Part shown: positions 1 through 63,705 of the stretch, piece after piece
Layout of the letters: every line of letters starts with the position of its first letter
Numbering within the stretch: position 1 is the stretch's first letter
NCBI GenBank assembly: GCA_030685215.1
Contig: JAUXQB010000024.1
Location: 1-63,705 of the forward strand
Direction of reading: 5' to 3'
From: Actinomycetota bacterium
Lineage (GTDB): Bacteria > Actinomycetota > Acidimicrobiia > Acidimicrobiales > Ilumatobacteraceae
DNA: 63,705 bases
Notes under the pieces: model-generated
Seen by the model: only the letters and a program-made list of their open reading frames with translations
The model's database searches: none
Told to the model about the DNA's origin: nothing
Program-made: the position numbers and the translations under genes

Positions 1-158
1 AACTGGTGGCCGAAGCGCTGCTCGAGCGAGAGACCATCGACGGTGCCGAGGTCGCACAGCTCGTGCACCAGAGCCTCGACGGCCAGCACGCCGACGCAGC
101 GAGCGCCGACGCAGCCGACGCAGCCGACGCCGACTCCGCCAACGCGCACGCCGACTGA
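1..158 (+). CDS. ftsH: C-terminal end of an FtsH-like ATP-dependent zinc metalloprotease (partial)
   Basis: Only the last 51 codons are present; the gene begins before the window and ends with TGA at 156-158. The visible peptide starts LVAEALLERETIDGAEVAQL, which resembles the end of FtsH proteases, where a helix of the form LLExETLDGxEV follows the peptidase domain. It is followed by a low-complexity Asp/Ala tail (HADAASADAADAADADSA) encoded by GCCGAC-type repeats, a feature of variable FtsH C-termini. FtsH is a membrane-anchored AAA+ protease that degrades misfolded membrane and regulatory proteins. No catalytic motif lies inside the window, so the call rests on the short conserved helix alone. 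Confidence 0.6.
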   Translation, partial: LVAEALLERETIDGAEVAQLVHQSLDGQHADAASADAADAADADSANAHAD

Positions 159-225
159 CGGTTCCGTCCGGGCCGGTGGGCCGTTGACCGTGCGGACCCG
201 TGCCTGCGGGTTTCCGTCACGTGTG

Positions 226-460
226 TTCGATTCCGATTCCGATTCCGAATTCGAGCGGTGACACTGATCGATTCCGATTCCGATTTCGAGCGGTGGCACT
301 GATCGATTCCGATCCGACTCCGAGCGATCCGATTCCGACTCCGAGCGATCCGATTCCGAATCCGATCCGATTCCGGTCCGATTCCGGTCCGATTCCGGTC
401 CGATTCCGATGCCGATCCGATCCGATGCCGATTCCGATTCCGATGCCGATCCGATGCCGA
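226..460. repeat. Degenerate GATTCC-type microsatellite array
   Basis: About 235 bp made almost entirely of GATTCC, GATCC, GACTCC and GATGCC units (for example GATTCCGATTCCGATTCC near 229-246), interrupted by two copies of a TTCGAGCGGTG(A/G)CACTGATCGATTCC segment. It lies in the 470-bp gap between the ftsH tail and the thioredoxin-like gene. Read as protein it gives only IPIPIP, DSDSDS or RFRFRF strings, so it is probably non-coding. Slipped-strand expansion would explain the pattern. Confidence 0.8.
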
Positions 461-537
461 GCGCTGGGCAGTGAGCGATCGCCGCATCGAAATCGAACAC
501 ACGTGACGGGGACCGACGTGGACGTGCCGGCGCGCCA

Positions 538-570
538 TCAGGGCGCCGTCAGGGCGCCGTCAGGGCGCCA
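538..570. repeat. Three tandem 11-bp units (TCAGGGCGCCG)
   Basis: Three consecutive copies of TCAGGGCGCCG, the last ending in A, downstream of the thioredoxin-like gene's stop codon. Each contains the palindrome GGCGCC. No function is evident; it fills the remainder of the gene-free stretch that also holds the GATTCC array. Confidence 0.7.
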
Positions 571-628
571 TCGGATGAGCGTGCCGTCGAATGGAGCGGG
601 CACGCCGGGTAGGCGGGCACGCGGGCAG

Positions 629-1072
629 TCAGCGGCCGAGGTCGGGTTCCGGGCTGGTGCCGGGTTGGCGCGCTTCGGCGACGGCCGCCCACAGGTCGGT
701 GGCGGTGACCGGTCCGGCGAAGCCGGCGCGCACGACGCCGTGCTCGTCGGCGATGGCGACGATGGGCACGGCCTGGATGTCGTACTTGCGGTGCAGGTCG
801 CGTGCCGTGGGGAACTCGGCGTGCACCACCGACACCTCGGCCGAGCGCAGCACGTCGGCCTTCCTCGCGACATCGGCGCAGCTGGCACACGTGGCACTGG
901 AGAACACCACCACCACCCACGGCGTGGGCGCGTCGAAGTCGGCGCGATCGAGTTGCGCGGGCACTGCGTGGCTCGGCTGCGTGGGCGCCGGCACCGCCTG
1001 ACGGCTGCGCAGCACGAGGCCGACGATCACTGCGACCACCACCACGGCCACCGCGACGAGCAACTGCGCCAT
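629..1072 (-). CDS. Membrane-anchored thioredoxin-like protein
   Basis: A 147-residue protein with an N-terminal hydrophobic anchor (about residues 4-21), a Pro/Ala-rich linker, then a thioredoxin fold with a CASC redox motif (Cys62, Cys65) after a beta strand VVVVFSS, and the characteristic cis-proline region AVPIVAIAD near residue 100. It probably acts outside or at the membrane as a thiol-disulfide reductase or thioredoxin-related oxidoreductase. The ATG at 1072 is chosen because it lies 4 bases after the upstream stop codon and begins the membrane anchor; the upstream extension is Arg/Ser-rich and overlaps the neighbouring gene. It is the last gene of the leftward GT2-DUF5719 operon. The specific substrate is unknown. 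Confidence 0.8.
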   Translation of the reverse strand: MAQLLVAVAVVVVAVIVGLVLRSRQAVPAPTQPSHAVPAQLDRADFDAPTPWVVVVFSSATCASCADVARKADVLRSAEVSVVHAEFPTARDLHRKYDIQAVPIVAIADEHGVVRAGFAGPVTATDLWAAVAEARQPGTSPEPDLGR

Positions 1073-1076
1073 CGGC

Positions 1077-2522
1077 TCAGCCCGGCAACGCGAGTGAGCC
1101 GGAGCGGCCGCGCAGGTCGTCGCCGCGGGGCAGCAGTCGCTCGACGATGATCGGCTGCGTGCCGACCACGATGAGCGGATGACCGAGCGCCGCCGCAACG
1201 TCGGGGATGGCGATGGCGACCACCGAGTTGGCGGCGAGCGGCACCGCCTCGAGACCAGGGATGTCGACCTCTCCGCCGGGACCGAGGGCCTTCACCGCGA
1301 CCAGGGTGTCGGTGCCGGAGAGGTTGAGCACCACCAGCACACCGTCGACCGGCAACTCGGTGCCGATGGCCATGCTCCACCGGTAGTAACCCGGGTCGAG
1401 GAATGCCGACTCCACGCCGCGCACCACGGTGGTGACGTAGGTGTCACCGGCCGTGCGGGTGATCGCTCGCTCGACCACCACCGGTGCATCGGTCTCGGAG
1501 GTGAAGGTGACGCTGTGACGCCCTTCGGGCAGATCCGGCACATCGGCGACGCTCAGCGACACCACCCTGCCAGCGGGCACCTCGATGGCGTCGACCCCGT
1601 TGAACGTGTCGGAGAACACCCCGAGGAACACCGGCTGCACGACCGCATCGTCCTCGCCGGGGTTGTAGATGCTGTAGCGCTCGAACCGCGTGTCGCCGCC
1701 CACCTCGCCGTCGGCGAAGGTCCACGACGTGGAACCCGAGGGCGAGCCGAGGCTCATCGAGTAGCCCTGGCGTTCCCCGATGTACTGCTGCGAGCGGCCT
1801 GCGACCACACGGCCGCGCGAGGCCACGATCGACACCGCGAGCACGGCTTCGTCCTTGGCCAGGAACCGCTCGTCGACCACCAGCACGGAGTGGCCCGGCA
1901 CGGGCACACCCTGCAGCTGCTCGGGCGAGCGCTCGCCGTCGTCGCTCGCGAACGAGACGTCGATGATCGCGTCGTCGGGGAACGGGTTGGTGATGACGAG
2001 ATCTTCCTGGCTGCCGTTCAGCGTGTAATTGTCGGCGAAGTACCAGGTGGACGACGTGCTGTTCGAGCACGGCGCAACCGACGCGCCGTCGGGGTGGTCG
2101 GCCTGCTGCTCCACGAAACCGCCGCCGCCGGTGATCTCCACCATCGCCGCGAGGTAGTTGCCGGTGTTCTGGATGCTGGCGAGCTCGACGGTGAACGTGT
2201 CGCGCGCCGGCACCGTGAACGCGAGCTCGCCACCTTCCACGTCGGGCGTGTCGGTGAACACCGTGATCTGGCCCTGCAGCGGCGAATCCGCCGGGTTGGC
2301 GACGGTGACCGAACCGCCGAGACCACTGCCGCCCGACGGCACGCCGGGACAGAACCAGGTGGCGTCGATGAAGCCCTGGTACGGCACGAACGGCATCGTC
2401 GGCGTGCCCAGACTGGCGAACGTGGGCTCGGTGGCGATGGTGGCGGTGCCACCGGCGGCCACTCCGACCAGCAGCGCCGGCAGCACGACGGCCACCGCGA
2501 TGGCGAGCAGGCGACGGTTCAC
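1077..2522 (-). CDS. DUF5719-type secreted/membrane-anchored protein
   Basis: A 481-residue protein with an N-terminal signal or anchor (about residues 5-30, LLAIAVAVVLPALLVGVAA) followed by an all-beta extracellular region with repeated ITNPFPDDA/ISIYNPGEDDA-like segments. Arrangement and gene position (directly after a giant GT2 glycosyltransferase and in a genome region with cofD) match the DUF5719 proteins of Actinobacteria, which have no assigned function. The GTG start at 2522 overlaps the TGA of the upstream glycosyltransferase gene (GTGA), so the two are translationally coupled. It may work in export or attachment of the glycan made by that enzyme, which is inference. The DUF assignment is from recognition of gene order and style, not from a search. 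Confidence 0.65.
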   Translation of the reverse strand: MNRRLLAIAVAVVLPALLVGVAAGGTATIATEPTFASLGTPTMPFVPYQGFIDATWFCPGVPSGGSGLGGSVTVANPADSPLQGQITVFTDTPDVEGGELAFTVPARDTFTVELASIQNTGNYLAAMVEITGGGGFVEQQADHPDGASVAPCSNSTSSTWYFADNYTLNGSQEDLVITNPFPDDAIIDVSFASDDGERSPEQLQGVPVPGHSVLVVDERFLAKDEAVLAVSIVASRGRVVAGRSQQYIGERQGYSMSLGSPSGSTSWTFADGEVGGDTRFERYSIYNPGEDDAVVQPVFLGVFSDTFNGVDAIEVPAGRVVSLSVADVPDLPEGRHSVTFTSETDAPVVVERAITRTAGDTYVTTVVRGVESAFLDPGYYRWSMAIGTELPVDGVLVVLNLSGTDTLVAVKALGPGGEVDIPGLEAVPLAANSVVAIAIPDVAAALGHPLIVVGTQPIIVERLLPRGDDLRGRSGSLALPG

Positions 2523-5500
2523 GACGCGTCCTCTGGCCCCGGCGCCCACGGGTCGTCGTCGCCGTCGGCGCCCGCGCCCCCGACCGCGCCCCCGAAGGCA
2601 TCGTCGATGCGATCGTCGGCGGCACCCGGCTCGGTGTCGGTACTCGCTCGGATGGTCACCGTCGGCAGGGGCGCGGTGAGGTCGGCGACCGGCGAGACGT
2701 CGGACACGCCGGCGCGTCGGCGCCGCTGCAGCATCTGCGCCGGACGGAATCGGCTCGCCGCCATGGCCAGGGCCATCCATGCGAGCAGCTGCACCAGCAG
2801 CCACAGCAGTCGGGTGAACGAGGTGTTGTACGTGAGCGTCGCCCGACCGGCGGCGGGCACGTCGAAGGCCATCGTGGAACCGAACGCACGACGGCTCTCG
2901 ACTGCGTCGCCGTCGACCGACAAGGCCCAGTGGGTGTCGAACGGGATGGCGACGTGCAGCGTGCCGTCGGCGACGTCGCCGACCGCGTCGCCGCGGTCGG
3001 GTGCTCCGATCGCGAACGGCACCGAGCCACGCAGGTCGGCGTTGGCGAGCGCCTCGCCACCGGCCTCGCTGCTGGCCTCCGCGCCTTCGACGGTGAGGAC
3101 CGAACGCGTGGGCGTGTACGCGGTGTTCTCGTAGATCATGAAGTTCGGCGGCCGGGTGAGCGGCGCGGCCAGATCGAGTTGATCCTCGAGCACGTCGACG
3201 AGTCCGGCGGGCGTGGGCAACGGGCTGTCGATGGTGCCGTGGGCGCCGTCGACGAGCGGGACGATGACGAAGCGGATGCCGTACTGCGCGAGGAGCCGCC
3301 CGCCGCGCAGCGTGACGCCGGCGGCCATGTAGCGCAACGCGGTGGCCACCTCCTCCTCGGTCTCGGTGGGCGTGCCCGACCAGAACTCCTCGACCGTGAG
3401 CGAGCCGTCGTCGGTGATGGCGTAGCCGATGCCGGGCTGGTAGGTGTAGGAGGTGACCGGGATGCCCAACGGGTCGCCGATCCAGAGCACGCGATAGTTG
3501 CCCTCCGGCGGGTTCACGGGCAGTTGCTCGTAGGCGCTGACGAGCGTGCGGTCGGGCATGTTCCAACTGCCGTCGGCGACACCGATCAACCCGGGCACGA
3601 CGCTGATCACCACGGCGACGCCCGCGAGCACGCCCAGCGGCTGACGCCACCCGAACGAACCGCCGAGCACGTCGTCCTGGAAGGCCGCCGCGAGGCAGGC
3701 TGCACCGAGCGCCACCCCGATGGCCACCGGCACGAGCAGCACGCCCGGCTCCGGCATGCGGAACGGCAGCGCGGCACGATCGTCGAGGATGGCCAGGCCC
3801 CCGAACCCGAACACCAACGCCGACGAGCGGATGGCCCAGGTGAACCGCCATGCGCGGGCGACGAGCGGGGCGACGAGGAGCGGCAGGAAGGCGACCACGG
3901 CCACTGCGCCGAGGTTGCTGCCGTCGGAGAGGAAGCGCATCAGCTGCCCGACTCCGAGCGCGCGCGAGGAGGTGACCGGCACGCCGACGATGGAGGTCCA
4001 GCCGTCGCTGCCGAGCAGGCTGAACGCCCACGGGAGGTTGACGAGGAGGCCCACCAACGGTGCCGCCAAGGAGGCGCCGAGCAACGTGAAGGCAGCTCGC
4101 GCCGACCCGCCGCACAGCAGCGTGGCGGCCGCCAGCAGCACCCCGCTGAGCACGAGCAGCAGCGCGAAGGCCGGAGAGAACGCGACGACGACGGCCGTGA
4201 GCAACGCGAGTTGGCCACCGAGCCGGACGAGCTTGGTGGTGGCGACGGGCGTGTAGTGCTCGACCGCCTCGTCGTAGCGGGCACCGGAGGTCTCGATGCC
4301 GGCGATGCGACGCAAGAGGTGCAGCGCCCACGGCATCGCTCCGTAGCACGCCAGCGCGGCCCACCGACCGTTGCCGAGCAGCTCGGCGGGCAGCGGGAGC
4401 GCGGCGTACACGACGAGCGCGGCGACACGTGCGCGAGCCGTGGGGAACAGCGACGCCAAACGCCACATGCCCAGGTAGCCGGCGAACAGCAGCCCGATGA
4501 CTGCGACCGTGTTGAGCAGGCCCATGTGGAACACCGTGCCGATGCTGGCGATGCCGATGAGCGCCATGCCGGTGGGTTGCGCGGTGGTGCTGCCCAGGCC
4601 GTGCCCCGACCAGCCGGACAGATGATCGGTGATGATGTTGCTGGGGCTGGACGGAAACGCCAGGAACTCACCGAAGTGCGGCACACCGCCGGTGATGATG
4701 TGGCGACTGCCGATGAGGGCGAGCAGCCCGACCGACAACCACGCGAGCGCCGGTGCCGAACCGGCGGTCTGCCGCCAGCGGCGTTCGGTGGTGGAGTCGG
4801 GGTCGACCTGTCGGCTCTCTCGGGAGCGCAGGTAGTTGGTGAGTCGTGCACTGCCGCGGAGCTGCAGGCCCGCCACCTCGGTGTCGGGCACCTGCCGGAG
4901 GTTGACGAGCGCGCGGCGTCGGGCGAAGTAGCCGGGCGTGCGCGGCACCATGGCCAGCAGTGACGTGAGCGATGCGCCGACTTCACGGAACCGCCCGGTG
5001 AGCACCCCGATGATGGCCTCGGCGAGGGTGACCAGCACGAGCTGCAGTGAGACGAGCGGCAGGCGGCGCGCGCCGGTGAGGGTGGCCACCGAGCGCATGC
5101 GGCTGCGAGCCGCCAGCGTCGCGTGCGGCAGGTCGGGGCGGCGCTCGGCGAGCTGTTCGCGGTGGCGAGCACGCGCGGTGGGCACCACCACGACTCGTGC
5201 ACCACCGAGGTGGGCGCGCCAGCACAGATCCACGTCGTCGCCGTAGAACTCGATGGCCGGGTCGAACCCGCCGATGGTGCGGAACAGGTCGGCACGCACG
5301 AGCAGGCAGGCGGAGGGCAGGGCGAAGGCGTCGCGCACCGCGTCGTGCTGCTCCTGGTCCACCTCGCCGGGCTCGACGATGGGGTCGATCTCGCCGAACC
5401 GGTCGACACCGAGGCCGACGTGCTGGAGCACGTGCGACTGGGTCCACGAGACGAGCTTGGGGCCGACCACCCCGGCGTTCGAGCGGTAGAGCTCCTCCAC

Positions 5501-5833
5501 CAGCAGCCGGATGGCGCCCGGCTCGAGCGCGATGTCGTCGTGCAGGAAGCAGAAGAACCCGTTGTCGCCTTCGACCAGCTTCATGACCTCGTTGGCAGCG
5601 GTGCCGAAACCGGGGTTGCCGGCCACGGCGCGGACGAACGCGTTGGGCACGGAGTCGCGGATGCGGGCGGGCACATCGCCGGCTTCACCGACGACCAGGA
5701 ACAGGCACTTCAGGTTGCCGTAGTCCTGTGCGGCCAGTGCGGCGAGCGATTCCTCGAACCACGCGCCCGGCTCATGCACCACCATCACGGCCACTACGGG
5801 CGGGGCGAGCGATCCGGTGGGTTCCACGAACAT
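2519..5833 (-). CDS. Giant GT2 glycosyltransferase with polytopic membrane C-terminus
   Basis: An 1104-residue protein. Residues about 12-240 form a family 2 glycosyltransferase domain, with FLHDDIALEPG near residue 96 supplying the metal/nucleotide Asp residues and GDDVDLCWRAH near residue 200 as the acceptor-site motif. After about residue 340 comes a long run of hydrophobic helices resembling lipid-sugar-dependent membrane glycosyltransferases, then a soluble stretch and a last transmembrane helix near residue 1030 with an Asp/Pro-rich tail. It likely adds sugars to a cell-wall or lipid-linked polysaccharide. The ATG at 5833 lies only 3 nt after a TAGCCT box; the GTG two codons later (5827) is a plausible leaderless start. 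It heads an operon with the DUF5719 and thioredoxin-like genes. Confidence 0.8.
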   Translation of the reverse strand: MFVEPTGSLAPPVVAVMVVHEPGAWFEESLAALAAQDYGNLKCLFLVVGEAGDVPARIRDSVPNAFVRAVAGNPGFGTAANEVMKLVEGDNGFFCFLHDDIALEPGAIRLLVEELYRSNAGVVGPKLVSWTQSHVLQHVGLGVDRFGEIDPIVEPGEVDQEQHDAVRDAFALPSACLLVRADLFRTIGGFDPAIEFYGDDVDLCWRAHLGGARVVVVPTARARHREQLAERRPDLPHATLAARSRMRSVATLTGARRLPLVSLQLVLVTLAEAIIGVLTGRFREVGASLTSLLAMVPRTPGYFARRRALVNLRQVPDTEVAGLQLRGSARLTNYLRSRESRQVDPDSTTERRWRQTAGSAPALAWLSVGLLALIGSRHIITGGVPHFGEFLAFPSSPSNIITDHLSGWSGHGLGSTTAQPTGMALIGIASIGTVFHMGLLNTVAVIGLLFAGYLGMWRLASLFPTARARVAALVVYAALPLPAELLGNGRWAALACYGAMPWALHLLRRIAGIETSGARYDEAVEHYTPVATTKLVRLGGQLALLTAVVVAFSPAFALLLVLSGVLLAAATLLCGGSARAAFTLLGASLAAPLVGLLVNLPWAFSLLGSDGWTSIVGVPVTSSRALGVGQLMRFLSDGSNLGAVAVVAFLPLLVAPLVARAWRFTWAIRSSALVFGFGGLAILDDRAALPFRMPEPGVLLVPVAIGVALGAACLAAAFQDDVLGGSFGWRQPLGVLAGVAVVISVVPGLIGVADGSWNMPDRTLVSAYEQLPVNPPEGNYRVLWIGDPLGIPVTSYTYQPGIGYAITDDGSLTVEEFWSGTPTETEEEVATALRYMAAGVTLRGGRLLAQYGIRFVIVPLVDGAHGTIDSPLPTPAGLVDVLEDQLDLAAPLTRPPNFMIYENTAYTPTRSVLTVEGAEASSEAGGEALANADLRGSVPFAIGAPDRGDAVGDVADGTLHVAIPFDTHWALSVDGDAVESRRAFGSTMAFDVPAAGRATLTYNTSFTRLLWLLVQLLAWMALAMAASRFRPAQMLQRRRRAGVSDVSPVADLTAPLPTVTIRASTDTEPGAADDRIDDAFGGAVGGAGADGDDDPWAPGPEDAS

Positions 5834-5836
5834 TCG

Positions 5837-5842
5837 AGGCTA
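5837..5842 (-). promoter_or_regulatory. TAGCCT -10-like box of the GT2 operon
   Basis: TAGCCT on the minus strand, 3 nt before ATG (5833) and 9 nt before an in-frame GTG (5827). It belongs to a set of seven identical boxes placed next to gene starts in this window. A transcript starting 6-8 nt downstream of the box would begin after the ATG and favour the GTG. Confidence 0.5.
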
Positions 5843-5905
5843 GCGGCGCGACCCCCACCGCCACCGGTCACCTCCGCGGCGCACTCGACAAGATCGGGAA
5901 AGTGC

Positions 5906-5934
5906 TTGCAATAGTTAGCAGTCTGCGGTATGGT
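5906..5934 (+). promoter_or_regulatory. Sigma70-type promoter of the small coiled-coil gene
   Basis: TTGCAA (5906-5911), a 17-nt spacer, and TATGGT (5929-5934): close to the housekeeping consensus with ideal spacing. It gives an untranslated leader of roughly 45 nt containing the Shine-Dalgarno-like AAAGGA upstream of ATG 5987, in contrast to the leaderless starts that dominate the window. Confidence 0.65.
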
Positions 5935-5986
5935 GCTATCACCCGCCGATCACCCCCCGATCAGCTCCCTCGCAAAGGACACCACC

Positions 5987-6412
5987 ATGGCCACCAAGCC
6001 CGACTTCTCCAAGATCACCAACGGGTTCGACTTCTCGAACCTCGATGCCAGCAAGCTCGCCGGTCTCGACGACAAGCTCGTCGCCGCACTGCGCGACGCC
6101 GCCTACATCACCATCGGCTTCGGCGTGCTCGCCGTGCAGCAGGCCCAGGTGCGTCGCCGCGAGATCGTCAAGACGCTGTCGGAGCGCTTCGGCACCAGCA
6201 AGGCGCAGGCCGACGATCTGCTCTCCACGATGGAGTCGCAGCTCAGCAAGCTCGACGAGCGCCTGAACGCCCTCGAGACCAAGCTCGACAGCAGCGTCGA
6301 GAAGCTGGAAGAGCGCCTGCCCGAGCAGGCCGCCGCCCTCGTCGGCCAGGCGCACGACATCGCCAAGGCCGCCCGCAAGCAGGTCCGCGGCCTCATCCGC
6401 ACCGCCGCCTGA
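5987..6412 (+). CDS. Small conserved coiled-coil protein of unknown function
   Basis: A 141-residue protein beginning MATKPDFSKITNGFDFSNLD. It has a helical, moderately hydrophobic segment (residues about 36-55, AAYITIGFGVLAVQQAQVRR) and then a charged heptad-like coiled coil (residues about 65-120) ending in basic residues (ARKQVRGLIRTAA). This architecture recalls heparin-binding-hemagglutinin- or phasin-like surface or granule-associated actinobacterial proteins, but no family can be assigned. The ATG at 5987 is supported by AAAGGA upstream. A near-consensus promoter and a strong terminator flank it, so it is probably a monocistronic, well-expressed gene. The longer in-frame extension to 5930 starts inside the -10 box and is rejected. 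Confidence 0.75.
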   Translation: MATKPDFSKITNGFDFSNLDASKLAGLDDKLVAALRDAAYITIGFGVLAVQQAQVRRREIVKTLSERFGTSKAQADDLLSTMESQLSKLDERLNALETKLDSSVEKLEERLPEQAAALVGQAHDIAKAARKQVRGLIRTAA

Positions 6413-6422
6413 TTCCACGCAA

Positions 6423-6460
6423 CGCACGAGGCGCCGGCAGCAACGCCGGCGCCTCGTGCG
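6423..6460. terminator. Bidirectional terminator, 16-bp perfect stem
   Basis: CGCACGAGGCGCCGGC (6423-6438) pairs perfectly with 6445-6460 around a 6-nt AGCAAC loop. It sits in the 52-bp gap between two convergent genes and can terminate both. There is no U-tract on either strand, as is common in GC-rich actinobacteria. Confidence 0.85.
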
Positions 6461-6464
6461 CGTG

Positions 6465-8963
6465 TCAGGCGAAGTAGCCGCTCACGTCGACCAGCACGTG
6501 CACGCTGCGGTTCGACGCGATGCACCAGCGACCGCTGCCGTCGTCGGGGCCGACCACCGTGGTCGCTGCGTTCGCGTACGGGGCGTATCGCACCATCGAG
6601 AGATCGGGCACCGCGGGCAGGCACGGGTGCACGGTGAGGTAGCCCGACGACGTCGGGTACACCGCAGTCACCTCCGCCATCACGGCTCGCAGCGTGGCGG
6701 CAGCCGGCAGGCCCTGCTGCCCTGCGAGCACGAACGCCCGGCCGACGTTGGCGGCGAACTGGCCGCTGAGGCCGATGGCATTGCGCGTGTCGACCGCACG
6801 GAACGGCGTCACCGCGAAGAATTCGGAGGTCGCGGCTGCGCCGAACCAGCCGCTGAAGTCGAGCGTGACGTGCATGGCCGTGCTCACGTGCACGCACACC
6901 TCGCCGGCGCCGTTGAGCGCCACCTCGACGTGGTTGGTGACGCTCGAGCCGCTGAGCACGTTGATGTTGCTGACCAGCGGCACCTCCGCCGAGCACGGGA
7001 ACACGGTGGCCCACCCGGAGGCCGTGGCGCCGGTGCTGTGCAGCGTGAGCGCCGCGGCCGAGGCACCTGCCGGCGCGCCGCCCGCGGTGACCACGGGAAT
7101 GCGCACGATGGTGCCGGCGGCCACCCTCGAGCCGGAACGCGAGTCGTACAGGCGCGACGGGGCGACCGGCTCGAAGCGGTCGCCGACCGCGGGCGCGTAC
7201 GAGCCGAACAGGTCGACCACGAGCGCGGTGGCCGCGGAGGTGAACACGCAGAACGTGCCGTCCGCGCTGAGGGGTACCACGGCCATCCCCGCCACGGTGT
7301 TGCCGGCGAGCGCCTGGATGGCCGAGACGTTCGGCCGCGCCACGCCGCAGGGATAGGCGGTGACGTACGCGTTGGTGGGAGGCCGCACCGAGGTGAGGTT
7401 CACGGCCACCGCAATGACCGACGGGTCGAGGCCCGGGTCCACCACCAGCGTGCAGCCGCCGCCGAGTGGGGAGGCTGCCGTGCCGGTGCCGTCGCGGGTG
7501 TCGATCAGGCGGACGGGTGCCAGCGGCGTGTACCGGGCTCCGGCGGCGGTGCCGGGCGCCGCGCCGATCGGCGGCTCGGTTCGCCCCGGGCACGGGTCGG
7601 GCGGAGGTGGTGGCGCCGTCGCGCCGCGCACGTTGAACCAGTTCGCCTTCAGACCGAACGCCGACTTGAACTGGTCGCCGGTGACGGTGACCGACGACGA
7701 CGCGCCGGTGATGCGGATGGACGTGACGCGCCCGCCCCATTCCCCGTACCCGTTGCGGGCCAGCACAGTGAGCGACGTGAACGTGCCGATCGCCGGATAG
7801 CGCGCGGTGATGGCGCTGCCGACGAGCGTGGTGGTCCAGGTGTGGTTGGGGTTGAGGCTGGTGTCGTCGCCCTCGTCGACCACCGCGGGGAAGGGCATCT
7901 GTGCACCCACGCCGGCCGCGGTCCAGCCACCGTTCGATGCGGCGAACATCGTGTACGCGATGGCGCCGGAGGTGGTGCCCACACGCCGCACCACGCCGGC
8001 GGTGGCGAGCACGGCTGCGTCGGTGCCCGGGTACTCGACCTGTGTGTACGCGCTGCCGACGCTGTTGCGAGTGGCGGCGCCCATGTAGTACTGGCACACG
8101 AGATCGCACGTCTTCGCGTACGAGTACTTGTTCTCGGCGAGCGCGTAGCTGCGCGCGGCGACGGCCTGCGCCTGCAACGCCTGTGCACCCTTGCCGCCGC
8201 CGGCAGTGGCCCACGACGGCGACATCTCCTTCGCGATGACCGAGCGCAGGTAGTGCTCGAGCGGCACGATGTTGACCGTGCGGTTCTCGCCCGCGGTGCC
8301 GTTGACCGCTCGGATGAAGCCGCGGTACGACTTCACCTTTCCGCCGGGTTCGCACACCGCGGGCAACGACGGGAAGCCGGCCGTGGTCGTGTCGGCCTGC
8401 GTGCGGATGTTCACCTGCGTCGACACCGCATCGGACACCAGCGTCCATCCCGACGACACCGGGTTGCCCGACGCCGCCGGGCACACCTGCGCGTCGCTCC
8501 GCGCCCACACCGAGTACACCGACGGCGACACCTCACGGGCGAGCACCGACTTCCACGGTCCGCCGGCCACTCCGTCGACCACCAGGCCGCCGCTCTCGCT
8601 GACCACGGCGGTCTGCGCGTCGTCGAGGTTCTGCAGGCGCACGGTGATCACCGAGTCGAGCGGCACGGTGCCGGCGACGGTGCCGCCGTAGTAGTGGTTC
8701 AGGATCTGCGCCGACGACCATCCGTGGTCGACCGCATACCCGTACGCACCCCACTGGCTGAGCCCGTAGCCGTGGCCGTAGCCGCGCCCGTCGATGGTGA
8801 CGACCGTGTCGGCTGCAGCGTGAACCGGTGCTGCGGCGGGTGGCGCGCCCACGAGTACCGCCGACATCGCGAGCGACGCGACAAGGAGACCTCGACGACG
8901 GCGCATGCACTGGTATCGGCGCCGAGGGCGGCCGGCTTGACCTCCGCCCTGGGTTCTCGTCAT
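6465..8963 (-). CDS. Secreted SpoIID/LytB-domain protein with three C-terminal beta repeats
   Basis: Up to 832 residues. A signal peptide (RRRRGLLVASLAMSAVLVGAPPAAA) is followed by the glycine-rich motif GRGYGHGYGLSQWGAYGYA and a SpoIID/LytB region to about residue 440, a family that acts on or stimulates turnover of peptidoglycan. After a proline linker there are three related segments of about 110-130 residues, ending VDLFGSYAP, LDFSGWFG and VDVSGYFA, each with a YP/FPC motif and an LID/LYD/VDTR start; this repeat type is common on secreted actinobacterial proteins and probably binds the wall. Two starts are possible: ATG 8963, or ATG 8906 that begins directly at the basic signal-peptide region. 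No sporulation genes are nearby, so a sporulation role is not implied. Confidence 0.8.
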   Translation of the reverse strand: MTRTQGGGQAGRPRRRYQCMRRRRGLLVASLAMSAVLVGAPPAAAPVHAAADTVVTIDGRGYGHGYGLSQWGAYGYAVDHGWSSAQILNHYYGGTVAGTVPLDSVITVRLQNLDDAQTAVVSESGGLVVDGVAGGPWKSVLAREVSPSVYSVWARSDAQVCPAASGNPVSSGWTLVSDAVSTQVNIRTQADTTTAGFPSLPAVCEPGGKVKSYRGFIRAVNGTAGENRTVNIVPLEHYLRSVIAKEMSPSWATAGGGKGAQALQAQAVAARSYALAENKYSYAKTCDLVCQYYMGAATRNSVGSAYTQVEYPGTDAAVLATAGVVRRVGTTSGAIAYTMFAASNGGWTAAGVGAQMPFPAVVDEGDDTSLNPNHTWTTTLVGSAITARYPAIGTFTSLTVLARNGYGEWGGRVTSIRITGASSSVTVTGDQFKSAFGLKANWFNVRGATAPPPPPDPCPGRTEPPIGAAPGTAAGARYTPLAPVRLIDTRDGTGTAASPLGGGCTLVVDPGLDPSVIAVAVNLTSVRPPTNAYVTAYPCGVARPNVSAIQALAGNTVAGMAVVPLSADGTFCVFTSAATALVVDLFGSYAPAVGDRFEPVAPSRLYDSRSGSRVAAGTIVRIPVVTAGGAPAGASAAALTLHSTGATASGWATVFPCSAEVPLVSNINVLSGSSVTNHVEVALNGAGEVCVHVSTAMHVTLDFSGWFGAAATSEFFAVTPFRAVDTRNAIGLSGQFAANVGRAFVLAGQQGLPAAATLRAVMAEVTAVYPTSSGYLTVHPCLPAVPDLSMVRYAPYANAATTVVGPDDGSGRWCIASNRSVHVLVDVSGYFA

Positions 8964-8980
8964 TGGACAAGTCTGGCCGG

Positions 8981-8986
8981 TAGCCT
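8981..8986 (+). promoter_or_regulatory. TAGCCT -10-like box of the flippase gene
   Basis: TAGCCT, 7 nt before an in-frame TTG (8994) and 10 nt before GTG (8997). The nearby ATG (8989) is out of frame with the flippase. The spacing suggests a leaderless or nearly leaderless transcript. Confidence 0.55.
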
Positions 8987-8996
8987 CGAATGCTTG

Positions 8997-10325
8997 GTGG
9001 CAGCGTCCGACGAATCATCCTCAACCTCTCGCGTGCCCGTACCCGAAGGCACCATTCCGGTGGCCGTCGGTCTGCTCATCGCGGGCGTCGCCAGCTACCT
9101 CTTCCTCAAGGTCGGCAAGGAAGCGCTGGGCAGCGACGAAGCGCTGCAGCCGATCACCAGCCTCTGGGTCGCCACCTTCGCACTCGCGCCCGGCGTGTTC
9201 CTGCCGGTCGAGCAGGAACTGGCACGTGCGCTGTCGAGCCGCCGGGCGATGGGCATGGGCGGAAAGCCGGTGCTGCGCAAGGTCATCGCGCTCGGCACGG
9301 GCCTCGCTGCCATCGTCTCCGCCATCATCCTGCTGGCCAGTCCCGCGCTCGCGTCGGCGTTCTTCAACGACGACTGGGTGCTGGTCGTCGCGTTGCTCAT
9401 CGCCTTCGTCTCGTACACCCCGGCGCACATCGCACGCGGCGTCGCCAGCGGTCACGGGCGGTTCCGCGCGTACGCCATCGTCATGGCATCCGACGGCGTC
9501 GTGCGCATCGCGTTCTGTCTGCTCCTCGCCGTCATCGGCGTCAAGACCGTCGGACCCTACGGCCTCGCCATCGCGTTCGCCCCGCTCCCTGGCGTGCTGT
9601 GGGTGTACTTCCGCGGCCAGCTGAAGACCGACGACGGTCCCGCGGCCGAGTGGGGCGAGGTCACCCAGAACCTGGGCTGGTTGCTGGTGGGTTCGATGTT
9701 CGCGGCCGGCCTGGTGAACGCCGGCCCGCTCGCCGCCACCGTGCTGGCGGAGCCTGGCCAGGAGGAACTGGTCACCCGCTTCACCTACGGCGTGCTGCTC
9801 GCCCGCATCCCGCTGTTCCTGTTCCAGGCGGTGCAGGCCGCGCTGCTGCCGCGCTTGTCGCAGCTGGCGGCGCGTAACGAGATCGCCGAGTTCCGTCAGG
9901 GGCTCGCCCGCCTGATGAAGGTGGTGTTGCTGGTCGCCGTGGTCGGAACCGCCGGCGCCTACGTGGTGGGCCCGCTGGTCATCGAGAAGTTCTACGACTC
10001 CGAGCTCAGTGGCAACACCTTGGCCACGCTCGCGTTCAGCAGCGCCATCTACATGTTGGCGTTGGCCTTGGCGCAAGCGGTCATCGCACTGCGCGGGCAC
10101 CGGCTGGTCGCGCTCGGCTGGGCCTGCGCCGGCATCACGTTCCTGTTGGTCACCTGGTTGAACAACGAACCGCTGTTCCGCCGAGTCGAGTTCGGTCTGG
10201 TCGCCTCGTCGGTGGCCGCTCTCGTCGCCTTCGCGTTGGCTCTGCGACACAAGCTGAGCACGGGCGTGGTGCCGAGCGGCGGTTCGTTGATGGACGCCAT
10301 CACCGACATGCCCCTCGAGAGCTGA
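8997..10325 (+). CDS. Oligosaccharide flippase (MATE/MurJ-Wzx superfamily)
   Basis: A 442-residue, very hydrophobic protein with about 12 predicted membrane helices, starting VAASDESSSTSRVPVPEGT and entering its first helix at PVAVGLLIAGVASYLF. Length, helix spacing and lack of soluble domains match polysaccharide-export flippases of the MATE/MOP superfamily, which flip lipid-linked saccharides across the cytoplasmic membrane. It lies beside gmd and glycosyltransferase genes, consistent with export of the glycan made by this region. Start is GTG 8997, or TTG 8994 exactly 7 nt after the TAGCCT box; the large upstream open frame overlaps the SpoIID gene antisense and is rejected. The lipid substrate is not known. 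Confidence 0.75.
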   Translation: MAASDESSSTSRVPVPEGTIPVAVGLLIAGVASYLFLKVGKEALGSDEALQPITSLWVATFALAPGVFLPVEQELARALSSRRAMGMGGKPVLRKVIALGTGLAAIVSAIILLASPALASAFFNDDWVLVVALLIAFVSYTPAHIARGVASGHGRFRAYAIVMASDGVVRIAFCLLLAVIGVKTVGPYGLAIAFAPLPGVLWVYFRGQLKTDDGPAAEWGEVTQNLGWLLVGSMFAAGLVNAGPLAATVLAEPGQEELVTRFTYGVLLARIPLFLFQAVQAALLPRLSQLAARNEIAEFRQGLARLMKVVLLVAVVGTAGAYVVGPLVIEKFYDSELSGNTLATLAFSSAIYMLALALAQAVIALRGHRLVALGWACAGITFLLVTWLNNEPLFRRVEFGLVASSVAALVAFALALRHKLSTGVVPSGGSLMDAITDMPLES

Positions 10326-10340
10326 CGCCCCCGCAACCGA

Positions 10341-10361
10341 GGATCCCCTTTCCGGGGCTCC
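10341..10361. terminator. Possible terminator between convergent flippase and gmd genes
   Basis: GGATCCCC (10341-10348) and GGGGCTCC (10354-10361) form an 8-position stem with one mismatch around TTTCC. It lies in the 37-bp gap between two converging stop codons. Modest stem stability, hence moderate confidence. Confidence 0.45.
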
Positions 10362-10362
10362 G

Positions 10363-11343
10363 CTAGCGGCCCTTGGACTCGAGCGCGAGGTCGTTGGCGA
10401 CCATCATCTTGACGAGCTCGGGGAACTGGACTTCCGGTTCCCAGCCGAGCTTCTCGCGTGCCTTGGTGGGGTCGCCGATGAGCAGGTCGACCTCGGCCGG
10501 ACGGTAGAACTTCGGGTCCTGGCGCACGTAGTTCTGCCAGTCCTCGATGCCCACCTCGGCGAACGCCAAGCGCACCAGGTCTTCGATGCTGTAGGTCGTG
10601 CCGGTGGCCACCACGTAGTCGTCGGGAGCGTCCTGCTGCAGCATGGCCCACATCGCCTTCACGTAGTCGCCGGCGTAGCCCCAGTCGCGCTTGCTGTCGA
10701 GGTTGCCGAGCACGATCTCCTGCTGCAGCCCGAGGTGGATGCGAGCGACCGAGTTGGTGACCTTGCGAGTGACGAACTCGAGGCCGCGGCGAGGGCCCTC
10801 GTGGTTGAACAGGATGCCGCTGCAGGCGAACATGTCGTAGCTCTCGCGGTAGTTCACCACGATGTCGTGGCCGAACACCTTCGCGCAGCCGTACGGCGAA
10901 CGCGGGTGGAATGGTGTGCGTTCCGTCTGCGGGGTCTCGCGCACCTTGCCGAACATCTCGCTGCTGCTGGCCTGGTAGAAACGGATTGAGTTGTTCTGCG
11001 CGCCACCCACCATGCGGATGGCCTCGAGCATGCGCAGCACGCCCAGCCCGGTGATGTTGGCGGTGAGTTCGGCCTGGTTGAAGCTGAGCGCGACGAACGA
11101 GATGGCACCGAGGTTGTAGACCTCGTCGGGCTGCGTGTACTCCAGCGCCTTCACCAGCGACGGCAGGTCGGCCAGGTCGCCCGGCACCGGCTCCACGTAG
11201 GGGAACTCGTCGCGCATCTGCACCATGCGGGGGTTGTTCTGGCCCTTGACCATGCCGAACACTTCGTAGCCCTTGCCGTGCAAGAACTCGGCGAGGTGTT
11301 GGCCGTCCTGGCCGGTGATTCCGGTGATGAATGCGCGGGGCAT
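10363..11343 (-). CDS. gmd: GDP-mannose 4,6-dehydratase
   Basis: A 326-residue extended short-chain dehydrogenase. GITGQDGQ (residues 8-15) is the NADP-binding loop typical of GMD; SSSEMFG (127-132) and YGCAK (Tyr151/Lys155) give the catalytic Ser/Tyr/Lys set, and [15 protein letters not shown] is the substrate-site motif of the family. It converts GDP-D-mannose to GDP-4-keto-6-deoxymannose, the precursor of GDP-fucose (or GDP-rhamnose/perosamine). The fcl-like gene at 20.4 kb would complete GDP-L-fucose synthesis. ATG 11343 is preceded by GGAAAG at a good distance. It is slightly shorter than the roughly 370-residue E. coli enzyme. Confidence 0.92.
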
Positions 11344-11494
11344 GGTGGTTCTTTCCATCGTCGAGCAGAAGCGTTCGCCGTGCGGAAGGCTCGTGGAACG
11401 CGGAGCGCGGGCCACCGGCGAGTCGCCGAAGTCTACGGCACGGGCACGGGTTGCGGACCCGCGACCCGCGACACCCAGACTTCTCGATGGCCAG

Positions 11495-11500
11495 TATCCT
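11495..11500 (+). promoter_or_regulatory. TATCCT -10-like box before the GT-cofD pair
   Basis: TATCCT, 10 nt before ATG 11511, giving a predicted leader of only about 3 nt. GGTGG between box and ATG could alternatively act as a weak ribosome site on a longer transcript. Confidence 0.45.
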
Positions 11501-11510
11501 CGGTGGCGAG

Positions 11511-12662
11511 ATGACTGCACTGCGCGTTGGGTTCGACACGGGGCCGCTGCTCGGGCCACGCACGGGGGTCGGCCTGGCCGTGCAAGAGATGCACCGCGCG
11601 CTGGCCGACCGCGACGACGTCGAGCTCACCGACTACGTGCTCTCGCTGCGAGCGCGGCTCGGTGGCAAGGTGCCGCCGGGCACTCGCATCCTGCCGTTGC
11701 CCGCGGCCGTCGCCCAACGGATCTGGGCCATCAGCGACCGGGCGCGACTGGATCGCTGGCTGCCCGGCGCGCAGCTGGTGCACGGCACCAACTACGTCGT
11801 CCCACCCAGCCACCTGCCCCGCGTGGTGTCGGTCTACGACTGCTGGTTCCTGCGCCACCCCGACCAGGCCACTCCCAGCGTGCACCGCGCCGGCCAGGTG
11901 CTGCGCCGCGCCGTGGCTAGCGGCGCCGTGGTGCACGCCAGCTCCACCGCCACCGCCGACGCGGTGCGCGCACTGCTGCCGGGGGCAGCCGTGCACACGG
12001 TGCACCTCGCCGCCGTGCCGCTCGCGCCGGCGCCGGCCACTGCCCCGACCGCCACCGTTGTCACGCAACTCGCGGGCCGACCGTTCCTTCTGTCCATCGG
12101 CACGTTCGAACGTCGCAAGAACCTGCCGATGCTGGTGCAGGCGTTCGCTGCCATCGCATCGTCGCACCCCGACCTGTGCCTGCTGCTCGCCGGTGGCGAC
12201 GGCGACGACTCGGCCGCGGTGCAGCGTGCCATCGCCGCACTCGGTCCGGCGCTCTCGGCGCGGGTGCTGGTCGCCGGCCGCGTCGACACCGACACGCGGT
12301 CGTGGCTGCTGCACCACGCCGCCGCGCTCGCCTACCCGTCGCTCGACGAAGGGTTCGGTTTCCCGCTGCTCGACGCGATGCAGGCGGGTGTGCCGGTGGT
12401 GGCGAGCACGGCCGGCTCCATCCCGGAAGTCGCCGGCGACGCAGCGCTGCTCAGCGACGTCGCCGATGTCGACGCATTCGCCGCGAACCTGCATCTCGCA
12501 CTGCACTCGCAGTCGGTGCGCGCGCACCTCGTCGCCACCGGCCACCAGCAGTTGCAGCGATTCTCCTGGCAGCGGTGCGCCGCCGAGATGGCAGCGCTCT
12601 ACCGCCGTGTGGCCGCCGGCGAGTCGGGCTCCGACGCACCGATCGACGGCGACACCCGATGA
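11511..12662 (+). CDS. Family 1/4 glycosyltransferase
   Basis: A 383-residue GT-B glycosyltransferase. The N-terminal half contains [20 protein letters not shown], the acceptor-side Gly loop; the C-terminal Rossmann half has [21 protein letters not shown] and the E-x7-E-like donor motif [23 protein letters not shown]. It transfers a sugar from a nucleotide donor, probably mannose or a deoxyhexose, to a growing glycan. It lies head-to-head with gmd across 167 bp and its stop codon overlaps the cofD start (ATGA), so the two are co-transcribed although functionally unrelated. The ATG at 11511 starts the conserved fold; longer in-frame extensions run antisense through the gmd leader. Confidence 0.82.
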
Positions 12663-13624
12663 CGGTCGCCGTCGTCTGCGGCGGGGTCGGCGCCGCGCGA
12701 TTCCTTCGAGCGTTGGCCGGCGTGCACTCCACCGCCGACACGGTGGGTGTGGTGAACACCGGCGACGACACGGTGATGCACGGTCTCGCCATCTCGCCCG
12801 ACCTCGACACCATCACGTACACGCTGGCCGCCGCCATCGACCCCGAGCGCGGCTGGGGCCTGCGCGACGAGACCTGGCGCGCGATGGAAGCGCTCGCGCG
12901 CTACACGGCCGTGCGACCGGCCGGCTCGGCGGCGGCGCCCACCTGGTTCAACCTCGGCGACCAGGACCTGGCGACGCACTTCTATCGCACCGCACGGCTC
13001 GCGGAGGGCGCGTCGCTCACCGACGTGACGGCGGAGATCGCGGCCGCGTGGGGCCTCGCACAGCGGTTGCTGCCGATGACCGACCAGCGGGTCACCACGA
13101 TGGTGTCGCTGCTCGAGGAGGGCATCGAGGTGCCCTTCCAGGAGTACTTCGTGCAACGCCGACACGGGGTGCCGGTCTCGGCCGTCCGCTTCGACGGCGC
13201 CGACCGGGCATCGCTCTCCGCCGCGTCTCATGCGGCCCTGTCACAGAGCGAGGTGGTGGTCATCGCACCGTCGAACCCGCTCGTCTCCATCGCACCGATC
13301 CGCGCGTTGGCGCAGGTCGATCCGCTGCTCGCCGCTCGCCGCGACACCGTGGTGGCCATCTCCCCCATCGTCGGCGGCGCCGCATTGAAGGGCCCCGCAG
13401 ATCGGATGATGGTCGAGCTCGGCTTCGAGCCGTCCGTGGTCGGGGTGGCCCGGCTCTACGCGCCCATCGCGGGCACGCTGGTGATCGACCCCGTCGACGA
13501 AGCGCTCGCTGCGGCCGTTCGTGCCGAGGGCATGCGAGTGGTGGTCACGCCGAGCGTGATGAGCTCGGCCGAGGTCGGCCACGAGCTGGCTCGTCGATCG
13601 CTCGCCGCGGCGGGCACGCGCTGA
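12659..13624 (+). CDS. cofD: 2-phospho-L-lactate (or phosphoenolpyruvate) transferase, coenzyme F420 biosynthesis
   Basis: A 321-residue CofD/FbiA-family protein: N-terminal GGVGAARFLRAL nucleotide loop, VNTGDD near residue 35, NLGDQDLATHFYRTARL, and the late motifs SNPLVSIAPI and ISPIVGGAALKGPADRMM. The enzyme joins the deazaflavin Fo to a phospho-three-carbon acid from a GDP- or GMP-activated donor to give F420-0 (or the dehydro form in actinobacteria). No cofE/fbiB or cofC lies in the window. Its ATG overlaps the glycosyltransferase stop codon by four bases. It supports F420 use by the split-barrel proteins at 31.9 and 60.2 kb. Confidence 0.92.
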   Translation: MTVAVVCGGVGAARFLRALAGVHSTADTVGVVNTGDDTVMHGLAISPDLDTITYTLAAAIDPERGWGLRDETWRAMEALARYTAVRPAGSAAAPTWFNLGDQDLATHFYRTARLAEGASLTDVTAEIAAAWGLAQRLLPMTDQRVTTMVSLLEEGIEVPFQEYFVQRRHGVPVSAVRFDGADRASLSAASHAALSQSEVVVIAPSNPLVSIAPIRALAQVDPLLAARRDTVVAISPIVGGAALKGPADRMMVELGFEPSVVGVARLYAPIAGTLVIDPVDEALAAAVRAEGMRVVVTPSVMSSAEVGHELARRSLAAAGTR

Positions 13625-13636
13625 CCGCGAGCGAGT

Positions 13637-14158
13637 TCAGCGGAACGGGAAGCGGTTCGCCAGCGACCATGCGCCGGTGCTGTCGCTGACGAACAGCGAG
13701 AGCATCGTCGCGTCGCACTGGCGGGGCAGCATCGCGGCGATCTCGGCGTGGAACGCGAGGTGCACCCGCTGCTGCTCGTCGGCGTCGGTGAACTGGCCGA
13801 TCGTGAGGTGTGGTTGCGGGTCGGGGAACGCCCCTGCGTAGGGCACGCACTCGGGGAAGCGATCGGTGAGCTGCCGCGTGAGTTCGCGGAACCACTCGTC
13901 GGGCGACGGCCGCAGCCAGACGACGCCGGGAAACTCCTCGACCGCCGACAACGTGAAACGGTGCCGTTCGACCGACGCCGCGAGTCGCGCGACCGCAGCC
14001 ATCTCGTGCCGGTCGATCGACGCCGGCTCGCGGAACGGGTACAGCACGGTGATGTGTGCGGGCACGCCCTGCCGCGACGACGGGTCGTAGCGCCGGCGCC
14101 AGTGCCCGACGAGGTGCTCGACGGCGTCGACCTCGATCATGAGCGCGGACTCGTTCAC
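13637..14158 (-). CDS. 2'-5' RNA ligase-family (2H phosphoesterase) protein
   Basis: A 173-residue protein with the two signature histidine motifs of 2H phosphoesterases, HITVLYPF near residue 47 and HLTIGQF near residue 128, in an overall fold length typical of the LigT/2'-5' RNA ligase family. These proteins hydrolyse or transfer 2',3'-cyclic phosphate-type bonds in RNA or nucleotides; the physiological substrate here is unknown. The start is GTG 14158, with an ATG six codons later (14140) equally possible. It converges on cofD with a 12-bp gap and is separated by 41 bp from the upstream epimerase gene. Confidence 0.8.
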   Translation of the reverse strand: MNESALMIEVDAVEHLVGHWRRRYDPSSRQGVPAHITVLYPFREPASIDRHEMAAVARLAASVERHRFTLSAVEEFPGVVWLRPSPDEWFRELTRQLTDRFPECVPYAGAFPDPQPHLTIGQFTDADEQQRVHLAFHAEIAAMLPRQCDATMLSLFVSDSTGAWSLANRFPFR

Positions 14159-14199
14159 GGGCGAATCATGCCAGGTTCCCGACAGCCGCCGGGACGGAC

Positions 14200-15102
14200 C
14201 TACCTGCCGAGCGAGCGCACACCTGCCGACAGATCGGTCCACGGTGCCCACGCGAGGTGGATGCGCGCGCGGGTGGGCGACAACACGAACCGGGCCACGT
14301 CGGCCGAACGACGCGGCGCCGTCGCGGGCGGGCGGAAGTCGGGGCCGGCCATCAGCGCCCACAGGTCTCGGATCGACGTGGCGGTGCCGGTGCCGACGTT
14401 GACCACGAGGCCACTCCCCTTCGACGCCGCGCGGACGAGCGCGTCGACGGCATCGTCGATGTAGAGGAAGTCGCGGGTCTGCCGACCGTCGCCGTGCACC
14501 ACGGGCGCGACGCCCTCGCGCAGCGCGTGTGCGAACGCTGCGACCACGCCGCCCTCCGGTCGCTGACGCGGCCCGTACACGTTGGACAGGGCGAGCGCGG
14601 TGAACTCCACCGAGTGCTGCTCGCGGTACACCGCGAGCAGGTCGGCCACGGCACGCGTGACCACGCCCTGCACGCCCATCGGCGCCCAGGGTTGGCTCTC
14701 CTTCACCGGTTGGTCGCGGCTGGCGACGTCGCCGTAGAGCCCCACGGCCGACAGCGCCACCACCACCTTCACGTCGCCGATGGAGCGCGCTGCCTCGAGG
14801 ACGGCGATGGTGGACCGCAGCGCGTTGCCGGCGGCGGAGGCCACCGGACTGCCCGGCGGGAGCAGGCCGAGGTGATAGATGACATCGGGTGCGCGCATCG
14901 CGGCCAGCGCGTGGAACTCGTCGGCACCCGCGTCGAGCGTGTGGATCTTCAGATCCCCGCCCAGGGAGCGCGAGGCCGCCAGGTTGGCGAGTGAGCCGGA
15001 GGTGAGCGGGTCGACCACGTCGACGGTGTGGCCTTCGGCCACCAGTCGCTCCGTGAGGTGCGAGCCGATGAACCCGGCCCCACCCACCACGAGCACCTTC
15101 AC
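14200..15102 (-). CDS. NAD-dependent epimerase/dehydratase-like protein lacking the YxxxK motif
   Basis: A 300-residue extended SDR protein. VVGGAGFIGSHLTERL is the NAD-binding loop, DVIYHLG the family beta-4 motif, SNVYGPRQRP and DFLYIDDAV typical NDP-sugar epimerase signatures. The catalytic Tyr-x3-Lys, expected after PWAPMG, reads VQGVVTRAVAD instead, and no substitute Tyr/Lys pair is visible. It may be a non-catalytic binding protein or use another base. The GTG start (15102) overlaps the stop of the upstream nucleotidyltransferase gene (GTGA), so the pair is coupled and probably acts on the same activated sugar. Specificity cannot be stated. Confidence 0.75.
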   Translation of the reverse strand: MKVLVVGGAGFIGSHLTERLVAEGHTVDVVDPLTSGSLANLAASRSLGGDLKIHTLDAGADEFHALAAMRAPDVIYHLGLLPPGSPVASAAGNALRSTIAVLEAARSIGDVKVVVALSAVGLYGDVASRDQPVKESQPWAPMGVQGVVTRAVADLLAVYREQHSVEFTALALSNVYGPRQRPEGGVVAAFAHALREGVAPVVHGDGRQTRDFLYIDDAVDALVRAASKGSGLVVNVGTGTATSIRDLWALMAGPDFRPPATAPRRSADVARFVLSPTRARIHLAWAPWTDLSAGVRSLGR

Positions 15103-16100
15103 GTCGTGTCGGGCGCGGGGCGGCGAACGCCGCTGAGGTGCTCGCCGGGAGCGACGACACCGTCGGCTCCGATGACGCTGTCGTGCACGACTGCACCTGT
15201 ACCGACTCGACCCATGACGACCGAGTCTGTCACCACCGCGCCGTCGTCGACGACGGCACCCGGGAGCAGCACCGAGTTGCGGACGGTGGCGGCGCCGACC
15301 AGCGAGTGCTCGCCGATCACGGCGCGCTCGACGACGGCCTCGTCGGCGACCTGCGCCGAGGCGTGGACCGGTTCGCAGCGGTCGTGGCGGCGGACCTGAT
15401 CGAGCAGGTCGAGGTTCGCCTGCAGGTACAGCTCCGGGCGGCCGGTGTCGATCCAGTAGTCGTCGGTGGCCATCGCGAACAGGCCGCCGTCGGCGGCGAC
15501 GAGCGGGAATGTCGCGCGCTCGATCGACACCTTCACACCGGCAGGGATGCGCTGCAGCACCGACGGCTCGAGCACGTAGGTGCCGGCGTTGATGAGGTTG
15601 CTGGGCGCGGTGCCGGGAGCCGGCTTCTCGACGAAGCGATCGACCTTGCCGTCGTCGTCGAGCGCCACCACTCCGAACGCCGACGGGTCGGGGACGCCGA
15701 TCAGGTGAATGGTGGCCTCCGCCCCGTGTGCGCGGTGGAACTCGACCAGCGCCGATACGTCGAGGTCGGTGAGGATGTCGCCGTTGACGACCACGAACGT
15801 GTCGTCGATGCCGGCGAACTCGGCGGCGAACCGGATGGCGCCGGCGGTGTCGAGCGGCTCGGGCTCGACGGCGTAGCGCAACGCAATGCCGGCGCACTGA
15901 CCGTCGGGGAAGGCCGCCACGAACGGTTCCGGCTTGAACCCCAACGCGAGCGTGACCTCGGTGACGCCACTGCGGCCGAGGTTGGTGACCAGTCGCTCGA
16001 TGATGGGCACGTGCCCCACCGGCAGCATCGGCTTCGGGACGGTGGACGTGAGCGGCCGGAGGCGAGTACCGAAGCCTCCGACGAGCACGACGGCGCGCAT
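15099..16100 (-). CDS. NDP-sugar pyrophosphorylase, mannose-1-phosphate guanylyltransferase-like
   Basis: A 333-residue nucleotidyltransferase. VLVGGFGTRLRPLTSTVPKPMLPV (residues about 5-28, quoted in part: GGFGTRLRPL) is the nucleotide-binding and catalytic loop; VVNGDIL carries the metal Asp; FVEKP and NAGTYVLEP are sugar-site motifs. The C-terminal quarter has hexapeptide-repeat character (VVDDGAVVTDSVV). It makes NDP-sugars, most likely GDP-mannose feeding gmd, although glucose-1-phosphate uridylyl/thymidylyltransferase activity cannot be excluded. It ends in the overlap with the epimerase-like gene and its ATG shares one base with the upstream stop codon (TGATG), forming a three-gene unit. 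Confidence 0.82.
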   Translation of the reverse strand: MRAVVLVGGFGTRLRPLTSTVPKPMLPVGHVPIIERLVTNLGRSGVTEVTLALGFKPEPFVAAFPDGQCAGIALRYAVEPEPLDTAGAIRFAAEFAGIDDTFVVVNGDILTDLDVSALVEFHRAHGAEATIHLIGVPDPSAFGVVALDDDGKVDRFVEKPAPGTAPSNLINAGTYVLEPSVLQRIPAGVKVSIERATFPLVAADGGLFAMATDDYWIDTGRPELYLQANLDLLDQVRRHDRCEPVHASAQVADEAVVERAVIGEHSLVGAATVRNSVLLPGAVVDDGAVVTDSVVMGRVGTGAVVHDSVIGADGVVAPGEHLSGVRRPAPDTT

Positions 16101-16933
16101 CAGCCGGTGGTGGTGGTGGTGACCGCGGCGGTCGTGTCGGGCGTGGTGGTGTCGGGCGTGGTCGTGTCGGGTGTGGTGGTGTCGGGCGTGGTGTCGGTGG
16201 AGCCCGACCCCTCTCCGATGACACCCAGCTCTTCGAGCTTCGCGGCCGAGTCGGGCTTGTTGATCTCGATGTCGTCGCCCTCGCGGGGCACGACGGCGAT
16301 GGCGAACACCATGCCGTTGTTGGTGAAGCGCAGGTTGCGGAAGTCGGTGACGTTGTCGACGAACTCGCCGGTGGTGTAGTCGCGCCACACGCGCACCTTG
16401 ATGACTGCTTCCTCACCCTCGCAGTCGGTGCCTTCGAACACGTCGTCGTCGTCGATGTCCCACGTGCGACGCTCGCCGGCGCCCACCTGCGACTCGGGCA
16501 GTTCCAGCTTGGTGTCGGTGAGCGTGATGTCGTACACGTCGAGGAACACGCCGAGCTTGGCGCGCTTGCCGGTGGCGCCACCGACCTGCGGGTGGTAGTG
16601 GATGATGCCGTCGCGGTCGGAGGCGTTGACCACCGCGGCCAGGTCGCCGGTGGAGGCGTCTTCCTCCAGCTCGGCGGAGGTGCCGGCGAGGTTGGGCAGC
16701 CACTCGTTGCAGACCTTGATGCCGTAGGCGATGGACCAGGCGTCGTCGGGCTGCGGTGCACCGGTCTCTTCGCCGGGAACGGAGAGCTTGGCGTAGGCGA
16801 CGAGCGCGATCATCGCCACGCAGACGGCGGTGATGATGGCAGGGAAGGTGGTGCCTCCGGAGAAGCGAACCTTCTTGCCTTTGCCCCGCGAGGCGAGCTT
16901 GGCGACTTTTCGAGCGGACGATGACTGAGCCAC
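16100..16933 (-). CDS. Membrane-anchored protein of unknown function with a Thr/Pro repeat tail
   Basis: A 277-residue protein: a basic cytoplasmic N-terminus (KVAKLASRGKGKKVRF), one membrane helix (about residues 29-47), an extracytoplasmic domain with IKVCNEWLPNL and DDDDVFEGTDCEGEE holding the only two visible cysteines, then a low-complexity tail of PDTTT repeats ending TTTTTG. I do not recognise a characterised family. The GTG start at 16933 lies 9 nt from a TAGCCT box. It is the first gene of the unit with the NDP-sugar pyrophosphorylase, so a role in envelope polysaccharide assembly is possible. The extracellular orientation is inferred from the basic N-terminus and Thr-rich tail. Confidence 0.7.
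   Translation of the reverse strand: MAQSSSARKVAKLASRGKGKKVRFSGGTTFPAIITAVCVAMIALVAYAKLSVPGEETGAPQPDDAWSIAYGIKVCNEWLPNLAGTSAELEEDASTGDLAAVVNASDRDGIIHYHPQVGGATGKRAKLGVFLDVYDITLTDTKLELPESQVGAGERRTWDIDDDDVFEGTDCEGEEAVIKVRVWRDYTTGEFVDNVTDFRNLRFTNNGMVFAIAVVPREGDDIEINKPDSAAKLEELGVIGEGSGSTDTTPDTTTPDTTTPDTTTPDTTAAVTTTTTG
16131..16190. repeat. Four 15-bp tandem units encoding PDTTT
   Basis: Four consecutive copies of GT(C/G)GTGTCGGG(C/T)GTG, in frame in the minus-strand gene, encoding the PDTTT tail. Length variation by whole units would leave the reading frame intact. Confidence 0.85.
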
Positions 16934-16942
16934 GAGGGTGCG

Positions 16943-16948
16943 AGGCTA
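16943..16948 (-). promoter_or_regulatory. TAGCCT box fused to the upstream stop codon
   Basis: TAGCCT on the minus strand, 9 nt before GTG 16933. Its first three bases (16948-16946) are the TAG stop codon of the upstream glycosyltransferase gene, so an internal promoter begins exactly where that gene ends. Confidence 0.55.
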
Positions 16949-18232
16949 TCTGCTCGGCGGGACAAAAGCTGTGCGACGCCGGCTCGAACCGAGCGATCGC
17001 ACCAACTGTTCGTAGGCGACCGCCACCGCCCGCGGCGACGCAGCCCCGAGCACCCATTCGCGGCCGGCAGCGCCCATCGCCGCGCCGGTCTCCGGGTGTT
17101 CCAGCAGGTCACGCAGTGCGGCCGTGAACGCGGCAGGGTCATCGGGGGGAACTGCCACCCCGCCGCCACTGGCGTCGAGCATCCGCGGCACCTCCGTGCC
17201 GGGGTCGATCGCGGCCAGCACGGGGCGCCCGGCGGCGAGGATCGAGTAGGTCTTCGACGGCACGCTCACCCGGCCCAGGCCCCGCTTCAGCGGCACGAGG
17301 TGGATGTCGCCGGTGGCCAGCACCTCCGGCACCCGCTCCTTCGGTTGGTAGCCGCTGAACTTCACGTTGGGGAGACCGGCAGCCCGCTGCTCGAGCGACG
17401 TGCGCGCCGCCCCGTCGCCGTTCACCAGGAAGGTGGCACGTGGGAACTCGCGAGCCGCATCGACCACCATCTCCAGCGACTGCGAGAAGCCGACGTTGCC
17501 CGCGTAGAGCACGACCGGTTCGTCGCCGATGCCCAGCTGGCGACGCAGCGGTGTGAGCCGGTCGGCCGGCTCGATGAACTGCGTGTCGACGAAGTTGGGG
17601 ATGACGTGCACGCGGTGCCGGCGGCCCACCGCCATCTTCGCGGCCACGTTGTCGCGCAGATCGTCGCTGAGCACGGTGACGGCGGCGGCGCGGCGATAGC
17701 TGACGCGCTCGAGCCAGCGCGCCACGGCGATGATCCGCGTGTCGGTGATGGCACCGGTCTCGATGGCTGCGTCGGGGAACACGTCCTGGATGTTGAAGAC
17801 CAGCGGGCCGTGGCGGACGAGATGGGTGACCCAGCCGGTGAGACCCATCGTGAGCGGCGGCGACATCGCGATGACCGCGTCGACGCGACCCCCGCGCAAC
17901 GAGGTGAGGCCGGCCAGCGCGCTGAAGCCCGCGAACCCGGCAGCTCGCCGGACCAGGTTGCGCTTGTCGTCGCCCGGGAACGGGTGCACGCGCGTGATCG
18001 ATCCCCACGCAGTCTCCTCGCGGCGCACCCACTTGCCGTTCCACCCGTCCTCGATGCGGTGCTCGCGGTACCAGGGCAGTGCGGTGACGACGTGGAGTTC
18101 GTGACCGAGCGCTGCGAGCTCGGTGACGATGCGCGTGATCACCTCGCCGGTGGGCGCTGTGTCGGGAGCGAAGTGCGGGCACAGCACGGCGAGCCGCAGC
18201 GGTTGGTCGGGGGTGTCGCGGGACGGGCTCAT
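16946..18232 (-). CDS. Family 4 glycosyltransferase (WcaI/WbuB-like)
   Basis: A 428-residue GT-B enzyme. RLAVLCPHFAPDTAPTGEVI and HVVTALPWY mark the N-terminal acceptor domain of the WcaI/WbuB subgroup, VFNIQDVFPDAAIETG is a subgroup signature, and the C-terminal donor domain has VVLYAGNVGFSQSLE and VPLKRGLGRVSVPSKTYSILAAGRPV. Members add fucose, N-acetylfucosamine or related residues in colanic acid and O-antigen synthesis, which fits the GDP-fucose genes nearby. Its ATG overlaps the stop codon of the next gene upstream in the operon (ATGA). The exact donor is not predictable. Confidence 0.85.
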   Translation of the reverse strand: MSPSRDTPDQPLRLAVLCPHFAPDTAPTGEVITRIVTELAALGHELHVVTALPWYREHRIEDGWNGKWVRREETAWGSITRVHPFPGDDKRNLVRRAAGFAGFSALAGLTSLRGGRVDAVIAMSPPLTMGLTGWVTHLVRHGPLVFNIQDVFPDAAIETGAITDTRIIAVARWLERVSYRRAAAVTVLSDDLRDNVAAKMAVGRRHRVHVIPNFVDTQFIEPADRLTPLRRQLGIGDEPVVLYAGNVGFSQSLEMVVDAAREFPRATFLVNGDGAARTSLEQRAAGLPNVKFSGYQPKERVPEVLATGDIHLVPLKRGLGRVSVPSKTYSILAAGRPVLAAIDPGTEVPRMLDASGGGVAVPPDDPAAFTAALRDLLEHPETGAAMGAAGREWVLGAASPRAVAVAYEQLVRSLGSSRRRTAFVPPSR

Positions 18233-19335
18233 GACAGGTGCAAGGCTCGCGCGTATGCCGCCGCCAACGCAGCTCCGCTCGCGCGAGAGGTGAAGTCGAG
18301 CGCGCGCCGGTGTCCGGCCGCAACCAGCTCACTGCGGCGGCTGCGCACCTCGTCGAGCGCGCCTGCCCAGGCGTCGGGCTGCAGCGGCCGCACCAGGCCC
18401 GCGTCGCCGACGATCTGGGGCATGCACGTGGCGTCGCTGCAGACCACCGGCGCGCCGAGGGTCATCGCTTCGATCAGCGGCGCACCGAACCCTTCGTACT
18501 GGCTGGGGAACAGCATCGCGTCGGACATCGCGAGCAACCCGTTGCGGTCTGCCGCGGGCACGCGACCGACGCGCCGCACTCGCGCATCTGTGTTGGCCGC
18601 GACCACGTGCTCGGCCATGCCGGTGGCGCCCGTCAGCACCAGTCGCAGATCGGGGTCGGTCCAGTGGTCGCGCATCATCTGCAGCAGGAAGTCGTGCCGC
18701 TTGTGCGGATGGGTGACGGCCGGGTAGACGACGACCGGTCCGTCGCCCAGGCGGTAGCGATCGCGCAGGGTTGCGGGGTCGGTGACGTGGGCGCTCACCG
18801 CCGGCTCGATGCCGTGCGGCACCACCATCACCCGATCGGGTTCCACGCCGTACGCGGCCACGACGGAGCCGCGCACGTACTCGCTGGGCACCGCGACCAC
18901 GGTCGCCCGCCTCGCCGACGGCGGGATGATGGCCGACAGGTACGCGCGCTTCGCGCGCGAGAAGTACTGCGGGTAGGTGCGGAACTGCAGATCGTGGATG
19001 GTGAGCACGTAGGGCAGGTGCGCCAGCGTGGGCGCGGTGCCACCACCGTGATGCGTGAGCGCCACCTCCGCGCTGTGACGCCGCAACCAGGTGGTCTCGC
19101 CGACGATGCGGCGGGTGCGCTTCGAGCTGTCGAACGTCGGCTCCACCACATCGACGACCGCCGCGAGTTCGGGGTGCGCGGCGGCGAGCCCGCGAGCCAC
19201 CGCCACCGTGGGTCGCCACTGCGGCTGGGGCAGCTCGGCGAGGCCGAGGAGCTGCCGCACGAGGTACTCCTCCGAGCCGCCGACGCGACCGGGCACGCAC
19301 CACAGCATGTTGACGAGCACGGACGGAAGGCTCAA
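18229..19335 (-). CDS. Family 1 glycosyltransferase, TTG start
   Basis: A 368-residue GT-B glycosyltransferase. VGGSEEYLVRQLL is the acceptor loop, VLTIHDLQFRTYPQYFS the inter-domain region, VVVYPAVTHPHKRHDFLL the donor-domain opening and FPSQYEGFGAPLIEAMTLGAPVV the nucleotide-sugar E-x7-E motif. It resembles mannosyl/rhamnosyltransferases acting on surface polysaccharides. The only start compatible with full length is TTG 19335, which overlaps the upstream stop codon (TTGA), so translation is likely coupled to the preceding gene. It is the middle gene of three consecutive leftward glycosyltransferases. Confidence 0.83.
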   Translation of the reverse strand: MSLPSVLVNMLWCVPGRVGGSEEYLVRQLLGLAELPQPQWRPTVAVARGLAAAHPELAAVVDVVEPTFDSSKRTRRIVGETTWLRRHSAEVALTHHGGGTAPTLAHLPYVLTIHDLQFRTYPQYFSRAKRAYLSAIIPPSARRATVVAVPSEYVRGSVVAAYGVEPDRVMVVPHGIEPAVSAHVTDPATLRDRYRLGDGPVVVYPAVTHPHKRHDFLLQMMRDHWTDPDLRLVLTGATGMAEHVVAANTDARVRRVGRVPAADRNGLLAMSDAMLFPSQYEGFGAPLIEAMTLGAPVVCSDATCMPQIVGDAGLVRPLQPDAWAGALDEVRSRRSELVAAGHRRALDFTSRASGAALAAAYARALHLS

Positions 19336-20411
19336 TCGGCCAGCTCTCGGTAGGCGGCTGCGGTGAGCGACGCGGTGGTCGCCCAGCTCCGGCGTTGCGC
19401 GCGGGCGAGGCCCTTGGCGGAGAGCTCCTTGTGGCGGCGCAGTGCTTCGTCGATGCCGCGGGCGATGTCGGCGGGGTCCATCGGGTCGACCAGCACTGCC
19501 GCGCTCCCGGCGGTCTCCTCGGTGGCCGTGCCGCGACTGGTGACCACCGGCGTGCCCTGCGCCATCGCTTCCAACACCGGCAGCCCGTATCCCTCGCGTT
19601 CGCTCGGGTAGCAGAACGCGGCGGCTCCCCCGTAGAGGCCGGAGAGGTCTTCACCTGCGACAAACCCGAGGAAGCGCACGTGGTGCGCGTCGTCGAGACC
19701 GTTGTCGCCCCAGCCGTCGGCGCCCGCCACGACGAGCGGCGGCGCGTCGGGAAGGTGTTCGAGCGCCGCGACCAGACCCTTCAGGTTCTTGCGCGGCTCG
19801 ACGGTGCCGACGAACAGCAGGTACTCGTCGGGCAGCCGGTAGAGCTGACGAACGCGAGCCACCTCCTGCTCGGTCGCGCGTTCCGTCTCCACACCCAGCG
19901 GCACCAGCCGCAAGCGCTCCGCGTCGAGGCCGGCGACCAGACAGTCGTCCATCGTGGCCTGGCTGCAACAGAGCACGAGATCGGCGCGGCGCTTGATCTC
20001 CTCGAGGCTGCGCGTGAACACGCGCACACCGTGCGGTGTGAACTGGCTGGGGTCGTGCAGGAACGCGAGGTCGTGCAGCGTGACCACCAGCTTGGCGTCG
20101 CTGGGGCACGGGATGAGCGTGGTGGCGTGGGCGATGTCGACCCTGCCGGTGGCCATCTCCACCTTCGGCCAGTGCGCTCGCAGCCACGTCTCGTACAACC
20201 ACGGTGCGGCGAGCGGCAGGTGCGCGACGGGAATGGTGGGCACCCATGGCTCGGGTGGGAGGTGCCGGTGGCGACCCGCCACACCGACCAGCCGGACGTC
20301 GTTGTGCGGCCCCAACGCCTCCGCGATGCGCAGCGCCGCGACCGCAGTACCACCTGGTACGCGGTGCCAACACTGCTCGAGGGTGTACGCGACTCGCACG
20401 CACCCCATCAT
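19332..20411 (-). CDS. Family 1 glycosyltransferase
   Basis: A 359-residue GT-B enzyme starting MMGCVRVAYTLEQCWHRVPGG. The acceptor loop VPGGTAVAALRIAEAL, the hinge LVVTLHDLAFLHDPSQF, the donor-site opening LFVGTVEPRKNLKGL and the E-x7-E motif YPSEREGYGLPVLEAMAQGTPVV are all present. It heads a leftward trio of glycosyltransferase genes joined by four-base overlaps. It is divergent from the GDP-fucose synthase gene with only 27 bp between start codons. Two adjacent ATG codons (20411 and 20408) are possible starts. Donor and linkage are unknown. Confidence 0.84.
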   Translation of the reverse strand: MMGCVRVAYTLEQCWHRVPGGTAVAALRIAEALGPHNDVRLVGVAGRHRHLPPEPWVPTIPVAHLPLAAPWLYETWLRAHWPKVEMATGRVDIAHATTLIPCPSDAKLVVTLHDLAFLHDPSQFTPHGVRVFTRSLEEIKRRADLVLCCSQATMDDCLVAGLDAERLRLVPLGVETERATEQEVARVRQLYRLPDEYLLFVGTVEPRKNLKGLVAALEHLPDAPPLVVAGADGWGDNGLDDAHHVRFLGFVAGEDLSGLYGGAAAFCYPSEREGYGLPVLEAMAQGTPVVTSRGTATEETAGSAAVLVDPMDPADIARGIDEALRRHKELSAKGLARAQRRSWATTASLTAAAYRELAD

Positions 20412-20425
20412 GCCCCGCCGGGTCG

Positions 20426-20431
20426 TAGCCT
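20426..20431 (+). promoter_or_regulatory. TAGCCT box, 7 nt before the GDP-fucose synthase start
   Basis: TAGCCT followed by GGTGGTC and ATG 20439. The placement fits a -10 element of a leaderless mRNA. The whole divergent intergenic region is 27 bp, leaving room for little else. Confidence 0.6.
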
Positions 20432-20438
20432 GGTGGTC

Positions 20439-21401
20439 ATGACCGGTTTTTGGAATGGCCGCCGCGTCGTCGTCACCGGCGGCGCGGGGTTCCTCGGACG
20501 AGTGGTGGTGCAGAAGCTGCGCGCGGCGGGCGCAGACGTCGCCGTGCCCCGCAGTCGCGACTACGACCTCACTCACCCGGGCGTGGCCGAACAGCTGCTC
20601 GCCGACACCTCCCCCACGCACGTCATCCACCTGGCCGCACGGGTCGGGGGCATCGGGTACAACCAGGCGCAGCCGGCGCCGCTGTACCTCGAGAACCTCC
20701 TCATGGGCACCCATGTCATCGAAGCGGCGCGCACCGCGCCCGGCGTCGACAAGACCGTGCTGCTCGGCACCGTGTGCTCGTACCCGAAGTTCACGCCGGT
20801 GCCGTTCCGCGAGGAGAGCCTGTGGGACGGCTACCCGGAGGAGACGAACGCGCCGTACGGCATCGCCAAGAAGGCGCACCTCATCCACGCCCAGGTCAAC
20901 GCGCAGCAGTACGGCCAGAAGTTCGCCTACCTCATCCCCACCAACCTCTACGGCCCCGGCGACAAGTTCCACCCGTCGGTCAGTCACGTCATCCCCGCCC
21001 GCATCAAGCGCTGCGTGGAGGCCAAGGAGCTGGGCGAGCACAAGATGGACGTGTGGGGCACCGGCACCGCCAGCCGCGAGTACCTCTACGTCGACGACGC
21101 GGCCGAAGCCATCGTCATCGCCGCCGAGCACTACGAGGGCACCGACCCGGTGAACCTCGGCACCAACCGCGAGGTCACCATCCGCGAGACCGTCGAACTG
21201 GTCGCGCAGATGGTCGGCTACGACGGCGAACTGGTGTGGGACCCCACCAAGCCCGACGGCCAGCCCCGTCGCCGCGTCGACCCGGGCCGCGCCGAGGAGC
21301 TCTTCGGGTGGCACGCCCGCATGCCGTTCGAAGAGGGGCTCCAGCGCACCATCGACTGGTACCTCGCCAACCGGGCCGAGGCCGAGCGCGACCCGTTCTA
21401 G
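20439..21401 (+). CDS. fcl: GDP-L-fucose synthase (GDP-4-keto-6-deoxymannose epimerase/reductase)
   Basis: A 320-residue extended SDR. VVTGGAGFLG (residues 11-20) binds NADP; GTVCSYPKF (110-118) contains the catalytic Ser/Cys region typical of GDP-fucose synthases, and YGIAKK carries Tyr140/Lys144. HLAARVGGIGYNQAQPA is a family hallmark. It turns the product of Gmd into GDP-L-fucose by 3,5-epimerisation and NADPH-dependent reduction. gmd is 9 kb away in opposite orientation, so the pathway is split across transcription units. The stop codon TAG overlaps by four bases with the stop of the convergent acetyltransferase gene. Confidence 0.9.
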   Translation: MTGFWNGRRVVVTGGAGFLGRVVVQKLRAAGADVAVPRSRDYDLTHPGVAEQLLADTSPTHVIHLAARVGGIGYNQAQPAPLYLENLLMGTHVIEAARTAPGVDKTVLLGTVCSYPKFTPVPFREESLWDGYPEETNAPYGIAKKAHLIHAQVNAQQYGQKFAYLIPTNLYGPGDKFHPSVSHVIPARIKRCVEAKELGEHKMDVWGTGTASREYLYVDDAAEAIVIAAEHYEGTDPVNLGTNREVTIRETVELVAQMVGYDGELVWDPTKPDGQPRRRVDPGRAEELFGWHARMPFEEGLQRTIDWYLANRAEAERDPF

Positions 21402-21925
21402 GCGAGCTCCACCGGCGACAGCAGGTCGATCACGGTCTCCCGCACGCCTGAGTCGGCGGTGGTCGAGATGCGGTAGCCGGCGTGGCGGAGCACCTTGGTC
21501 ATCGAACTGTTCTCCATCATCACCGACGCCGTGAACTCGGTGATGCCGTACTCGGGTGCGAGCTCGATCAACATCGCCATCAGCAACGTGCCGATGCCGC
21601 GACCCTGCTCCTCGTCGGCGGTGATGAACGCAACCTCGGCCGACGGCGAACCCTCGTGCGGGCGCATCCATCGGCCCACCGCGATGATCTTCCCTCGCTC
21701 GATGGCCACCAGTGCACATCGGTTGACGACATCCACGTCGGTGAGCCAGGCCACGTCCTTGTCGGTGAGCTTCGGCTTCGGCGCGAAGTAGCGCAGGCGG
21801 GTGCTCTCCATCGACAACCCGGCGTGGAACTCCCGCAACAGGTCGCCGTCGGCGGGGGTCAGCACGCGGATCTGCACGCTGGTGCCGTCGCGCAGCACTC
21901 GGTGCACACCCTCAGGACCGAGCAT
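21398..21925 (-). CDS. GNAT-family N-acetyltransferase
   Basis: A 175-residue protein with the acetyl-CoA loop EEQGRGIGTLLMAMLIELA (Q/R-x-x-G-x-G/A at about residues 108-115) after a beta strand SAEVAFITAD, and the family ending NSSMTKVLRHAGY. It transfers an acetyl group from acetyl-CoA to an unknown amine. The fold is that of the stand-alone domains found fused to acyl-CoA synthetase/Pat proteins. ATG 21925 is preceded by GAGGAGG, one of the few strong Shine-Dalgarno sites in the window. It is convergent with and overlaps the fcl stop codon. Confidence 0.82.
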   Translation of the reverse strand: MLGPEGVHRVLRDGTSVQIRVLTPADGDLLREFHAGLSMESTRLRYFAPKPKLTDKDVAWLTDVDVVNRCALVAIERGKIIAVGRWMRPHEGSPSAEVAFITADEEQGRGIGTLLMAMLIELAPEYGITEFTASVMMENSSMTKVLRHAGYRISTTADSGVRETVIDLLSPVELA

Positions 21926-21975
21926 CGCGCCTCCTCACTCGGAGCCGAATCCTACCTGCGCCCGCGATTCCCACC

Positions 21976-22093
21976 CGTCTGGTCCTACGAATCCCACACT
22001 GGCTGTGGCACCGCTGCGACCAGACGGCTCAACCCGTCCACGGCGTCTGGTCCTACGAATCCCACGTTCCTCGTGGGACTCGTGGGACCAGAC
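21976..22093. repeat. Pair of intergenic hairpins built on a 22-bp direct repeat
   Basis: The same 22-bp sequence, beginning CGTCTGGTCCTACGAATC, occurs at 21976-21997 and 22044-22065. The second copy pairs with 22073-22093 as a 21-bp stem (one G-U, one A-C mismatch) around a 7-nt loop. The first copy pairs at its base through CGTCTGGTC (21976-21984) with GACCAGACG (22018-22026), with a smaller inner hairpin. It fills most of the 219-bp gap between the GNAT and ferritin-like genes. Confidence 0.8.
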
Positions 22094-22132
22094 TCGGGTC
22101 GGCTCGCGTCACCTGGCCGGCGTCGGGTCGGC

Positions 22133-22138
22133 TACCGT
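22133..22138 (+). promoter_or_regulatory. TACCGT -10-like box of the ferritin-like gene
   Basis: TACCGT followed by TTTCAC and ATG 22145 (6-nt gap), consistent with a leaderless transcript. No ribosome-binding site is visible upstream of the ATG. Confidence 0.55.
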
Positions 22139-22144
22139 TTTCAC

Positions 22145-22930
22145 ATGCGCACACAGTTGCCTCCCGCAGCACTCGCTCGCGACCACCGGTTCCACCGCAT
22201 CACCACTGCCGAACGGTTCGCCGACGAGCGCCTCAACGGCGCCGGCGAGGAGCGACGCATGGATCCCGCGTCGAACGACGTGGCCGACCGCGCTCGGCGC
22301 CAGATGCACGGCATCTTCGTCGGCGAGATCCAGGCGATGGAAGGTGCCGGCCGCACGGCGTACGACTACTCCACCGCCGAGACCCCGTTCGCGATGAAGC
22401 TCGACATGGCTCGGCAGTGCTGGGACGAAGCCCGCCACGTGGAGATCAGCCTGCTGCTCGGCGAGCACATGGGCACCGAGATCGGCGAGTACAGCGAAGC
22501 CGTCACCCTGTTCGAGGCCGCCTGCCACCCCGACCCTGTCTTCCGCCTCGCCGGTGTGAACCGCGCCCTCGAAGGTTTGGCCATCGACGTGTTCACCACC
22601 ATGCGCGACTTCGCCGTCGAGATGAACGACCCGGTGCTGCACTTCTGCGAGGACTGGATGCTCGCCGACGAGGTCACCCACGTGAAGATGGGCAGCACCT
22701 GGCTGCGCGAGCTCACCAAGGACGACAAGGAACGCCAGACGAAGGCGCTCGAGTTCCAGCGCACGGTCGACGGCCTGTTCAACTTCCGCGGCATGCGCGG
22801 CGAGAACCGGGAAGCCGCCATCCGTCTGGCCCGCAAGTTCCGCGAGATGGCCGGCTTCGAATCCGAGGAGATCGACGACATTGCCGCGATGGCTGCCGAG
22901 GAGCGCGCGCAGTACGCCACCGCGTACTGA
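22145..22930 (+). CDS. Ferritin-like di-iron protein (DUF455/MiaE-like)
   Basis: A 261-residue all-helical protein. EIQAMEGAGRTAYD, CWDEARHVEISLL (ExxH), LEGLAIDVF and LADEVTHVKMG (ExxH) provide two E/ExxH iron-binding pairs in the order expected for a four-helix ferritin-like bundle. It resembles DUF455-type proteins, some of which are thought to be di-iron oxygenases; the substrate is not known. Start ATG 22145 follows a -10-like box. A 10-bp hairpin lies directly downstream. No partner ferredoxin or reductase is adjacent. Confidence 0.78.
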   Translation: MRTQLPPAALARDHRFHRITTAERFADERLNGAGEERRMDPASNDVADRARRQMHGIFVGEIQAMEGAGRTAYDYSTAETPFAMKLDMARQCWDEARHVEISLLLGEHMGTEIGEYSEAVTLFEAACHPDPVFRLAGVNRALEGLAIDVFTTMRDFAVEMNDPVLHFCEDWMLADEVTHVKMGSTWLRELTKDDKERQTKALEFQRTVDGLFNFRGMRGENREAAIRLARKFREMAGFESEEIDDIAAMAAEERAQYATAY

Positions 22931-22941
22931 CAATTCGGGCC

Positions 22942-22965
22942 GTGTCGCATCCGGCGATGCGACAC
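22942..22965 (+). terminator. Hairpin between ferritin-like and GNAT genes (terminator or leader element)
   Basis: GTGTCGCATC (22942-22951) pairs perfectly with GATGCGACAC (22956-22965) around CGGC. It is 11 bp after the ferritin-like stop and only 10 bp before the next ATG, so it may terminate the first gene or sit in the leader of the second. Confidence 0.6.
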
Positions 22966-22975
22966 ACTTGAGCTC

Positions 22976-23635
22976 ATGACGCACCCGACCTGGCCGCTGT
23001 ACGACCTGCGGGTCCGCACGCCTCGGCTCGAACTGCGCTACATCGACGACGCGCTCGCGGTGGAGCTGGCGCTGCTGGCCGCGCAGGGCATCCACGAGCC
23101 GGACTTCATGCCGTTCTCGATCCCGTGGACGCAGGAGCCGTCGCCCGCGTTGGAGCGCAACACGATGCAGTTCTACTGGCGCTGCCGCGCGGAGACCACC
23201 GCCACGCATTGGAGCATCAACCTCGCCACCCTCGTCGACGGCGTGGTCGTCGGCACCACCGGCATGATGGCCGAGCAGTTCCCCACGCTCAGGGTCTTCG
23301 AGACCGGCTCATGGCTGGGACGCGCGCACCAGGGCAAGGGCATCGGCAAGGAGATGCGGCTCGCCACGCTGCACCTCGGGTTCCTCGGCCTCGACGCCGA
23401 GGTGGCCACCACCGGCGCGTGGCACGACAACGGCCCGTCGCTCGGTGTCACCAACAGCCTCGGCTACACCCCGGTCGGGCATCGCCGGATGGTGCGACTC
23501 GGTGAGTCGTCGACCCTGCGCGGCTACGAGATGCTGCGCGACGACTTCGTCGCACGCCTGCGGCGCGACGACGTGGCGCTGCACGGCATCGAGGGCACAC
23601 GCGACGTGCTCGGCCTCGACACCCCGTCGACCTGA
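22976..23635 (+). CDS. GNAT-family N-acetyltransferase (RimJ/RimL-like)
   Basis: A 219-residue protein: VRTPRLELRYIDD is the opening strand typical of RimJ-type acetyltransferases, GSWLGRAHQGKGIGKEMR (residues about 110-127) the acetyl-CoA pyrophosphate loop, and NSLGYTPVGHR the C-terminal arm. It probably acetylates a protein N-terminus, an amino acid or an antibiotic-like amine. The ATG at 22976 is preceded only by the hairpin at 22942-22965, with no clear promoter or strong ribosome site, so it may be read through from the ferritin-like gene. It converges on the glutamine synthetase-like gene with a 10-bp gap. Confidence 0.82.
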   Translation: MTHPTWPLYDLRVRTPRLELRYIDDALAVELALLAAQGIHEPDFMPFSIPWTQEPSPALERNTMQFYWRCRAETTATHWSINLATLVDGVVVGTTGMMAEQFPTLRVFETGSWLGRAHQGKGIGKEMRLATLHLGFLGLDAEVATTGAWHDNGPSLGVTNSLGYTPVGHRRMVRLGESSTLRGYEMLRDDFVARLRRDDVALHGIEGTRDVLGLDTPST

Positions 23636-23645
23636 CCGCCCGGGG

Positions 23646-24959
23646 TCAGTAGAACGGGAGGTACTCGGTGAGCTCCCAGTCGGTGACCTCGTCGTCGACC
23701 CAGCTGTTGCCGGCGGCCTCCCAGCGCGCGAGCTCGTCCTTGCGGATGGCGAGGTAGGCGCGGGTGAGGTCGGCGCCCATCGCCTCGCACAGCACGGCAT
23801 CGGCTTCGAACGCGGCCACCGCATCGGCCAGCGTGTGCGGCGTGTGCCGATCGGTGTTGGGGCTCTCGTCGCCGTCGCCGGACTGCGGCGCACCGCACTC
23901 GAGCCCGTCGACCACACCCAGCAGGGCCGCGTTGAGCATGACCGCGGCCGCGAGGTACGGGTTGGCGCTGCCACACGGCATGCGGTTCTCGATGCGCGTG
24001 GCAGCGCCGCGCTCGCCGGGCACGCGGAACGTGCTGCTGCGGTTGTCGAGGCCCCAGTTGGCCCAGTAGCCGGCGATGATGCCGGGAATGAGGCGGCGAT
24101 AGCTGTTGACCGTGGGGGCGGACATGACGGCCAGACCCTCGTGGTGCGCGATGAGACCGCCGAGGCACTGACGGGCCAGCGACGACAGGCCGTGCTCGGC
24201 GTTGGGATCCGCGAACGCATTGGTGCCGCCGCCCACCGGGACGAGCGAGAAGTTGATGTGCAGGCCGCTGCCGACCAACTGCGCATTGGGGCGCCCCATG
24301 TACGTGGCGCAGTAGCCCTTGCGCGCCGCCAGCTCGCGGGTCATCTCCTTGCAGATGAACGCTCGGTCGCTGGCATCCATCGCCGGCCCGTACTTCATGT
24401 TGAGCTCCATCTGGCCCGGATGGAACTCGCCCATCACGCCTTCCAGATCCAGCTCGCACTCCTCCGCGGCGTCGAAGAAGTCGAACATCAAGCCGGTGGT
24501 GTCGCCACCGCTGCCCACGCCGTACACGCGGTGCGACGGGATGTCGAGCGGGCCGAAACCGCCCGGCGCGTCGGCGTCGGGCTGCAGCACGTAGAACTCC
24601 ATCTCGAAGCCGAGCATCGGCTCGTAGCCGAGCGCACGCCATGCATCGACGGCTCGCTGGAGCGCGTTGCGCGGACCGATGGCGAGCGGCTCACCGTTGA
24701 ACTCGAGGTCGGCGATGACGACATCGGTGTCGATCTCCCACCCCGTGCGTCGGGTCTCGACGAGCGGCACCGTCGACAGGTCGGGGAATCCGACGTCGGC
24801 CGCATAGCCGTCGATGGGCAGGATGTCGCGGTTGATGTTCATGCACAGCGTGGTGACCGCATGATGGCCGTGCTCGTGCAGCCGACGCGCCGGCACGTAC
24901 CTGCCGTGCGACAGCCCGTTGAGATCGCTCCACATGACTCGTACTCGTCGGTTCCCCAT
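23646..24959 (-). CDS. Glutamine synthetase-like gamma-glutamyl ligase
   Basis: A 437-residue glutamine synthetase-fold protein with the expected metal and substrate motifs: FEMEFYVL (first Glu pair), GEFHPGQMELN, GSGLHINFSL, NSYRRLIPG and the Arg-rich NRSSTFRVPGERGAATRIENR. It is shorter than housekeeping GlnA (about 470) and lies divergent to an amine/amino-acid transporter, glutamine amidotransferase and P450 genes, so it more likely gamma-glutamylates an amine (as AtdA1-, IpuC- or PuuA-type enzymes do) than makes glutamine. ATG 24959 is selected because it starts the conserved beta-grasp strand (NRRVRVMWSDLNG) and follows a TATCGT box by 10 nt. Confidence 0.82.
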   Translation of the reverse strand: MGNRRVRVMWSDLNGLSHGRYVPARRLHEHGHHAVTTLCMNINRDILPIDGYAADVGFPDLSTVPLVETRRTGWEIDTDVVIADLEFNGEPLAIGPRNALQRAVDAWRALGYEPMLGFEMEFYVLQPDADAPGGFGPLDIPSHRVYGVGSGGDTTGLMFDFFDAAEECELDLEGVMGEFHPGQMELNMKYGPAMDASDRAFICKEMTRELAARKGYCATYMGRPNAQLVGSGLHINFSLVPVGGGTNAFADPNAEHGLSSLARQCLGGLIAHHEGLAVMSAPTVNSYRRLIPGIIAGYWANWGLDNRSSTFRVPGERGAATRIENRMPCGSANPYLAAAVMLNAALLGVVDGLECGAPQSGDGDESPNTDRHTPHTLADAVAAFEADAVLCEAMGADLTRAYLAIRKDELARWEAAGNSWVDDEVTDWELTEYLPFY

Positions 24960-24969
24960 AGTGACGGCG

Positions 24970-24975
24970 ACGATA
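24970..24975 (-). promoter_or_regulatory. TATCGT -10-like box of the glutamine synthetase-like gene
   Basis: TATCGT followed by 10 nt and ATG 24959. The 14-nt string TATCGTCGCCGTCA is repeated in front of the lipoprotein gene at 58.7 kb. Confidence 0.45.
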
Positions 24976-25021
24976 GCAAACCGCGCCGCACCGATCGTTA
25001 GGTCACGAACGACTTTTGAAC

Positions 25022-25027
25022 TACCAT
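25022..25027 (+). promoter_or_regulatory. Possible -10 box (TACCAT) of the liv operon
   Basis: TACCAT, 50 nt before ATG 25078, with only a weak -35 match (TTAGGT, 24998-25003). The leader carries the strong ribosome site AGGGGGAG 3 nt upstream of ATG. A leadered start here contrasts with the leaderless starts elsewhere. Confidence 0.35.
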
Positions 25028-25077
25028 TCGGCACGATCACTCACCGCCGCCACAGGCGAGACAGTTCAGGGGGAGCC

Positions 25078-26346
25078 ATGAAGAAGCGAATCATTCCGGC
25101 CGTGCTCATGTCGTTGAGCATCGTCGCTGCCGCATGCAGCGACGACGAGACCACCAGCGACACCACCACCGCGCCGGTCGAGACGAGTGCCGACAGCACC
25201 ACACCGCCCGAGACCACCCCGGGCGAGACGATGCCGATCGACAACACCGTGCCGTCCGCCGATTGTGCGCTCGATGCTCCGCTGAAGATCGGCTTCGCCG
25301 CCGACCTCGGCGAGCTCGGCGCGTTCAGCGACCAGCCCGGCTCCGAAGCCGCGCAGGTGATGGTCGACATGATCAACGACGCCGGCGGCGTCGGCGGCCT
25401 CCCCGTCGAGTACGTGGTGAAGGACATCCAGGGCGACCCGGCAGCCACCCAGCGCGCCGCACAGGAGCTGCTCGACGAGGGCGTCAACGCCATCATCGGC
25501 CCGCCCTTCGCCAGCACCGGCGCCCCGCTGCTCGATGCGGTCGACGGCGCGGCTCCCATCGTCTTCATGGCATCCACCGACCCGGCACTCGCCGACCCGT
25601 CGCGTGGCGCCTTCCTCGCCTCGTTCAGCGACCAGGTGCAGGCGGCCGCCATGGCCGAGTTCGCCATCGCCGAGGGCAACATGAGCGCCGTCACCTTCAG
25701 CAGCACCGACGACGTCTACTTCTCGGGCAACCCGGAGTACTTCACCGAGGTGTTCGAGGGTGCCGGCGGCGAGGTGTTGGAGGACTACGCCTACAGCCTC
25801 GCGGACAGCGACTTCTCGACGCAGGTGAACGCCATTGCCGATCTGGCCGAGCCGCCTGCGGTGCTGTTCACCGCAATGGTGATGCCGCAGACGCAGACGC
25901 TGCTCGAGCAGCTCGACGCCGCCGGACTCGGCGACATCGTGGTGCTCGGTGTCGACGGCTTCGATGCCACGGTGGTGTGGAGCGCCGGTGAAGTCGCCGA
26001 CGGCGTGTTCTTCGCCGCTCACACGTTCCAGCAGGACAGCAACGGCGTGCAGCAGTTCCTCGACGACGCCGCAGCCGCCGGCGCCAACATCGAGACCATC
26101 AGCTTCGGCGCACTCGCCGCCGACGCCGTGCAGATCCTCGCTGCCGCAGCCACCGAGGCCTGCTCGGTCGACGCCGCCACGCTGATCAGCACCATCGACA
26201 CACTGGTCAACGTGCCGGTCACCACCGGCACCGTCACCTACAGCGGCACCGGTGGAGTGCCCGAGAAGGACGTCGTCATCCTCGGTGTCGAAGGTGGCGA
26301 GCCGGTGTTCGTCGAGGCGCTGCGCCCCGAGAACATCCCCAGCTGA
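25078..26346 (+). CDS. livK: ABC transporter substrate-binding lipoprotein, branched-chain amino acid type
   Basis: A 422-residue type 1 periplasmic-binding protein. The signal peptide ends in VAAAC with Cys20 as lipid anchor; a Thr/Asp-rich spacer (residues 21-60) precedes the two-lobed domain, recognisable by LKIGFAADLGELGAFSDQPG, MINDAGGVGGLPVEYVVKDIQGDP and GPPFASTGAPLLD. It captures a ligand outside the membrane for the LivFHMG transporter encoded immediately downstream. The strong AGGGGGAG site and first position suggest the highest expression in the operon. Substrate is not fixed by sequence: this family also binds urea, aromatic acids and short amides. Confidence 0.88.
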   Translation: MKKRIIPAVLMSLSIVAAACSDDETTSDTTTAPVETSADSTTPPETTPGETMPIDNTVPSADCALDAPLKIGFAADLGELGAFSDQPGSEAAQVMVDMINDAGGVGGLPVEYVVKDIQGDPAATQRAAQELLDEGVNAIIGPPFASTGAPLLDAVDGAAPIVFMASTDPALADPSRGAFLASFSDQVQAAAMAEFAIAEGNMSAVTFSSTDDVYFSGNPEYFTEVFEGAGGEVLEDYAYSLADSDFSTQVNAIADLAEPPAVLFTAMVMPQTQTLLEQLDAAGLGDIVVLGVDGFDATVVWSAGEVADGVFFAAHTFQQDSNGVQQFLDDAAAAGANIETISFGALAADAVQILAAAATEACSVDAATLISTIDTLVNVPVTTGTVTYSGTGGVPEKDVVILGVEGGEPVFVEALRPENIPS

Positions 26347-26350
26347 CCCG

Positions 26351-26356
26351 TAGGGT
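26351..26356 (+). promoter_or_regulatory. TAGGGT box, 7 nt before livF
   Basis: TAGGGT followed by CGGAGAC and ATG 26364, in the 17-bp livK-livF gap. GGAG in the spacer may instead be a ribosome site on the operon mRNA, so an internal promoter is uncertain. Confidence 0.35.
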
Positions 26357-26363
26357 CGGAGAC

Positions 26364-27086
26364 ATGCTCGAGGTCGACCAGATCACGACGCGCTACGGCG
26401 CGATCACCGCGCTGCACGCCGCCTCGCTCGAGGTGCGCGCGGGTGAACTGGTCGCCCTCGTCGGCCCCAACGGGGCCGGGAAGACCACGTTGCTCAACAC
26501 GGTGGCCGGGCTGTTGCGCCCGGCCACCGGCAACGTGCGGTTCGACGGCAACGACATCACCGGAGCCGAGCCGGCGAGCCTGGTGCGCGCGGGCCTGGCA
26601 CTCGTGCCCGAGCACCGCCGCATCTTCAAGGACCTCACGGTCGAGGAGAACCTCCGCCTGGGCGGCAGCACGGCCACCAAGCTCGATCGCCTCGCCAGGC
26701 TCGACGAAGCGGCCGAGCTGTTCCCCGTGCTGCGCAGCAAGTGGACCACGTCGGCCGGCTTCCTCTCCGGCGGCGAGGCGCAGCAGCTGGCCGTGGCCCG
26801 CGCGCTCATGAGCAACCCGCGGCTGCTGCTGCTCGACGAACCGACGCTCGGCCTCGCCCCCACGATGGTCGACGTGGTGTTCGACCTGTTGGAGCGCCTC
26901 CGCGAGCAGGGACGCACGATGCTGGTGGTGGAGCAGAACGCCACGCGGGTGCTCCACCTCGCCGACCGCGGCTACCTGCTGCGCACCGGCAACGTGGTGG
27001 CCACCGGCACCGGCGCCGAGCTGGCCGACAACTCCGCCCTGTTCGACTCGTTCATCGGGCCCGAGTCGCACGGAGGCGACGCGTGA
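26364..27086 (+). CDS. livF: ABC transporter ATP-binding protein LivF-type
   Basis: A 240-residue ABC ATPase with Walker A GPNGAGKTT (about residues 34-42), the LivF-typical LVPEHRRIFKDLTVEENL, signature FLSGGEAQQLAVARAL, Walker B LLLLDEP and a conserved switch region VVEQNA. It is one of the two ATPases needed by the transporter; the other is fused to LivM downstream. Its stop codon overlaps the GTG of livH (GTGA). The gene order livK-livF-livH-livMG differs from the common livK-H-M-G-F order. Confidence 0.9.
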   Translation: MLEVDQITTRYGAITALHAASLEVRAGELVALVGPNGAGKTTLLNTVAGLLRPATGNVRFDGNDITGAEPASLVRAGLALVPEHRRIFKDLTVEENLRLGGSTATKLDRLARLDEAAELFPVLRSKWTTSAGFLSGGEAQQLAVARALMSNPRLLLLDEPTLGLAPTMVDVVFDLLERLREQGRTMLVVEQNATRVLHLADRGYLLRTGNVVATGTGAELADNSALFDSFIGPESHGGDA

Positions 27087-27979
27087 CCAAGCTGCTGCAG
27101 ACCATCGTCGACGGATTGGGAGTCGGCAGCACGTACGCGCTGCTCGCGTTGGGCATCTCGCTCATCTTCGGCGTGATGCACCTCGTCAACTTCGCGCACG
27201 GCGAGCTCATCACCGTGGGCGCGTACACCTCGTACTTCTTCTTCCTCCACGGTGGCAGCTGGTGGTGGATGCCGTTCGTCATCATCGCCAGTGCGATGCT
27301 GGCCTCGGTGGCCACCGAGCTGGTGGCGTTCCGCTGGGTCCGCAACTCCAGCCCGTTCACGCTGCTGCTCACCTCGTTCGCGCTCGAACGCCTCTCGCAC
27401 GCGCTGTGGCAGATCTTCGTCTCCCCGAAGCAGCGTGCGTTCCCCAAGCCCTCGTGGGTGTTCAACCAGTTCAAGATCGCCGGCGTCAGCTTCGAGGTGA
27501 TGGACGTGGTCACCATCGCCGTCACCGCGGCGACACTCGTACTCACCGCCGTCATCTTCAAACGCACACTGTTCGGCATCAGCGTGCGCGGTGCCGCAGA
27601 AGACTTCGACGCCGCGCGATTGATGGGCGTGCGCGCCAATCGGGTCATCTCCGGTGCGTTCGCCTTCGCCGGGTTCCTGGCCGGTGTCGCCGCCTGCCTC
27701 ATCCTGATGCGCAGCCCCGCCGCCGAGCCCAGCATGGGCAGCGACTGGCTGCTGAAGGCGGTCATCGCCGCGGTCATCGGCGGCCTGGGCAGCTTCACCG
27801 GAGCCGTGGTCGGCGGGCTCGTGCTCGGCCTGTTGGAGACGCTCACTCGTGCCTATCTGCCCGACCTCGCCGACGGTTGGGACAAGTTCTCCACCGCGGT
27901 CGTGTTCGTCCTGATCGCACTGTTCTTCGTGGTACGCCCCGACGGCATCTTCAAGGTCTCGCACGCGGAGCGGGTCTGA
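27083..27979 (+). CDS. livH: ABC transporter permease LivH-type
   Basis: A 298-residue membrane protein with about eight helices and the LivH signatures GLGVGSTYALLALGISLIFG, VMHLVNFAHGELITVGAY and the cytoplasmic loop SVRGAAEDFDAARLMGV, which contacts the ATPases. It forms half of the membrane channel with the LivM part of the next gene product. The start is GTG 27083, overlapping the livF stop; its own stop shares a base with the downstream ATG (TGATG). All features match branched-chain amino acid/amide type permeases. Confidence 0.9.
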   Translation: MTKLLQTIVDGLGVGSTYALLALGISLIFGVMHLVNFAHGELITVGAYTSYFFFLHGGSWWWMPFVIIASAMLASVATELVAFRWVRNSSPFTLLLTSFALERLSHALWQIFVSPKQRAFPKPSWVFNQFKIAGVSFEVMDVVTIAVTAATLVLTAVIFKRTLFGISVRGAAEDFDAARLMGVRANRVISGAFAFAGFLAGVAACLILMRSPAAEPSMGSDWLLKAVIAAVIGGLGSFTGAVVGGLVLGLLETLTRAYLPDLADGWDKFSTAVVFVLIALFFVVRPDGIFKVSHAERV

Positions 27980-29751
27980 TGAACATCGGCCTCGCCAAAG
28001 TCACGCGCAGCACGCTGGCGAGCACCGCGCTCATCGCCATCGTCGCGACACTCGCGATGGCCTACACCTCGGGCGGCGGCGCCAGTCGCGACTCGCTCAT
28101 CGCCGAGATGCTCACCAACTTCATCCTGGTGCTCGGCATGCAGGTGTTCATCGGCAACACCGGTGTGCTCAGCTTCGGCCACATGGCGTTCGCACAGATC
28201 GCCTCCTACGCCACGGCCGTGGTGGCCATCCCCATCGCGGCGAAGGCGAAGTCGTTGCCCGACATCCCGTTCGGTCTCGCCGACGTGGAGGTCGGCGCGT
28301 TCAGCGCCACCCTCATCGCCATCGCGGTCACGATGGTGCTCGGCGCGCTGTTCGGCGTGGCCGTGTGCCGAGCGAGCGGTCTCGCCCCGACGATGATCAC
28401 GCTCGCGGCACTGTTCGTGGTCGACCAGGTGGTGAAGAACTGGAAGGAGCTCACCCGCGGTGCGGGTGGCCTCTCCGGCATCCCGCGGATCGAGGGCAAC
28501 GGGTGGCTGTGGGTGGGCGCGTTCGTCGCACTCGTGGTCGCGCACCTGTTCCAGGAGACGCGCATCGGCCGTTTCGCCATCGCGACCCGCGAGGACGAAC
28601 TGGCTGCGCCGGCACTGGGAATCCGACTGTTCAGCTCGCGTTACGCCGCCTGGGCGGTCAGCATGGGCCTCACCGCGCTGGGCGCCTCGCTCCGCGCGCA
28701 GTCGCTGGGCAGCGTCAACCCCAAGCAGTTCACGCTCGACGCCGGCATCCTCGTGCTGGTGATGCTGGTGGTCGGCGGCATGCACACGGTCAGCGGCGCC
28801 GTGCTCGGCACGGTGCTCATCACCGTCGGCAACGAGATCTTCCGTCAACTGGGCGACCCCCAGCGGCTCGGCATCGAGCGCTTCCCCGACCTGTTCCTCG
28901 GCGGCACGATGTTGCTGGTGATGCTGCTGCGACCGAGCGGCATCCTCGGCGACCGCGACCTCGCAGGCTGGTTGCGACGGCGCATGTACCGCCGTGGTCC
29001 GGCGGTCGAGATCGAGCCGCAGGTGGGTGAGCGTGCGCTCGTCGCGAGCGAGATCGAAGTGCTGTTCGGCGGGTTCGTCGCACTCGACGGGGCCGGGCTC
29101 ACCGTTCGCCCCGGCGAAGTGATCGGCCTCATCGGCCCCAACGGTGCAGGCAAGACGACCCTGTTCAACGTCATCACCGGCATCGTCCCCGAGCAGGCCG
29201 GTCGCGTCGCACTGGGCGATCGCGATCTCACCGACGCGAAGCCCGTCGACGTCGCCCGCGCCGGCCTCGCCCGCACGTTCCAGAACCTGCGGCTGTTCAA
29301 GAACCTCAGCGTGCGCGAGAACGTCGCGCTCACCGCACTGGTCGCCGCCCGCCATCGCGGCCACCGAGCACGACCCGACCCCGACACGTTGCTCGACGAC
29401 GCCGGGCTCACCGAGTGGGCCGACCGTCCGGCCGGCACGCTCGACTACGGCAACCAGCGCCGGCTCGAGCTCGCTCGCGCGGCGGCGCTGGCTCCCGAGT
29501 TCCTGCTGCTCGATGAGCCCACCTCCGGCATGAGCGACCAGGAGAGCCTGGCGATGGTGCAGAGCGTTCGGTCGGTCGCCGCGCGCATCGGCGCCGGTGT
29601 GCTGGTGATCGACCACGACCTCGGGTTCATCACCCGCATCAGCGACCACATCGTGGTGCTCAACGAAGGGCGGGTGCTCGCCGAGGGCACGCCCGCCGAG
29701 GTGCGCGCCAACCCACTGGTCGCCGAGGCGTACCTCGGTTCGTCCGCCTGA
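27979..29751 (+). CDS. Fused LivM permease-LivG ATPase
   Basis: A 590-residue fusion. Residues about 1-330 are a LivM permease with NTGVLSFGHMAFAQIASY, the coupling loop ATREDELAAPALGI and multiple helices; after a short basic linker, residues about 350-590 form a LivG ATPase with Walker A GPNGAGKTT, DVARAGLARTFQNLRLFKNLSV, signature DYGNQRRLELARAAA, Walker B FLLLDEP and VLVIDHDLGFI. One polypeptide supplies a membrane half and a nucleotide-binding half. LivM and LivG are usually separate proteins, although such fusions are known in some actinobacteria. There is no frameshift or internal stop; the reading frame is continuous. Confidence 0.9.
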   Translation: MNIGLAKVTRSTLASTALIAIVATLAMAYTSGGGASRDSLIAEMLTNFILVLGMQVFIGNTGVLSFGHMAFAQIASYATAVVAIPIAAKAKSLPDIPFGLADVEVGAFSATLIAIAVTMVLGALFGVAVCRASGLAPTMITLAALFVVDQVVKNWKELTRGAGGLSGIPRIEGNGWLWVGAFVALVVAHLFQETRIGRFAIATREDELAAPALGIRLFSSRYAAWAVSMGLTALGASLRAQSLGSVNPKQFTLDAGILVLVMLVVGGMHTVSGAVLGTVLITVGNEIFRQLGDPQRLGIERFPDLFLGGTMLLVMLLRPSGILGDRDLAGWLRRRMYRRGPAVEIEPQVGERALVASEIEVLFGGFVALDGAGLTVRPGEVIGLIGPNGAGKTTLFNVITGIVPEQAGRVALGDRDLTDAKPVDVARAGLARTFQNLRLFKNLSVRENVALTALVAARHRGHRARPDPDTLLDDAGLTEWADRPAGTLDYGNQRRLELARAAALAPEFLLLDEPTSGMSDQESLAMVQSVRSVAARIGAGVLVIDHDLGFITRISDHIVVLNEGRVLAEGTPAEVRANPLVAEAYLGSSA

Positions 29752-30440
29752 TGCGCGCCCTCGTCGTCCAGCACGAACCCGACGGCCCGCCCGGCCTGTT
29801 CGGCGACCATCTCGTTCGCCGCGGCTACGACGTCGACATCCTGCAGGTGATGCAGCCCGGCTCCACGCACAGCGAGGTGCCCTTCCCCGACCCCCGCGCC
29901 TACGACCTCGTGGCGCCGATGGGGGCCGTGGCAGGCGTGTACGACCACCACCTCATCGGGTCGTGGATCCACCGCGAGGTCGAGATGCTGCAGGTCGCGC
30001 TCGACGCCGGCGTACCGCTGTTCGGCATCTGCTTCGGAGCGCAGTCGATCACGATGGCGTTGGGCGGCCACGTCGAACCGGCACCCGCGTACGAGGTGGG
30101 CTGGTACACCTACGACCTGGAGCATCCGCACATCGCAGCGGGGCCGTGGTTCACCTGGCACGGCGACCGCTGCGTGCTGCCGCCGGGCGCCACCGAGTTG
30201 GCGCGCACCGAGATGTGCACGCAGGTGTTCCGCCAAGGGCGCGCTGCCGGCGTGCAGTTCCACCCGGAGGTCACCCACGCGATGGTCGCCGGCTGGATGG
30301 CGAAGTGCCCGCCCGAGTACTTCGCCGAGCGCGGCGTGTCGGCCGACGAGATGCTCGAACAGTTCGTGGTCAACGGGCCGCAGGCCGCCATCAACGCCGT
30401 CGAGCTGTTCGACTGGTTCCTCGACGATGTCGCCCGCTGA
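29751..30440 (+). CDS. Class I glutamine amidotransferase-like protein
   Basis: A 229-residue stand-alone class I GATase fold. GICFGAQS contains the nucleophile Cys94 and GVQFHPEVTH the catalytic His/Glu. It has no synthetase domain. Known stand-alone relatives include gamma-glutamyl hydrolases (PuuD-like) and AtdA2/TdnT-type proteins of aniline degradation clusters, which work beside glutamine synthetase-like ligases. Position between the transporter and a P450, and near the divergent glutamine synthetase-like gene, supports a gamma-glutamyl transfer or release role; this is inference. Its ATG shares a base with the upstream TGA, so it belongs to the liv operon. Confidence 0.82.
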   Translation: MRALVVQHEPDGPPGLFGDHLVRRGYDVDILQVMQPGSTHSEVPFPDPRAYDLVAPMGAVAGVYDHHLIGSWIHREVEMLQVALDAGVPLFGICFGAQSITMALGGHVEPAPAYEVGWYTYDLEHPHIAAGPWFTWHGDRCVLPPGATELARTEMCTQVFRQGRAAGVQFHPEVTHAMVAGWMAKCPPEYFAERGVSADEMLEQFVVNGPQAAINAVELFDWFLDDVAR

Positions 30441-31737
30441 CCCCTCACGACCGGCCCGGCCCGACTCGTTGCCGGGCGTCGACGTCCTCGGCCACGACGT
30501 GTACGAGCGCGGCGTACCGCACGAGGCGTACGACCGCTTCCGCACCGAGGCGCCGGTGGCGTGGGTGAACGAGACCCCTGCCAACGGTCACGACGGCAGC
30601 GGGTTCTGGTCGCTCACCGCACACGAGCACGTGGTGGCGGTGCACAAGGACTGGCGCACGTTCTCCAGCGAGGTCGGCGGCACCGAGATCGAGGAGCTCG
30701 AGCACGACCCGGAAGCACTGGCCGCACGCCGCACGATGCTCGAGACCGACCCGCCTCGGCACACGAAGCTGCGCCAGTTGGTGAACCCCACCTTCAGCAA
30801 GCTCGCGGTCGAGACCTACGCGGCGCACGCCGACGCGCTGGTGGCCGAGGTAATCGACGACGCGCTCGCCGAGACCCGTACGGCCGGCGTGGTCGACGGT
30901 GTGCACGCCGTCGCGCGCGAGCTACCCATCCGCATGATCACGGGGTTGTTGGGCGTGCCCGACGACGACGCACCGCAGCTGTTCCACTGGGCCGACCAGA
31001 TCGTCTACAACGCCGACCCCGACTACTCCCCCGCCGTCAGCGACCGCACCGACACCGACCCGTACCGGCTGCTGCCGTTCCGCAGCCCGGTGTCGGCGAA
31101 GGTGTTCGAGTACGTGCAGCGCCTGGCCACGGCACGACGCGGTGTGCCCAGCGGCGACCTGTTGAGCGTGCTCTCCAACGCGCTCATCGACGGCGAGCCG
31201 CTCACCGAGCGCGAGCAGGGCACGTTCTTCCTGCTGCTCCTCATCGCCGGCAACGAGACCACCCGCCACGCACTCGCGCAAGGTCTGCTCGTGCTGGCCG
31301 AGCATCCCGACGCGTTGGCGCGCCTGCGGGCGGAACCCGAGCTGCTCGACACCGCCACCGAGGAGGTGCTGCGGTGGACGTGCCCGCAGCTGCACTTCCG
31401 CCGTACCGCGACGGTGCACACCGAGCTCGGCGGAGTGCCCATCGCCGCCGGCGACAAGATCGTCACGTGGTACCTCGCCGCCAACTTCGACCCGGCCGTG
31501 TTCGCGTCGCCGAAGGTGTTCGACATCGCCCGCTCGCCGAATCGCCACGTGACGTTCGGCGGCGGCGGGCCGCACCTGTGCCTCGGCCAGTGGATGGCGC
31601 GGTTGGAGGTGCGCACGTTCCTCGCCGAGCTCGCCGCCAAGGTCGAGCGGGTCGAACTGGTCGGTGAGCCGCGCCGAGTGCGCAGCAACTTCATCAACGG
31701 CCTGAAGTCGCTCCCCGTCGCCCTCGTCCCGCGCTGA
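30427..31737 (+). CDS. Cytochrome P450
   Basis: A 436-residue bacterial class I P450. The I-helix oxygen-activation motif AGNETTR is at about residues 274-280, the K-helix ExxR is EVLR, and the heme loop FGGGGPHLCLGQWMARLE carries the thiolate ligand Cys385. Overall style (LETDPPRHTKLRQLVNPTF) resembles the CYP124/125/142 and linalool-hydroxylase-type group. It needs a ferredoxin and reductase, neither of which is in the window. It overlaps the GATase gene by 14 bp and ends the operon, so it is likely co-expressed with the transporter. Substrate unknown: sterol/terpenoid oxidation is the alternative to amine oxidation. Confidence 0.9.
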   Translation: MSPADPSRPARPDSLPGVDVLGHDVYERGVPHEAYDRFRTEAPVAWVNETPANGHDGSGFWSLTAHEHVVAVHKDWRTFSSEVGGTEIEELEHDPEALAARRTMLETDPPRHTKLRQLVNPTFSKLAVETYAAHADALVAEVIDDALAETRTAGVVDGVHAVARELPIRMITGLLGVPDDDAPQLFHWADQIVYNADPDYSPAVSDRTDTDPYRLLPFRSPVSAKVFEYVQRLATARRGVPSGDLLSVLSNALIDGEPLTEREQGTFFLLLLIAGNETTRHALAQGLLVLAEHPDALARLRAEPELLDTATEEVLRWTCPQLHFRRTATVHTELGGVPIAAGDKIVTWYLAANFDPAVFASPKVFDIARSPNRHVTFGGGGPHLCLGQWMARLEVRTFLAELAAKVERVELVGEPRRVRSNFINGLKSLPVALVPR

Positions 31738-31778
31738 CCCGCGAGTCGGTCGCGCTCCTGCACACGGATCGTCGCGGA

Positions 31779-31848
31779 GCTTCTCGGGCCGAATCGTCCC
31801 GGAACCCGGGACGATTCCGGGTGAACTTGCGACCACAACGATCGGTGA
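31779..31848. repeat. 70-bp dispersed palindromic repeat, copy 1
   Basis: Starts GCTTCTCGGGC and ends ACAACGATCGGTGA. It contains a perfect 12-bp stem, GAATCGTCCCGG (31791-31802) with 31806-31817, around AAC. Copy 2 at 63268-63337 is the same length and matches at 59 of 70 positions. This copy lies between the P450 stop and the F420/FMN-protein stop, where it could also terminate transcription. Confidence 0.85.
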
Positions 31849-31876
31849 CCGGGGCGAACGGGGACACGTCGACCTA

Positions 31877-32293
31877 CTACGCCATCCCGTAGGCGTGCAC
31901 GGGGCGGAGGCGGACGACCAGGCGACGGTCGGTCACCATCGCGGCGCGGTACTCGTCCCAGTCCGGGTGCTCGCCCACTGCGGCCCGGTACACCTCGACC
32001 AACTCGTCGACCGTGGCATCGTGCGGATCGGCGGCCACCGGGCTCAGGTCGACATCACCTTCGAGCACGACGTAGCCCCAGAAGTCGTCCTGCGTCACGT
32101 ACAGCGACGCACGCGGATCGCGGGTGAGGTTCACGAACTTCGCGCGATCGGCGGTGATCGAAATGCGGACCACGTCGTCGTCGCCGAGTGTGTACGTGAT
32201 GTTCGAGAGCTGCGGACGTCCGTCGCGCTTCAGTGCGACGAGCACCCCATTCTTGCGCGGGCGGACGAAGTCGAGTGCGGCAGCGAGTTCCAT
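31877..32293 (-). CDS. PPOX-class F420-dependent (FMN split-barrel) protein
   Basis: A 138-residue split beta-barrel protein: KNGVLVALKRDGRPQLSNITY, VRISITADRAKFVNLTRDPRASLYV and WGYVVLEGDVDL are typical of the actinobacterial PPOX-class F420-dependent oxidoreductases. These reduce small substrates with F420H2 or bind F420 for storage. The ATG at 32293 begins the conserved domain; a longer version from 32371 would add 26 low-complexity residues and run through a palindromic site. cofD at 12.7 kb shows that the organism makes F420. It lies 136 bp downstream of the meta-cleavage operon, in the same direction. Confidence 0.8.
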   Translation of the reverse strand: MELAAALDFVRPRKNGVLVALKRDGRPQLSNITYTLGDDDVVRISITADRAKFVNLTRDPRASLYVTQDDFWGYVVLEGDVDLSPVAADPHDATVDELVEVYRAAVGEHPDWDEYRAAMVTDRRLVVRLRPVHAYGMA

Positions 32294-32346
32294 GTGCCCC
32301 CGAACGCCCTCTCCCCCCTCCGAATTCCCCTGTGAGTCATCGCTCC

Positions 32347-32363
32347 AGCGAGGAATCCTCGCT
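32347..32363. promoter_or_regulatory. 17-nt palindrome, candidate operator
   Basis: AGCGAGGA-A-TCCTCGCT is a perfect inverted repeat with a one-base centre, 54 bp upstream of the F420-protein start and flanked by two copies of CGCTCCAGC (32341-32349, 32360-32368). The tight centre favours a dimeric repressor site over a terminator hairpin. Confidence 0.4.
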
Positions 32364-32429
32364 CCAGCCATGACACAAACGCGAAATCGGGCGAGGACGA
32401 GGGCGAGCGGGGCGGGGGCGCGGGGCGAC

Positions 32430-33734
32430 TCAGGCGGTGGCGGCGATGTACCGGTCGGGGCGCACGAGCACGGCGCGATGGCCGTAGGTGGCCTGCGGCT
32501 CGATCACCACCGGGTGATGATCCGGCGCGACGAACGATGCATCGGCCGCGACCCACGACCAGCCGACCGGCAGCCGGCGGTCGAGATGATCCGGCTGTGG
32601 CAGCTGATGGCCGACCGGGAACTCGCCGCCCAGTTCGAGCCCGGGCAACCGCGACCAGCGAGTCGGGTCGGGCGCATCGGGCACGGGGAGATCGGTGGGG
32701 TCGGCCGCCAGCCGTGCCAGCGTGCGGCCGGCCTCGACGGAGAGGTGCGCCACCGCCTCCGCGTGCGGCCGGCGCTCGCTCTCGTACGTGTCGAGCAGCG
32801 CCGACGGTGAGAGGCCATGCACCGTCTCGCCACGCACCGCGGCAGCCAGCTTCCAGGCCAGGTTCGCAGAGTCGCGGATGCCGCTGCACATGCCCTGCCC
32901 CATGAACGGCGGCATCATGTGCGCGGCGTCGCCGGCCAGGAACACTCGTCCGTCGGGTCCGGCGCGCCAGCGCTCCGCGACCAGCGCGTGGAAGCGATAC
33001 GGCACCGCCCGGATCATCTCGCCGTGATGGCGGGTGACGCCCCACGGTGCGAGCAGCGACCACGGGTCGGGCTTCTCGTCGCCGCGCAGCTGGAACTCCC
33101 ACCGTCGGTGGGTGCGATGACCGGGCACGAAGGTGGCGAGGCGGGCCGGGTTGCACACCTGCTGGATGATGTGCGGCAACGGCGGTGCCGGTTCGCGTTG
33201 CAGCATCACGTCGACGACGAGCCACTGCTCGTCGTAGCCGAGGTCGACCAAGCCGATCTCGAGCTCGTCGCGGACGTGGCTGCTGCCGCCGTCGCACGCG
33301 ATCACGTACGTGGCCTCGTCGAGCAGCACGTCGACCGAGGTGGCCTCCCACGCGAGCCGTACGTCGACGCGCGGGTGCTGCGAGAGGCCGCGGCGCAGCA
33401 TCAGCTCGAGCTGCGGTTGCAGGAAGACGTAGTCCTCGTGCCAGCCGAGCAGGGGTGCTCGCTCGAAGCCTTCGAACGTGAACAGCTGGTGGCCGGCTCG
33501 ATCGACGTACTCCATCCCGTGCGACACGGTGAGCTCGTGCTGCAGCTCGTGCTCGAACCCGCACTGCTGGAACACGCGAGCGATCTCGGCATCGAGGTGG
33601 CATGCACGCGGCTGCGAGTACGGCGCGGTGGAACGCTCGTAGACCACGGTGCGCAGACCGTGCATGCCGCACAGGTTCGCCAGCGTTGCTCCGGTGGGGC
33701 CGAGGCCCACGATGGCGACGTCGTAGGCACTCAT
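32430..33734 (-). CDS. FAD-dependent aromatic hydroxylase (MhpA/PheA-type monooxygenase)
   Basis: A 434-residue class A flavoprotein monooxygenase. AIVGLGPTGATLANL (residues about 7-21) binds FAD, the middle motif YVIACDGGSSHVRD is the family DG fingerprint, and GDAAHMMPPFMGQGMCSGI is the second FAD motif in the form typical of 3-(3-hydroxyphenyl)propionate hydroxylases. It would hydroxylate a phenolic ring to a catechol for the extradiol dioxygenase in the same operon. It is shorter than MhpA (about 550), lacking most of the C-terminal thioredoxin-like domain. The ATG overlaps the cupin stop by four bases. Confidence 0.87.
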   Translation of the reverse strand: MSAYDVAIVGLGPTGATLANLCGMHGLRTVVYERSTAPYSQPRACHLDAEIARVFQQCGFEHELQHELTVSHGMEYVDRAGHQLFTFEGFERAPLLGWHEDYVFLQPQLELMLRRGLSQHPRVDVRLAWEATSVDVLLDEATYVIACDGGSSHVRDELEIGLVDLGYDEQWLVVDVMLQREPAPPLPHIIQQVCNPARLATFVPGHRTHRRWEFQLRGDEKPDPWSLLAPWGVTRHHGEMIRAVPYRFHALVAERWRAGPDGRVFLAGDAAHMMPPFMGQGMCSGIRDSANLAWKLAAAVRGETVHGLSPSALLDTYESERRPHAEAVAHLSVEAGRTLARLAADPTDLPVPDAPDPTRWSRLPGLELGGEFPVGHQLPQPDHLDRRLPVGWSWVAADASFVAPDHHPVVIEPQATYGHRAVLVRPDRYIAATA

Positions 33735-34093
33735 TCGGGTGCCTCCGCCTCCCACTGCGTGGTGCCCCAGGTGACCGCGAGCAGGGTGGAGTCGTGCCCC
33801 ACGGCGGCGCCGTGCCAGTGGCGCTCGCCGGCCGGGCACACCACCAACGCGCCGGGCGCCAGCTGCACCTCGCCATCGGCGACCGTGCCCACCCGTGCCT
33901 GCCCGGAGACCACGAACAGTTGCTGCCCGCCGGGATGCACGTGCCAGAACGTGACGGCCCCGTCCTTGAAGTGCACCAGCGCGGTGTCGGGTTCCTCGTC
34001 GGTGGGGGTGGCGTGCAGCATCTCGAGCTCGACCGTGCCGGTGAACCGCCCGCCGTAGCTCACGCTCCTGTCGCCGTTCGGGATCACCTTCAC
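33731..34093 (-). CDS. Small cupin-domain protein
   Basis: A 120-residue single cupin: VTFWHVHPGGQQLFVVSG supplies the first metal-binding motif and APGALVVCPAGERHWHGA the second. Such small cupins serve as metal-dependent isomerases, decarboxylases, tautomerases or sensors; the reaction is not predictable. Its position between the FAH-family enzyme and the flavin hydroxylase, with a four-base overlap, ties it to the aromatic pathway, where a carboxymuconolactone-type or tautomerase role is possible. The GTG at 34093 is 8 bp after the upstream stop and is the only reasonable start. Confidence 0.78.
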   Translation of the reverse strand: MKVIPNGDRSVSYGGRFTGTVELEMLHATPTDEEPDTALVHFKDGAVTFWHVHPGGQQLFVVSGQARVGTVADGEVQLAPGALVVCPAGERHWHGAAVGHDSTLLAVTWGTTQWEAEAPE

Positions 34094-34101
34094 GGCGTGC
34101 C

Positions 34102-34947
34102 CTAGCGCTCGACGACCGGGTTGCGCATACGACCGATGCCGACGATCTCGGTCTCCACCACGTCGCCGTCGCGCAGGAACCTGCCACGCGCCTCGCCCAC
34201 GCCGCCGGGTGTACCCGTCCACACCAGGTCGCCGGGCTGGAACGTGATGTAGCGGCTGAGCCACACCACCAGCGCCGGCACGTCGAAGATGAGGTCGTCG
34301 GTGTTGGCCTCCTGCATCACCTCGCCACTGACGGTGCCGGTGAGGGCCAGCGCATCGGGGTTCGGGAGTTCGTCGGCGGTGACGAGGTACGGGCCGATGG
34401 GGCCGAACGTGTCGTACGACTTGGCGATGGTGAACTGCTTCAGCGGCGGCCGGAACTGCTCGCCGCGGTCGCTGATGTCCTGACCGCAGGTGACCCCGGC
34501 GAGGAAGCTCCACGCGTCGTCGCGCGTGGCGTTCTTGCAGGTGCGGCCGAACACGATGACCAGCTCGGCCTCGTAGTCGATCTCGGTGAGACCGGCCGGC
34601 ACGACGATCTCGTCGAACGGGCCGCACACGCAGTTCTCGGTCTTGCCGAACAGGTGCGGCTCGGTGGGCAGGTCGCGCCCGCTCTCGATGGCGTGCTGCT
34701 TGTAGTTCAGCCCGACGCCGTATCCCTTCGGCGGGCGCGGCACGGGGGCCAGCAGCAGTGCTTCGTCGAGCAGCGGCCATTCCACCGCCACCGCATCGGC
34801 TTCAAGGGCGCGCAGTGCGTCGTGGTTGGCGAGATCGGCCAGGACCATCGGGTCGCTGGTGAGCTGTCCGCTGCTGGCTTGCTCGACGTCGACCGCATGG
34901 CCGTCGACGACGATGGTGGCACGGCCCGCGTAGTTGGCCAAACGCAT
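34102..34947 (-). CDS. Fumarylacetoacetate hydrolase-family protein
   Basis: A 281-residue FAH-fold enzyme: GVGLNYKQHAIESG, KTENCVCGPFDEIVVP, IDYEAELVIVFGR (metal-ligand Glu residues) and the GDLVWTGTPGGVG motif are all present. The family contains C-C hydrolases, hydratases and decarboxylases for ring-cleavage products. In this operon the likely role is hydration or cleavage of a 2-hydroxydienoate formed by the extradiol dioxygenase. ATG 34947 has AGGAG at a good distance. The gap to the upstream dioxygenase gene is 38 bp. Confidence 0.87.
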   Translation of the reverse strand: MRLANYAGRATIVVDGHAVDVEQASSGQLTSDPMVLADLANHDALRALEADAVAVEWPLLDEALLLAPVPRPPKGYGVGLNYKQHAIESGRDLPTEPHLFGKTENCVCGPFDEIVVPAGLTEIDYEAELVIVFGRTCKNATRDDAWSFLAGVTCGQDISDRGEQFRPPLKQFTIAKSYDTFGPIGPYLVTADELPNPDALALTGTVSGEVMQEANTDDLIFDVPALVVWLSRYITFQPGDLVWTGTPGGVGEARGRFLRDGDVVETEIVGIGRMRNPVVER

Positions 34948-34985
34948 GTGTGGTGCTCCTGGAAGAGGTGATGCCCGTAGGCGGG

Positions 34986-35855
34986 TCAGACGGACGGGGC
35001 GGCAGGGAACCAGAGGTGGATCTGCCCGGTACCTGCAGCGTTTTCATAGTCGCTGTAGGGGATGCCCGGCGAGTTCCACGCCGCGCCGCCCTGCGCGACG
35101 GCCATGATGACGTAGTGGGCGAACCGGCCCTCGGGAGCGTACTGCCGGAAGTCGGGGTAGTCGGCCAGTACGGCGGCGTGGTCGCCGGCCTCCAACCACT
35201 TGATGACTCGCTCGTCGGCGGCGCGGTGCTCGGGGCTGAACACGTCGGCGGGATCCGCTCCCTCGTGGTGACGCAGCTGGCTCAGCGGCCAGAACTTGTG
35301 CGAGAGGGCGCCGCTGGCGAGGATGACCACTCTCCGGTCGGACCGGCGGATGGCTTCTCCGAGCACTTCACCCATCACCACCATGTCGTTGAACTCGGCG
35401 GTCTGGCAGGTGCTCACCGACATCCACTTCTCGTTCGCCTGCAGGTACGGCGTCAGGTAGACGGTGGCGTAGTGCATGGGCAGGTACGGGTCGTCGCTGG
35501 CATGCACCCACGTGTCGGTGCGCTCAGCGGCCACCTGCTCGACGAGGCGCGCGAGCTGCGGGTCGCCCGGGATGTCGAACGGCATCTGCGGGTTGCCGCG
35601 CGGCAACTCGCCACTGGTGAACTTGCCGGTTCGGCGCTCGTGCGCGGAGACCACCCACTCGAACGTGGTGAACCAGTGCGTGTCGAGCACGATGATGGTG
35701 TCGGCCTGCAACGGGTCGATGCACTCGCGACGCATACGGTGCAGGCCGTCGACGATGGAGAAGTCGCGGCCGTGATTCAGTTCCAGTCGCACGTCGTGCG
35801 GCAGCACCAGCGGCGGCACGTGCGCGACGATCGCTGATCCGACGATCTCACCCAT
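34986..35855 (-). CDS. Class III extradiol ring-cleavage dioxygenase (LigB superfamily)
   Basis: A 289-residue protein whose AIVAHVPP (His12) and LDTHWFTT (His60) match the two histidine iron ligands of LigB-type extradiol dioxygenases; the third acidic ligand is expected in the C-terminal third. It opens a catechol ring next to the hydroxyls using Fe(II) and O2. Choosing ATG 35855 places His at position 12, as in LigB, and is supported by a run of six G upstream. It heads the leftward meta-cleavage operon. Ring substrate (dihydroxyphenylpropionate, homoprotocatechuate or other) cannot be decided. Confidence 0.85.
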   Translation of the reverse strand: MGEIVGSAIVAHVPPLVLPHDVRLELNHGRDFSIVDGLHRMRRECIDPLQADTIIVLDTHWFTTFEWVVSAHERRTGKFTSGELPRGNPQMPFDIPGDPQLARLVEQVAAERTDTWVHASDDPYLPMHYATVYLTPYLQANEKWMSVSTCQTAEFNDMVVMGEVLGEAIRRSDRRVVILASGALSHKFWPLSQLRHHEGADPADVFSPEHRAADERVIKWLEAGDHAAVLADYPDFRQYAPEGRFAHYVIMAVAQGGAAWNSPGIPYSDYENAAGTGQIHLWFPAAPSV

Positions 35856-35892
35856 TCGGAAACCCCCCAAGTTCGTTTGGACCCTAACAATC

Positions 35893-35898
35893 TACACT
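35893..35898 (+). promoter_or_regulatory. TACACT -10-like box, leaderless start of the DMT transporter
   Basis: TACACT followed by seven bases and ATG 35906, in a 50-bp divergent region shared with the dioxygenase operon. Confidence 0.55.
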
Positions 35899-35905
35899 AC
35901 CCCCG

Positions 35906-36739
35906 ATGGTCGTGCTGCTCGCCCTGGTTGCCGCATTGGTGTCGGGAACGGCCGACTATCTCGGCGGACGCGCCACGGTGCGGCACTCTGCGCTCACCGT
36001 GAACTTCTGGGCGCAACTGCTGCAATCACTGCTGCTGCCCATGTTCGTGGTACTCATCGGATGGAAGCACCTGCACCACGGCGACATCGTGTTGGGCCTC
36101 GTCGCGGGTGTCGCCGCGGGCATCGCGTACCTGCTCTTCTTCCACGCGCTCGCTGCCGGACGGATGAGCGTCATCGCACCACTCGCCGCGCTCACCACCG
36201 CGCTGGTGCCGGTCGCCGCCGATCTGATCGGCGGTGTGTCGCTGGCCGGTGGTCGATGGGCCGGCGTCGCGCTCGCGCTCATCGCCATTCCGGCACTCGC
36301 GTACCGACGCGACCTCGGCAGCACGACCATCTCGCTGCGCCGCGAGATCCTGTACGCGGTGGTCGCCGGCTTCGGATTCGCCGGCTTCTTCATGGCCATC
36401 GGGCACACCAGCACCGACAGCGGCCAATGGCCGGTCGCGTTCGCCGCCATCGGCGCCACACTCACGATGGGCACGTTGTGCGTGGTCCGTCGGGTGCCGG
36501 TCGGCCGGCCGCCGCGACTCGCGCTGGTCACCGGTGCACTGATGGTGGGCTCCGGGCTCGCCATCACGCACGCGTTGCAGGTGGGCCCGATCGCCGTCGC
36601 CACCGTGCTCGGGTCGCTCTACCCGCTGGCCACCACCGCGCTCGCGCACCGCTTCGACCACGAGCCGGTGGGCCGGGTGAACGTCGCTGGCATCGTCATC
36701 GCGATCGCCGGCGCGGCGCTCATCGCCGTGTCCGGCTGA
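35906..36739 (+). CDS. EamA/DMT-family membrane transporter
   Basis: A 277-residue protein with about ten short hydrophobic helices and internal duplication typical of EamA transporters, beginning VVLLALVAALVSGTADYLGGRATV and ending VAGIVIAIAGAALIAVSG. The family exports or imports metabolites such as amino acids, sugars and nucleobases. It is divergent from the aromatic operon and shares its promoter region, so transport of an aromatic substrate or intermediate is possible. Its stop codon ends one base before the stop codon of the convergent rmlD gene, leaving no intergenic base. Confidence 0.82.
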   Translation: MVVLLALVAALVSGTADYLGGRATVRHSALTVNFWAQLLQSLLLPMFVVLIGWKHLHHGDIVLGLVAGVAAGIAYLLFFHALAAGRMSVIAPLAALTTALVPVAADLIGGVSLAGGRWAGVALALIAIPALAYRRDLGSTTISLRREILYAVVAGFGFAGFFMAIGHTSTDSGQWPVAFAAIGATLTMGTLCVVRRVPVGRPPRLALVTGALMVGSGLAITHALQVGPIAVATVLGSLYPLATTALAHRFDHEPVGRVNVAGIVIAIAGAALIAVSG

Positions 36740-37606
36740 TCAGCCGGCGGCGGCCGCCATCAACGCAGCAACCGTCTCGCGCAGGGGCTCGCGGAAGTCG
36801 CGCAACGCGGGGTGGCCGGCCATGCGCAGCACCGCGTTGTCGAGCACGCTGTTGGTGGGGCGCGGCGCCGGGCGCGGCGGCTGCAGGTCGGCGGTGCTGA
36901 TCGGCTGCACCATCGCGGGATCGAGACCCATCGCGGCCACCACCTCGCCGGCGAACTGGAACCACGAGCAGGAGGTCTGGTTGGTGACGTGCACGACACC
37001 GCTGAGACGGTCGACGGCGAGCCGGCGCAGCACCGGTGCGAGATCGTGGGTGAAGGTGGGGTGCCCGATCTGGTCGGCCACGAAGTGCAGTTCCGGATGC
37101 TGCCCGGCCAGGCGCATGATGGTCTTCACCATGTTCGCGCCGTTCACACCGCACACCCACGACGTGCGCACCACGGTGGCGTCGGCGCCGAGCACGAGCG
37201 CCTCGCGTTCGCCGACCAGCTTGGTGAGCCCGTACACGCTCTGCGGATCGGTGTCGTCCCACTCGTGGTACGGGCGGTCGAGCGTGCCGTCGAAGACGTA
37301 GTCGGTGCTCACCTGCACCAGATGGGCGCGCACGCGGTGCGTCGCCTCGGCGAGCCAGCGCACCGCGGTGCCGTTGGCCGCGAGCGCGCGATCGGGGTCG
37401 GACTCGCACGCGTCGACTGCAGTCCACGCAGCGCAGTTCACGACCACATCGGGCTGCAACGACGTGATGGCGTTGTGCACGTCGGAGCGCGAGCAGATGT
37501 CGAGCCCGGCACGATCGAACGCGTGCACCTCGTCGCCGGCCGACGTGCACGCAGCGACCAGGTCGATGCCCAGCTGACCGGCTGCACCGGTGACGACCAC
37601 CCGCAT
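36740..37606 (-). CDS. rmlD: dTDP-4-dehydrorhamnose reductase
   Basis: A 288-residue SDR protein: VVTGAAGQLGIDLV binds NADPH, STDYVFDG and YGLTKLVGE give the catalytic Thr/Tyr/Lys (YxxxK), and DQIGHPTFTHDLA is an RmlD-specific motif. It reduces dTDP-4-keto-L-rhamnose to dTDP-L-rhamnose, the last step of the pathway. Its ATG shares one base with the rmlB stop codon (TGATG). The set rmlC-rmlB-rmlD forms one leftward operon; rmlA is not in the window unless the pyrophosphorylase at 15.1 kb serves. Confidence 0.9.
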   Translation of the reverse strand: MRVVVTGAAGQLGIDLVAACTSAGDEVHAFDRAGLDICSRSDVHNAITSLQPDVVVNCAAWTAVDACESDPDRALAANGTAVRWLAEATHRVRAHLVQVSTDYVFDGTLDRPYHEWDDTDPQSVYGLTKLVGEREALVLGADATVVRTSWVCGVNGANMVKTIMRLAGQHPELHFVADQIGHPTFTHDLAPVLRRLAVDRLSGVVHVTNQTSCSWFQFAGEVVAAMGLDPAMVQPISTADLQPPRPAPRPTNSVLDNAVLRMAGHPALRDFREPLRETVAALMAAAAG

Positions 37607-38571
37607 CAGAGGCCGGCCTTCGCCTTCAGCGGCTCCCACCACCAGCGGTTGTCGCGGTACCAGGCCACCGTGTCGGCGAGGCCCTGCTCGAACGACTTCT
37701 CCAGCTTCCACCCGAGCGCACTCACCTTGTCGATGTTCACCGAGTAGCGGCGGTCGTGGCCGAGCCGGTCGGCCACCGGTTCGATGAAGCTCTCGTCGCG
37801 ACCGCACAGCTCGAGCAGCTTGTACGTGAGCTCGCGGTTGGTGAACTCCTCGTGCGCGCCGATGTTGTACACCTCGCCCACCACTCCCTGCTGCAGCACG
37901 AGGTGCGCGGCACGATTGTGGTCCTCCACGTGGATCCAGTCGCGCACGTTGCCGCCGTCGCCGTAGAGCGGCACCTTCTTGCCGTCGAGCAGGTTGCTGG
38001 TGAACAGCGGGATGACCTTCTCGGGGAACTGGTACGGGCCGTAGTTGTTGCTGCAGCGGGTGACCACCACGGGGAGGTCGTGCGTGGTGAAGTAGCTCAG
38101 TGCGATGAGGTCGCTGCCGGCCTTCGCCGCGCTGTACGGCGAACGCGGGGTGAGCTTGTCGGTCTCGCTGAACGAGCCCTCGTCGATGGTGCCGTACACC
38201 TCGTCGGTGCTGATGTGCAGGAACTTCTGCACACCCACCCGGCGCGCGACGTCGCACATCACGTTGGTGCCGAAGCAGTTGGTGCGCACGAACGAGTACG
38301 GGTCCTTGATGCTGCGGTCCACGTGGCTCTCGGCGGCGAAGTGCACCACTGCGTCGTGGCCGTCCATGCTCTGCACCACGAGGTCCTCGTCGCAGATGTC
38401 GCCGTGCACGAACGAGGTGCGCCGGTCGTCGAGCACGTCGCGGATGCTCTCCATGTTGCCGGCGTACGTGAGCGCGTCGAAAATGGTGATCTCGTCGTCG
38501 CTGTTGGCCAGCAGCCAGCGCACGTAGTTCGAGCCGATGAAGCCGGCCGCGCCGGTGACGAACAGTTTCAT
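37606..38571 (-). CDS. rmlB: dTDP-glucose 4,6-dehydratase
   Basis: A 321-residue extended SDR: VTGAAGFIGSNYVRWLL (residues about 5-21) binds NAD, HFAAESHVDRSI is the RmlB signature, STDEVYG spans 121-127 and YSAAK gives Tyr146/Lys150. It dehydrates dTDP-glucose to dTDP-4-keto-6-deoxyglucose. The gene starts one base after the rmlC stop codon and overlaps rmlD by one base, so the three are expected to be translated as a unit for dTDP-rhamnose supply. Confidence 0.95.
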   Translation of the reverse strand: MKLFVTGAAGFIGSNYVRWLLANSDDEITIFDALTYAGNMESIRDVLDDRRTSFVHGDICDEDLVVQSMDGHDAVVHFAAESHVDRSIKDPYSFVRTNCFGTNVMCDVARRVGVQKFLHISTDEVYGTIDEGSFSETDKLTPRSPYSAAKAGSDLIALSYFTTHDLPVVVTRCSNNYGPYQFPEKVIPLFTSNLLDGKKVPLYGDGGNVRDWIHVEDHNRAAHLVLQQGVVGEVYNIGAHEEFTNRELTYKLLELCGRDESFIEPVADRLGHDRRYSVNIDKVSALGWKLEKSFEQGLADTVAWYRDNRWWWEPLKAKAGL

Positions 38572-38572
38572 G

Positions 38573-39124
38573 TCAGGTCCTCATCGGCCAGTAGGGGCGG
38601 CGACCCGCCGGCATGTCGGCGCGCAGTGGGTTGGCCTCGTCGCGGGCCGACATGATGGGGTCGGTGACACCCCAGTCGGCGCCGATGACGGGGTCGTCCC
38701 ACTTCACACCCAGCTCGTCGGCAGGGTTGTAGTACCCGTCGACCAGGTAGGTCATCACCACGTCGGTGAGCGCAGCGAAGCCGTGCGCCACACCGGGCGG
38801 GATGTACACGCCGAGGTGGTTCTCGCCGGAGATGTCGAAGGCCATCGTGCCGCCGTCGGTGGGGCCGCCCTCGCGCAGATCGTGCAGCACCACCCGGATG
38901 GTGCCGACCGGGCAGTACCAGTAGTCGGCCTGGTGCAGGTGGTAGTGCAAGCCGACCAGCGCGCCGGCCTGCTTGTTGGATCGGTTGCCCTGCAACATCT
39001 CGCGGCTGTTGGGGAACCACTCGCGACGGTAGGTCTCGATGAAGAGCCCCCGCTGGTCGCCGTGGATGCTGGGCTCCACGACGTACACGCCTGCGATGGT
39101 GTCGCTCTCTCGTACGTTCGGCAC
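38573..39124 (-). CDS. rmlC: dTDP-4-dehydrorhamnose 3,5-epimerase
   Basis: A 183-residue cupin-type epimerase. HGDQRGLFIETYRREWF, GLHYHLHQADYW (catalytic His region) and YIPPGVAHGFAAL are the expected RmlC motifs. It epimerises C3 and C5 of the RmlB product. It is the first gene of the rmlCBD operon. The GTG start 39124 follows a CATACT box by 6 nt, suggesting leaderless transcription. Related 3-epimerases of this family cannot be fully excluded, but rmlB and rmlD neighbours support the rhamnose assignment. Confidence 0.88.
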   Translation of the reverse strand: MPNVRESDTIAGVYVVEPSIHGDQRGLFIETYRREWFPNSREMLQGNRSNKQAGALVGLHYHLHQADYWYCPVGTIRVVLHDLREGGPTDGGTMAFDISGENHLGVYIPPGVAHGFAALTDVVMTYLVDGYYNPADELGVKWDDPVIGADWGVTDPIMSARDEANPLRADMPAGRRPYWPMRT

Positions 39125-39130
39125 CCGCTC

Positions 39131-39136
39131 AGTATG
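39131..39136 (-). promoter_or_regulatory. CATACT -10-like box of the rmlCBD operon
   Basis: CATACT on the minus strand, then GAGCGG and GTG 39124 (6-nt gap). It lies in the 36-bp gap after the LCP-gene stop codon. Confidence 0.5.
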
Positions 39137-39160
39137 GCTGGCGTGTCGCGCGAGCGCGCG

Positions 39161-40153
39161 TCAGGCAGGAAGTGGGGGTGCCGGTCCGGTGCCGCGGAAG
39201 TAGGCGAGCACCGCGTCGGCGCCATCGCCCAGCAGCAGCACCGCCGCGCCGTCGATGGTCTCGTTCACCACCGGCAACGAGTAGGTGAGCAGCCCGTCGC
39301 CCACTGCGGTGCGCAGCGAGGCGCCGGCGCCGATGGGGTCGAGCTCGTCGTCGATGCGGATGGCCGCGCCCATGGCGGAGACCAGGTCGCCGGTGCGGAA
39401 CGGATCGGTCTTCACGGTGGCGAGCGCCTTCTGCAGCGTGGCGTTCACGAACGCACGCTGGCGCGTGGTGCGACCCAGGTCACTGGTGGGGTCCTCACGC
39501 CACTCGCCGTCGCGGAACTCCTCGTAGTGGCGGCTGCGCGCGTACGCGAGTGACTGCGTGCCGTCGAGCGTGTAGCAACCGCCCACGGGGATGTCGAGCC
39601 CGGTGTTGAAGTCGCGCGTGGGGTACAGGAAGCAGACGTTGATGCCGTCGAGCGCATCGACCAGCGCCTTGAAGCCGAAGAAGTCGATCTCGACGTAGTG
39701 GTGGATGGGTATGCCCAGCGACTCCTGGATGGCCACCACCAACGCCGCGGGGCCGTCGTTGTAGGCGCCGTTGATGCGACCGGTGTGGTCGGCGGTCTCG
39801 ACGTAGAGGTCGCGCGGGATGGACAGGATGGACGCGGTGTCGTCGTTCTTGTCGATGCGCAGCACCATCATCGTGTCGCTGCGGTTGCCGGTGACATCGC
39901 CGGTCTCGCCGGTGTTGGGGTCGCCCGCATCGCGGCTGTCGCTGCCCACCAGCAGGTAGTTCTCGACGTTGGTGCTGGTGCTGCTGAGCACCGACGACAC
40001 ACCGGGCACCCGCGGCACACCATCGACCACGTTGCGCGCCGCGATGAGCGTGCCGGCGCCACCGACGACGGTGGTGACCAGCACGATCGCGAGGAACGTG
40101 GGCAACCGTCGCCGTCGCGGCAGAGGGGTGGTGTCGAGTGCGAGCACGACCAT
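39161..40153 (-). CDS. LytR-CpsA-Psr (LCP) family glycopolymer transferase
   Basis: A 330-residue protein with one N-terminal membrane helix (FLAIVLVTTVVGGAGTLIA) and an LCP domain: GSDSRDAGD, SDTMMVLRID, SIPRDLYV, RINGAYNDG and YARSRHYEEF provide the Asp/Arg residues that bind the polyprenyl pyrophosphate head group. LCP enzymes attach lipid-linked polysaccharides to peptidoglycan outside the cell, the final step for the glycan made by these genes. ATG 40153 lies only 2 nt after a TAGCCT box; GTG 40147, 8 nt after the box, is a reasonable alternative start. It lies just upstream of the rml operon. Confidence 0.87.
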   Translation of the reverse strand: MVVLALDTTPLPRRRRLPTFLAIVLVTTVVGGAGTLIAARNVVDGVPRVPGVSSVLSSTSTNVENYLLVGSDSRDAGDPNTGETGDVTGNRSDTMMVLRIDKNDDTASILSIPRDLYVETADHTGRINGAYNDGPAALVVAIQESLGIPIHHYVEIDFFGFKALVDALDGINVCFLYPTRDFNTGLDIPVGGCYTLDGTQSLAYARSRHYEEFRDGEWREDPTSDLGRTTRQRAFVNATLQKALATVKTDPFRTGDLVSAMGAAIRIDDELDPIGAGASLRTAVGDGLLTYSLPVVNETIDGAAVLLLGDGADAVLAYFRGTGPAPPLPA

Positions 40154-40155
40154 CG

Positions 40156-40161
40156 AGGCTA
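40156..40161 (-). promoter_or_regulatory. TAGCCT box of the LCP gene
   Basis: TAGCCT on the minus strand, 2 nt before ATG 40153 and 8 nt before GTG 40147. Together with similar spacing at 5837-5842, it hints that annotated ATG starts may be two codons too early. Confidence 0.5.
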
Positions 40162-40219
40162 CTGGCGGCCGCCGACGGCGCCCGGTCACCCCGCCATCGT
40201 CACTGCGCCCGAGGCTGCG

Positions 40220-40939
40220 TCAGCGGAGGTGGACGACGTCGCCGACGGCGAAGCGGTGCGTGATGCCGCAGTCGTCGACCACGATCAGGCGACCGTCGCG
40301 CTCGACGTCGAGCGCGCGGCCTTCCACCACGCCGTCGGGCAGCTCCACCCGCACCTGCCGGCCGATGGTGGCGAGGCGCTCGCGGTAGGGGAACCAGACG
40401 TCGGCGGGCAGCGCGTCGTACGCGCGTAGGAGCGCGGCGAGCACGCGCAGTGGCTGCACACCGTCGCCGAGCCGTGCGGCCCCGTCGGGCGCCCAGCCGA
40501 CGTTGAGGCCGACACCGACCACCACCGCCGGCGACGCACCCAGCTGCGCCTGGGCCAGCACGCCGGCGAGCTTGACGCCGCCGAGCAGCAGGTCGTTGGG
40601 CCACTTGAGTGCGGGTTTCACACCCGCCACCTCGGTGCACGCTGCGATCGCGGCGAGCCCGACCCGCTGCGTGAGCACGTGGGGATGCTCGGGCACGTCG
40701 CGCAACAACAGCGACACCAGCAGGTTCGCGCCCGGAGGCGCCTCCCACCGACGGTCGAGCCGACCCCGCCCGCTGGTCTGGTGCCGAGCGACCAACACCG
40801 TGCGATCCGGCGCTCCCGCAGACGCTGCCGCGAGCAGGTCGGCGTTGGTGCTGCCCGTCTCGTCGACGACCGACACGTGCCATCCGGGCGGCCACTCGGG
40901 CACACCCCAGATCGGCGGTGTGGCGCTGGGGGTGTCCAT
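40220..40939 (-). CDS. birA: Biotin-[acetyl-CoA-carboxylase] ligase
   Basis: A 239-residue biotin protein ligase: DETGSTNADLL, the biotinyl-AMP loop SGRGRLDRRW, KWPNDLLLGGVKLAGVL and VVGVGLNVGW are diagnostic. It lacks the N-terminal winged-helix domain of E. coli BirA, so it is a monofunctional class I ligase. It biotinylates the carboxylase encoded divergently 19 bp away. ATG 40939 follows an AATACT box by 6 nt. The gene arrangement puts enzyme and target under a single shared regulatory strip. Confidence 0.92.
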   Translation of the reverse strand: MDTPSATPPIWGVPEWPPGWHVSVVDETGSTNADLLAAASAGAPDRTVLVARHQTSGRGRLDRRWEAPPGANLLVSLLLRDVPEHPHVLTQRVGLAAIAACTEVAGVKPALKWPNDLLLGGVKLAGVLAQAQLGASPAVVVGVGLNVGWAPDGAARLGDGVQPLRVLAALLRAYDALPADVWFPYRERLATIGRQVRVELPDGVVEGRALDVERDGRLIVVDDCGITHRFAVGDVVHLR

Positions 40940-40944
40940 TCCGA

Positions 40945-40951
40945 CAGTATT
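40945..40951. promoter_or_regulatory. Overlapping divergent -10 boxes between birA and the carboxylase gene
   Basis: CAGTAT (40945-40950, plus strand) is 8 nt before GTG 40959, and AATACT (40951-40946, minus strand) is 6 nt before birA ATG 40939. The two boxes share five base pairs inside a 19-bp intergenic region. Confidence 0.5.
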
Positions 40952-40958
40952 GCGGCCT

Positions 40959-42725
40959 GTGCTGAAAAAGATCCTGATCGCCAATCGTGGAGAGATCGCC
41001 GTTCGAGTCATCCGGGCCGCCCGGGAACTCGGCATCAAGACCGTCGCGGTCTACAGCGAACTCGATCGCAACGCCCTGCATGTCCGGCTCGCCGACGAGG
41101 CCTACGCACTCGGCGGGCAGACCGCCGCCGAGAGCTACCTCAACACCGAGGCCATCCTGAACGCCATCGAGCAGAGTGGCGCCGACGGCGTGCACCCCGG
41201 CTACGGCTTCTTCAGTGAGAACGCCGACTTCGCTCGCGCCATCATCGCCAAGGGCGTGGCCTTCATCGGGCCGCCGCCGGAGGCCATCGACGAGATGGGC
41301 GACAAGGTCAGCTCACGCAAGGCCGCGCAGCGCGGCGGCGCACCCATCGTGCCCGGCACCACCGAGTTCATCACCAGCGCGGAGGAGATCCTCGAGTTCG
41401 GCAACGCGCACGGCTGGCCGCTGGTCATCAAGGCCGCGTACGGCGGCGGCGGCCGCGGCATGAAGGTCATCCGCGAGGCGAGCGAGGTGCAGGACGCCAT
41501 CGACAGCGCCAAGCGCGAGGCGAAGGCGTTCTTCGGTCGCGACGAGATCTACATCGAGCGCTACCTCACCTGGCCGCGCCACGTGGAAGTGCAGATCGTC
41601 GGCGATCAGTTCGGCGAGGTCGTGTGGGTCAGCACGCGCGACTGCTCCGCGCAGCGTCGGCACCAGAAGCTGATCGAGGAGGCCCCCGCCACGCACATGG
41701 CGCCGGGCATCGAGGAGGCCATGGGCGAGGCCGCCATCAAGGCCGCCAAGGCCGTCGGCTACTACAACGCCGGCACGGTGGAGTTCATCTACCAGGACGA
41801 CGAGTTCTTCTTCCTCGAGATGAACACCCGTCTGCAGGTCGAGCACCCGGTCACGGAAGTCATCACCGGCATCGACCTGGTCGAGTGGCAGATCCGCGTC
41901 GCGAGCGGCGAGCCGCTGCCGATGACCCAGGCCGAAGTGGCAGCCCGCCGCTACGGGCACGCCATCGAGATCCGCATCAACGCCGAGAACCCGGCGGGCG
42001 GCAAGTTCCTGCCCTCCCCCGGCACCATCACCAAGCTGGTCCCCTCCGACGGCTTCGGCGTTCGCTTCGACAGCGGCTACGAGAGCGGCGACACCATCAG
42101 TCAGTACTACGACAACCTGGTCGGCAAGCTGATCGTGTGGGGCAAGGACCGCCCCACCGCCATCGCGCGCACGCTGCGTGCGCTCGACGAGATGGTCGTC
42201 GAAGGCGTGGCAACCACCATTCCCGCCGACATCGCCATCCTGCAGCACCCCGACTTCCAGGCGTTCGAGCACAGCACGAAGTGGGTCGAGGAGAAGCTCG
42301 ACCTGTCGGGCCTGGAGGCGCCAAAACCGCCGGCAGCGGCCGACGACGACGAGGCGCCGCTCGTGCAGCGCAACACCACCGTCGAGGTCAACGGCAAGCG
42401 CTTCGACGTGAAGATGTGGGTGCCCGACGCGCCGATGGTGGCTGCCGGCCCGGCCAAGGCCGCGAAGAAGCCGGCTCGTGCCGCCAGCAGCGGTGCGGCA
42501 GCAGGCAGCGGCAGCGGCAACGTGGAAGTGCCGATGCAGGGCACCATCGTGAAGGTGCTCGTCGAGGTCGGTCAGCCGGTGGAAGCCGGCCAGGCCGTGG
42601 TGGTGCTGGAGGCCATGAAGATGGAGAACCAGATCACCGCCGAGAAGGCCGGCACCGTCAAGGAGATCAAGGTGAAGGCCGGCGACACGGTGGGCGCCGG
42701 CGACGTGGTCGTCGTCATCGCCTGA
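40959..42725 (+). CDS. accA3: Acetyl-/propionyl-CoA carboxylase alpha subunit (biotin carboxylase + BCCP)
   Basis: A 588-residue protein. Residues about 1-450 are biotin carboxylase: KKILIANRGEIAVRVIRA, the ATP-grasp loop KAAYGGGGRGMKVI, EMNTRLQVEHPVTE and RINAENPAGGKFLPSPGTI. After an Ala/Lys-rich linker, residues about 515-588 are a biotin carboxyl carrier domain with EAMKMENQ and biotin Lys554. It carboxylates biotin and serves actinobacterial acyl-CoA carboxylases that make malonyl- or methylmalonyl-CoA. The beta subunit is not in the window. GTG 40959 starts the conserved strand. Confidence 0.92.
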   Translation: MLKKILIANRGEIAVRVIRAARELGIKTVAVYSELDRNALHVRLADEAYALGGQTAAESYLNTEAILNAIEQSGADGVHPGYGFFSENADFARAIIAKGVAFIGPPPEAIDEMGDKVSSRKAAQRGGAPIVPGTTEFITSAEEILEFGNAHGWPLVIKAAYGGGGRGMKVIREASEVQDAIDSAKREAKAFFGRDEIYIERYLTWPRHVEVQIVGDQFGEVVWVSTRDCSAQRRHQKLIEEAPATHMAPGIEEAMGEAAIKAAKAVGYYNAGTVEFIYQDDEFFFLEMNTRLQVEHPVTEVITGIDLVEWQIRVASGEPLPMTQAEVAARRYGHAIEIRINAENPAGGKFLPSPGTITKLVPSDGFGVRFDSGYESGDTISQYYDNLVGKLIVWGKDRPTAIARTLRALDEMVVEGVATTIPADIAILQHPDFQAFEHSTKWVEEKLDLSGLEAPKPPAAADDDEAPLVQRNTTVEVNGKRFDVKMWVPDAPMVAAGPAKAAKKPARAASSGAAAGSGSGNVEVPMQGTIVKVLVEVGQPVEAGQAVVVLEAMKMENQITAEKAGTVKEIKVKAGDTVGAGDVVVVIA

Positions 42726-42729
42726 TCCG

Positions 42730-43419
42730 ATGCTCGCGGCCGACGACCCACGGGTGGTGTCGTTGGCCGAGCTCGTGCGCGCCGGCGATGTTGCCGGGGT
42801 GCGCGCGCTGCTGGCGCGGCATCCGTCGTTGGCGACCGAACGCTTCGGCGACGCTGCCACGTCGCGCACGGTGCTCCACGTCGCGACCGACTGGCCGGGG
42901 CACCCTCCTCGCGTCGCCGAGACCATCGCGCTCTTGGTCGCGGCGGGCGCGGCCGTCGATGGCCGGTTCGCAGGCCCGCACTCGGAGACCGCACTGCACT
43001 GGGCGGCCAGCTCCGACGACGTCGACGCCATCGATGCCCTGCTCGACGCGGGCGCCGACATCGAGGCCGACGGCGCCGTGCTCACCGGCGGCACGCCCCT
43101 TGCCGACGCCGTCGTGTTCGCGCAGTGGAACGCGGCGCGCCGGCTCGTGCAGCGCGGCGCCACGATGACCGTCTGGCAGGCGGCGGCGCTCGGCGAGACC
43201 GACGAGCTGACCCGAGTGCTCGATGCCGGCTCGTTCGACGAGGGCGACATCACCAACGCCTGCTGGCACGCATGCCGCGCCGGACAGCTCGCGGCCGTGC
43301 AGGCGCTGGTGGCTCGCGGCGCCGACCTCGACCGGCTCGGCCACGACCACCTCACCGGCCGCCAGGCCGGGCTGGCCTCCGGCAGCGACGACCTCATCGC
43401 CTGGCTGAGGACCGTCTGA
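42730..43419 (+). CDS. Ankyrin-repeat protein
   Basis: A 229-residue soluble protein with about five to six ankyrin-like helical repeats; the clearest are SETALHWAASSDDVDAIDAL-LDAGADIEA and VQALVARGADLDRLG. Ankyrin repeats mediate protein contacts and no catalytic domain is present. The ATG is 4 bp after the carboxylase stop codon, so it is probably co-transcribed, but a functional link to carboxylation is not evident. A GTG-started phosphatase gene follows after 4 bp. Confidence 0.8.
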   Translation: MLAADDPRVVSLAELVRAGDVAGVRALLARHPSLATERFGDAATSRTVLHVATDWPGHPPRVAETIALLVAAGAAVDGRFAGPHSETALHWAASSDDVDAIDALLDAGADIEADGAVLTGGTPLADAVVFAQWNAARRLVQRGATMTVWQAAALGETDELTRVLDAGSFDEGDITNACWHACRAGQLAAVQALVARGADLDRLGHDHLTGRQAGLASGSDDLIAWLRTV

Positions 43420-43423
43420 ACAC

Positions 43424-44008
43424 GTGTCGCTGCTGCGCTACGTCTCGCACGCCAACGTCGACATCGACGCCAGAGTTCCCGTCCCGGAGTGGCACCTGAG
43501 CGAGCTCGGACGGCGCCGTACCCAGCAGATGTTCGAGCAGCCGTGGATTGCATCCGTCGCGCGGATCGTCAGCAGCGCGGAGACCAAGGCGCTCGACACC
43601 GCGAGCATGCTCGCCGAGCACCTCGGCCTGGCCGTCGAGGTGCGGCCGACCACCGGCGAGATCGATCGCAGCAGCACCGGGTACGTCACCCATGACCGCC
43701 ACGAGCAGCTGGCCAACGAGCTGTTCGCGTTCCCTGATCGCTCGGCCGACGGGTGGGAGCGAGCAGTCGACGCGCAGGCGCGCATCGTCGACGCACTCTC
43801 CGACCTCGTCGACGGCGTCGTGAACACGGTGGTGGTCGGGCACGGAGGGGTCGGCACGCTCTGGTACTGCCGGCTCACCGACCAGCCGATCGATCGACGG
43901 CACGACCAGCCCGGGCAGGGCCACTACTTCACCGTCGACACCACCACCCGCACCGTGCTGCACCCGTGGCGGGCCATCGACGACTTCGGGCGGCCTCCCA
44001 CTCACTAG
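43424..44008 (+). CDS. Histidine phosphatase-superfamily protein
   Basis: A 194-residue phosphoglycerate-mutase-fold protein. The N-terminal phosphohistidine motif, normally RHG, is SHAN (His9); SSAETKALDTA and VVGHGGVGTLWY supply the second Glu/His set. The altered first motif keeps the nucleophilic His but loses the usual Arg, which suggests either weak activity or an unusual substrate. GTG start 43424. Its TAG stop codon is the first half of the TAGCCT box of the DUF389 gene. Confidence 0.77.
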   Translation: MSLLRYVSHANVDIDARVPVPEWHLSELGRRRTQQMFEQPWIASVARIVSSAETKALDTASMLAEHLGLAVEVRPTTGEIDRSSTGYVTHDRHEQLANELFAFPDRSADGWERAVDAQARIVDALSDLVDGVVNTVVVGHGGVGTLWYCRLTDQPIDRRHDQPGQGHYFTVDTTTRTVLHPWRAIDDFGRPPTH

Positions 44009-44011
44009 CCT
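44006..44011 (+). promoter_or_regulatory. TAGCCT box overlapping a stop codon, before the DUF389 gene
   Basis: TAGCCT, 8 nt before ATG 44020. Bases 44006-44008 are the stop codon of the phosphatase gene, the same arrangement as at 16943-16948 on the other strand. Confidence 0.55.
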
Positions 44012-44019
44012 CGGCAGCC

Positions 44020-44958
44020 ATGGCCGGTCTCGTCCACTTCCGACTCGTGGTCGCGGCCGCTCACGTGGAGCCGGTGGTCGCGCTGCTCATCGACCGCACA
44101 GGCGTCACCAACATCGTGCGCCTCGAGGGTGTGGCACTGCAGCCGGTGGGCGACGTCGTGCAGTTCGACGTGGCGCGCGAGGCCAGCAACGACATCCTCG
44201 TCGAACTGCGCGCACTCGGGCTGCACCACGACGGTTCGGTGAGCATCACGCACTCGTCGCTGTCGATGGGGTCCGCCGTGCAGGTGGCGCTCGACGAGGC
44301 ACCCGGCGAGGCCGACTCGACGGTGCTGTGGGCGGAGGTGGAGGCCATCGTCGCCCGCGGCGGACAGGCCACTCCCCTGTTGCAGGCCTACTTCGTGGTG
44401 GCCGCCATCATCGCCACCGCGGGCGTGCTCACCGACTCGAGCATCCTCATCGTGGGCGCCATGGTGGTCGGCCCCGAGTACGGGCCGATCGCCGCGATGT
44501 CGTGGTACCTCCAGCAACGGCAGCCGCGGCGGTGGCTGGCCAGCGCGGTCGTCGGTGCGATGGGGTCGAGCGCGGCCGTGCTGGCAGCGTTTCTGATGAC
44601 GGCCGTCCTGCGCGCCATCGACCGCATCCCCGACGAGTTCGAGCTGGGCAGCCAGATCAACGCCGGCTTCATCGCGCACCCCGACGTGTACAGCGCGATC
44701 GTGGCGTCGGTCGCAGCCGTGGCCGGCGTGCTCTCGCTGACCTTCGCGCACTCCAGCACGCTCGTCGGCGTGCTCGTGTCGGTCACCACCATCCCCGCCA
44801 TCGCCGCGATCGGCATCGGTGCGGCAGTCGGCGACTGGCACGGCGCATGGGGCGCGGTGGGTCAGCTGTCGGTGAACCTCGGCTGCCTGGTGGTGGTGGG
44901 AGCGATCACGCTCGCCGTGCTGCGCTGGCGCACCCCGCACCTCGTCGCTCGCACGTGA
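44020..44958 (+). CDS. DUF389-family membrane protein
   Basis: A 312-residue protein with a soluble ferredoxin-like N-terminal region (residues about 1-100) and about five to six membrane helices containing TDSSILIVGAMVVGPEYGPIAAMS, which is the core motif of DUF389 proteins. Their function is unknown; transport or signalling roles have been suggested. The leaderless-type start and TAGCCT box indicate its own promoter, independent of the three genes upstream. It converges on the lipoprotein hydrolase gene with a 4-bp gap. Confidence 0.82.
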   Translation: MAGLVHFRLVVAAAHVEPVVALLIDRTGVTNIVRLEGVALQPVGDVVQFDVAREASNDILVELRALGLHHDGSVSITHSSLSMGSAVQVALDEAPGEADSTVLWAEVEAIVARGGQATPLLQAYFVVAAIIATAGVLTDSSILIVGAMVVGPEYGPIAAMSWYLQQRQPRRWLASAVVGAMGSSAAVLAAFLMTAVLRAIDRIPDEFELGSQINAGFIAHPDVYSAIVASVAAVAGVLSLTFAHSSTLVGVLVSVTTIPAIAAIGIGAAVGDWHGAWGAVGQLSVNLGCLVVVGAITLAVLRWRTPHLVART

Positions 44959-44962
44959 CGCC

Positions 44963-45640
44963 TCACCGCAGCCAGTCGTGCAGCTCGGGCGCCTCGTGCG
45001 GCTGGTGGTCGGTGTACGGACTGGGCAGCACGGGCAGGCCGAGCGCCGCGGCGTACGCCTCGATGCCCAGGCTGGCGCCGCCCTCGCACGTCCAGTCGAT
45101 GGCCGTGCAGTCCTGCCCCGCGGGTGCGGTCGACGCGAGCGCGCCGGTCCAGTAGAGCGCGGCCTTCACCCCCTCTGCCGGACGACACGGCAGCACCCCG
45201 GCGTCGGTGACCGGATCGTCGATGACGTAGCCCACGACGCGCCCTCCGAAGGTCTCGCCGCGGCAGTACAGCTTGGCGGCGAACGACGCCCCGTTGGAGA
45301 AACCGCCGATCACGGCCGTGGTGCACGCGACCTCGTCGAGGGCCGACGCGACGATGGCGCGTGCTTCCTCGTAGCGGTCGTCGGGGTAGTACAGCCACTG
45401 CCGCAGACCCCACCCGTCGGCGTTGCCGGTGGGCCGCACCTCGGCGATGCCGTCGACCACGATCGAGTCACCGCCGGTGCCGCCCTTGCCGTGCAGCCGG
45501 ACGATGCACTTCTCCGCGGTCACTGCGGGCGCGGGCGGCCGGGTGGTGCCAGGACGTGTCTCGTCGTCGCTGCAGCCTGCTCCGGTGGCGAGCATCGCGA
45601 ACAGCCCTCCCATGCGCGTGAGCGCCCGTCGCCGAATCAT
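44963..45640 (-). CDS. Alpha/beta-hydrolase-like lipoprotein
   Basis: A 225-residue secreted protein. A basic, hydrophobic signal peptide ends in TGAGC (Cys23), a weak lipobox followed by SDDETRPG. The mature part has a GFSNGAS nucleophile elbow and a late His (HQPHEAPELHDWL), which fits a dienelactone hydrolase- or carboxylesterase-like fold, although an HGKGGTG loop replaces the usual oxyanion HG motif. It probably sits on the outer face of the membrane and hydrolyses an ester. ATG 45640 is exactly 6 nt after TATTCT. The extracellular substrate is unknown. Confidence 0.68.
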   Translation of the reverse strand: MIRRRALTRMGGLFAMLATGAGCSDDETRPGTTRPPAPAVTAEKCIVRLHGKGGTGGDSIVVDGIAEVRPTGNADGWGLRQWLYYPDDRYEEARAIVASALDEVACTTAVIGGFSNGASFAAKLYCRGETFGGRVVGYVIDDPVTDAGVLPCRPAEGVKAALYWTGALASTAPAGQDCTAIDWTCEGGASLGIEAYAAALGLPVLPSPYTDHQPHEAPELHDWLR

Positions 45641-45646
45641 CGCCAC

Positions 45647-45652
45647 AGAATA
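45647..45652 (-). promoter_or_regulatory. TATTCT -10-like box, leaderless lipoprotein gene
   Basis: TATTCT, then GTGGCG and ATG 45640. The 6-nt gap fits a leaderless mRNA and favours ATG 45640 over the in-frame GTG immediately after the box. Confidence 0.6.
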
Positions 45653-45667
45653 GGGCGCCGGCGCCGA

Positions 45668-46171
45668 TCAGGTGCCGTCGACCTCGCTGTGCCGTGCCAT
45701 CACCACGATGCTGCCCGCGGCCTTGTCGTGGATGCCCTGGCGCAAAGGGTCGAAGAACGCCGTCACGTACACGCCGATGCCCAGGAAGACACCCACCTGA
45801 GGGATGGCGCTGACGGTGGTGGGGAGCAGCGAACGTTGGAAAGCCCGCGTGAGATCCAACGGCCCACCGGTGACCAGGCACACGACCCGGGTTCCCGTGG
45901 CGAGCTTGCCCAACGTGCGACCCCAGCGCCACACACACAAGGTCTCGTAGAGCAGACCGACCACCGTGATGGCGATGGTGAGCCAGATGGCGGTGTCGCC
46001 GGAGGTGGCTTCGTCGGGACCGTATCCGGCGGCGAGGAACGCGGCGAGCACGGGCCCGTTGATGACGACCAGGTCGACCGCGAGACCGCCGACTCGGCGA
46101 CCGTACGACGCCAGCCGATGGCCGGCGGGCACGATGGGGCTGACGCGGTCCTCGTCGGTGGAGGAGAACAT
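45668..46171 (-). CDS. RDD-family membrane protein
   Basis: A 167-residue protein with the RDD-type opening GHRLASYGRRVGGLAVDLVVING (Arg, Asp, Asp pattern), three to four hydrophobic helices and the basic turn WGRTLGKLATGTRV that is conserved in this family, ending FFDPLRQGIHDKAAGSIVV. RDD proteins are small membrane proteins, some of them Na+/H+ antiporter-like, without a settled role. Its ATG overlaps by one base the stop codon of the quinone dehydrogenase gene, so the two are co-expressed. Confidence 0.83.
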   Translation of the reverse strand: MFSSTDEDRVSPIVPAGHRLASYGRRVGGLAVDLVVINGPVLAAFLAAGYGPDEATSGDTAIWLTIAITVVGLLYETLCVWRWGRTLGKLATGTRVVCLVTGGPLDLTRAFQRSLLPTTVSAIPQVGVFLGIGVYVTAFFDPLRQGIHDKAAGSIVVMARHSEVDGT

Positions 46172-47562
46172 CAGTCGGCTGCTTCGGCGAGCGCCTCGGA
46201 CAGTGCCGGGTGCACGAGCAAGCTCTCCACGATGTCGGTGACCTTCAGGTTGGCGGTGACGGCGAGCGCGATGACGCTGATGAGCTCGGCGGCGTGACGG
46301 CCGACGATGGAGCCGCCGAGCACCACCCCGGTGGCGGGGTCGCTGATGATCTTCACGAAGCCACGCCAGTCGTTGTTGATGAGCGCCTTCGGGGTGCTGC
46401 TGAACGGCACCTTGGTGACGCGGATCTTGCGGCCGACCGCGAACGCGTCGGCTTCGGCGAGACCGACGTCGGCGATCTCGGGCTCGGTGAAGATGGCGCT
46501 GGCCGCCTTGTCGTAGTCGAGGTGGCGGTGCGCGACCTTCGACAGGCCCATCACGTGCTCGGCCACCTTGCGACCCTGCATGCTGGCCACCGACGACAGG
46601 GGCAGCTTGCCGCTCATGTCGCCGGCTGCGTAGATGTGCGACACGTTGCTCTGGCAGTGACGGTTGATGATGACGTAGCCGCCGTTGTCGAGCTCGACAC
46701 CTGCAGAGTCGAGGCCGAGACCATCGGTGTTCGGTACCGAGCCGATGGCGAGCACCGCGTGCGAGCTGCGCACGACGCGACCGTCGTCGCACCGCACCAC
46801 GACCTCCTCGACGCCCTGGTCGTTCACCACACGCTCGATGGAGGTGGCTCGCGCGCCCTTCAACAGGCTGACACCACGACGGAGGAAGTCGTCCTCGAGC
46901 ACCGCGGCCACCTCGGGATCCTTCGAGGGCAGCACCTGCTGACGGCTGACGACGAGCGTGACCTTGGCGCCGAACGAGCTGAACATGTGCACGAACTCGA
47001 CACCCGTGACGCCCGACCCGACCACCGTGACGCTCTCCGGGAACACCTTCGGCGGGTAGCAGTCGCGGGTGACCAGGATGCGTTCGCCATCGGGGTGGCA
47101 CCAGTCGGGGATGCGCGGGCGCGTCCCGGTGGCCACCAGCACCGCATCGGCCGGGATGGTGCGCACCGTGGGCACGCCCTCGGCGTCGGCCGTGGTGACC
47201 TGCACCTCGTGCGGCGACAGCATCTTCGCCGAGCCGTGGATGAGCGTGACACCCTGACTGGTGAGCAGGTTGGTGGTGCTGCGCTGCAGGCGCATCTTGA
47301 TGCTCTCGATGCGTTCGGTGAGCGCTTCCACGTCGACCTCCGGCGCCTGCTGCTCGAGACCCATGCCCTCGAGGCGGCGGGTGAACGCGATGGCGCCACC
47401 GGTGGCGATCATCGTTTTCGACGGGATGCAGTCCCACAGGTGCGCCGCGCCACCGATGACGTCGCGCTCGATGAGGGTGACCTCGGCCCCCAGCCGAGCT
47501 GCGTGCGTTGCCGCGGTGTTGCCCGCGGGCCCACCGCCGATGATCACGAATCGAGTCGCCAC
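46171..47562 (-). CDS. lpdA: NAD(P)H-quinone dehydrogenase, LpdA type
   Basis: A 463-residue flavoprotein disulfide-reductase-fold enzyme: FAD motif GGGPAGNTAA, NAD(P) motif VVGSGVTGVEF, VLAIGSVPNTDGLGL and IYAAGDM. The redox-disulfide position reads GGAAHLWDCIPSK: Cys45 is kept but the partner Cys (position 40) is Ala, as in Mycobacterium LpdA (Rv3303c), which reduces quinones rather than dithiols. The C-terminal VHPALSEAL retains the active-site His. GTG 47562 is 6 nt after a TAGCCT box. It likely feeds electrons to quinones and protects from oxidative stress. Confidence 0.87.
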   Translation of the reverse strand: MATRFVIIGGGPAGNTAATHAARLGAEVTLIERDVIGGAAHLWDCIPSKTMIATGGAIAFTRRLEGMGLEQQAPEVDVEALTERIESIKMRLQRSTTNLLTSQGVTLIHGSAKMLSPHEVQVTTADAEGVPTVRTIPADAVLVATGTRPRIPDWCHPDGERILVTRDCYPPKVFPESVTVVGSGVTGVEFVHMFSSFGAKVTLVVSRQQVLPSKDPEVAAVLEDDFLRRGVSLLKGARATSIERVVNDQGVEEVVVRCDDGRVVRSSHAVLAIGSVPNTDGLGLDSAGVELDNGGYVIINRHCQSNVSHIYAAGDMSGKLPLSSVASMQGRKVAEHVMGLSKVAHRHLDYDKAASAIFTEPEIADVGLAEADAFAVGRKIRVTKVPFSSTPKALINNDWRGFVKIISDPATGVVLGGSIVGRHAAELISVIALAVTANLKVTDIVESLLVHPALSEALAEAAD

Positions 47563-47568
47563 AGCGTG

Positions 47569-47574
47569 AGGCTA
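47569..47574 (-). promoter_or_regulatory. TAGCCT box of the quinone dehydrogenase gene
   Basis: TAGCCT, then CACGCT and GTG 47562 (6-nt gap). The spacing is ideal for a leaderless GTG-started mRNA. Confidence 0.6.
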
Positions 47575-47605
47575 CCGCTCGCACGTCGCGGCGCTCATGA
47601 ACTCG

Positions 47606-48454
47606 TCAGGTGGGTGCGAGCGACCAGCGGATGAGACGGGTGACCGCAGCGCCCGCCGGGCGGACGAGCACCGCTTCGCTCACCGGCAGGTACGGGAGGC
47701 GCAGCGGCCAGCGGGCCCACATGGGGAGCAGCGCGACCGCGGCAGTGCCCAGCAGTGCGTAGGCGGGCCTCGCGGCGAGCGGCAACGGCGGATCCACGAG
47801 CAGGAAGCGCGCCGCCTCACGAGCGGCCTTGGTGCCCTGCAACTCGTCGCGGAAGTCGCGGAACTCGTTGCGCAGGTCGTCCACCGACGTGGGCGGATGG
47901 TTCACACCGAGGGCGCTCGCCACCACCGCCATGTCGGCCACGTACTCGTCGGCCTGCGCTGGGGTGAGCTCACTCGCGCCATATCGGCGATAGGAGGCGA
48001 GGAAGCTGTCGACCTCGCACACGTGCACCCACCGCAGCAGGTGTGGATCGCCCGCCGAGTACGCGCGGCCGTCGGGCGCGGTGCCGCGCACGCGCCGGTG
48101 CACGTGGCGCACCCGCGCGATGGACTCCTCGGCGACCGATGCCGGACCGAAGGTGGTGGCGGCCAGGAAGTCGGCCGTGCGCTGCAACCGTCCCCACGGG
48201 TCGGCGCGGTAGTCGGAGTGCTCGGCGACACCGGCCATCGCGAGCGGGTGCAGCGACTGCAGGAGGATGGCACGCAGCCCACCGACGAACATCGACGCGT
48301 CGGAGTGCACGCGCCGGATCACGCGATCCTCGGCGAACCAGCGCGGGCCGGGTGCATCGATGGCGGCGACCGCTCGGGCCGGCTCGTCACCGACCACCCT
48401 GGTGCGGATCTGCTGGGCGATCCACAGCCGAACGGGTTCGAGTGTGGTGTCCAT
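47606..48454 (-). CDS. Oxygenase MpaB/rubber-oxygenase-like protein (DUF2236)
   Basis: A 282-residue mostly helical protein. GLRAILLQSLHPLAMAGVAEHS contains the conserved His, ARVRHVHRRVRG and LLRWVHVCEVDSFL add further His residues expected to hold heme in DUF2236/latex-clearing-type oxygenases. The fungal member MpaB cleaves a farnesyl side chain; bacterial roles are largely unknown. A C-terminal hydrophobic stretch suggests membrane association. ATG 48454 has neither a strong ribosome site nor a perfect -10 box. No redox partner is adjacent. Confidence 0.8.
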   Translation of the reverse strand: MDTTLEPVRLWIAQQIRTRVVGDEPARAVAAIDAPGPRWFAEDRVIRRVHSDASMFVGGLRAILLQSLHPLAMAGVAEHSDYRADPWGRLQRTADFLAATTFGPASVAEESIARVRHVHRRVRGTAPDGRAYSAGDPHLLRWVHVCEVDSFLASYRRYGASELTPAQADEYVADMAVVASALGVNHPPTSVDDLRNEFRDFRDELQGTKAAREAARFLLVDPPLPLAARPAYALLGTAAVALLPMWARWPLRLPYLPVSEAVLVRPAGAAVTRLIRWSLAPT

Positions 48455-48511
48455 GCGTCGAGTCTCGCACCGTCGCGCCCGCGACGGATGGTCGCGCCTG
48501 AACGTCGAGTG

Positions 48512-49882
48512 CTACTCCTCGATGAGGCCGTCGTCGGCGAAGAGGGTGTCCCTGCCGTCGGGTGGCGGCAGTCCTTCGGTCTGCGCCTGCGCACTCGCCG
48601 GGTTCGCGCAGTACTTCGACGGGTACTGCAGTTGGTGGCGCGGCTCGCCGACCCACTCGAAGTGCATGCCGTCGGGAGTGAGGAAGTTGCCACCCCACGC
48701 GAAGTTGTGCTTGCGGAAGATTCGCACGATGCGGCAGTCCATCCTGGGCACACACCCCTGGCAGTTGGCAACCGTGCTCACGTCGAGCGGCTGACCCCAC
48801 GAGTGACGCGAGACCGACCCCAGGCTCTGCGTGATGCGCGACAAGCGGGCCTGGCCGGCCGAGCACCCGCCGTACTGGTTGGCGTTGGCGACGTTCAACC
48901 CGGTGGTGGACAACAGCGGATCGGACCCGGTGTAGACCAGGCTCGGGTACGTGGCCTGCACCTCGGCCAGGGCGGCACTGAGGTCGGAGTGGATGGTGTT
49001 GTTGCACCGAGTGCGAATGCCGGTGGGGTACGTGCGCGCCGCCGGCAGGTAGGCGTTCTTCCATGCGGTGTCGACGGAGGTCCAGCCGTTGGTGGTGAGG
49101 TTGGCGTAATCCATCTGGAACTCGCCGAGCAGCGACTTGGTGACCGCCATGCTGCGAGTGCCGTCGGGGTCCTTCGCGTCCCAGGTCTTGCGGATGCGCA
49201 CCTTCGTGTTGCTGTACAACCCGCTGTTGAGCAGCGCGACGTCGACGGCGGAACGGCTGGGCGCGCCGTAGATGAGCACGCGAGTGGCGATGGTGGCGCC
49301 GAGCAGGTCGGCCTGCTGCAGGCTGATGAGGATCTCGGTGCCGCCGACCTCGTCGTCGGGCGCGATGAGGCCGATGGTGAACGTGCGGATGGCGCCGTTC
49401 GCAGCCATCAGGTCGATGGTGTCGCCCACGGCTGCGCCGCGAACGTTGGCGCTGGTCTGGCCCATCACCACTCCGCCGGCACTGATGGGACCCGAGATCC
49501 GCCGGCCCATCACCCCGCCGATGGCTTCCAGGGGCAGGGCCGTGATGGCCATCGGGAAGGCCCAGCCCGGGCCGAGCGACTGCTGCACGACGGTCGTGCC
49601 TCGCCGCACGCGGGTGAGGCCCGCACTGAAGCCACGGCCCACCACTGCGGGCGCGCCGGCATTGGCTGCAGCCGTGAGGGCAGCATCGCGTACCGCGTCG
49701 GTGAGGGGTCCGGTCTGTGCGACCGACACCGAGTCGACCATGCCCAGGACCGGCACGGCGCGGGCGGTGGCGATGGCGGCGCCATCGACGTCGGTGATGT
49801 CAGCAGCATCGCTGACCAGCACATGGCCGAACAACACGCTCACCACGAGCGGGGCGATGATCGCCAGACGACGACGCTGCAT
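48512..49882 (-). CDS. Secreted M15-family peptidase (D-Ala-D-Ala carboxypeptidase/endopeptidase fold)
   Basis: A 456-residue protein: signal peptide (RRRLAIIAPLVVSVLFGHVLVSDAA), a long N-terminal region (residues about 30-330) of unclear fold, and a C-terminal M15-type zinc peptidase domain with SRHSWGQPLDVS (His and Asp ligands) and MHFEWVG (second His). The enzyme would trim peptidoglycan side chains or cross-links in the wall. ATG 49882 is preceded by AGGAGG, a perfect Shine-Dalgarno. The N-terminal half is much longer than in typical VanY/M15 proteins and its role is not evident. Confidence 0.78.
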   Translation of the reverse strand: MQRRRLAIIAPLVVSVLFGHVLVSDAADITDVDGAAIATARAVPVLGMVDSVSVAQTGPLTDAVRDAALTAAANAGAPAVVGRGFSAGLTRVRRGTTVVQQSLGPGWAFPMAITALPLEAIGGVMGRRISGPISAGGVVMGQTSANVRGAAVGDTIDLMAANGAIRTFTIGLIAPDDEVGGTEILISLQQADLLGATIATRVLIYGAPSRSAVDVALLNSGLYSNTKVRIRKTWDAKDPDGTRSMAVTKSLLGEFQMDYANLTTNGWTSVDTAWKNAYLPAARTYPTGIRTRCNNTIHSDLSAALAEVQATYPSLVYTGSDPLLSTTGLNVANANQYGGCSAGQARLSRITQSLGSVSRHSWGQPLDVSTVANCQGCVPRMDCRIVRIFRKHNFAWGGNFLTPDGMHFEWVGEPRHQLQYPSKYCANPASAQAQTEGLPPPDGRDTLFADDGLIEE

Positions 49883-50010
49883 TCGTTCCTCCTGAACCGT
49901 GACCTGACCGTGTTCGCCCGTCGGAGGACGCTACCACCGGCCTCCCGCCGGCCACCGGCAGGGGTCGGACCGGCGCCGAAACGGATCAACGCGACCAGCC
50001 GTTCAGCAAG

Positions 50011-50016
50011 TACCGT
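50011..50016 (+). promoter_or_regulatory. TACCGT -10-like box of lysS
   Basis: TACCGT, then CAAGGGACT and GTG 50026. The 9-nt gap allows a leader of about 2-3 nt. The rest of the 143-bp region between lysS and the divergent M15 gene shows no other clear element. Confidence 0.5.
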
Positions 50017-50025
50017 CAAGGGACT

Positions 50026-51606
50026 GTGAGCAGCGACAACGACCTCGAACCTCCCGACCACGCACCGGTCGCCACCGACGACGCCGGTCTCCACGGAGGC
50101 GACGCCACCGGCAGCGGGCTGGTGGCGGAGAAGGCAAAGCGGCTGCAGAAGCTCACCGACATCCGCGAGTCCGGCGGCAACCCCTACCCCTACCGCTTCG
50201 ACCGCACGTGCACGCTGGCCGAACTGCGGGCCGAACACGGCGCGCTGGAGGCCGGCACGGAGACCGAGGTCGAGGTGGCCGTGGCCGGGCGCGTCATGCT
50301 CATGCGCGACTCCGGCAAGCTCATCTTCGCCACCGTGCGCGACCGCGACGACGAAGTGCAGCTGTTCGTGTCGAAGGCCGTCATCGGAGACGATGCCTTC
50401 GCCGCGCTCCGCGACCTCGACCTCGGCGACTGGGTGGGAGTGCACGGCACCGTCATGACCACCCGCAAGGGCGAGCTGAGTGTCAAGGTGCAGCAGTTCG
50501 AACTGCTCTCCAAGGCCGTGCGTCCGCTGCCCGACAAGTGGCACGGCCTCACCGACACCGACACCCGGTTCCGCCAGCGCTACGCCGACCTCATCGTCAA
50601 CGAAGAAGCACGTCGCTCGTTCCGGGTACGCCACGAGATCATCGCCAGCTTCCGGCGCACGCTGCACGGCCGTGGGTTCATCGAGGTCGAGACCCCCGTG
50701 CTGCACGTAGAAGCAGGTGGCGCGCACGCACGTCCGTTCATCACGCACCACAACGCGCTCGACATGCAGCTCTACCTTCGCATCGCGCTCGAGCTACACC
50801 TGAAGCGGCTCATCGTCGGCGGCATGGAGCGCGTGTTCGAGATCGGCCGCATCTTCCGCAACGAGGGCATCAGCACGCGCCACAACCCCGAGTTCACGAT
50901 GATGGAGCTCTACCAGGCGTACGGCGACTACAGCGAGATGATCGAGATCACCGAGCGGCTCATCACGCAGGCGGCACTCGACGCCACCGGCACGTCGGTC
51001 GTCACGGTGCACGGCCCCGGCGAGGCTTCGCTCGAGGTCGACCTCGCGCAGCCGTGGCGCCAGGCGCGCATGATCGACCTCATCGAGGAGGCCATCGGCG
51101 TGCCGGTGCATCCGTCGCAGCCGCTCGAAGAGCTTCGAGCACTGGCGGCGCAGCACGGCGTCGCATGTGCGCCGCGGTGGGGCACCGGCAAGATCATCGA
51201 GGAGCTGTTCGAAGCCACTGCCGAGCACCGGCTCGTCGCACCCACCTTCGTCACCGGCCATCCGGTGGAGATCTCGCCGCTGGCCCGCGTCGACCGCAAC
51301 GACCCGTTCCTCACCGAGCGCTTCGAGCTGTTCATCGGCGGTCGCGAGATCGCCAACGGGTACAGCGAACTCAACGACCCGGTCGAGCAGCGACTGCGCT
51401 TCGAGGACGAGCAGACGGCGAAGGACCTCGGCGACGACGAAGCCGCCACCGCCATCGACGAGGACTACCTGCGCGCGCTGGAGTACGGCCTGCCGCCCAC
51501 CGGCGGACTCGGCATCGGCATGGACCGCGTGGCCATGCTCATCGCCGGCGTGCACAGCATCAAAGAGGTCATCCTCTTCCCCACCCTTCGCCCGGAAGTG
51601 TTCTGA
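50026..51606 (+). CDS. lysS: Lysyl-tRNA synthetase, class II
   Basis: A 526-residue class II LysRS. An N-terminal extension of about 35 residues precedes the OB-fold anticodon domain; motif 1 (GFIEVETPVL), motif 2 (RVFEIGRIFRNEGISTRHNPEF) and motif 3 (GLGIGMDRVAML) are all intact. It charges tRNA-Lys. It is the first gene of an apparent operon with the DUF2804 gene (7-bp gap) and dapD, so translation and lysine/peptidoglycan precursor synthesis are linked by position. The GTG start is set by the -10-like box and by the lack of an alternative ATG nearby. Confidence 0.93.
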   Translation: MSSDNDLEPPDHAPVATDDAGLHGGDATGSGLVAEKAKRLQKLTDIRESGGNPYPYRFDRTCTLAELRAEHGALEAGTETEVEVAVAGRVMLMRDSGKLIFATVRDRDDEVQLFVSKAVIGDDAFAALRDLDLGDWVGVHGTVMTTRKGELSVKVQQFELLSKAVRPLPDKWHGLTDTDTRFRQRYADLIVNEEARRSFRVRHEIIASFRRTLHGRGFIEVETPVLHVEAGGAHARPFITHHNALDMQLYLRIALELHLKRLIVGGMERVFEIGRIFRNEGISTRHNPEFTMMELYQAYGDYSEMIEITERLITQAALDATGTSVVTVHGPGEASLEVDLAQPWRQARMIDLIEEAIGVPVHPSQPLEELRALAAQHGVACAPRWGTGKIIEELFEATAEHRLVAPTFVTGHPVEISPLARVDRNDPFLTERFELFIGGREIANGYSELNDPVEQRLRFEDEQTAKDLGDDEAATAIDEDYLRALEYGLPPTGGLGIGMDRVAMLIAGVHSIKEVILFPTLRPEVF

Positions 51607-51613
51607 CACCGGC

Positions 51614-52648
51614 ATGGCCTCGGAACGAGAGCTCACCGCACCGGTCGACCTGTGCGACGAGCGTGGACGACTGAACCCGGGGGCGCGCGGTTGGTCGCGG
51701 CACCCGATGCTGCGCGCCAACCTCCGCGGTCGTTGGGGTCGCAAGAAGCGGTGGGACTACTGGGCGGTCATCACCGACGAGATCGTGGTCTCGTTCGTCT
51801 ACGCCGACATCGACTACGCCGGTCTCGCCAACGTGTGGGTCATGGAGCACGCCACCGGCGAGCAGACCACCGCGGGCATGCTGCACCCCTTCGGTCGCGG
51901 CATCCACTTGCCCGAGCAGGTGTGCACCGGCGTGCAGTCCATCTCGCACAAGGCGATCGACCTGCGCATCGAGGAGACTCCCGCCGCCACTCGGCTCGTC
52001 GCCTCAGCGCCTGCGGGCAAGGGTGCGCTCGCCGGCCCCATCGCCATCGACCTCACCGTGGCGAAGCCGCAGGGTCACGAGTCGCTCAACGTGCTCATCC
52101 CCTGGGGCGATCGCACGTTCCAGTTCACCTCGAAGCAGAACACCCGACCGGTCACCGGCACCGTCAGAGTGGGCGGCCGCGAGTGGTCCGTCGGGCCGGA
52201 TCACGACGCGTGGGGTGTACAAGACCTCGGGCGCGGCATCTGGCCGTACTCGAACCAGTGGAACTGGGCTGCCGCTTCGGGGCACGCCTCCGACGGCCGT
52301 GTGCTCGGGCTGCAGTTCGGCGGCAAGTGGACCGTCGGCACCGGCGCCACCGAGAACGCGCTGTGCATCGACGGCACGCTCACCAAGATCAGCAGCGAGC
52401 TCGAGTGGGCGTACGACTGGGCCGACCCGATGGCACCCTGGCGCGTGCGCTCGCTCGGCTCGGATCAGGTCGACGCGACGCTCACCCCCACCTTCGACCG
52501 CTACGACGTCACCGACCTGAAGGTGCTGCGCATGGAAGTGCACCAGTGCTTCGGCACCTGGGCCGGGCGCGTCGTCGGCGACGATGGTGTACCGGTGGAG
52601 TTCGCAGGTGTTCGTGGCTTCGCCGAGGAGGCTCGCAACAAGTGGTGA
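51614..52648 (+). CDS. DUF2804-family protein
   Basis: A 344-residue protein with the features of DUF2804: the opening [20 protein letters not shown], the core [27 protein letters not shown] and the ending [17 protein letters not shown]. The fold is all-beta and resembles lipocalin-like/tocopherol-cyclase-like barrels, which suggests binding of a hydrophobic ligand, but no reaction is known. It lies 7 bp after lysS and 28 bp before dapD in the same direction. No signal peptide, so a cytoplasmic location is likely. Confidence 0.8.
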
Positions 52649-52676
52649 ACGTCCCGCAACGAAACGGAGCAGATCG

Positions 52677-53606
52677 ATGACCGCAGCATGGGGCCGAGGC
52701 CTCGCCACCATCACCGACGACGGCACGGTGCTCGACACCTGGTTCCGCGAGCTCGGGCTGGGCGACGAGCCACAGCCGGAAGCGTTCGAGGCGTACACCA
52801 CCGCGCAGCGACGCGACGACGTGCGCGGCGTGAACATCCGAGCCGTGCAGATCGCCATCGACACCGACGACAAGCCGGCGAGCGCCGGCGACGCGTACCT
52901 CCGGTTGCACCTCCTCTCGCACCGCCACATGAAGCCGCGCACCATCAACCTCGACGGCCTGTTCGGGCAGCTCAGCAACGTGGTCTGGACCAACCTCGGC
53001 CCGGCGCCCGTCGAAGGGCTCGAGGAGCTGCGCTGGCGCGTGCGCCGCGACGGCGGCGCGCTCACCGTGCACGGCCTCGACAAGTTCCCGCGCATGACCG
53101 ACTACGTGGTCCCCAGCGGTGTGCGCATCGCCGACGCGGATCGCGTTCGCCTCGGTGCGCACCTCGCCGTCGGCACCACCGTGATGCACGAAGGCTTCGT
53201 CAACTTCAACGCGGGCACGCTGGGCACCTCGATGGTGGAAGGTCGCATCTCGCAGGGCGTCGTGGTCGGCGACGGCAGCGACATCGGCGGCGGCGCCAGC
53301 ACCCAGGGCACGTTGTCGGGCGGCGGCACCGAGCAGATCTCCATCGGCGAGCGCTGCCTTGTGGGTGCCGAGGCCGGCATCGGCATCAGCCTCGGCGACG
53401 AGTGCGTGGTCGAGGCCGGTCTCTACGTCACCGCCGGAACCCTCGTGGCCGTGCACGGTCCCCACGGTGTGGAAGTGGTGAAGGCGCGACAGCTCAGTGG
53501 CAAGGGTGGCCTGCTCTACCGTCGCAACAGCCAGAGCGGCGCTGTGGAAGCGCTCCCCCGCTCGGCCAAGTGGGACGGCCTCAACGCCGCTCTCCACGCC
53601 AACTGA
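52677..53606 (+). CDS. dapD: 2,3,4,5-tetrahydropyridine-2,6-dicarboxylate N-succinyltransferase
   Basis: A 309-residue protein with a C-terminal left-handed beta-helix of hexapeptide repeats ([43 protein letters not shown]). The long N-terminal domain and the signature [18 protein letters not shown] match actinobacterial DapD, which succinylates tetrahydrodipicolinate in the DAP/lysine pathway. ATG 52677 is preceded by ACGGAG. It is the last gene of the lysS operon and converges on tag with a 9-bp gap. Confidence 0.92.
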
Positions 53607-53615
53607 CGCCCGCGG

Positions 53616-54197
53616 TCACGGCTCGCGCTCGCAGCCTTCGATGTGGTCGTTGACGAGACCCATCGCCTGCATGAACGCGTACATGGTGGTGGGGCCGACG
53701 AAGCTCCACCCGCGCTTCTTCAGGTCCTTCGACATCGCCACCGATTCGGGGTAGGTGGCAAGCAGCTCGCCGTGGACCGTGAGTCGAGTGCTGCGGGCCG
53801 GCCGGTACTGCGACACGTAGTCGAAGATGGACCCGAACTCGTCGAGCAGCACGAGTGCCCGCTGCGCGTTGTTGATGGTGCTGCGGATCTTGCCGCCGTG
53901 CCGCACGATGCCGGCGTCGGCGAGCAGTCGCTGCACATCGGCTTCGTCGAACGCGGCGACCTTCGCGATCTCGAAGCCGGCGAAGGCTGCGCGGAAGTTC
54001 TCGCGCTTGCGCAGGATGGTGAGCCACGACAGGCCCGACTGGAAGCCTTCGAGGCAGAACTTCTCGAACAGCCGCACGTCGTTGGTGACCGGGTGGCCCC
54101 ACTCGTCGTCGTGATAGTGCACGTACAACGGATCGTCGCCGCACCACCAGCAACGGGTGACGCCGTCGAGCCCGAGCCGCAGACGGTCGCCGCTCAT
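53616..54197 (-). CDS. tag: DNA-3-methyladenine glycosylase I
   Basis: A 193-residue helix-hairpin-helix glycosylase of the Tag type. Zinc ligands are visible at both ends: CWWCGDDPLYVHYHDDEWG at the start and NDHIEGC at the end; FEKFCLEGFQSGLSWLTIL and FVGPTTMYAFMQA are family cores. It removes 3-methyladenine from alkylated DNA. The ATG at 54197 overlaps the upstream stop codon by four bases, so it is coupled to the polyproline protein gene, whose role in repair is unknown. Confidence 0.94.
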   Translation of the reverse strand: MSGDRLRLGLDGVTRCWWCGDDPLYVHYHDDEWGHPVTNDVRLFEKFCLEGFQSGLSWLTILRKRENFRAAFAGFEIAKVAAFDEADVQRLLADAGIVRHGGKIRSTINNAQRALVLLDEFGSIFDYVSQYRPARSTRLTVHGELLATYPESVAMSKDLKKRGWSFVGPTTMYAFMQAMGLVNDHIEGCEREP

Positions 54198-54811
54198 CTG
54201 CCACCTGTCGCCGGAGGCGGTGGCGGCGGCGGGGGTGGCGGAGGTGGTGGTGGTGGAGGTGACCCGGCTTGTGGGGCGGGACCGAACACCTCACGCGCCA
54301 CGGCGGGCACGCCGGTGATGCCTTCCAACCCGGTGTCGAAGTCGTATCCCTTGTGGCGCTGCTTGGCCTCCTTGGCCCGCGACGCCAACTCGTCGGCCAA
54401 CTGCCCGGTGGCCAGACCGGTGACCCGACTCGAGACTCGGTCGACGTCGACGGGTACCTCCAGGCCGGGCTCGAGCAGCACCGCGACCTTCCAGCTCACC
54501 CAGGCCTTCACGCTCGACTCCGGCCCCAGAGCGCCGTGCGGGAGGCGCGCGCACACGCGCACGTGCACCCGCGTGCGGATCGACCGCTCGCCGTCGGACA
54601 TGTCGTGGCGCGACCCCAACACGACACCGCGGGCGACGCCACCGGCCTGCAGCAGCCGGTCGACCTCGGCCTGCGGGGTGGGGTTGAGGATGACCACCTG
54701 CGCGGCCGGTGCGCCCATGGCTGTCGCAGTCGAGGGCATCGCAGCCTTGTACTCGGCGGCCATCTGCGTGGCCGCCTGCATCTGCTCGCGGATGCTCTTG
54801 AACAATCCCAT
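54194..54811 (-). CDS. Conserved protein of unknown function with a 16-proline C-terminal tail
   Basis: A 205-residue soluble protein starting MGLFKSIREQMQAATQMAAEY, with two small beta-rich repeats (VARGVVLGSRHDMSDGERSIR, VSWKVAVLLEPGLEVPVDVD) and a C-terminal run of 16 consecutive prolines before ATGGR. No family is recognised. Proline runs stall ribosomes unless EF-P is present, so translation of its end, and of the coupled tag gene (ATGA overlap), could respond to EF-P. ATG 54811 follows a GATACT box by 7 nt. It is divergent from the acyl-CoA synthetase gene. Confidence 0.72.
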   Translation of the reverse strand: MGLFKSIREQMQAATQMAAEYKAAMPSTATAMGAPAAQVVILNPTPQAEVDRLLQAGGVARGVVLGSRHDMSDGERSIRTRVHVRVCARLPHGALGPESSVKAWVSWKVAVLLEPGLEVPVDVDRVSSRVTGLATGQLADELASRAKEAKQRHKGYDFDTGLEGITGVPAVAREVFGPAPQAGSPPPPPPPPPPPPPPPPATGGR

Positions 54812-54818
54812 GCGCCAC

Positions 54819-54824
54819 AGTATC
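54819..54824 (-). promoter_or_regulatory. GATACT -10-like box of the polyproline-tag pair
   Basis: GATACT on the minus strand, then seven bases and ATG 54811. A -35 element, if any, would fall inside the long inverted repeat at 54833-54928. Confidence 0.5.
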
Positions 54825-54832
54825 CACCCGTT

Positions 54833-54928
54833 CCGAGGCTTTCCTCCAGGCGCCGGGCAACCGAGGGTTTGCGCGGGCAGATCCTGGACGTGAGCCTCGG
54901 AAGCACCCGAACTGGAGGAACGCCTCGG
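54833..54928. ncRNA. Rod-like inverted repeat of about 96 nt, candidate structured RNA
   Basis: CCGAGGC (54833-54839) and TTCCTCCAG (54841-54849) pair with CTGGAGGAA (54912-54920) and GCCTCGG (54922-54928), a 17-position stem with one mismatch. Inside it CGGG/CCCG (54854-54857/54906-54909) and CCGAGG/CCTCGG (54861-54866/54895-54900) continue the rod to a loop of about 28 nt. It occupies most of the 173-bp gap between two divergent genes. No match to SRP RNA, tRNA or a riboswitch I know. Transcription and strand are unproven. Confidence 0.45.
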
Positions 54929-54984
54929 ACCGGGATAGGGGCACTACGCGCTCCCGACGTGGCGCCCGACACACCTCATCGGCA

Positions 54985-56715
54985 ATGATCGCCCACGTGA
55001 TTCACCACTACCTCGCCGCTCGTGCGGAACTCGACGCCCCCGGTTCGCCCTTCGCCACCACCACCATCGAGGTGCGCGGTGTGCAGCTCAAGACCTTCGC
55101 GGCGGTGCCACCGACCATGCGGGCACTGTGGGAGACCTCTGCGCTGCAGGGCGACAAGGACTACCTGGTCTACGAGGACGAGCGCTACACCTACGCTGAG
55201 ATCCACGCGCAGGTGCGCACGCTGGCAGCCCATCTGGTCGCGCAGGGCGTGGAGCGCGGCGACCGCGTGGCCATCGCGATGCGCAACTATCCGGAGTGGG
55301 TGGTGGCGTACTGGGCCTCGGTGTGCCTCGGCGCCGCGGCGGTCGGCATGAACGCGTGGTGGACCCCGCCCGAGATGGAGTACGCGCTCAACGACTCCGA
55401 GCCGAAGGTGCTCATCGCCGACGACGAGCGCATCGAGCGACTGATGCACATGCCCGCACAGCGCCCGATGCACCTCATCGCCGTGCGCACGGATCGCGGC
55501 GATTCACTCGGCGCCACCCGTTGGGCCGACATCATGGCCACCACCGACCCGGGCACGTTGCCCGCCGTCGACATCGACCCCGACGACGACGCCACCATCT
55601 TCTACACGTCGGGCACCACCGGCTTCCCGAAGGGCGCGCAGCTCACCCACCGCGGCTCGGTCGACAACATCTTCAACATCATCACCAGGGGCGCCGCCAC
55701 CGCGATGGCCGAAGCCAAGGCCATCGCGGCCGGCGACGTGCCGGCCCCCACTGCTCCGCCCGCAGCAGCACCGGCGCAGGCCGTGTTCATGGCGCCCACT
55801 CCGCTGTTCCACGTCACCGCGTGCAACTGCCTGCTGCACCCCGGCACCGTGGCGGGCGGCAAGGTCGTGCTGATGTACAAGTGGGACGCCGGACGTGCGC
55901 TCGAACTGATCGAGCGTGAGGGTGTCACCAACTTCTCCGGTGTGCCCACGATGAGCCGCGAACTGCTGATGCACCCCGACTGGGCCACGCGGGATACCTC
56001 CACGCTGCAAGGCATGGGGGGCGGAGGCGCCGCGCTGCAGCCCGACCTGGTCGGCAAGATCGCCGGTGCGCTGAAGAAGGGCCAGCCGTCCACGGGCTAC
56101 GGCATGACCGAGACCTGCGGCATCATCACCGCCAACGCCGCTCGCTTCTTCATCGCCAAGCCCGAGTCGTGCGGCCCCGTGGTGCCCACGCTGGAGGCCA
56201 AGCTCGTCGATGAGGAAGGCAACGACCTCCCCGCCGGCCCCGACACCGTCGGCGTGCTGTGCGTGCGCGGTTCCATCGTCATCAAGGGCTACCTCAACCG
56301 TCCCGAAGCCACCCACGACAGCATTCGCGACGGGTGGCTGAACACCGGTGACATCGCCCGCATCGACGAGGACGGCTTCGTTTACATCGTCGACCGTGCG
56401 AAGGACATGGTGCTGCGCGGCGGCGAGAACGTGTACTGCAGCGAGGTCGAGACGGCCATATACCACCACGACGCGATCTCCGAGGCCTGCGTGTTCGGCA
56501 TCCCCGACGAGCGACTCGGCGAGGACGTGGCCGCAGTCATCGTGCTGCGCGAAGGGCACGAGCTGTCGGCCGACGACCTGCGGCACTTCCTGTCGGCCAG
56601 CCTCGCCAAGCACAAGATCCCCGCCACCATCTGGTTCCGCGACGAGCCCATCCCGCGCAACGCCAACGGCAAGTTCCTGAAGCGGGATCTGCGCAAGGAA
56701 CTGGTCGGCGAGTGA
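54985..56715 (+). CDS. Acyl-CoA synthetase (AMP-binding, fatty-acid/carboxylic-acid CoA ligase)
   Basis: A 576-residue ANL-family enzyme: the phosphate loop TIFYTSGTTGFPKGAQLTH (about residues 203-221), YGMTETCG, GWLNTGDIARIDEDGFVYIVDRAKDMV and the catalytic Lys motif PRNANGKFLKRDL. It activates a carboxylic acid to its CoA thioester. It begins a tight unit with a hydrolase (1-bp gap) and nitroreductase. ATG 54985 is the longest start; GTG 54997 is 7 nt after AATGAT and may be the true leaderless start. Chain-length preference cannot be told. Confidence 0.9.
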   Translation: MIAHVIHHYLAARAELDAPGSPFATTTIEVRGVQLKTFAAVPPTMRALWETSALQGDKDYLVYEDERYTYAEIHAQVRTLAAHLVAQGVERGDRVAIAMRNYPEWVVAYWASVCLGAAAVGMNAWWTPPEMEYALNDSEPKVLIADDERIERLMHMPAQRPMHLIAVRTDRGDSLGATRWADIMATTDPGTLPAVDIDPDDDATIFYTSGTTGFPKGAQLTHRGSVDNIFNIITRGAATAMAEAKAIAAGDVPAPTAPPAAAPAQAVFMAPTPLFHVTACNCLLHPGTVAGGKVVLMYKWDAGRALELIEREGVTNFSGVPTMSRELLMHPDWATRDTSTLQGMGGGGAALQPDLVGKIAGALKKGQPSTGYGMTETCGIITANAARFFIAKPESCGPVVPTLEAKLVDEEGNDLPAGPDTVGVLCVRGSIVIKGYLNRPEATHDSIRDGWLNTGDIARIDEDGFVYIVDRAKDMVLRGGENVYCSEVETAIYHHDAISEACVFGIPDERLGEDVAAVIVLREGHELSADDLRHFLSASLAKHKIPATIWFRDEPIPRNANGKFLKRDLRKELVGE

Positions 56716-56716
56716 C

Positions 56717-57571
56717 ATGACGTTCCGCAGCGGCCTCGCACACAACGGCAGCACCGAGCTGCACTACGACGTGTTCGGCGATGCGACGAACCCGACGCTG
56801 CTGCTCGTCAATGGTCTCGGCAGCCAGTGCATCAACTACGCCGACGAGTGGTGCGACCTGTTCGCGTCGCACGGGCTGCAGGTGCTTCGGTTCGACAACC
56901 GCGACGTCGGGTTGAGCAGCAAGTTCGACCAGGCGCCCGTCGGCGAGCACGGCGAGGCGTACTCGCTCAGCGACATGGCGGCCGACGGCCTGGCGGTGCT
57001 CGACGCGGTGGGCGTGCAGCAGGCGCACGTGATGGGCCTGTCGATGGGCGGAATGATCGTGCAGACGATGGCCATCGAGCACCCCGAACGGCTGCTCACG
57101 ATGACCTCGGTGATGAGCAGCAGCGGCGAGCCGGAGTACATGAAGAGCTCGCCGCTCGCCGCCGAACTGCTCGTGGCGCCGCCGGCCACCGACCGGGCCG
57201 GCATCGTGCAACAGGCGGTCGACGGGCTGCGCGAGTGGGGCAGCCCGGCGTTCGCCGACGAAGCTCGCTGGCGGGCGGCCGCCGAAGCGGCGTTCGACCG
57301 CAGCTTCCACCCCAGCGGGCCGGGCCGGCAGTTCCTCGCCGTGCGCGCCAGTGCGCCCCGCGCGGAGCGGCTGCGGTCGGTGCAGGTGCCCACCCTGGTC
57401 ATCCACGGCGACCGCGACACGCTCATCGACCAGATCGCCGGTCGACGCACGGCCGAGCTCATCCCCGGCGCACACTTCGAGCTCATCGAAGGCATGGGCC
57501 ACGACTACCCACCGCAACTGTGGCCGCAGTGGACCGCCCTGGTGGTGGCCCACATCCGGGACCATTCGTGA
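56717..57571 (+). CDS. Alpha/beta-fold hydrolase
   Basis: A 284-residue hydrolase with oxyanion-side LLLVNGLGSQCINY, nucleophile elbow GLSMGGMIV (Ser in GxSxG), an acid in VIHGDRDTLI and the catalytic His in EGMGHDYPP. The pattern NRDVGLSSKFD is typical of the bacterial lipase/aclacinomycin methylesterase-like group. It probably hydrolyses an ester or thioester linked to the neighbouring acyl-CoA synthetase. It starts 1 bp after that gene's stop and its own TGA overlaps the GTG of the nitroreductase gene. Confidence 0.85.
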   Translation: MTFRSGLAHNGSTELHYDVFGDATNPTLLLVNGLGSQCINYADEWCDLFASHGLQVLRFDNRDVGLSSKFDQAPVGEHGEAYSLSDMAADGLAVLDAVGVQQAHVMGLSMGGMIVQTMAIEHPERLLTMTSVMSSSGEPEYMKSSPLAAELLVAPPATDRAGIVQQAVDGLREWGSPAFADEARWRAAAEAAFDRSFHPSGPGRQFLAVRASAPRAERLRSVQVPTLVIHGDRDTLIDQIAGRRTAELIPGAHFELIEGMGHDYPPQLWPQWTALVVAHIRDHS

Positions 57572-58125
57572 CTACACCGGCGCAGCTGCGGGCACTCATC
57601 ACCGCACGGCGCACGAGCATGCTCGTCGATCGCGCGCGGCCGGTCTCTCGCGAGGTCGTCGCCGAGCTGTGCGAGCTGGCGCAATGGGCACCGAACCACA
57701 AGCGCACCTGGCCGTGGCGGTTCGCGGTCGCCGACGGCGACGGGCGGGCCAGGCTGGGCGACACCATCGCCGACGCGATGGAAGCGCACGGCGACCCGGC
57801 GGAGAAGGTGGCCAAGACGCGCACCAAGTACCTGCGCACTCCCGCCACGCTGGTGGTCGGCTCAGCGGCGGGCGACTCACCGCTGCGGTCCGCCGAGAAC
57901 CGCGACGCCACCGCCGCCGGGGTGCAGAACATCCTGCTGGCAGCAACGGCCACCGGCCTCGCCAGCTACTGGGGCTCGTGCCCGAAGGGGGCCAACGACG
58001 CCGTGGCCGCACTGTGCGGGTTCGAGCCCGGCACGCACATCGCGGCGCTCATCTACCTCGGCTGGGCCACCGAAGGCGTGGTGGCGCCCGAGCGGCCGCA
58101 GGTCCACCTGCACATCATCGACTGA
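57568..58125 (+). CDS. Nitroreductase-family protein
   Basis: A 185-residue flavoprotein of the nitroreductase superfamily: RRTSMLVDRARPVSREVVAELCELAQWAPNHKRTWPWRF is the FMN-binding N-terminus, AAGVQNILLAATATGLASYWGS the dimer core and AALIYLGWATEG the conserved end. It uses NAD(P)H to reduce a nitro, quinone or enone group; the Ser/Arg-rich N-terminal FMN site is intact. The GTG overlap with the hydrolase gene makes it the third gene of the operon. The physiological substrate is unknown. Confidence 0.86.
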   Translation: MTTPAQLRALITARRTSMLVDRARPVSREVVAELCELAQWAPNHKRTWPWRFAVADGDGRARLGDTIADAMEAHGDPAEKVAKTRTKYLRTPATLVVGSAAGDSPLRSAENRDATAAGVQNILLAATATGLASYWGSCPKGANDAVAALCGFEPGTHIAALIYLGWATEGVVAPERPQVHLHIID

Positions 58126-58132
58126 GGCGCCG

Positions 58133-58696
58133 TCAGAAGTCGGCGGAGCGCTCCGCCGCGGCACGGGCCAGCGCGCGGGCACTGCTGCGATCGGGGCTGG
58201 CCACGCTGAAGTAGCCGCTCTCGACCTGCACGATCACCTCATAGGTGTCGTCGCTGCGGATGACGCCCACGGCCGCGAGCCCGATGCCGCTGAGCGGTTC
58301 GATCTCCTCCCCCGATGGTGCGGGCTGTTCGAGGTCGATGGCGGTGCGAGCGCGCACCAGCACGGTGTAGTCGTCGCCGCTGGCACGAACCACGTAACCG
58401 CACAGGTCGTCGGCCAGCTCCTGGGTGGCGGTGAGGCGGCCGGAGCCGACGCCCGCGATGCCCACCCCGTCGAAGTCGTCGGCGGTGAGTGCGTTGCAGA
58501 GCTGCCCGGCGAAGAGCGTGCCGGGCGGCAGCGTGTCGTCGGGTACGAACGAGATGACCACGTCGGGAAGCAGCGTGGTGGCGACGCTGTCGATCGGCAC
58601 GGTGCCGACGGTGACGGGTGTGGACGACGGCGGGTTGTTCTGGCACGCCACGAGGAACCCCGCGGCGCACACGCTGACCGCGGTCCTCCACTTCAT
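58133..58696 (-). CDS. Small secreted lipoprotein, DUF3558-like
   Basis: A 187-residue protein with a lipoprotein signal peptide ending LVAC (Cys18), a Thr/Pro/Val-rich spacer and a compact domain containing GQLCNALTADDFDGVGIAGVG and ADDLCGYVVRASGD, whose two Cys may form a disulfide. The layout resembles the actinobacterial DUF3558 lipoproteins of unknown function; the match is by style and is uncertain. ATG 58696 is 7 nt after TATCGT. It converges on the nitroreductase gene with a 7-bp gap. Confidence 0.68.
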   Translation of the reverse strand: MKWRTAVSVCAAGFLVACQNNPPSSTPVTVGTVPIDSVATTLLPDVVISFVPDDTLPPGTLFAGQLCNALTADDFDGVGIAGVGSGRLTATQELADDLCGYVVRASGDDYTVLVRARTAIDLEQPAPSGEEIEPLSGIGLAAVGVIRSDDTYEVIVQVESGYFSVASPDRSSARALARAAAERSADF

Positions 58697-58703
58697 GACG
58701 GCG

Positions 58704-58709
58704 ACGATA
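58704..58709 (-). promoter_or_regulatory. TATCGT -10-like box of the lipoprotein gene
   Basis: TATCGT, then CGCCGTC and ATG 58696. The same 14-nt string TATCGTCGCCGTCA precedes the glutamine synthetase-like gene at 24.97 kb. Confidence 0.55.
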
Positions 58710-58756
58710 CTGCCCGTGCCACCCCACGACCGGGCAGCCGGCGCACACCGGCGAGG

Positions 58757-60076
58757 TCAGCCGACCGGCACCGGCGCCTGCTCGCTGTCGTGATGGGAGA
58801 TCTCGCGGTACCAACGCGACGAGCGGGCCATCAGCGTGGCGACGATGCCGAACACGCCTGCGGCCGTGAAGATGAGCGCGATGCCACGGTCGTCGCCGGT
58901 CCCGAACCAGTCACCGATCAACTCGCCGCCGGCGCCGTCGGCACGCATGAGCGGGATGAAGACCAGCTGCGCGAGCGGCCCGATCATGAACGCGGTCAAT
59001 GGCGCAGCCGCGTTCTCGACGGTCTGCGCGAAGCCGAACACACGACCCTGGTGATCGAACGGGACCACGCGTTGCAGCACCGTCTGCTCCGCCGCCTCGA
59101 TCATCGGCATCAAGCTCATCCACACGAGCATGCCGACGCCGAGCAAGGCGATGCTTGCCTGCAGTGTGAACACCGCGCACATCACCCAGTTGACGAAGTT
59201 GCCGATCAGGATGAGTCGCATCGGGTTGGCGCCGACGCCCTTCCTGGCCACCACCGCGCCGCCGGCGATGAAGCCGAGGCTCAGCACCGCGAACAGCATG
59301 CCCCACGCCTCCACCGACATCAGCGACAATCCGTACGCATCCATCAGCGACATGAACACGCCGCCGAGCAGGTTGTTGAACGCGGCGAACCCGATGAGCC
59401 CGTAGAGCCCGGGTACTTCGCGGATGATCGCCATCGCGCCGCGGAAGTCGATGGCAGGCGGCCGTTCCTCGTCGTCGTGCTGCTCCGGCATCTCCTCGGG
59501 CACCCGGATGGTGAGCAGGTGCAGCAGCGCCAGCGTGGTGATGACCACGGAGATGATGAGCGCCCAACCCATGCCCAGCTGTCCGACGACGAGACCGCTC
59601 AGCACCGACGTGATGGTGAACGAGATGCCCATCACCGTGCCGACCATGCCGTTCGCACGGCCTCGATCGCCCTCGGGCACGAGCAGCGTGACCGACGTGG
59701 ACAATGCGATTGCGCGCAGGTTGCCCACCACCGACCCGGCGAGGATGACGAACACGAAGATCCAGAAGTGCAGGTTGCGCACCGTGACCAGCGACCCGTC
59801 GGGTGCGACGGCGTAGTGCGCGAGTGCGACCAGGTAGCAGACGAGCGCGGCGACCGATGCGACCACCATCGCGGTGTGCTTGCGGTGATGGTCGACGAAG
59901 GTGCCGAAGTACATGCCGACCAACGCGGAGACCACTGCGAAGCCGCCACCGACGACGGAGGTGGCGATGACCGACCTCGTCTCCAGGTACACCCAGAACG
60001 TGACCGCGAACCAGACGAAGCTGCTCATCACGCTGCTGACCAGCGCGTTCCACAGGAGGCGCTTGAAGATCTTCAT
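58757..60076 (-). CDS. MFS transporter
   Basis: A 439-residue protein with about 12 membrane helices, a short charged central loop (EEMPEQHDDEERP) between the two six-helix halves, and the family motif GMYFGTFVDHHRKHT in the first cytoplasmic loop. It resembles the MFS efflux proteins related to macrolide exporters (MefA/enterobactin-exporter group). ATG 60076 is preceded by GGAAGGA. The gap to the upstream Ddn-like gene is 123 bp and holds one weak hairpin (60157-60175). Substrate is unknown. Confidence 0.85.
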   Translation of the reverse strand: MKIFKRLLWNALVSSVMSSFVWFAVTFWVYLETRSVIATSVVGGGFAVVSALVGMYFGTFVDHHRKHTAMVVASVAALVCYLVALAHYAVAPDGSLVTVRNLHFWIFVFVILAGSVVGNLRAIALSTSVTLLVPEGDRGRANGMVGTVMGISFTITSVLSGLVVGQLGMGWALIISVVITTLALLHLLTIRVPEEMPEQHDDEERPPAIDFRGAMAIIREVPGLYGLIGFAAFNNLLGGVFMSLMDAYGLSLMSVEAWGMLFAVLSLGFIAGGAVVARKGVGANPMRLILIGNFVNWVMCAVFTLQASIALLGVGMLVWMSLMPMIEAAEQTVLQRVVPFDHQGRVFGFAQTVENAAAPLTAFMIGPLAQLVFIPLMRADGAGGELIGDWFGTGDDRGIALIFTAAGVFGIVATLMARSSRWYREISHHDSEQAPVPVG

Positions 60077-60199
60077 CGAACGTCCTTCCGGGGAGAGTGA
60101 CAGGGGGCGGAGCGGGTCACCTTCGAGAGACGGACCAGAGCGAACCGAATCATCGCACCGCTCGGCGGAAGCGGTCGACAGAATTGCCCGAGCCGCAGG

Positions 60200-60580
60200 T
60201 CACACGGTGGGAGCGGTCCAGCCGTCGATGGCGAGCGCCGGCACGTCGTAGCACCATGCGTCGAACGTGAGGCCGATCGACGGGTCGCCGTCCCACGGGT
60301 ACTTGGCGCCCATCAACTCACCGACCGTCCTGCGCTCGTGTGGATCGGTGACCTCTCTCGCGCGACCTCGCCGAACCTCGCGGTCGATGCGGACCGAGAC
60401 GTCCGGTGTCACGAGCGCGTTGCGGAACCAGTCGGCTCCGGGGCCGTTCCCGCTGATGAGGTGCAGCGTGTCGTCGATGACGCCGAACCAGATCTCCACC
60501 TCGTGCGGGTTGCCGCTGCGGCGCCCGGTGGTGGTGAGGTAGCAGTTCTCCTCGTCGAGGAACGGTGTCAGCCAGCTCAT
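60200..60580 (-). CDS. Deazaflavin (F420)-dependent nitroreductase-family protein, Ddn-like
   Basis: A 126-residue split-barrel protein of the DUF385/Ddn type: YLTTTGRRSGNPHEVEIWF is the signature loop that contacts F420, DDTLHLISGNGPGADWFRNAL and VSVRIDREVRRGRAREV complete the core. These enzymes use F420H2 to reduce quinones or nitro compounds. The organism encodes cofD, so F420 is available. The gene begins 3 bp after the mutase stop codon, so they are co-transcribed, an unusual pairing. Confidence 0.86.
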   Translation of the reverse strand: MSWLTPFLDEENCYLTTTGRRSGNPHEVEIWFGVIDDTLHLISGNGPGADWFRNALVTPDVSVRIDREVRRGRAREVTDPHERRTVGELMGAKYPWDGDPSIGLTFDAWCYDVPALAIDGWTAPTV

Positions 60581-60583
60581 CGA

Positions 60584-62164
60584 TCAGCGACCGGGTTGAT
60601 ACACGCCGAACACTTCCCGCAGCGCATCGCTCACTTCGCCGAGCGTGGCGTTGGCACGCAGCGCTTCCTTCATCGGCGGCAGCAGGTTCTGAGTACCGCG
60701 GGCGGCCTCGGTGAGGTCGGCCAGCCGTGCCGCGAGCAGCGCGTGGTCGCGGTTCGCCTTGTATTCGGCGAGGCTCTCCCGCTGGCCCTTCTCGAGCAGC
60801 GGATCGCTCGGGAACACCACCGGTTCCGGCTCGTTGTCGACAGTGAACTTGTTGAGCCCGACGATGACTCGCTCGTCGTTGTCGATGCTCTTCGCGTAGG
60901 CGTAGGCCGCCTCCATGATCTCGTCCTGCTGGAAGCCCGACTCGATGGCCTCGACCGCTCCACCCATCTCGTCGATGCGTTCGATGTACTCCCACGCGAG
61001 ACGCTCGATCTCGTCGGTGAGGGTCTCCACGAAGTAGCTGCCGGCGAGCGGGTCGGGCGTGTCGGCGATGCCGCTCTCGTACCCGATGATCTGCTGCGTG
61101 CGCAACGCGATGCGTGCCGCGCGTTCGGTGGGCAGGCTCAACGCTTCGTCGTATCCGTTGGTGTGCAGGCTCTGCGTGCCACCCATCACCGCGGCCATGC
61201 TCTGCACCGCGACGCGCACGATGTTGTTCTCCGGCTGCTGCGCGGTGAGTGTGCTGCCGCCCACCTGCGTGTGGAAGCGCAACAGCTTGCTGCTCTCCTT
61301 CTGCGCGCCGAAGCGCTCGCTCATCAGCTTGTACCAGATGCGCCGCGAGGCCCGGAACTTGGCGACCTCTTCGAAGAAGTTGTTGTGTGCGTTCCAGAAG
61401 AAGCTCAGTCGGGGTGCGAACGCATCGATGTCGAGCCCTGCGGCCAGCGCGGCTTCCACGTACGCGATTCCGTTCGCGATGGTGAACGCGATCTCCTGCA
61501 CGGCGGTGCTGCCGGCCTCACGGATGTGGTAGCCGCTGATGCTGATGGTGTTCCACTTCGGCACGTTGGCCGCGCAGTACTCGAAGATGTTGGTGATGAT
61601 GCGCATCGACGGCTTCGGCGGATAGATGTACGTGCCGCGCGCGATGTACTCCTTGAGCAGGTCGTTCTGGATGGTGCCGCTGATGGCGCTCGCCGGCACG
61701 CCCTGCTCCTCGGCCACCAGCTCGTACATGAGCAGCAGGATCGCGCCGGTGGAGTTGATGGTCATGCTGGTGCTCACCTTGTCGAGCGGCAGGTCGGCCA
61801 GCAGTGCGCGCATGTCGGCCATGCTGTCGATGGCCACGCCCACCTTGCCCACCTCACCCTCGGCACGCGGGTGGTCGCTGTCGTAGCCCATCTGGGTGGG
61901 CAGGTCGAACGCGCAGCTGAGACCGGTCTGGCCGGCTTCGAGGAGGAACTTGAACCGCTCGTTGGTGCTGGCCGCGGTGCCGAAGCCGGCGTACTGCCGC
62001 ATCGTCCACAACTTGCCGCGGTACATCGTGGGGTACACGCCGCGCGTGTAGGGCGGCTTGCCCGGTGCACCGAGCTGCGTCGCAGGGTCCCAGCCCTCCA
62101 GATCCGAGGCGTCGTACAACGCCTTGATCTCGATGCCGGAGTCGTTACGGATCTCGTCGCTCAT
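60584..62164 (-). CDS. Methylmalonyl-CoA mutase-type acyl-CoA mutase large subunit
   Basis: A 526-residue B12-enzyme catalytic subunit: [60 protein letters not shown] and [14 protein letters not shown] are the acyl-CoA-mutase substrate-channel motifs. It ends before the cobalamin-binding domain, so it must pair with a separate small subunit, as in the archaeal-type MCM or HcmAB mutases; none is in this window. It moves a carbonyl-CoA group in methylmalonyl-, isobutyryl- or 2-hydroxyisobutyryl-CoA. ATG 62164 is 8 nt after TACGCT. Confidence 0.88.
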
Positions 62165-62172
62165 CGCTCGCG

Positions 62173-62178
62173 AGCGTA
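62173..62178 (-). promoter_or_regulatory. TACGCT -10-like box of the mutase gene
   Basis: TACGCT on the minus strand, 8 nt before ATG 62164, in the 64-bp divergent region shared with the gene at 62229. Confidence 0.45.
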
Positions 62179-62215
62179 GGTCGTCGACCGGCGTGCGCGG
62201 CCATCCGGCGGCCTC

Positions 62216-62221
62216 TACGGT
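62216..62221 (+). promoter_or_regulatory. TACGGT -10-like box, leaderless start
   Basis: TACGGT, then TGGCGCA and ATG 62229 (7-nt gap). Confidence 0.55.
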
Positions 62222-62228
62222 TGGCGCA

Positions 62229-63236
62229 ATGCGCACCCTCCGGTACGTGCCCGACCATGCCATCGCCGGCATCCCCAACGTGGCGGTCGACGGCTCGCCC
62301 AACCCCGACACCGTGCTCACGCTCTCGCACTGGCCGGGCGCGCCCACGCCGGTGGAGCTGCGCGACGACCTCTCGGCCCAGATCGCGTTCCGTGCGCTGG
62401 CGCGGCCCGAGCTGTTCGACGGCATCGAGGCCGTCACCACCAACCACTTCGACCAGGACGGTCTGGTCAGTGCGTTCGCACTGCTGCACCCGGACGCCGC
62501 GCTGGCTCGCCGCGACCAACTCGTCGACATCGCACGCGCCGGCGACTTCGGTACGTTCGAGTCACGCGACTCGGCGCGGGTGTCGATGGTGCTCGCCGCG
62601 CTCGACGACGACGCTCGGTCGCCGCTGCCCGCGGAGATGTTGGATGCCCCGTACCCGCAACGATGTGCAGCGCTGTACGAGTGGACGCTGCCGCGCCTGC
62701 TGGAGATCGTCGACCACCTCGATCGCTGGGAGCACCTGTGGGTCGACGAGGACGCCCACCTGTCGGCGAGCCTCGGGGCCATCGCCAGTGGTGAGGTCGT
62801 CGTCGAGGAGTTCCCGGAGATCGACCTCGCGGTGTTCGCCGTGCCCGCCGACCGGTCGGCCGCGCCCACGACGCGGTTCACCGTTGCACGCTCCGATCAT
62901 CTGCACCCGATGGCCGTGGCCAACAGCACCGAGCGCATGCGCGTGGCCGTCGTCGACGAGGCCGGCTGCTCCGTCGAGCTGCGCTACGAGACCTGGGTGA
63001 TGTACACGTCGCGGCCGGTGATGCCGCGTCCCGACCTGCGCCTGCTGGTTCCCGTGCTCGATGCGCTGGAGTCGTCGGGTTCCCGATGGCACGCCGACGC
63101 GCCTGGTTCGCTGACGCCGCAGCTGCGATGGGCAGGCGACGGCGAGTCGAGCGTGTCGCCGACGGAGTTCGTGCGCACCCTGCGCGAGTTCCTGGCCGAC
63201 GCAGCGCCCGCCTGGGACCCGTTCCAGATTCGCTAG
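62229..63236 (+). CDS. Conserved protein of unknown function with a DHH-like motif
   Basis: A 335-residue soluble protein. VTLTSHWPG-like [14 protein letters not shown] and [19 protein letters not shown] stand out; the latter resembles the DxDGxxSA motif I of DHH phosphoesterases, but later DHH motifs are not obvious. Possible members of this uncharacterised actinobacterial family are annotated only as DUF proteins. It is divergent from the acyl-CoA mutase gene and leaderless by start geometry. No signal peptide or membrane helix. A role in nucleotide or phosphoester metabolism is only a guess. Confidence 0.65.
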
Positions 63237-63267
63237 CGCGTTGCGCCGCCGCGCCGACCCGGCTGGG

Positions 63268-63337
63268 GCTTCTCGGGCTGAATCGTCCCGCATACCGGGA
63301 CGGAAGCCGGTCAACTTGCGAGCACAACGATCGGTGA
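63268..63337. repeat. 70-bp dispersed palindromic repeat, copy 2
   Basis: Same length and ends as the copy at 31779-31848, 59 of 70 positions identical. The core stem CGTCCCG/CGGGACG (63284-63290/63296-63302) is kept, but the outer pairs seen in copy 1 are lost. It lies 31 bp after the 62.2-kb gene stop codon, in the 138-bp gap before the convergent RidA-family gene. Confidence 0.85.
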
Positions 63338-63374
63338 GCGTCTCCCGCGATCGACTCATCGACCCGCCGGCGAG

Positions 63375-63705
63375 CTACTTCGCGGCGACCAGCGCGATCT
63401 CCATCTTCCACTCGGGGCGGGCCAATGCGGGAACGGTGACCAGGGTGCTCGCCACCGTGCGGCCGCCGAGGGCCGCGTCGCGAGCCGCCATCACTGCAGC
63501 GAGGTGCGGCAACTGGTCGAACACCACGTAGGTGGTGACACTCACCACGTCGTCGGCTCCCATTCCCGCCTCGCGCAGCATCGCCGACAGGTTGGTCCAC
63601 ACCACTTCCGCCTGCGTGGCGATGGCTGCCGGCACCGTGCCGTCGGGCCGTGTGGGCACGACGCCGCTCGTGTGCAGCCAGGTGGCGGCACCCTCGGTGA
63701 CGATG
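63375..63705 (-). CDS. RidA-family (YjgF/L-PSP) protein, 5' end cut by the window
   Basis: The frame is open to the window edge; 109 residues are visible, starting IVTEGAATWLHTSGVVPTRPDGTVPA. WLHTSG, QAEVVWTNLSAMLREAGM, VVSVTTYVVF and VPALARPEWKMEIALVAA follow the RidA fold, with the substrate-binding Arg in ARPEWKMEI. RidA-type proteins hydrolyse reactive enamines/imines or have diverged roles. The GTG at 63659 is internal to the fold and not a start. About 20 residues are missing at the N-terminus. Confidence 0.85.
   Translation of the reverse strand, partial: IVTEGAATWLHTSGVVPTRPDGTVPAAIATQAEVVWTNLSAMLREAGMGADDVVSVTTYVVFDQLPHLAAVMAARDAALGGRTVASTLVTVPALARPEWKMEIALVAAK

Follow-up and report, generated by a model that had tools for sequence, protein, structure and literature searches.

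TAGCCT and other TANNNT boxes before start codons as probable -10 elements of leaderless genes in an Acidimicrobiia-like actinobacterium

The window, the whole 63,705-nt stretch of DNA that was analysed, contains the hexamer TAGCCT exactly seven times on its two strands, at the places and on the strands given in an earlier note, and each copy has an in-frame start codon downstream. The count alone is unremarkable (the mean in dinucleotide shuffles was 4.03, with seven or more copies in 9 of 100 shuffles); the placement before starts is the striking feature. The gap to the in-frame start is 6–9 nt, or at one site (8981) 7 or 10 nt. On the plus strand, the box at 8981–8986 is followed by an in-frame TTG at 8994 (gap 7) or GTG at 8997 (gap 10) of a gene with a weak MurJ-like match below the cut-off; that at 20426–20431 lies 7 nt before ATG 20439 of an Epimerase-family gene, and that at 44006–44011 lies 8 nt before ATG 44020 of a DUF389 gene. 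On the minus strand, the box at 5837–5842 precedes GTG 5827 of a glycosyltransferase-family gene (gap 9), that at 16943–16948 precedes GTG 16933 of a gene without a Pfam match (gap 9), that at 40156–40161 precedes GTG 40147 of a LytR_cpsA_psr gene (gap 8), and that at 47569–47574 precedes GTG 47562 of a Pyr_redox_2 gene (gap 6). At least three of the seven genes could serve the cell envelope.

Eight further sites had been described as TANNNT or NANNNT. All are present, but two of them, a weak box CATACT at 39131–39136 (minus strand, gap 6 to GTG 39124) and GATACT at 54819–54824 (minus strand, gap 7 to ATG 54811), are not TANNNT; the latter overlaps TACTGT at 54817–54822 (gap 5). The other six are TACCGT at 22133–22138 (plus strand, gap 6 to ATG 22145), TACACT at 35893–35898 (plus strand, gap 7 to ATG 35906 of an EamA-family gene), TATTCT at 45647–45652 (minus strand, gap 6 to ATG 45640), TATCGT at 58704–58709 (minus strand, gap 7 to ATG 58696), and a divergent pair, TACGCT at 62173–62178 (minus strand, gap 8 to ATG 62164) and TACGGT at 62216–62221 (plus strand, gap 7 to ATG 62229). 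Two putative -10 boxes can be added, TAGGGT at 26351–26356 (plus strand, gap 7 to ATG 26364) and TACCGT at 50011–50016 (plus strand, gap 9 to GTG 50026). This account of the window leaves out three loose matches at gap 10 (11495, 24970 and 35881). Five genes singled out previously for strong Shine-Dalgarno (SD) sites do show purine runs and lack the box; the SD pattern used here flagged four of them, and in the fifth, 25078, the run GGGGGAG was seen by eye.

Start codons were called from coding potential by our own script, and some of the calls are wrong. The gene behind the 20426 box was called from 20262, and its box was thus missed in the scripted scan of the window; 20439 is taken as its start because six orthologues align from there and the Epimerase domain begins at residue 10. 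The calls at 5833, 9033, 40153 and 47547 would also be wrong if the box is right. At three of the seven TAGCCT sites the first ATG lies merely 2–3 nt past the box: ATG 5833 (gap 3) after the 5837 box, ATG 8990, which is in a different frame from the called gene, after the 8981 box, and an ATG at gap 2 after the 40156 box. In all three cases the reading frame of the called gene offers another start at roughly the distance expected.

Genome-wide, the pattern TAGCCT N6-9 ATG occurs 67 times, and the displaced pattern TAGCCT N16-19 ATG once, a comparison that needs no gene calls and bears out the predicted enrichment near starts. Among 20 relatives TAGCCT was found before ATG 886 times, as against 96 at the displaced gap, and was the more frequent in all 20. 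The displaced-gap control, applied genome-wide to TAGCCT only, gave counts of 1, 1 and 2 for TAGCCT, TAGCGT and TACGCT in the sample described below. It was preferred to a reversed-pattern control because the latter has a different base rate; reversed patterns numbered 26 (TAGCCT), 43 (TAGCGT) and 39 (TACGCT) in the genome itself, and reversed TAGCCT exceeded the forward pattern in some genomes (55 vs. 44 in G001, 77 vs. 38 in G016).

A 1.1-Mb sample yielded 1077 called starts after removal of genes that were open at the 5′ end, lay less than 100 nt from the end of a stretch or contained N. It was drawn mostly from contigs with TAGCCT-ATG matches and for the remainder from contigs lacking one, 7 of the 40 picked without a match reading wholly as N. 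The TAGCCT-ATG pattern is accordingly denser in the sampled DNA (28.8 per Mb) than in the whole genome (15.5). TANNNT stands at gap 6–9, with its first T at -12 to -15, before 188 of the 1077 starts (~17%). The boxed fraction was 45/301 (15%) in contigs chosen without a TAGCCT match and 134/717 (19%) in those with one. Counts at gaps 6, 7, 8 and 9 were 65, 65, 35 and 23, with only 4 at gap 5 and 5 at gap 10; the background was 1.4 per gap position at gaps 12–25 and 4.3 at gaps 26–44. In 938,735 bases of the sample, which lean towards TAGCCT, this hexamer had the highest enrichment score of those present within 25 nt upstream of a called start (33 vs. 0.52 expected), and its reverse complement did not occur at gap 6–9.

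Boxed starts differ from the others in several respects. An SD site precedes 4 of the 188, as against 257 of the 889 other starts (p 1e-19). Their start codons are 128 ATG, 60 GTG and no TTG, while TTG begins 30 of the 889 others (p 0.006). The window gene at 8981, whose candidate starts are TTG (gap 7) and GTG (gap 10), is a possible exception. The upstream gene lies on the opposite strand at 95 of 187 boxed and 261 of 879 other starts. The trinucleotide SRN precedes the box in 54% of cases (background 36%), and C occupies position -1 of 62% of boxed starts (background 44%). No position from 3 to 45 nt before the 188 boxes exceeded 0.07 bit, and hence no -35 motif was seen there. The hexamer CTGACC was found upstream of 14/188 boxes vs. 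2/434 (raw p 2.4e-6 in 2440 tests). It was rejected as a -35 element, its distances being scattered, with only 5 of 14 copies 16–19 nt before the box; of six other genomes one leans the same way (2/40 vs. 3/158) and five do not. GTGACC, which was spotted by eye some 22 nt ahead of the LytR_cpsA_psr box in several orthologues, was not enriched over boxes in general (6/188 vs. 13/434). Forty-one of 187 boxed genes begin less than 40 nt behind a gene on the same strand, and some of these boxes may be inactive. Among non-boxed genes whose upstream gene lies on the opposite strand, TANNNT recurs at gap 30–39, with 15 sites in 55 SD-led genes and 11 in 206 genes without an SD site.

Three of the TAGCCT-led genes were followed in 14 other genomes of the genus, of which 12, 12 and 6 gave a usable start (matches of at least 67% identity). 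TANNNT was kept in 29 of 30 orthologues and exact TAGCCT in 6 of 30 (6/12, 0/12 and 0/6). The Pyr_redox_2 gene (47569) has TANNNT in 12/12 orthologues, 6 of them exact TAGCCT. All 12 orthologues of the LytR_cpsA_psr gene (40156) have GTG at the equivalent of 40147 with a box 6–8 nt before it, which supports GTG 40147, and not the ATG at gap 2, as the probable conserved start. For the Epimerase gene (20426) the box was present in 5/6, spelled TAGCAT or TAACAT; orthologue L207 lacks it at the aligned start and has a box 24 nt away. The sequence around the box diverges in the Pyr_redox_2 and LytR_cpsA_psr orthologues; conservation of the box before 20439 is less telling, since the upstream sequence is itself conserved. 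The middle positions vary (TACCCT, TACCGT, TACCTT, TAACCT, TAGATT, TAACAT, TAGCAT), and all 29 boxed orthologues have only T1, A2 and T6 in common.

The genome encodes a canonical, primary-type sigma factor: SigA/RpoD chains (e.g., 5uh5_F, E 6.7e-105) are matched by a C40 ORF that is truncated at the N-terminus by the edge of its contig. It contains a 24-residue stretch which we take to be region 2.4, the part that reads the -10 element. TAGCCT and its TANNNT siblings are very probably ordinary primary-sigma -10 elements of leaderless genes. The RpoD/SigA-type sigma would read them as -10, and RNA polymerase, with the box 6–9 nt before ATG or GTG, would initiate on the start codon or no more than a few bases from it; at a gap of 9–10 the transcript would carry a leader just a few nt long. 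The resulting mRNA, without an SD site, would be translated from its 5′-terminal start codon. Other genes would give SD-led mRNAs, some of them from the same TANNNT box about 30–39 nt before the start. Widespread leaderless transcription, as the earlier note proposed, is well supported at the level of sequence by the sharp gap peak, the few SD sites, the restriction to ATG and GTG, the orthologues and the upstream box of SD-led genes.

Could the boxes have arisen without any promoter function? The first three bases of TANNNT can form a stop codon, and the boxes might be a by-product of TAG or TAA stops of upstream genes, of base composition or of start calling. This deserves next to no credence: of the 356 starts with an oppositely oriented upstream gene, 95 still have the box, as against 4 at gap 16–19, and the whole-genome displaced control (67 vs. 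1) is free of gene calls. Occurrence on the sense strand only, at a fixed distance from the start codon, would also suit an element acting in RNA, a sequence in a short leader that binds the ribosome or serves translation in some way other than as an SD site. Such a role is extremely improbable, given that only three positions are invariant among boxed orthologues, that the same box lies 30–39 nt upstream of SD-led genes, and that SRN and C(-1) are what a promoter would be expected to show.

A further alternative makes TAGCCT itself a dedicated element, serving as the -10 of an alternative sigma or as an operator and marking the members of a regulon. Alternative sigmas abound, with 40 sigma-70 region 2 matches in the genome, and in the sample TAGCCT had the top enrichment score, exceeded its column-permuted expectation (29 vs. 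17.3) and made up 29 of 188 boxes vs. 16 of 269 other noncoding TANNNT (p 0.001). However, the sample is biased to TAGCCT contigs, and the excess over the permuted expectation was put down to this bias: weighting reduces it to 15.6 boxes vs. 11.9 expected, a share of ~9% vs. ~7% from independent base frequencies, and one set of 20 contigs chosen without a TAGCCT match, taken alone, has 1 TAGCCT among 20 boxes. In the whole genome TAGCGT (68) equals TAGCCT (67) before ATG, with TACGCT at 51; the corresponding counts in the 20 relatives were 958, 886 and 795. The orthologues swap TAGCCT for other TANNNT, its gaps (11, 6, 5 and 7 at gaps 6–9) resemble those of other boxes (54, 59, 30 and 16), and the seven window sites precede genes of varied kinds, even with the possible envelope functions noted above. 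A dedicated element is therefore highly improbable, and the preference for one exact hexamer, previously put forward as new, is not supported. Most likely TAGCCT is one common variant among many TANNNT; it ranks among the most frequent spellings because, with a genomic GC content of 69%, G and C predominate at positions 3–5, G being somewhat preferred at 3 and C at 4. It is possible, but unlikely, that in this Acidimicrobiia-like lineage the primary sigma favors a G/C-rich middle, so that the -10 would be informative beyond TANNNT and TAGCCT would be at or near the optimum. In contrast to TATAAT, the favored form would have either G or C as its third base and C as its fourth.

With primary-sigma -10 elements as the preferred reading, an uncultured Acidimicrobiia-like lineage joins the actinobacteria that apparently use leaderless genes, at an estimated ~17% of called starts. 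The boxes open no new mechanism. They help to correct start codons, as at the three TAGCCT sites with a misleading ATG 2–3 nt downstream, one of which is opposed by orthologues. The start predictors StartLink and GeneMarkS-2 include models for leaderless genes, and the passages concerned do not mention the present lineage or hexamer (PMC9581028).

TAGCCT, and also TAGCGT, have been named as putative -10 boxes in Rhodococcus ruber; TAGCCT at kstD2 is the same hexamer, but lies a bit far from the start site, not at a leaderless distance, and the relevant sections treat single promoters without a genome-wide count (PMC5348764; PMC8228715). Leaderless transcription from the primary-sigma -10 is already known in Actinobacteria (PMC3160421; PMC3898074; PMC4633059). 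The TA-led genes of Actinobacteria and Deinococcus-Thermus, as presented in the pertinent parts of Zheng et al. (2011; PMC3160421), likewise have TANNNT some 12 bp ahead of the start codon, make up roughly a fifth of genes and belong to a high-GC genome; their three middle positions carry little information, whereas the present genome has a modest G3/C4 lean. The string "acidimicrob" has 0 occurrences in the main text of that paper. Passages on the TANNNT promoters of Mycobacterium tuberculosis describe the same combination as here, with no -35, SRN just ahead of the box and C at -1 (Cortes et al., 2013; PMC3898074), and the ATG/GTG rule set out for mycobacterial leaderless translation is matched by the boxed starts (Shell et al., 2015; PMC4633059). 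In mycobacteria 22–26% of genes are leaderless as mapped by RNA-seq (PMC3898074; PMC4633059), compared with the ~17% of starts that carry the box here, a figure derived from sequence.

The hexamer TAGCCT occurs seven times in the window: at 5837-5842, 16943-16948, 40156-40161 and 47569-47574 on the minus strand and at 8981-8986, 20426-20431 and 44006-44011 on the plus strand. That number was reached in 9 of 100 shuffles and is compatible with chance. All seven copies precede a gene start on the same strand, and the seven genes downstream have mixed Pfam matches. At three sites an ATG lies just 2-3 nt after the hexamer; the in-frame starts there are GTG 5827, TTG 8994 or GTG 8997, and GTG 40147, with gaps between box and start codon of 9, 7 or 10, and 8 nt, respectively. 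When TANNNT was allowed at gap 5-10 from any in-frame start close to the called one, a loose criterion that admits chance matches, 18 of 59 window genes had a box; the one at 20426 escaped this search owing to a wrongly called start.

The window is one of 340 contigs in a 4.32 Mb assembly that is 92% complete, with a GC content of 68-72% along the window and 68.7% in the genome sample. A codon-usage caller made for this analysis gave 946 genes from 938,735 bases. In this sample no hexamer within 25 nt upstream of starts scored higher for enrichment than TAGCCT (33 found, 0.52 expected), and 27 of its 54 copies, both strands counted, lay at gap 6-9. Its reverse complement was absent at gap 6-9 and occurred once at gap 2-12. 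The sample was enlarged to 1,126,191 bases (14,584 masked) and 1077 starts, of which 188 were boxed, with TANNNT at gap 6, 7, 8 or 9 (65, 65, 35 and 23 starts). Outside this peak there were 4 at gap 5 and 5 at gap 10, against a background per gap of 1.4 at gaps 12-25 and 4.3 at gaps 26-44. The boxed fraction was 134/717 on contigs picked via TAGCCT matches, 45/301 on others and 9/59 in the window. In the whole genome TAGCCT preceded ATG 67 times at 6-9 nt and once at 16-19 nt, a displaced control independent of gene calls. The earlier note's placement of TAGCCT at gene starts is confirmed for its seven window copies, and the same placement is seen genome-wide.

Twenty relatives were retrieved with a GNAT protein encoded in the window. 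The nearest were assembled from metagenomes and carry the labels Ilumatobacteraceae, Acidimicrobiaceae, Actinomycetes or Actinomycetota; four of the 20 are labelled otherwise (two mycobacteria, Glycomyces and Frankiales). Membership in the Acidimicrobiia is therefore likely. Together they hold 886 TAGCCT at 6-9 nt before ATG and 96 at 16-19 nt, with the same direction in 20/20 and the weakest ratio (38/18) in one genome, G016. Of 59 additional genomes in the phylum, four belong to the same family or class, with 48/4, 34/21, 41/7 and 62/9; the other 55 summed to 1456/1032, with a ratio of at least 3 in 15 and at most 1.25 in 23. From these per-genome counts, TAGCCT at this distance is pronounced in most close relatives and uneven across the phylum.

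Another spelling is as common as TAGCCT. Whole-genome counts before ATG were 67 for TAGCCT, 68 for TAGCGT and 51 for TACGCT, and 886, 958 and 795 in the 20 relatives, where TAGCCT exceeded TAGCGT in 9. Displaced counts, taken in the sample only, were low (TAGCGT 1, TACGCT 2). The apparent TAGCCT excess in the sample arises because most stretches were picked via TAGCCT matches; weighted by its whole-genome rate, TAGCCT makes up 15.6 of 174.6 boxes, with 11.9 expected from independent columns. Compared with 269 other noncoding TANNNT, boxes still slightly favour G at position 3 (0.47 vs 0.33) and C at position 4 (0.50 vs 0.40), less so after sampling correction (0.43 and 0.46). Four relatives, from the same class or closer, were sampled at 200 kb; TAGCCT accounted for 2/31, 3/37, 3/20 and 1/40 of their boxes.

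For three genes preceded by exact TAGCCT, orthologues from the same genus were examined. TANNNT stood at gap 6-8 in 12/12 orthologues of gene 47562, six with exact TAGCCT, and in 12/12 of gene 40147, none exact; for gene 20439 it stood at gap 7-8 in 5/6, again none exact. The surrounding upstream sequence has diverged for 47562 and 40147 and is partly conserved for 20439, which is therefore weaker evidence. The exception, orthologue L207, has TAGCAT 24 nt upstream of the aligned start of its epimerase-like gene. The ATG that follows this TAGCAT is out of frame and lies 17 nt upstream of that start; a frame change, an assembly error or a moved start are alternatives. From these alignments the conserved unit is TA...T held at a fixed distance. 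The preference for one hexamer, claimed as new in the earlier note, is not upheld by the orthologues or by the near-equal TAGCGT count. In excerpts of two Rhodococcus ruber papers, putative -10 boxes include TAGCCT as well as TAGCGT (PMC5348764; PMC8228715), so TAGCCT in this role is already published.

At the LytR_cpsA_psr gene, GTGACC or TGACC (40184-40189, minus strand) precedes the -10 box by 22 nt, and likewise, by eye, in orthologues L192, L194, L196, L199 and L202. Over boxes at large there was no enrichment of this motif.

The boxes are genuine, well placed and ordinary; their most likely role is that of primary-sigma -10 elements in front of leaderless genes. Shine-Dalgarno (SD) sites accompany 4/188 boxed and 257/889 other starts, and an opposite-strand upstream gene is commoner at boxed starts (95/187 vs 261/879). 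A canonical primary-type sigma factor, its ORF cut by a contig edge, is encoded in the genome and presumably reads the boxes. The 4.3 Mb genome has 40 sigma-70 region 2 family matches, 38 above cut-off. Among non-boxed genes with an opposite-strand upstream gene, TANNNT at gap 30-39 gave 15 sites at 55 SD-led genes and 11 at 206 without SD, a cluster by which leadered genes, too, are probably driven from this kind of box. It also hints at a favoured leader of ~25-35 nt in SD-led genes.

In the available text of Zheng et al. (PMC3160421), TANNNT ~12 bp before starts marks leaderless genes, which exceed 20% in Actinobacteria and Deinococcus-Thermus, and its middle bases carry little information in high-GC groups. 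StartLink, as excerpted, handles Actinobacteria as leaderless-rich (PMC9581028). In the available part of one leaderless-related paper Acidimicrobiia appear only within a table of anti-SD types, and among the matches listed in open-licence literature no earlier promoter map for the Acidimicrobiia/Ilumatobacter lineage was found. The boxes also resemble mapped Mycobacterium tuberculosis promoters, described in excerpt as having TANNNT, SRN and C at -1 without a -35 element, with 22-26% leaderless (PMC3898074). The boxes here agree in their sequence features: 54% are preceded by SRN, against a background of 36%, the base at -1 is C in 62% of boxed and 44% of other starts, and no -35 element was visible upstream of the 188 boxed starts. 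Leaderless translation, in the accessible part of another report, requires ATG or GTG (PMC4633059); the absence of TTG among boxed starts (0/188 vs 30/889 others) agrees with this rule.
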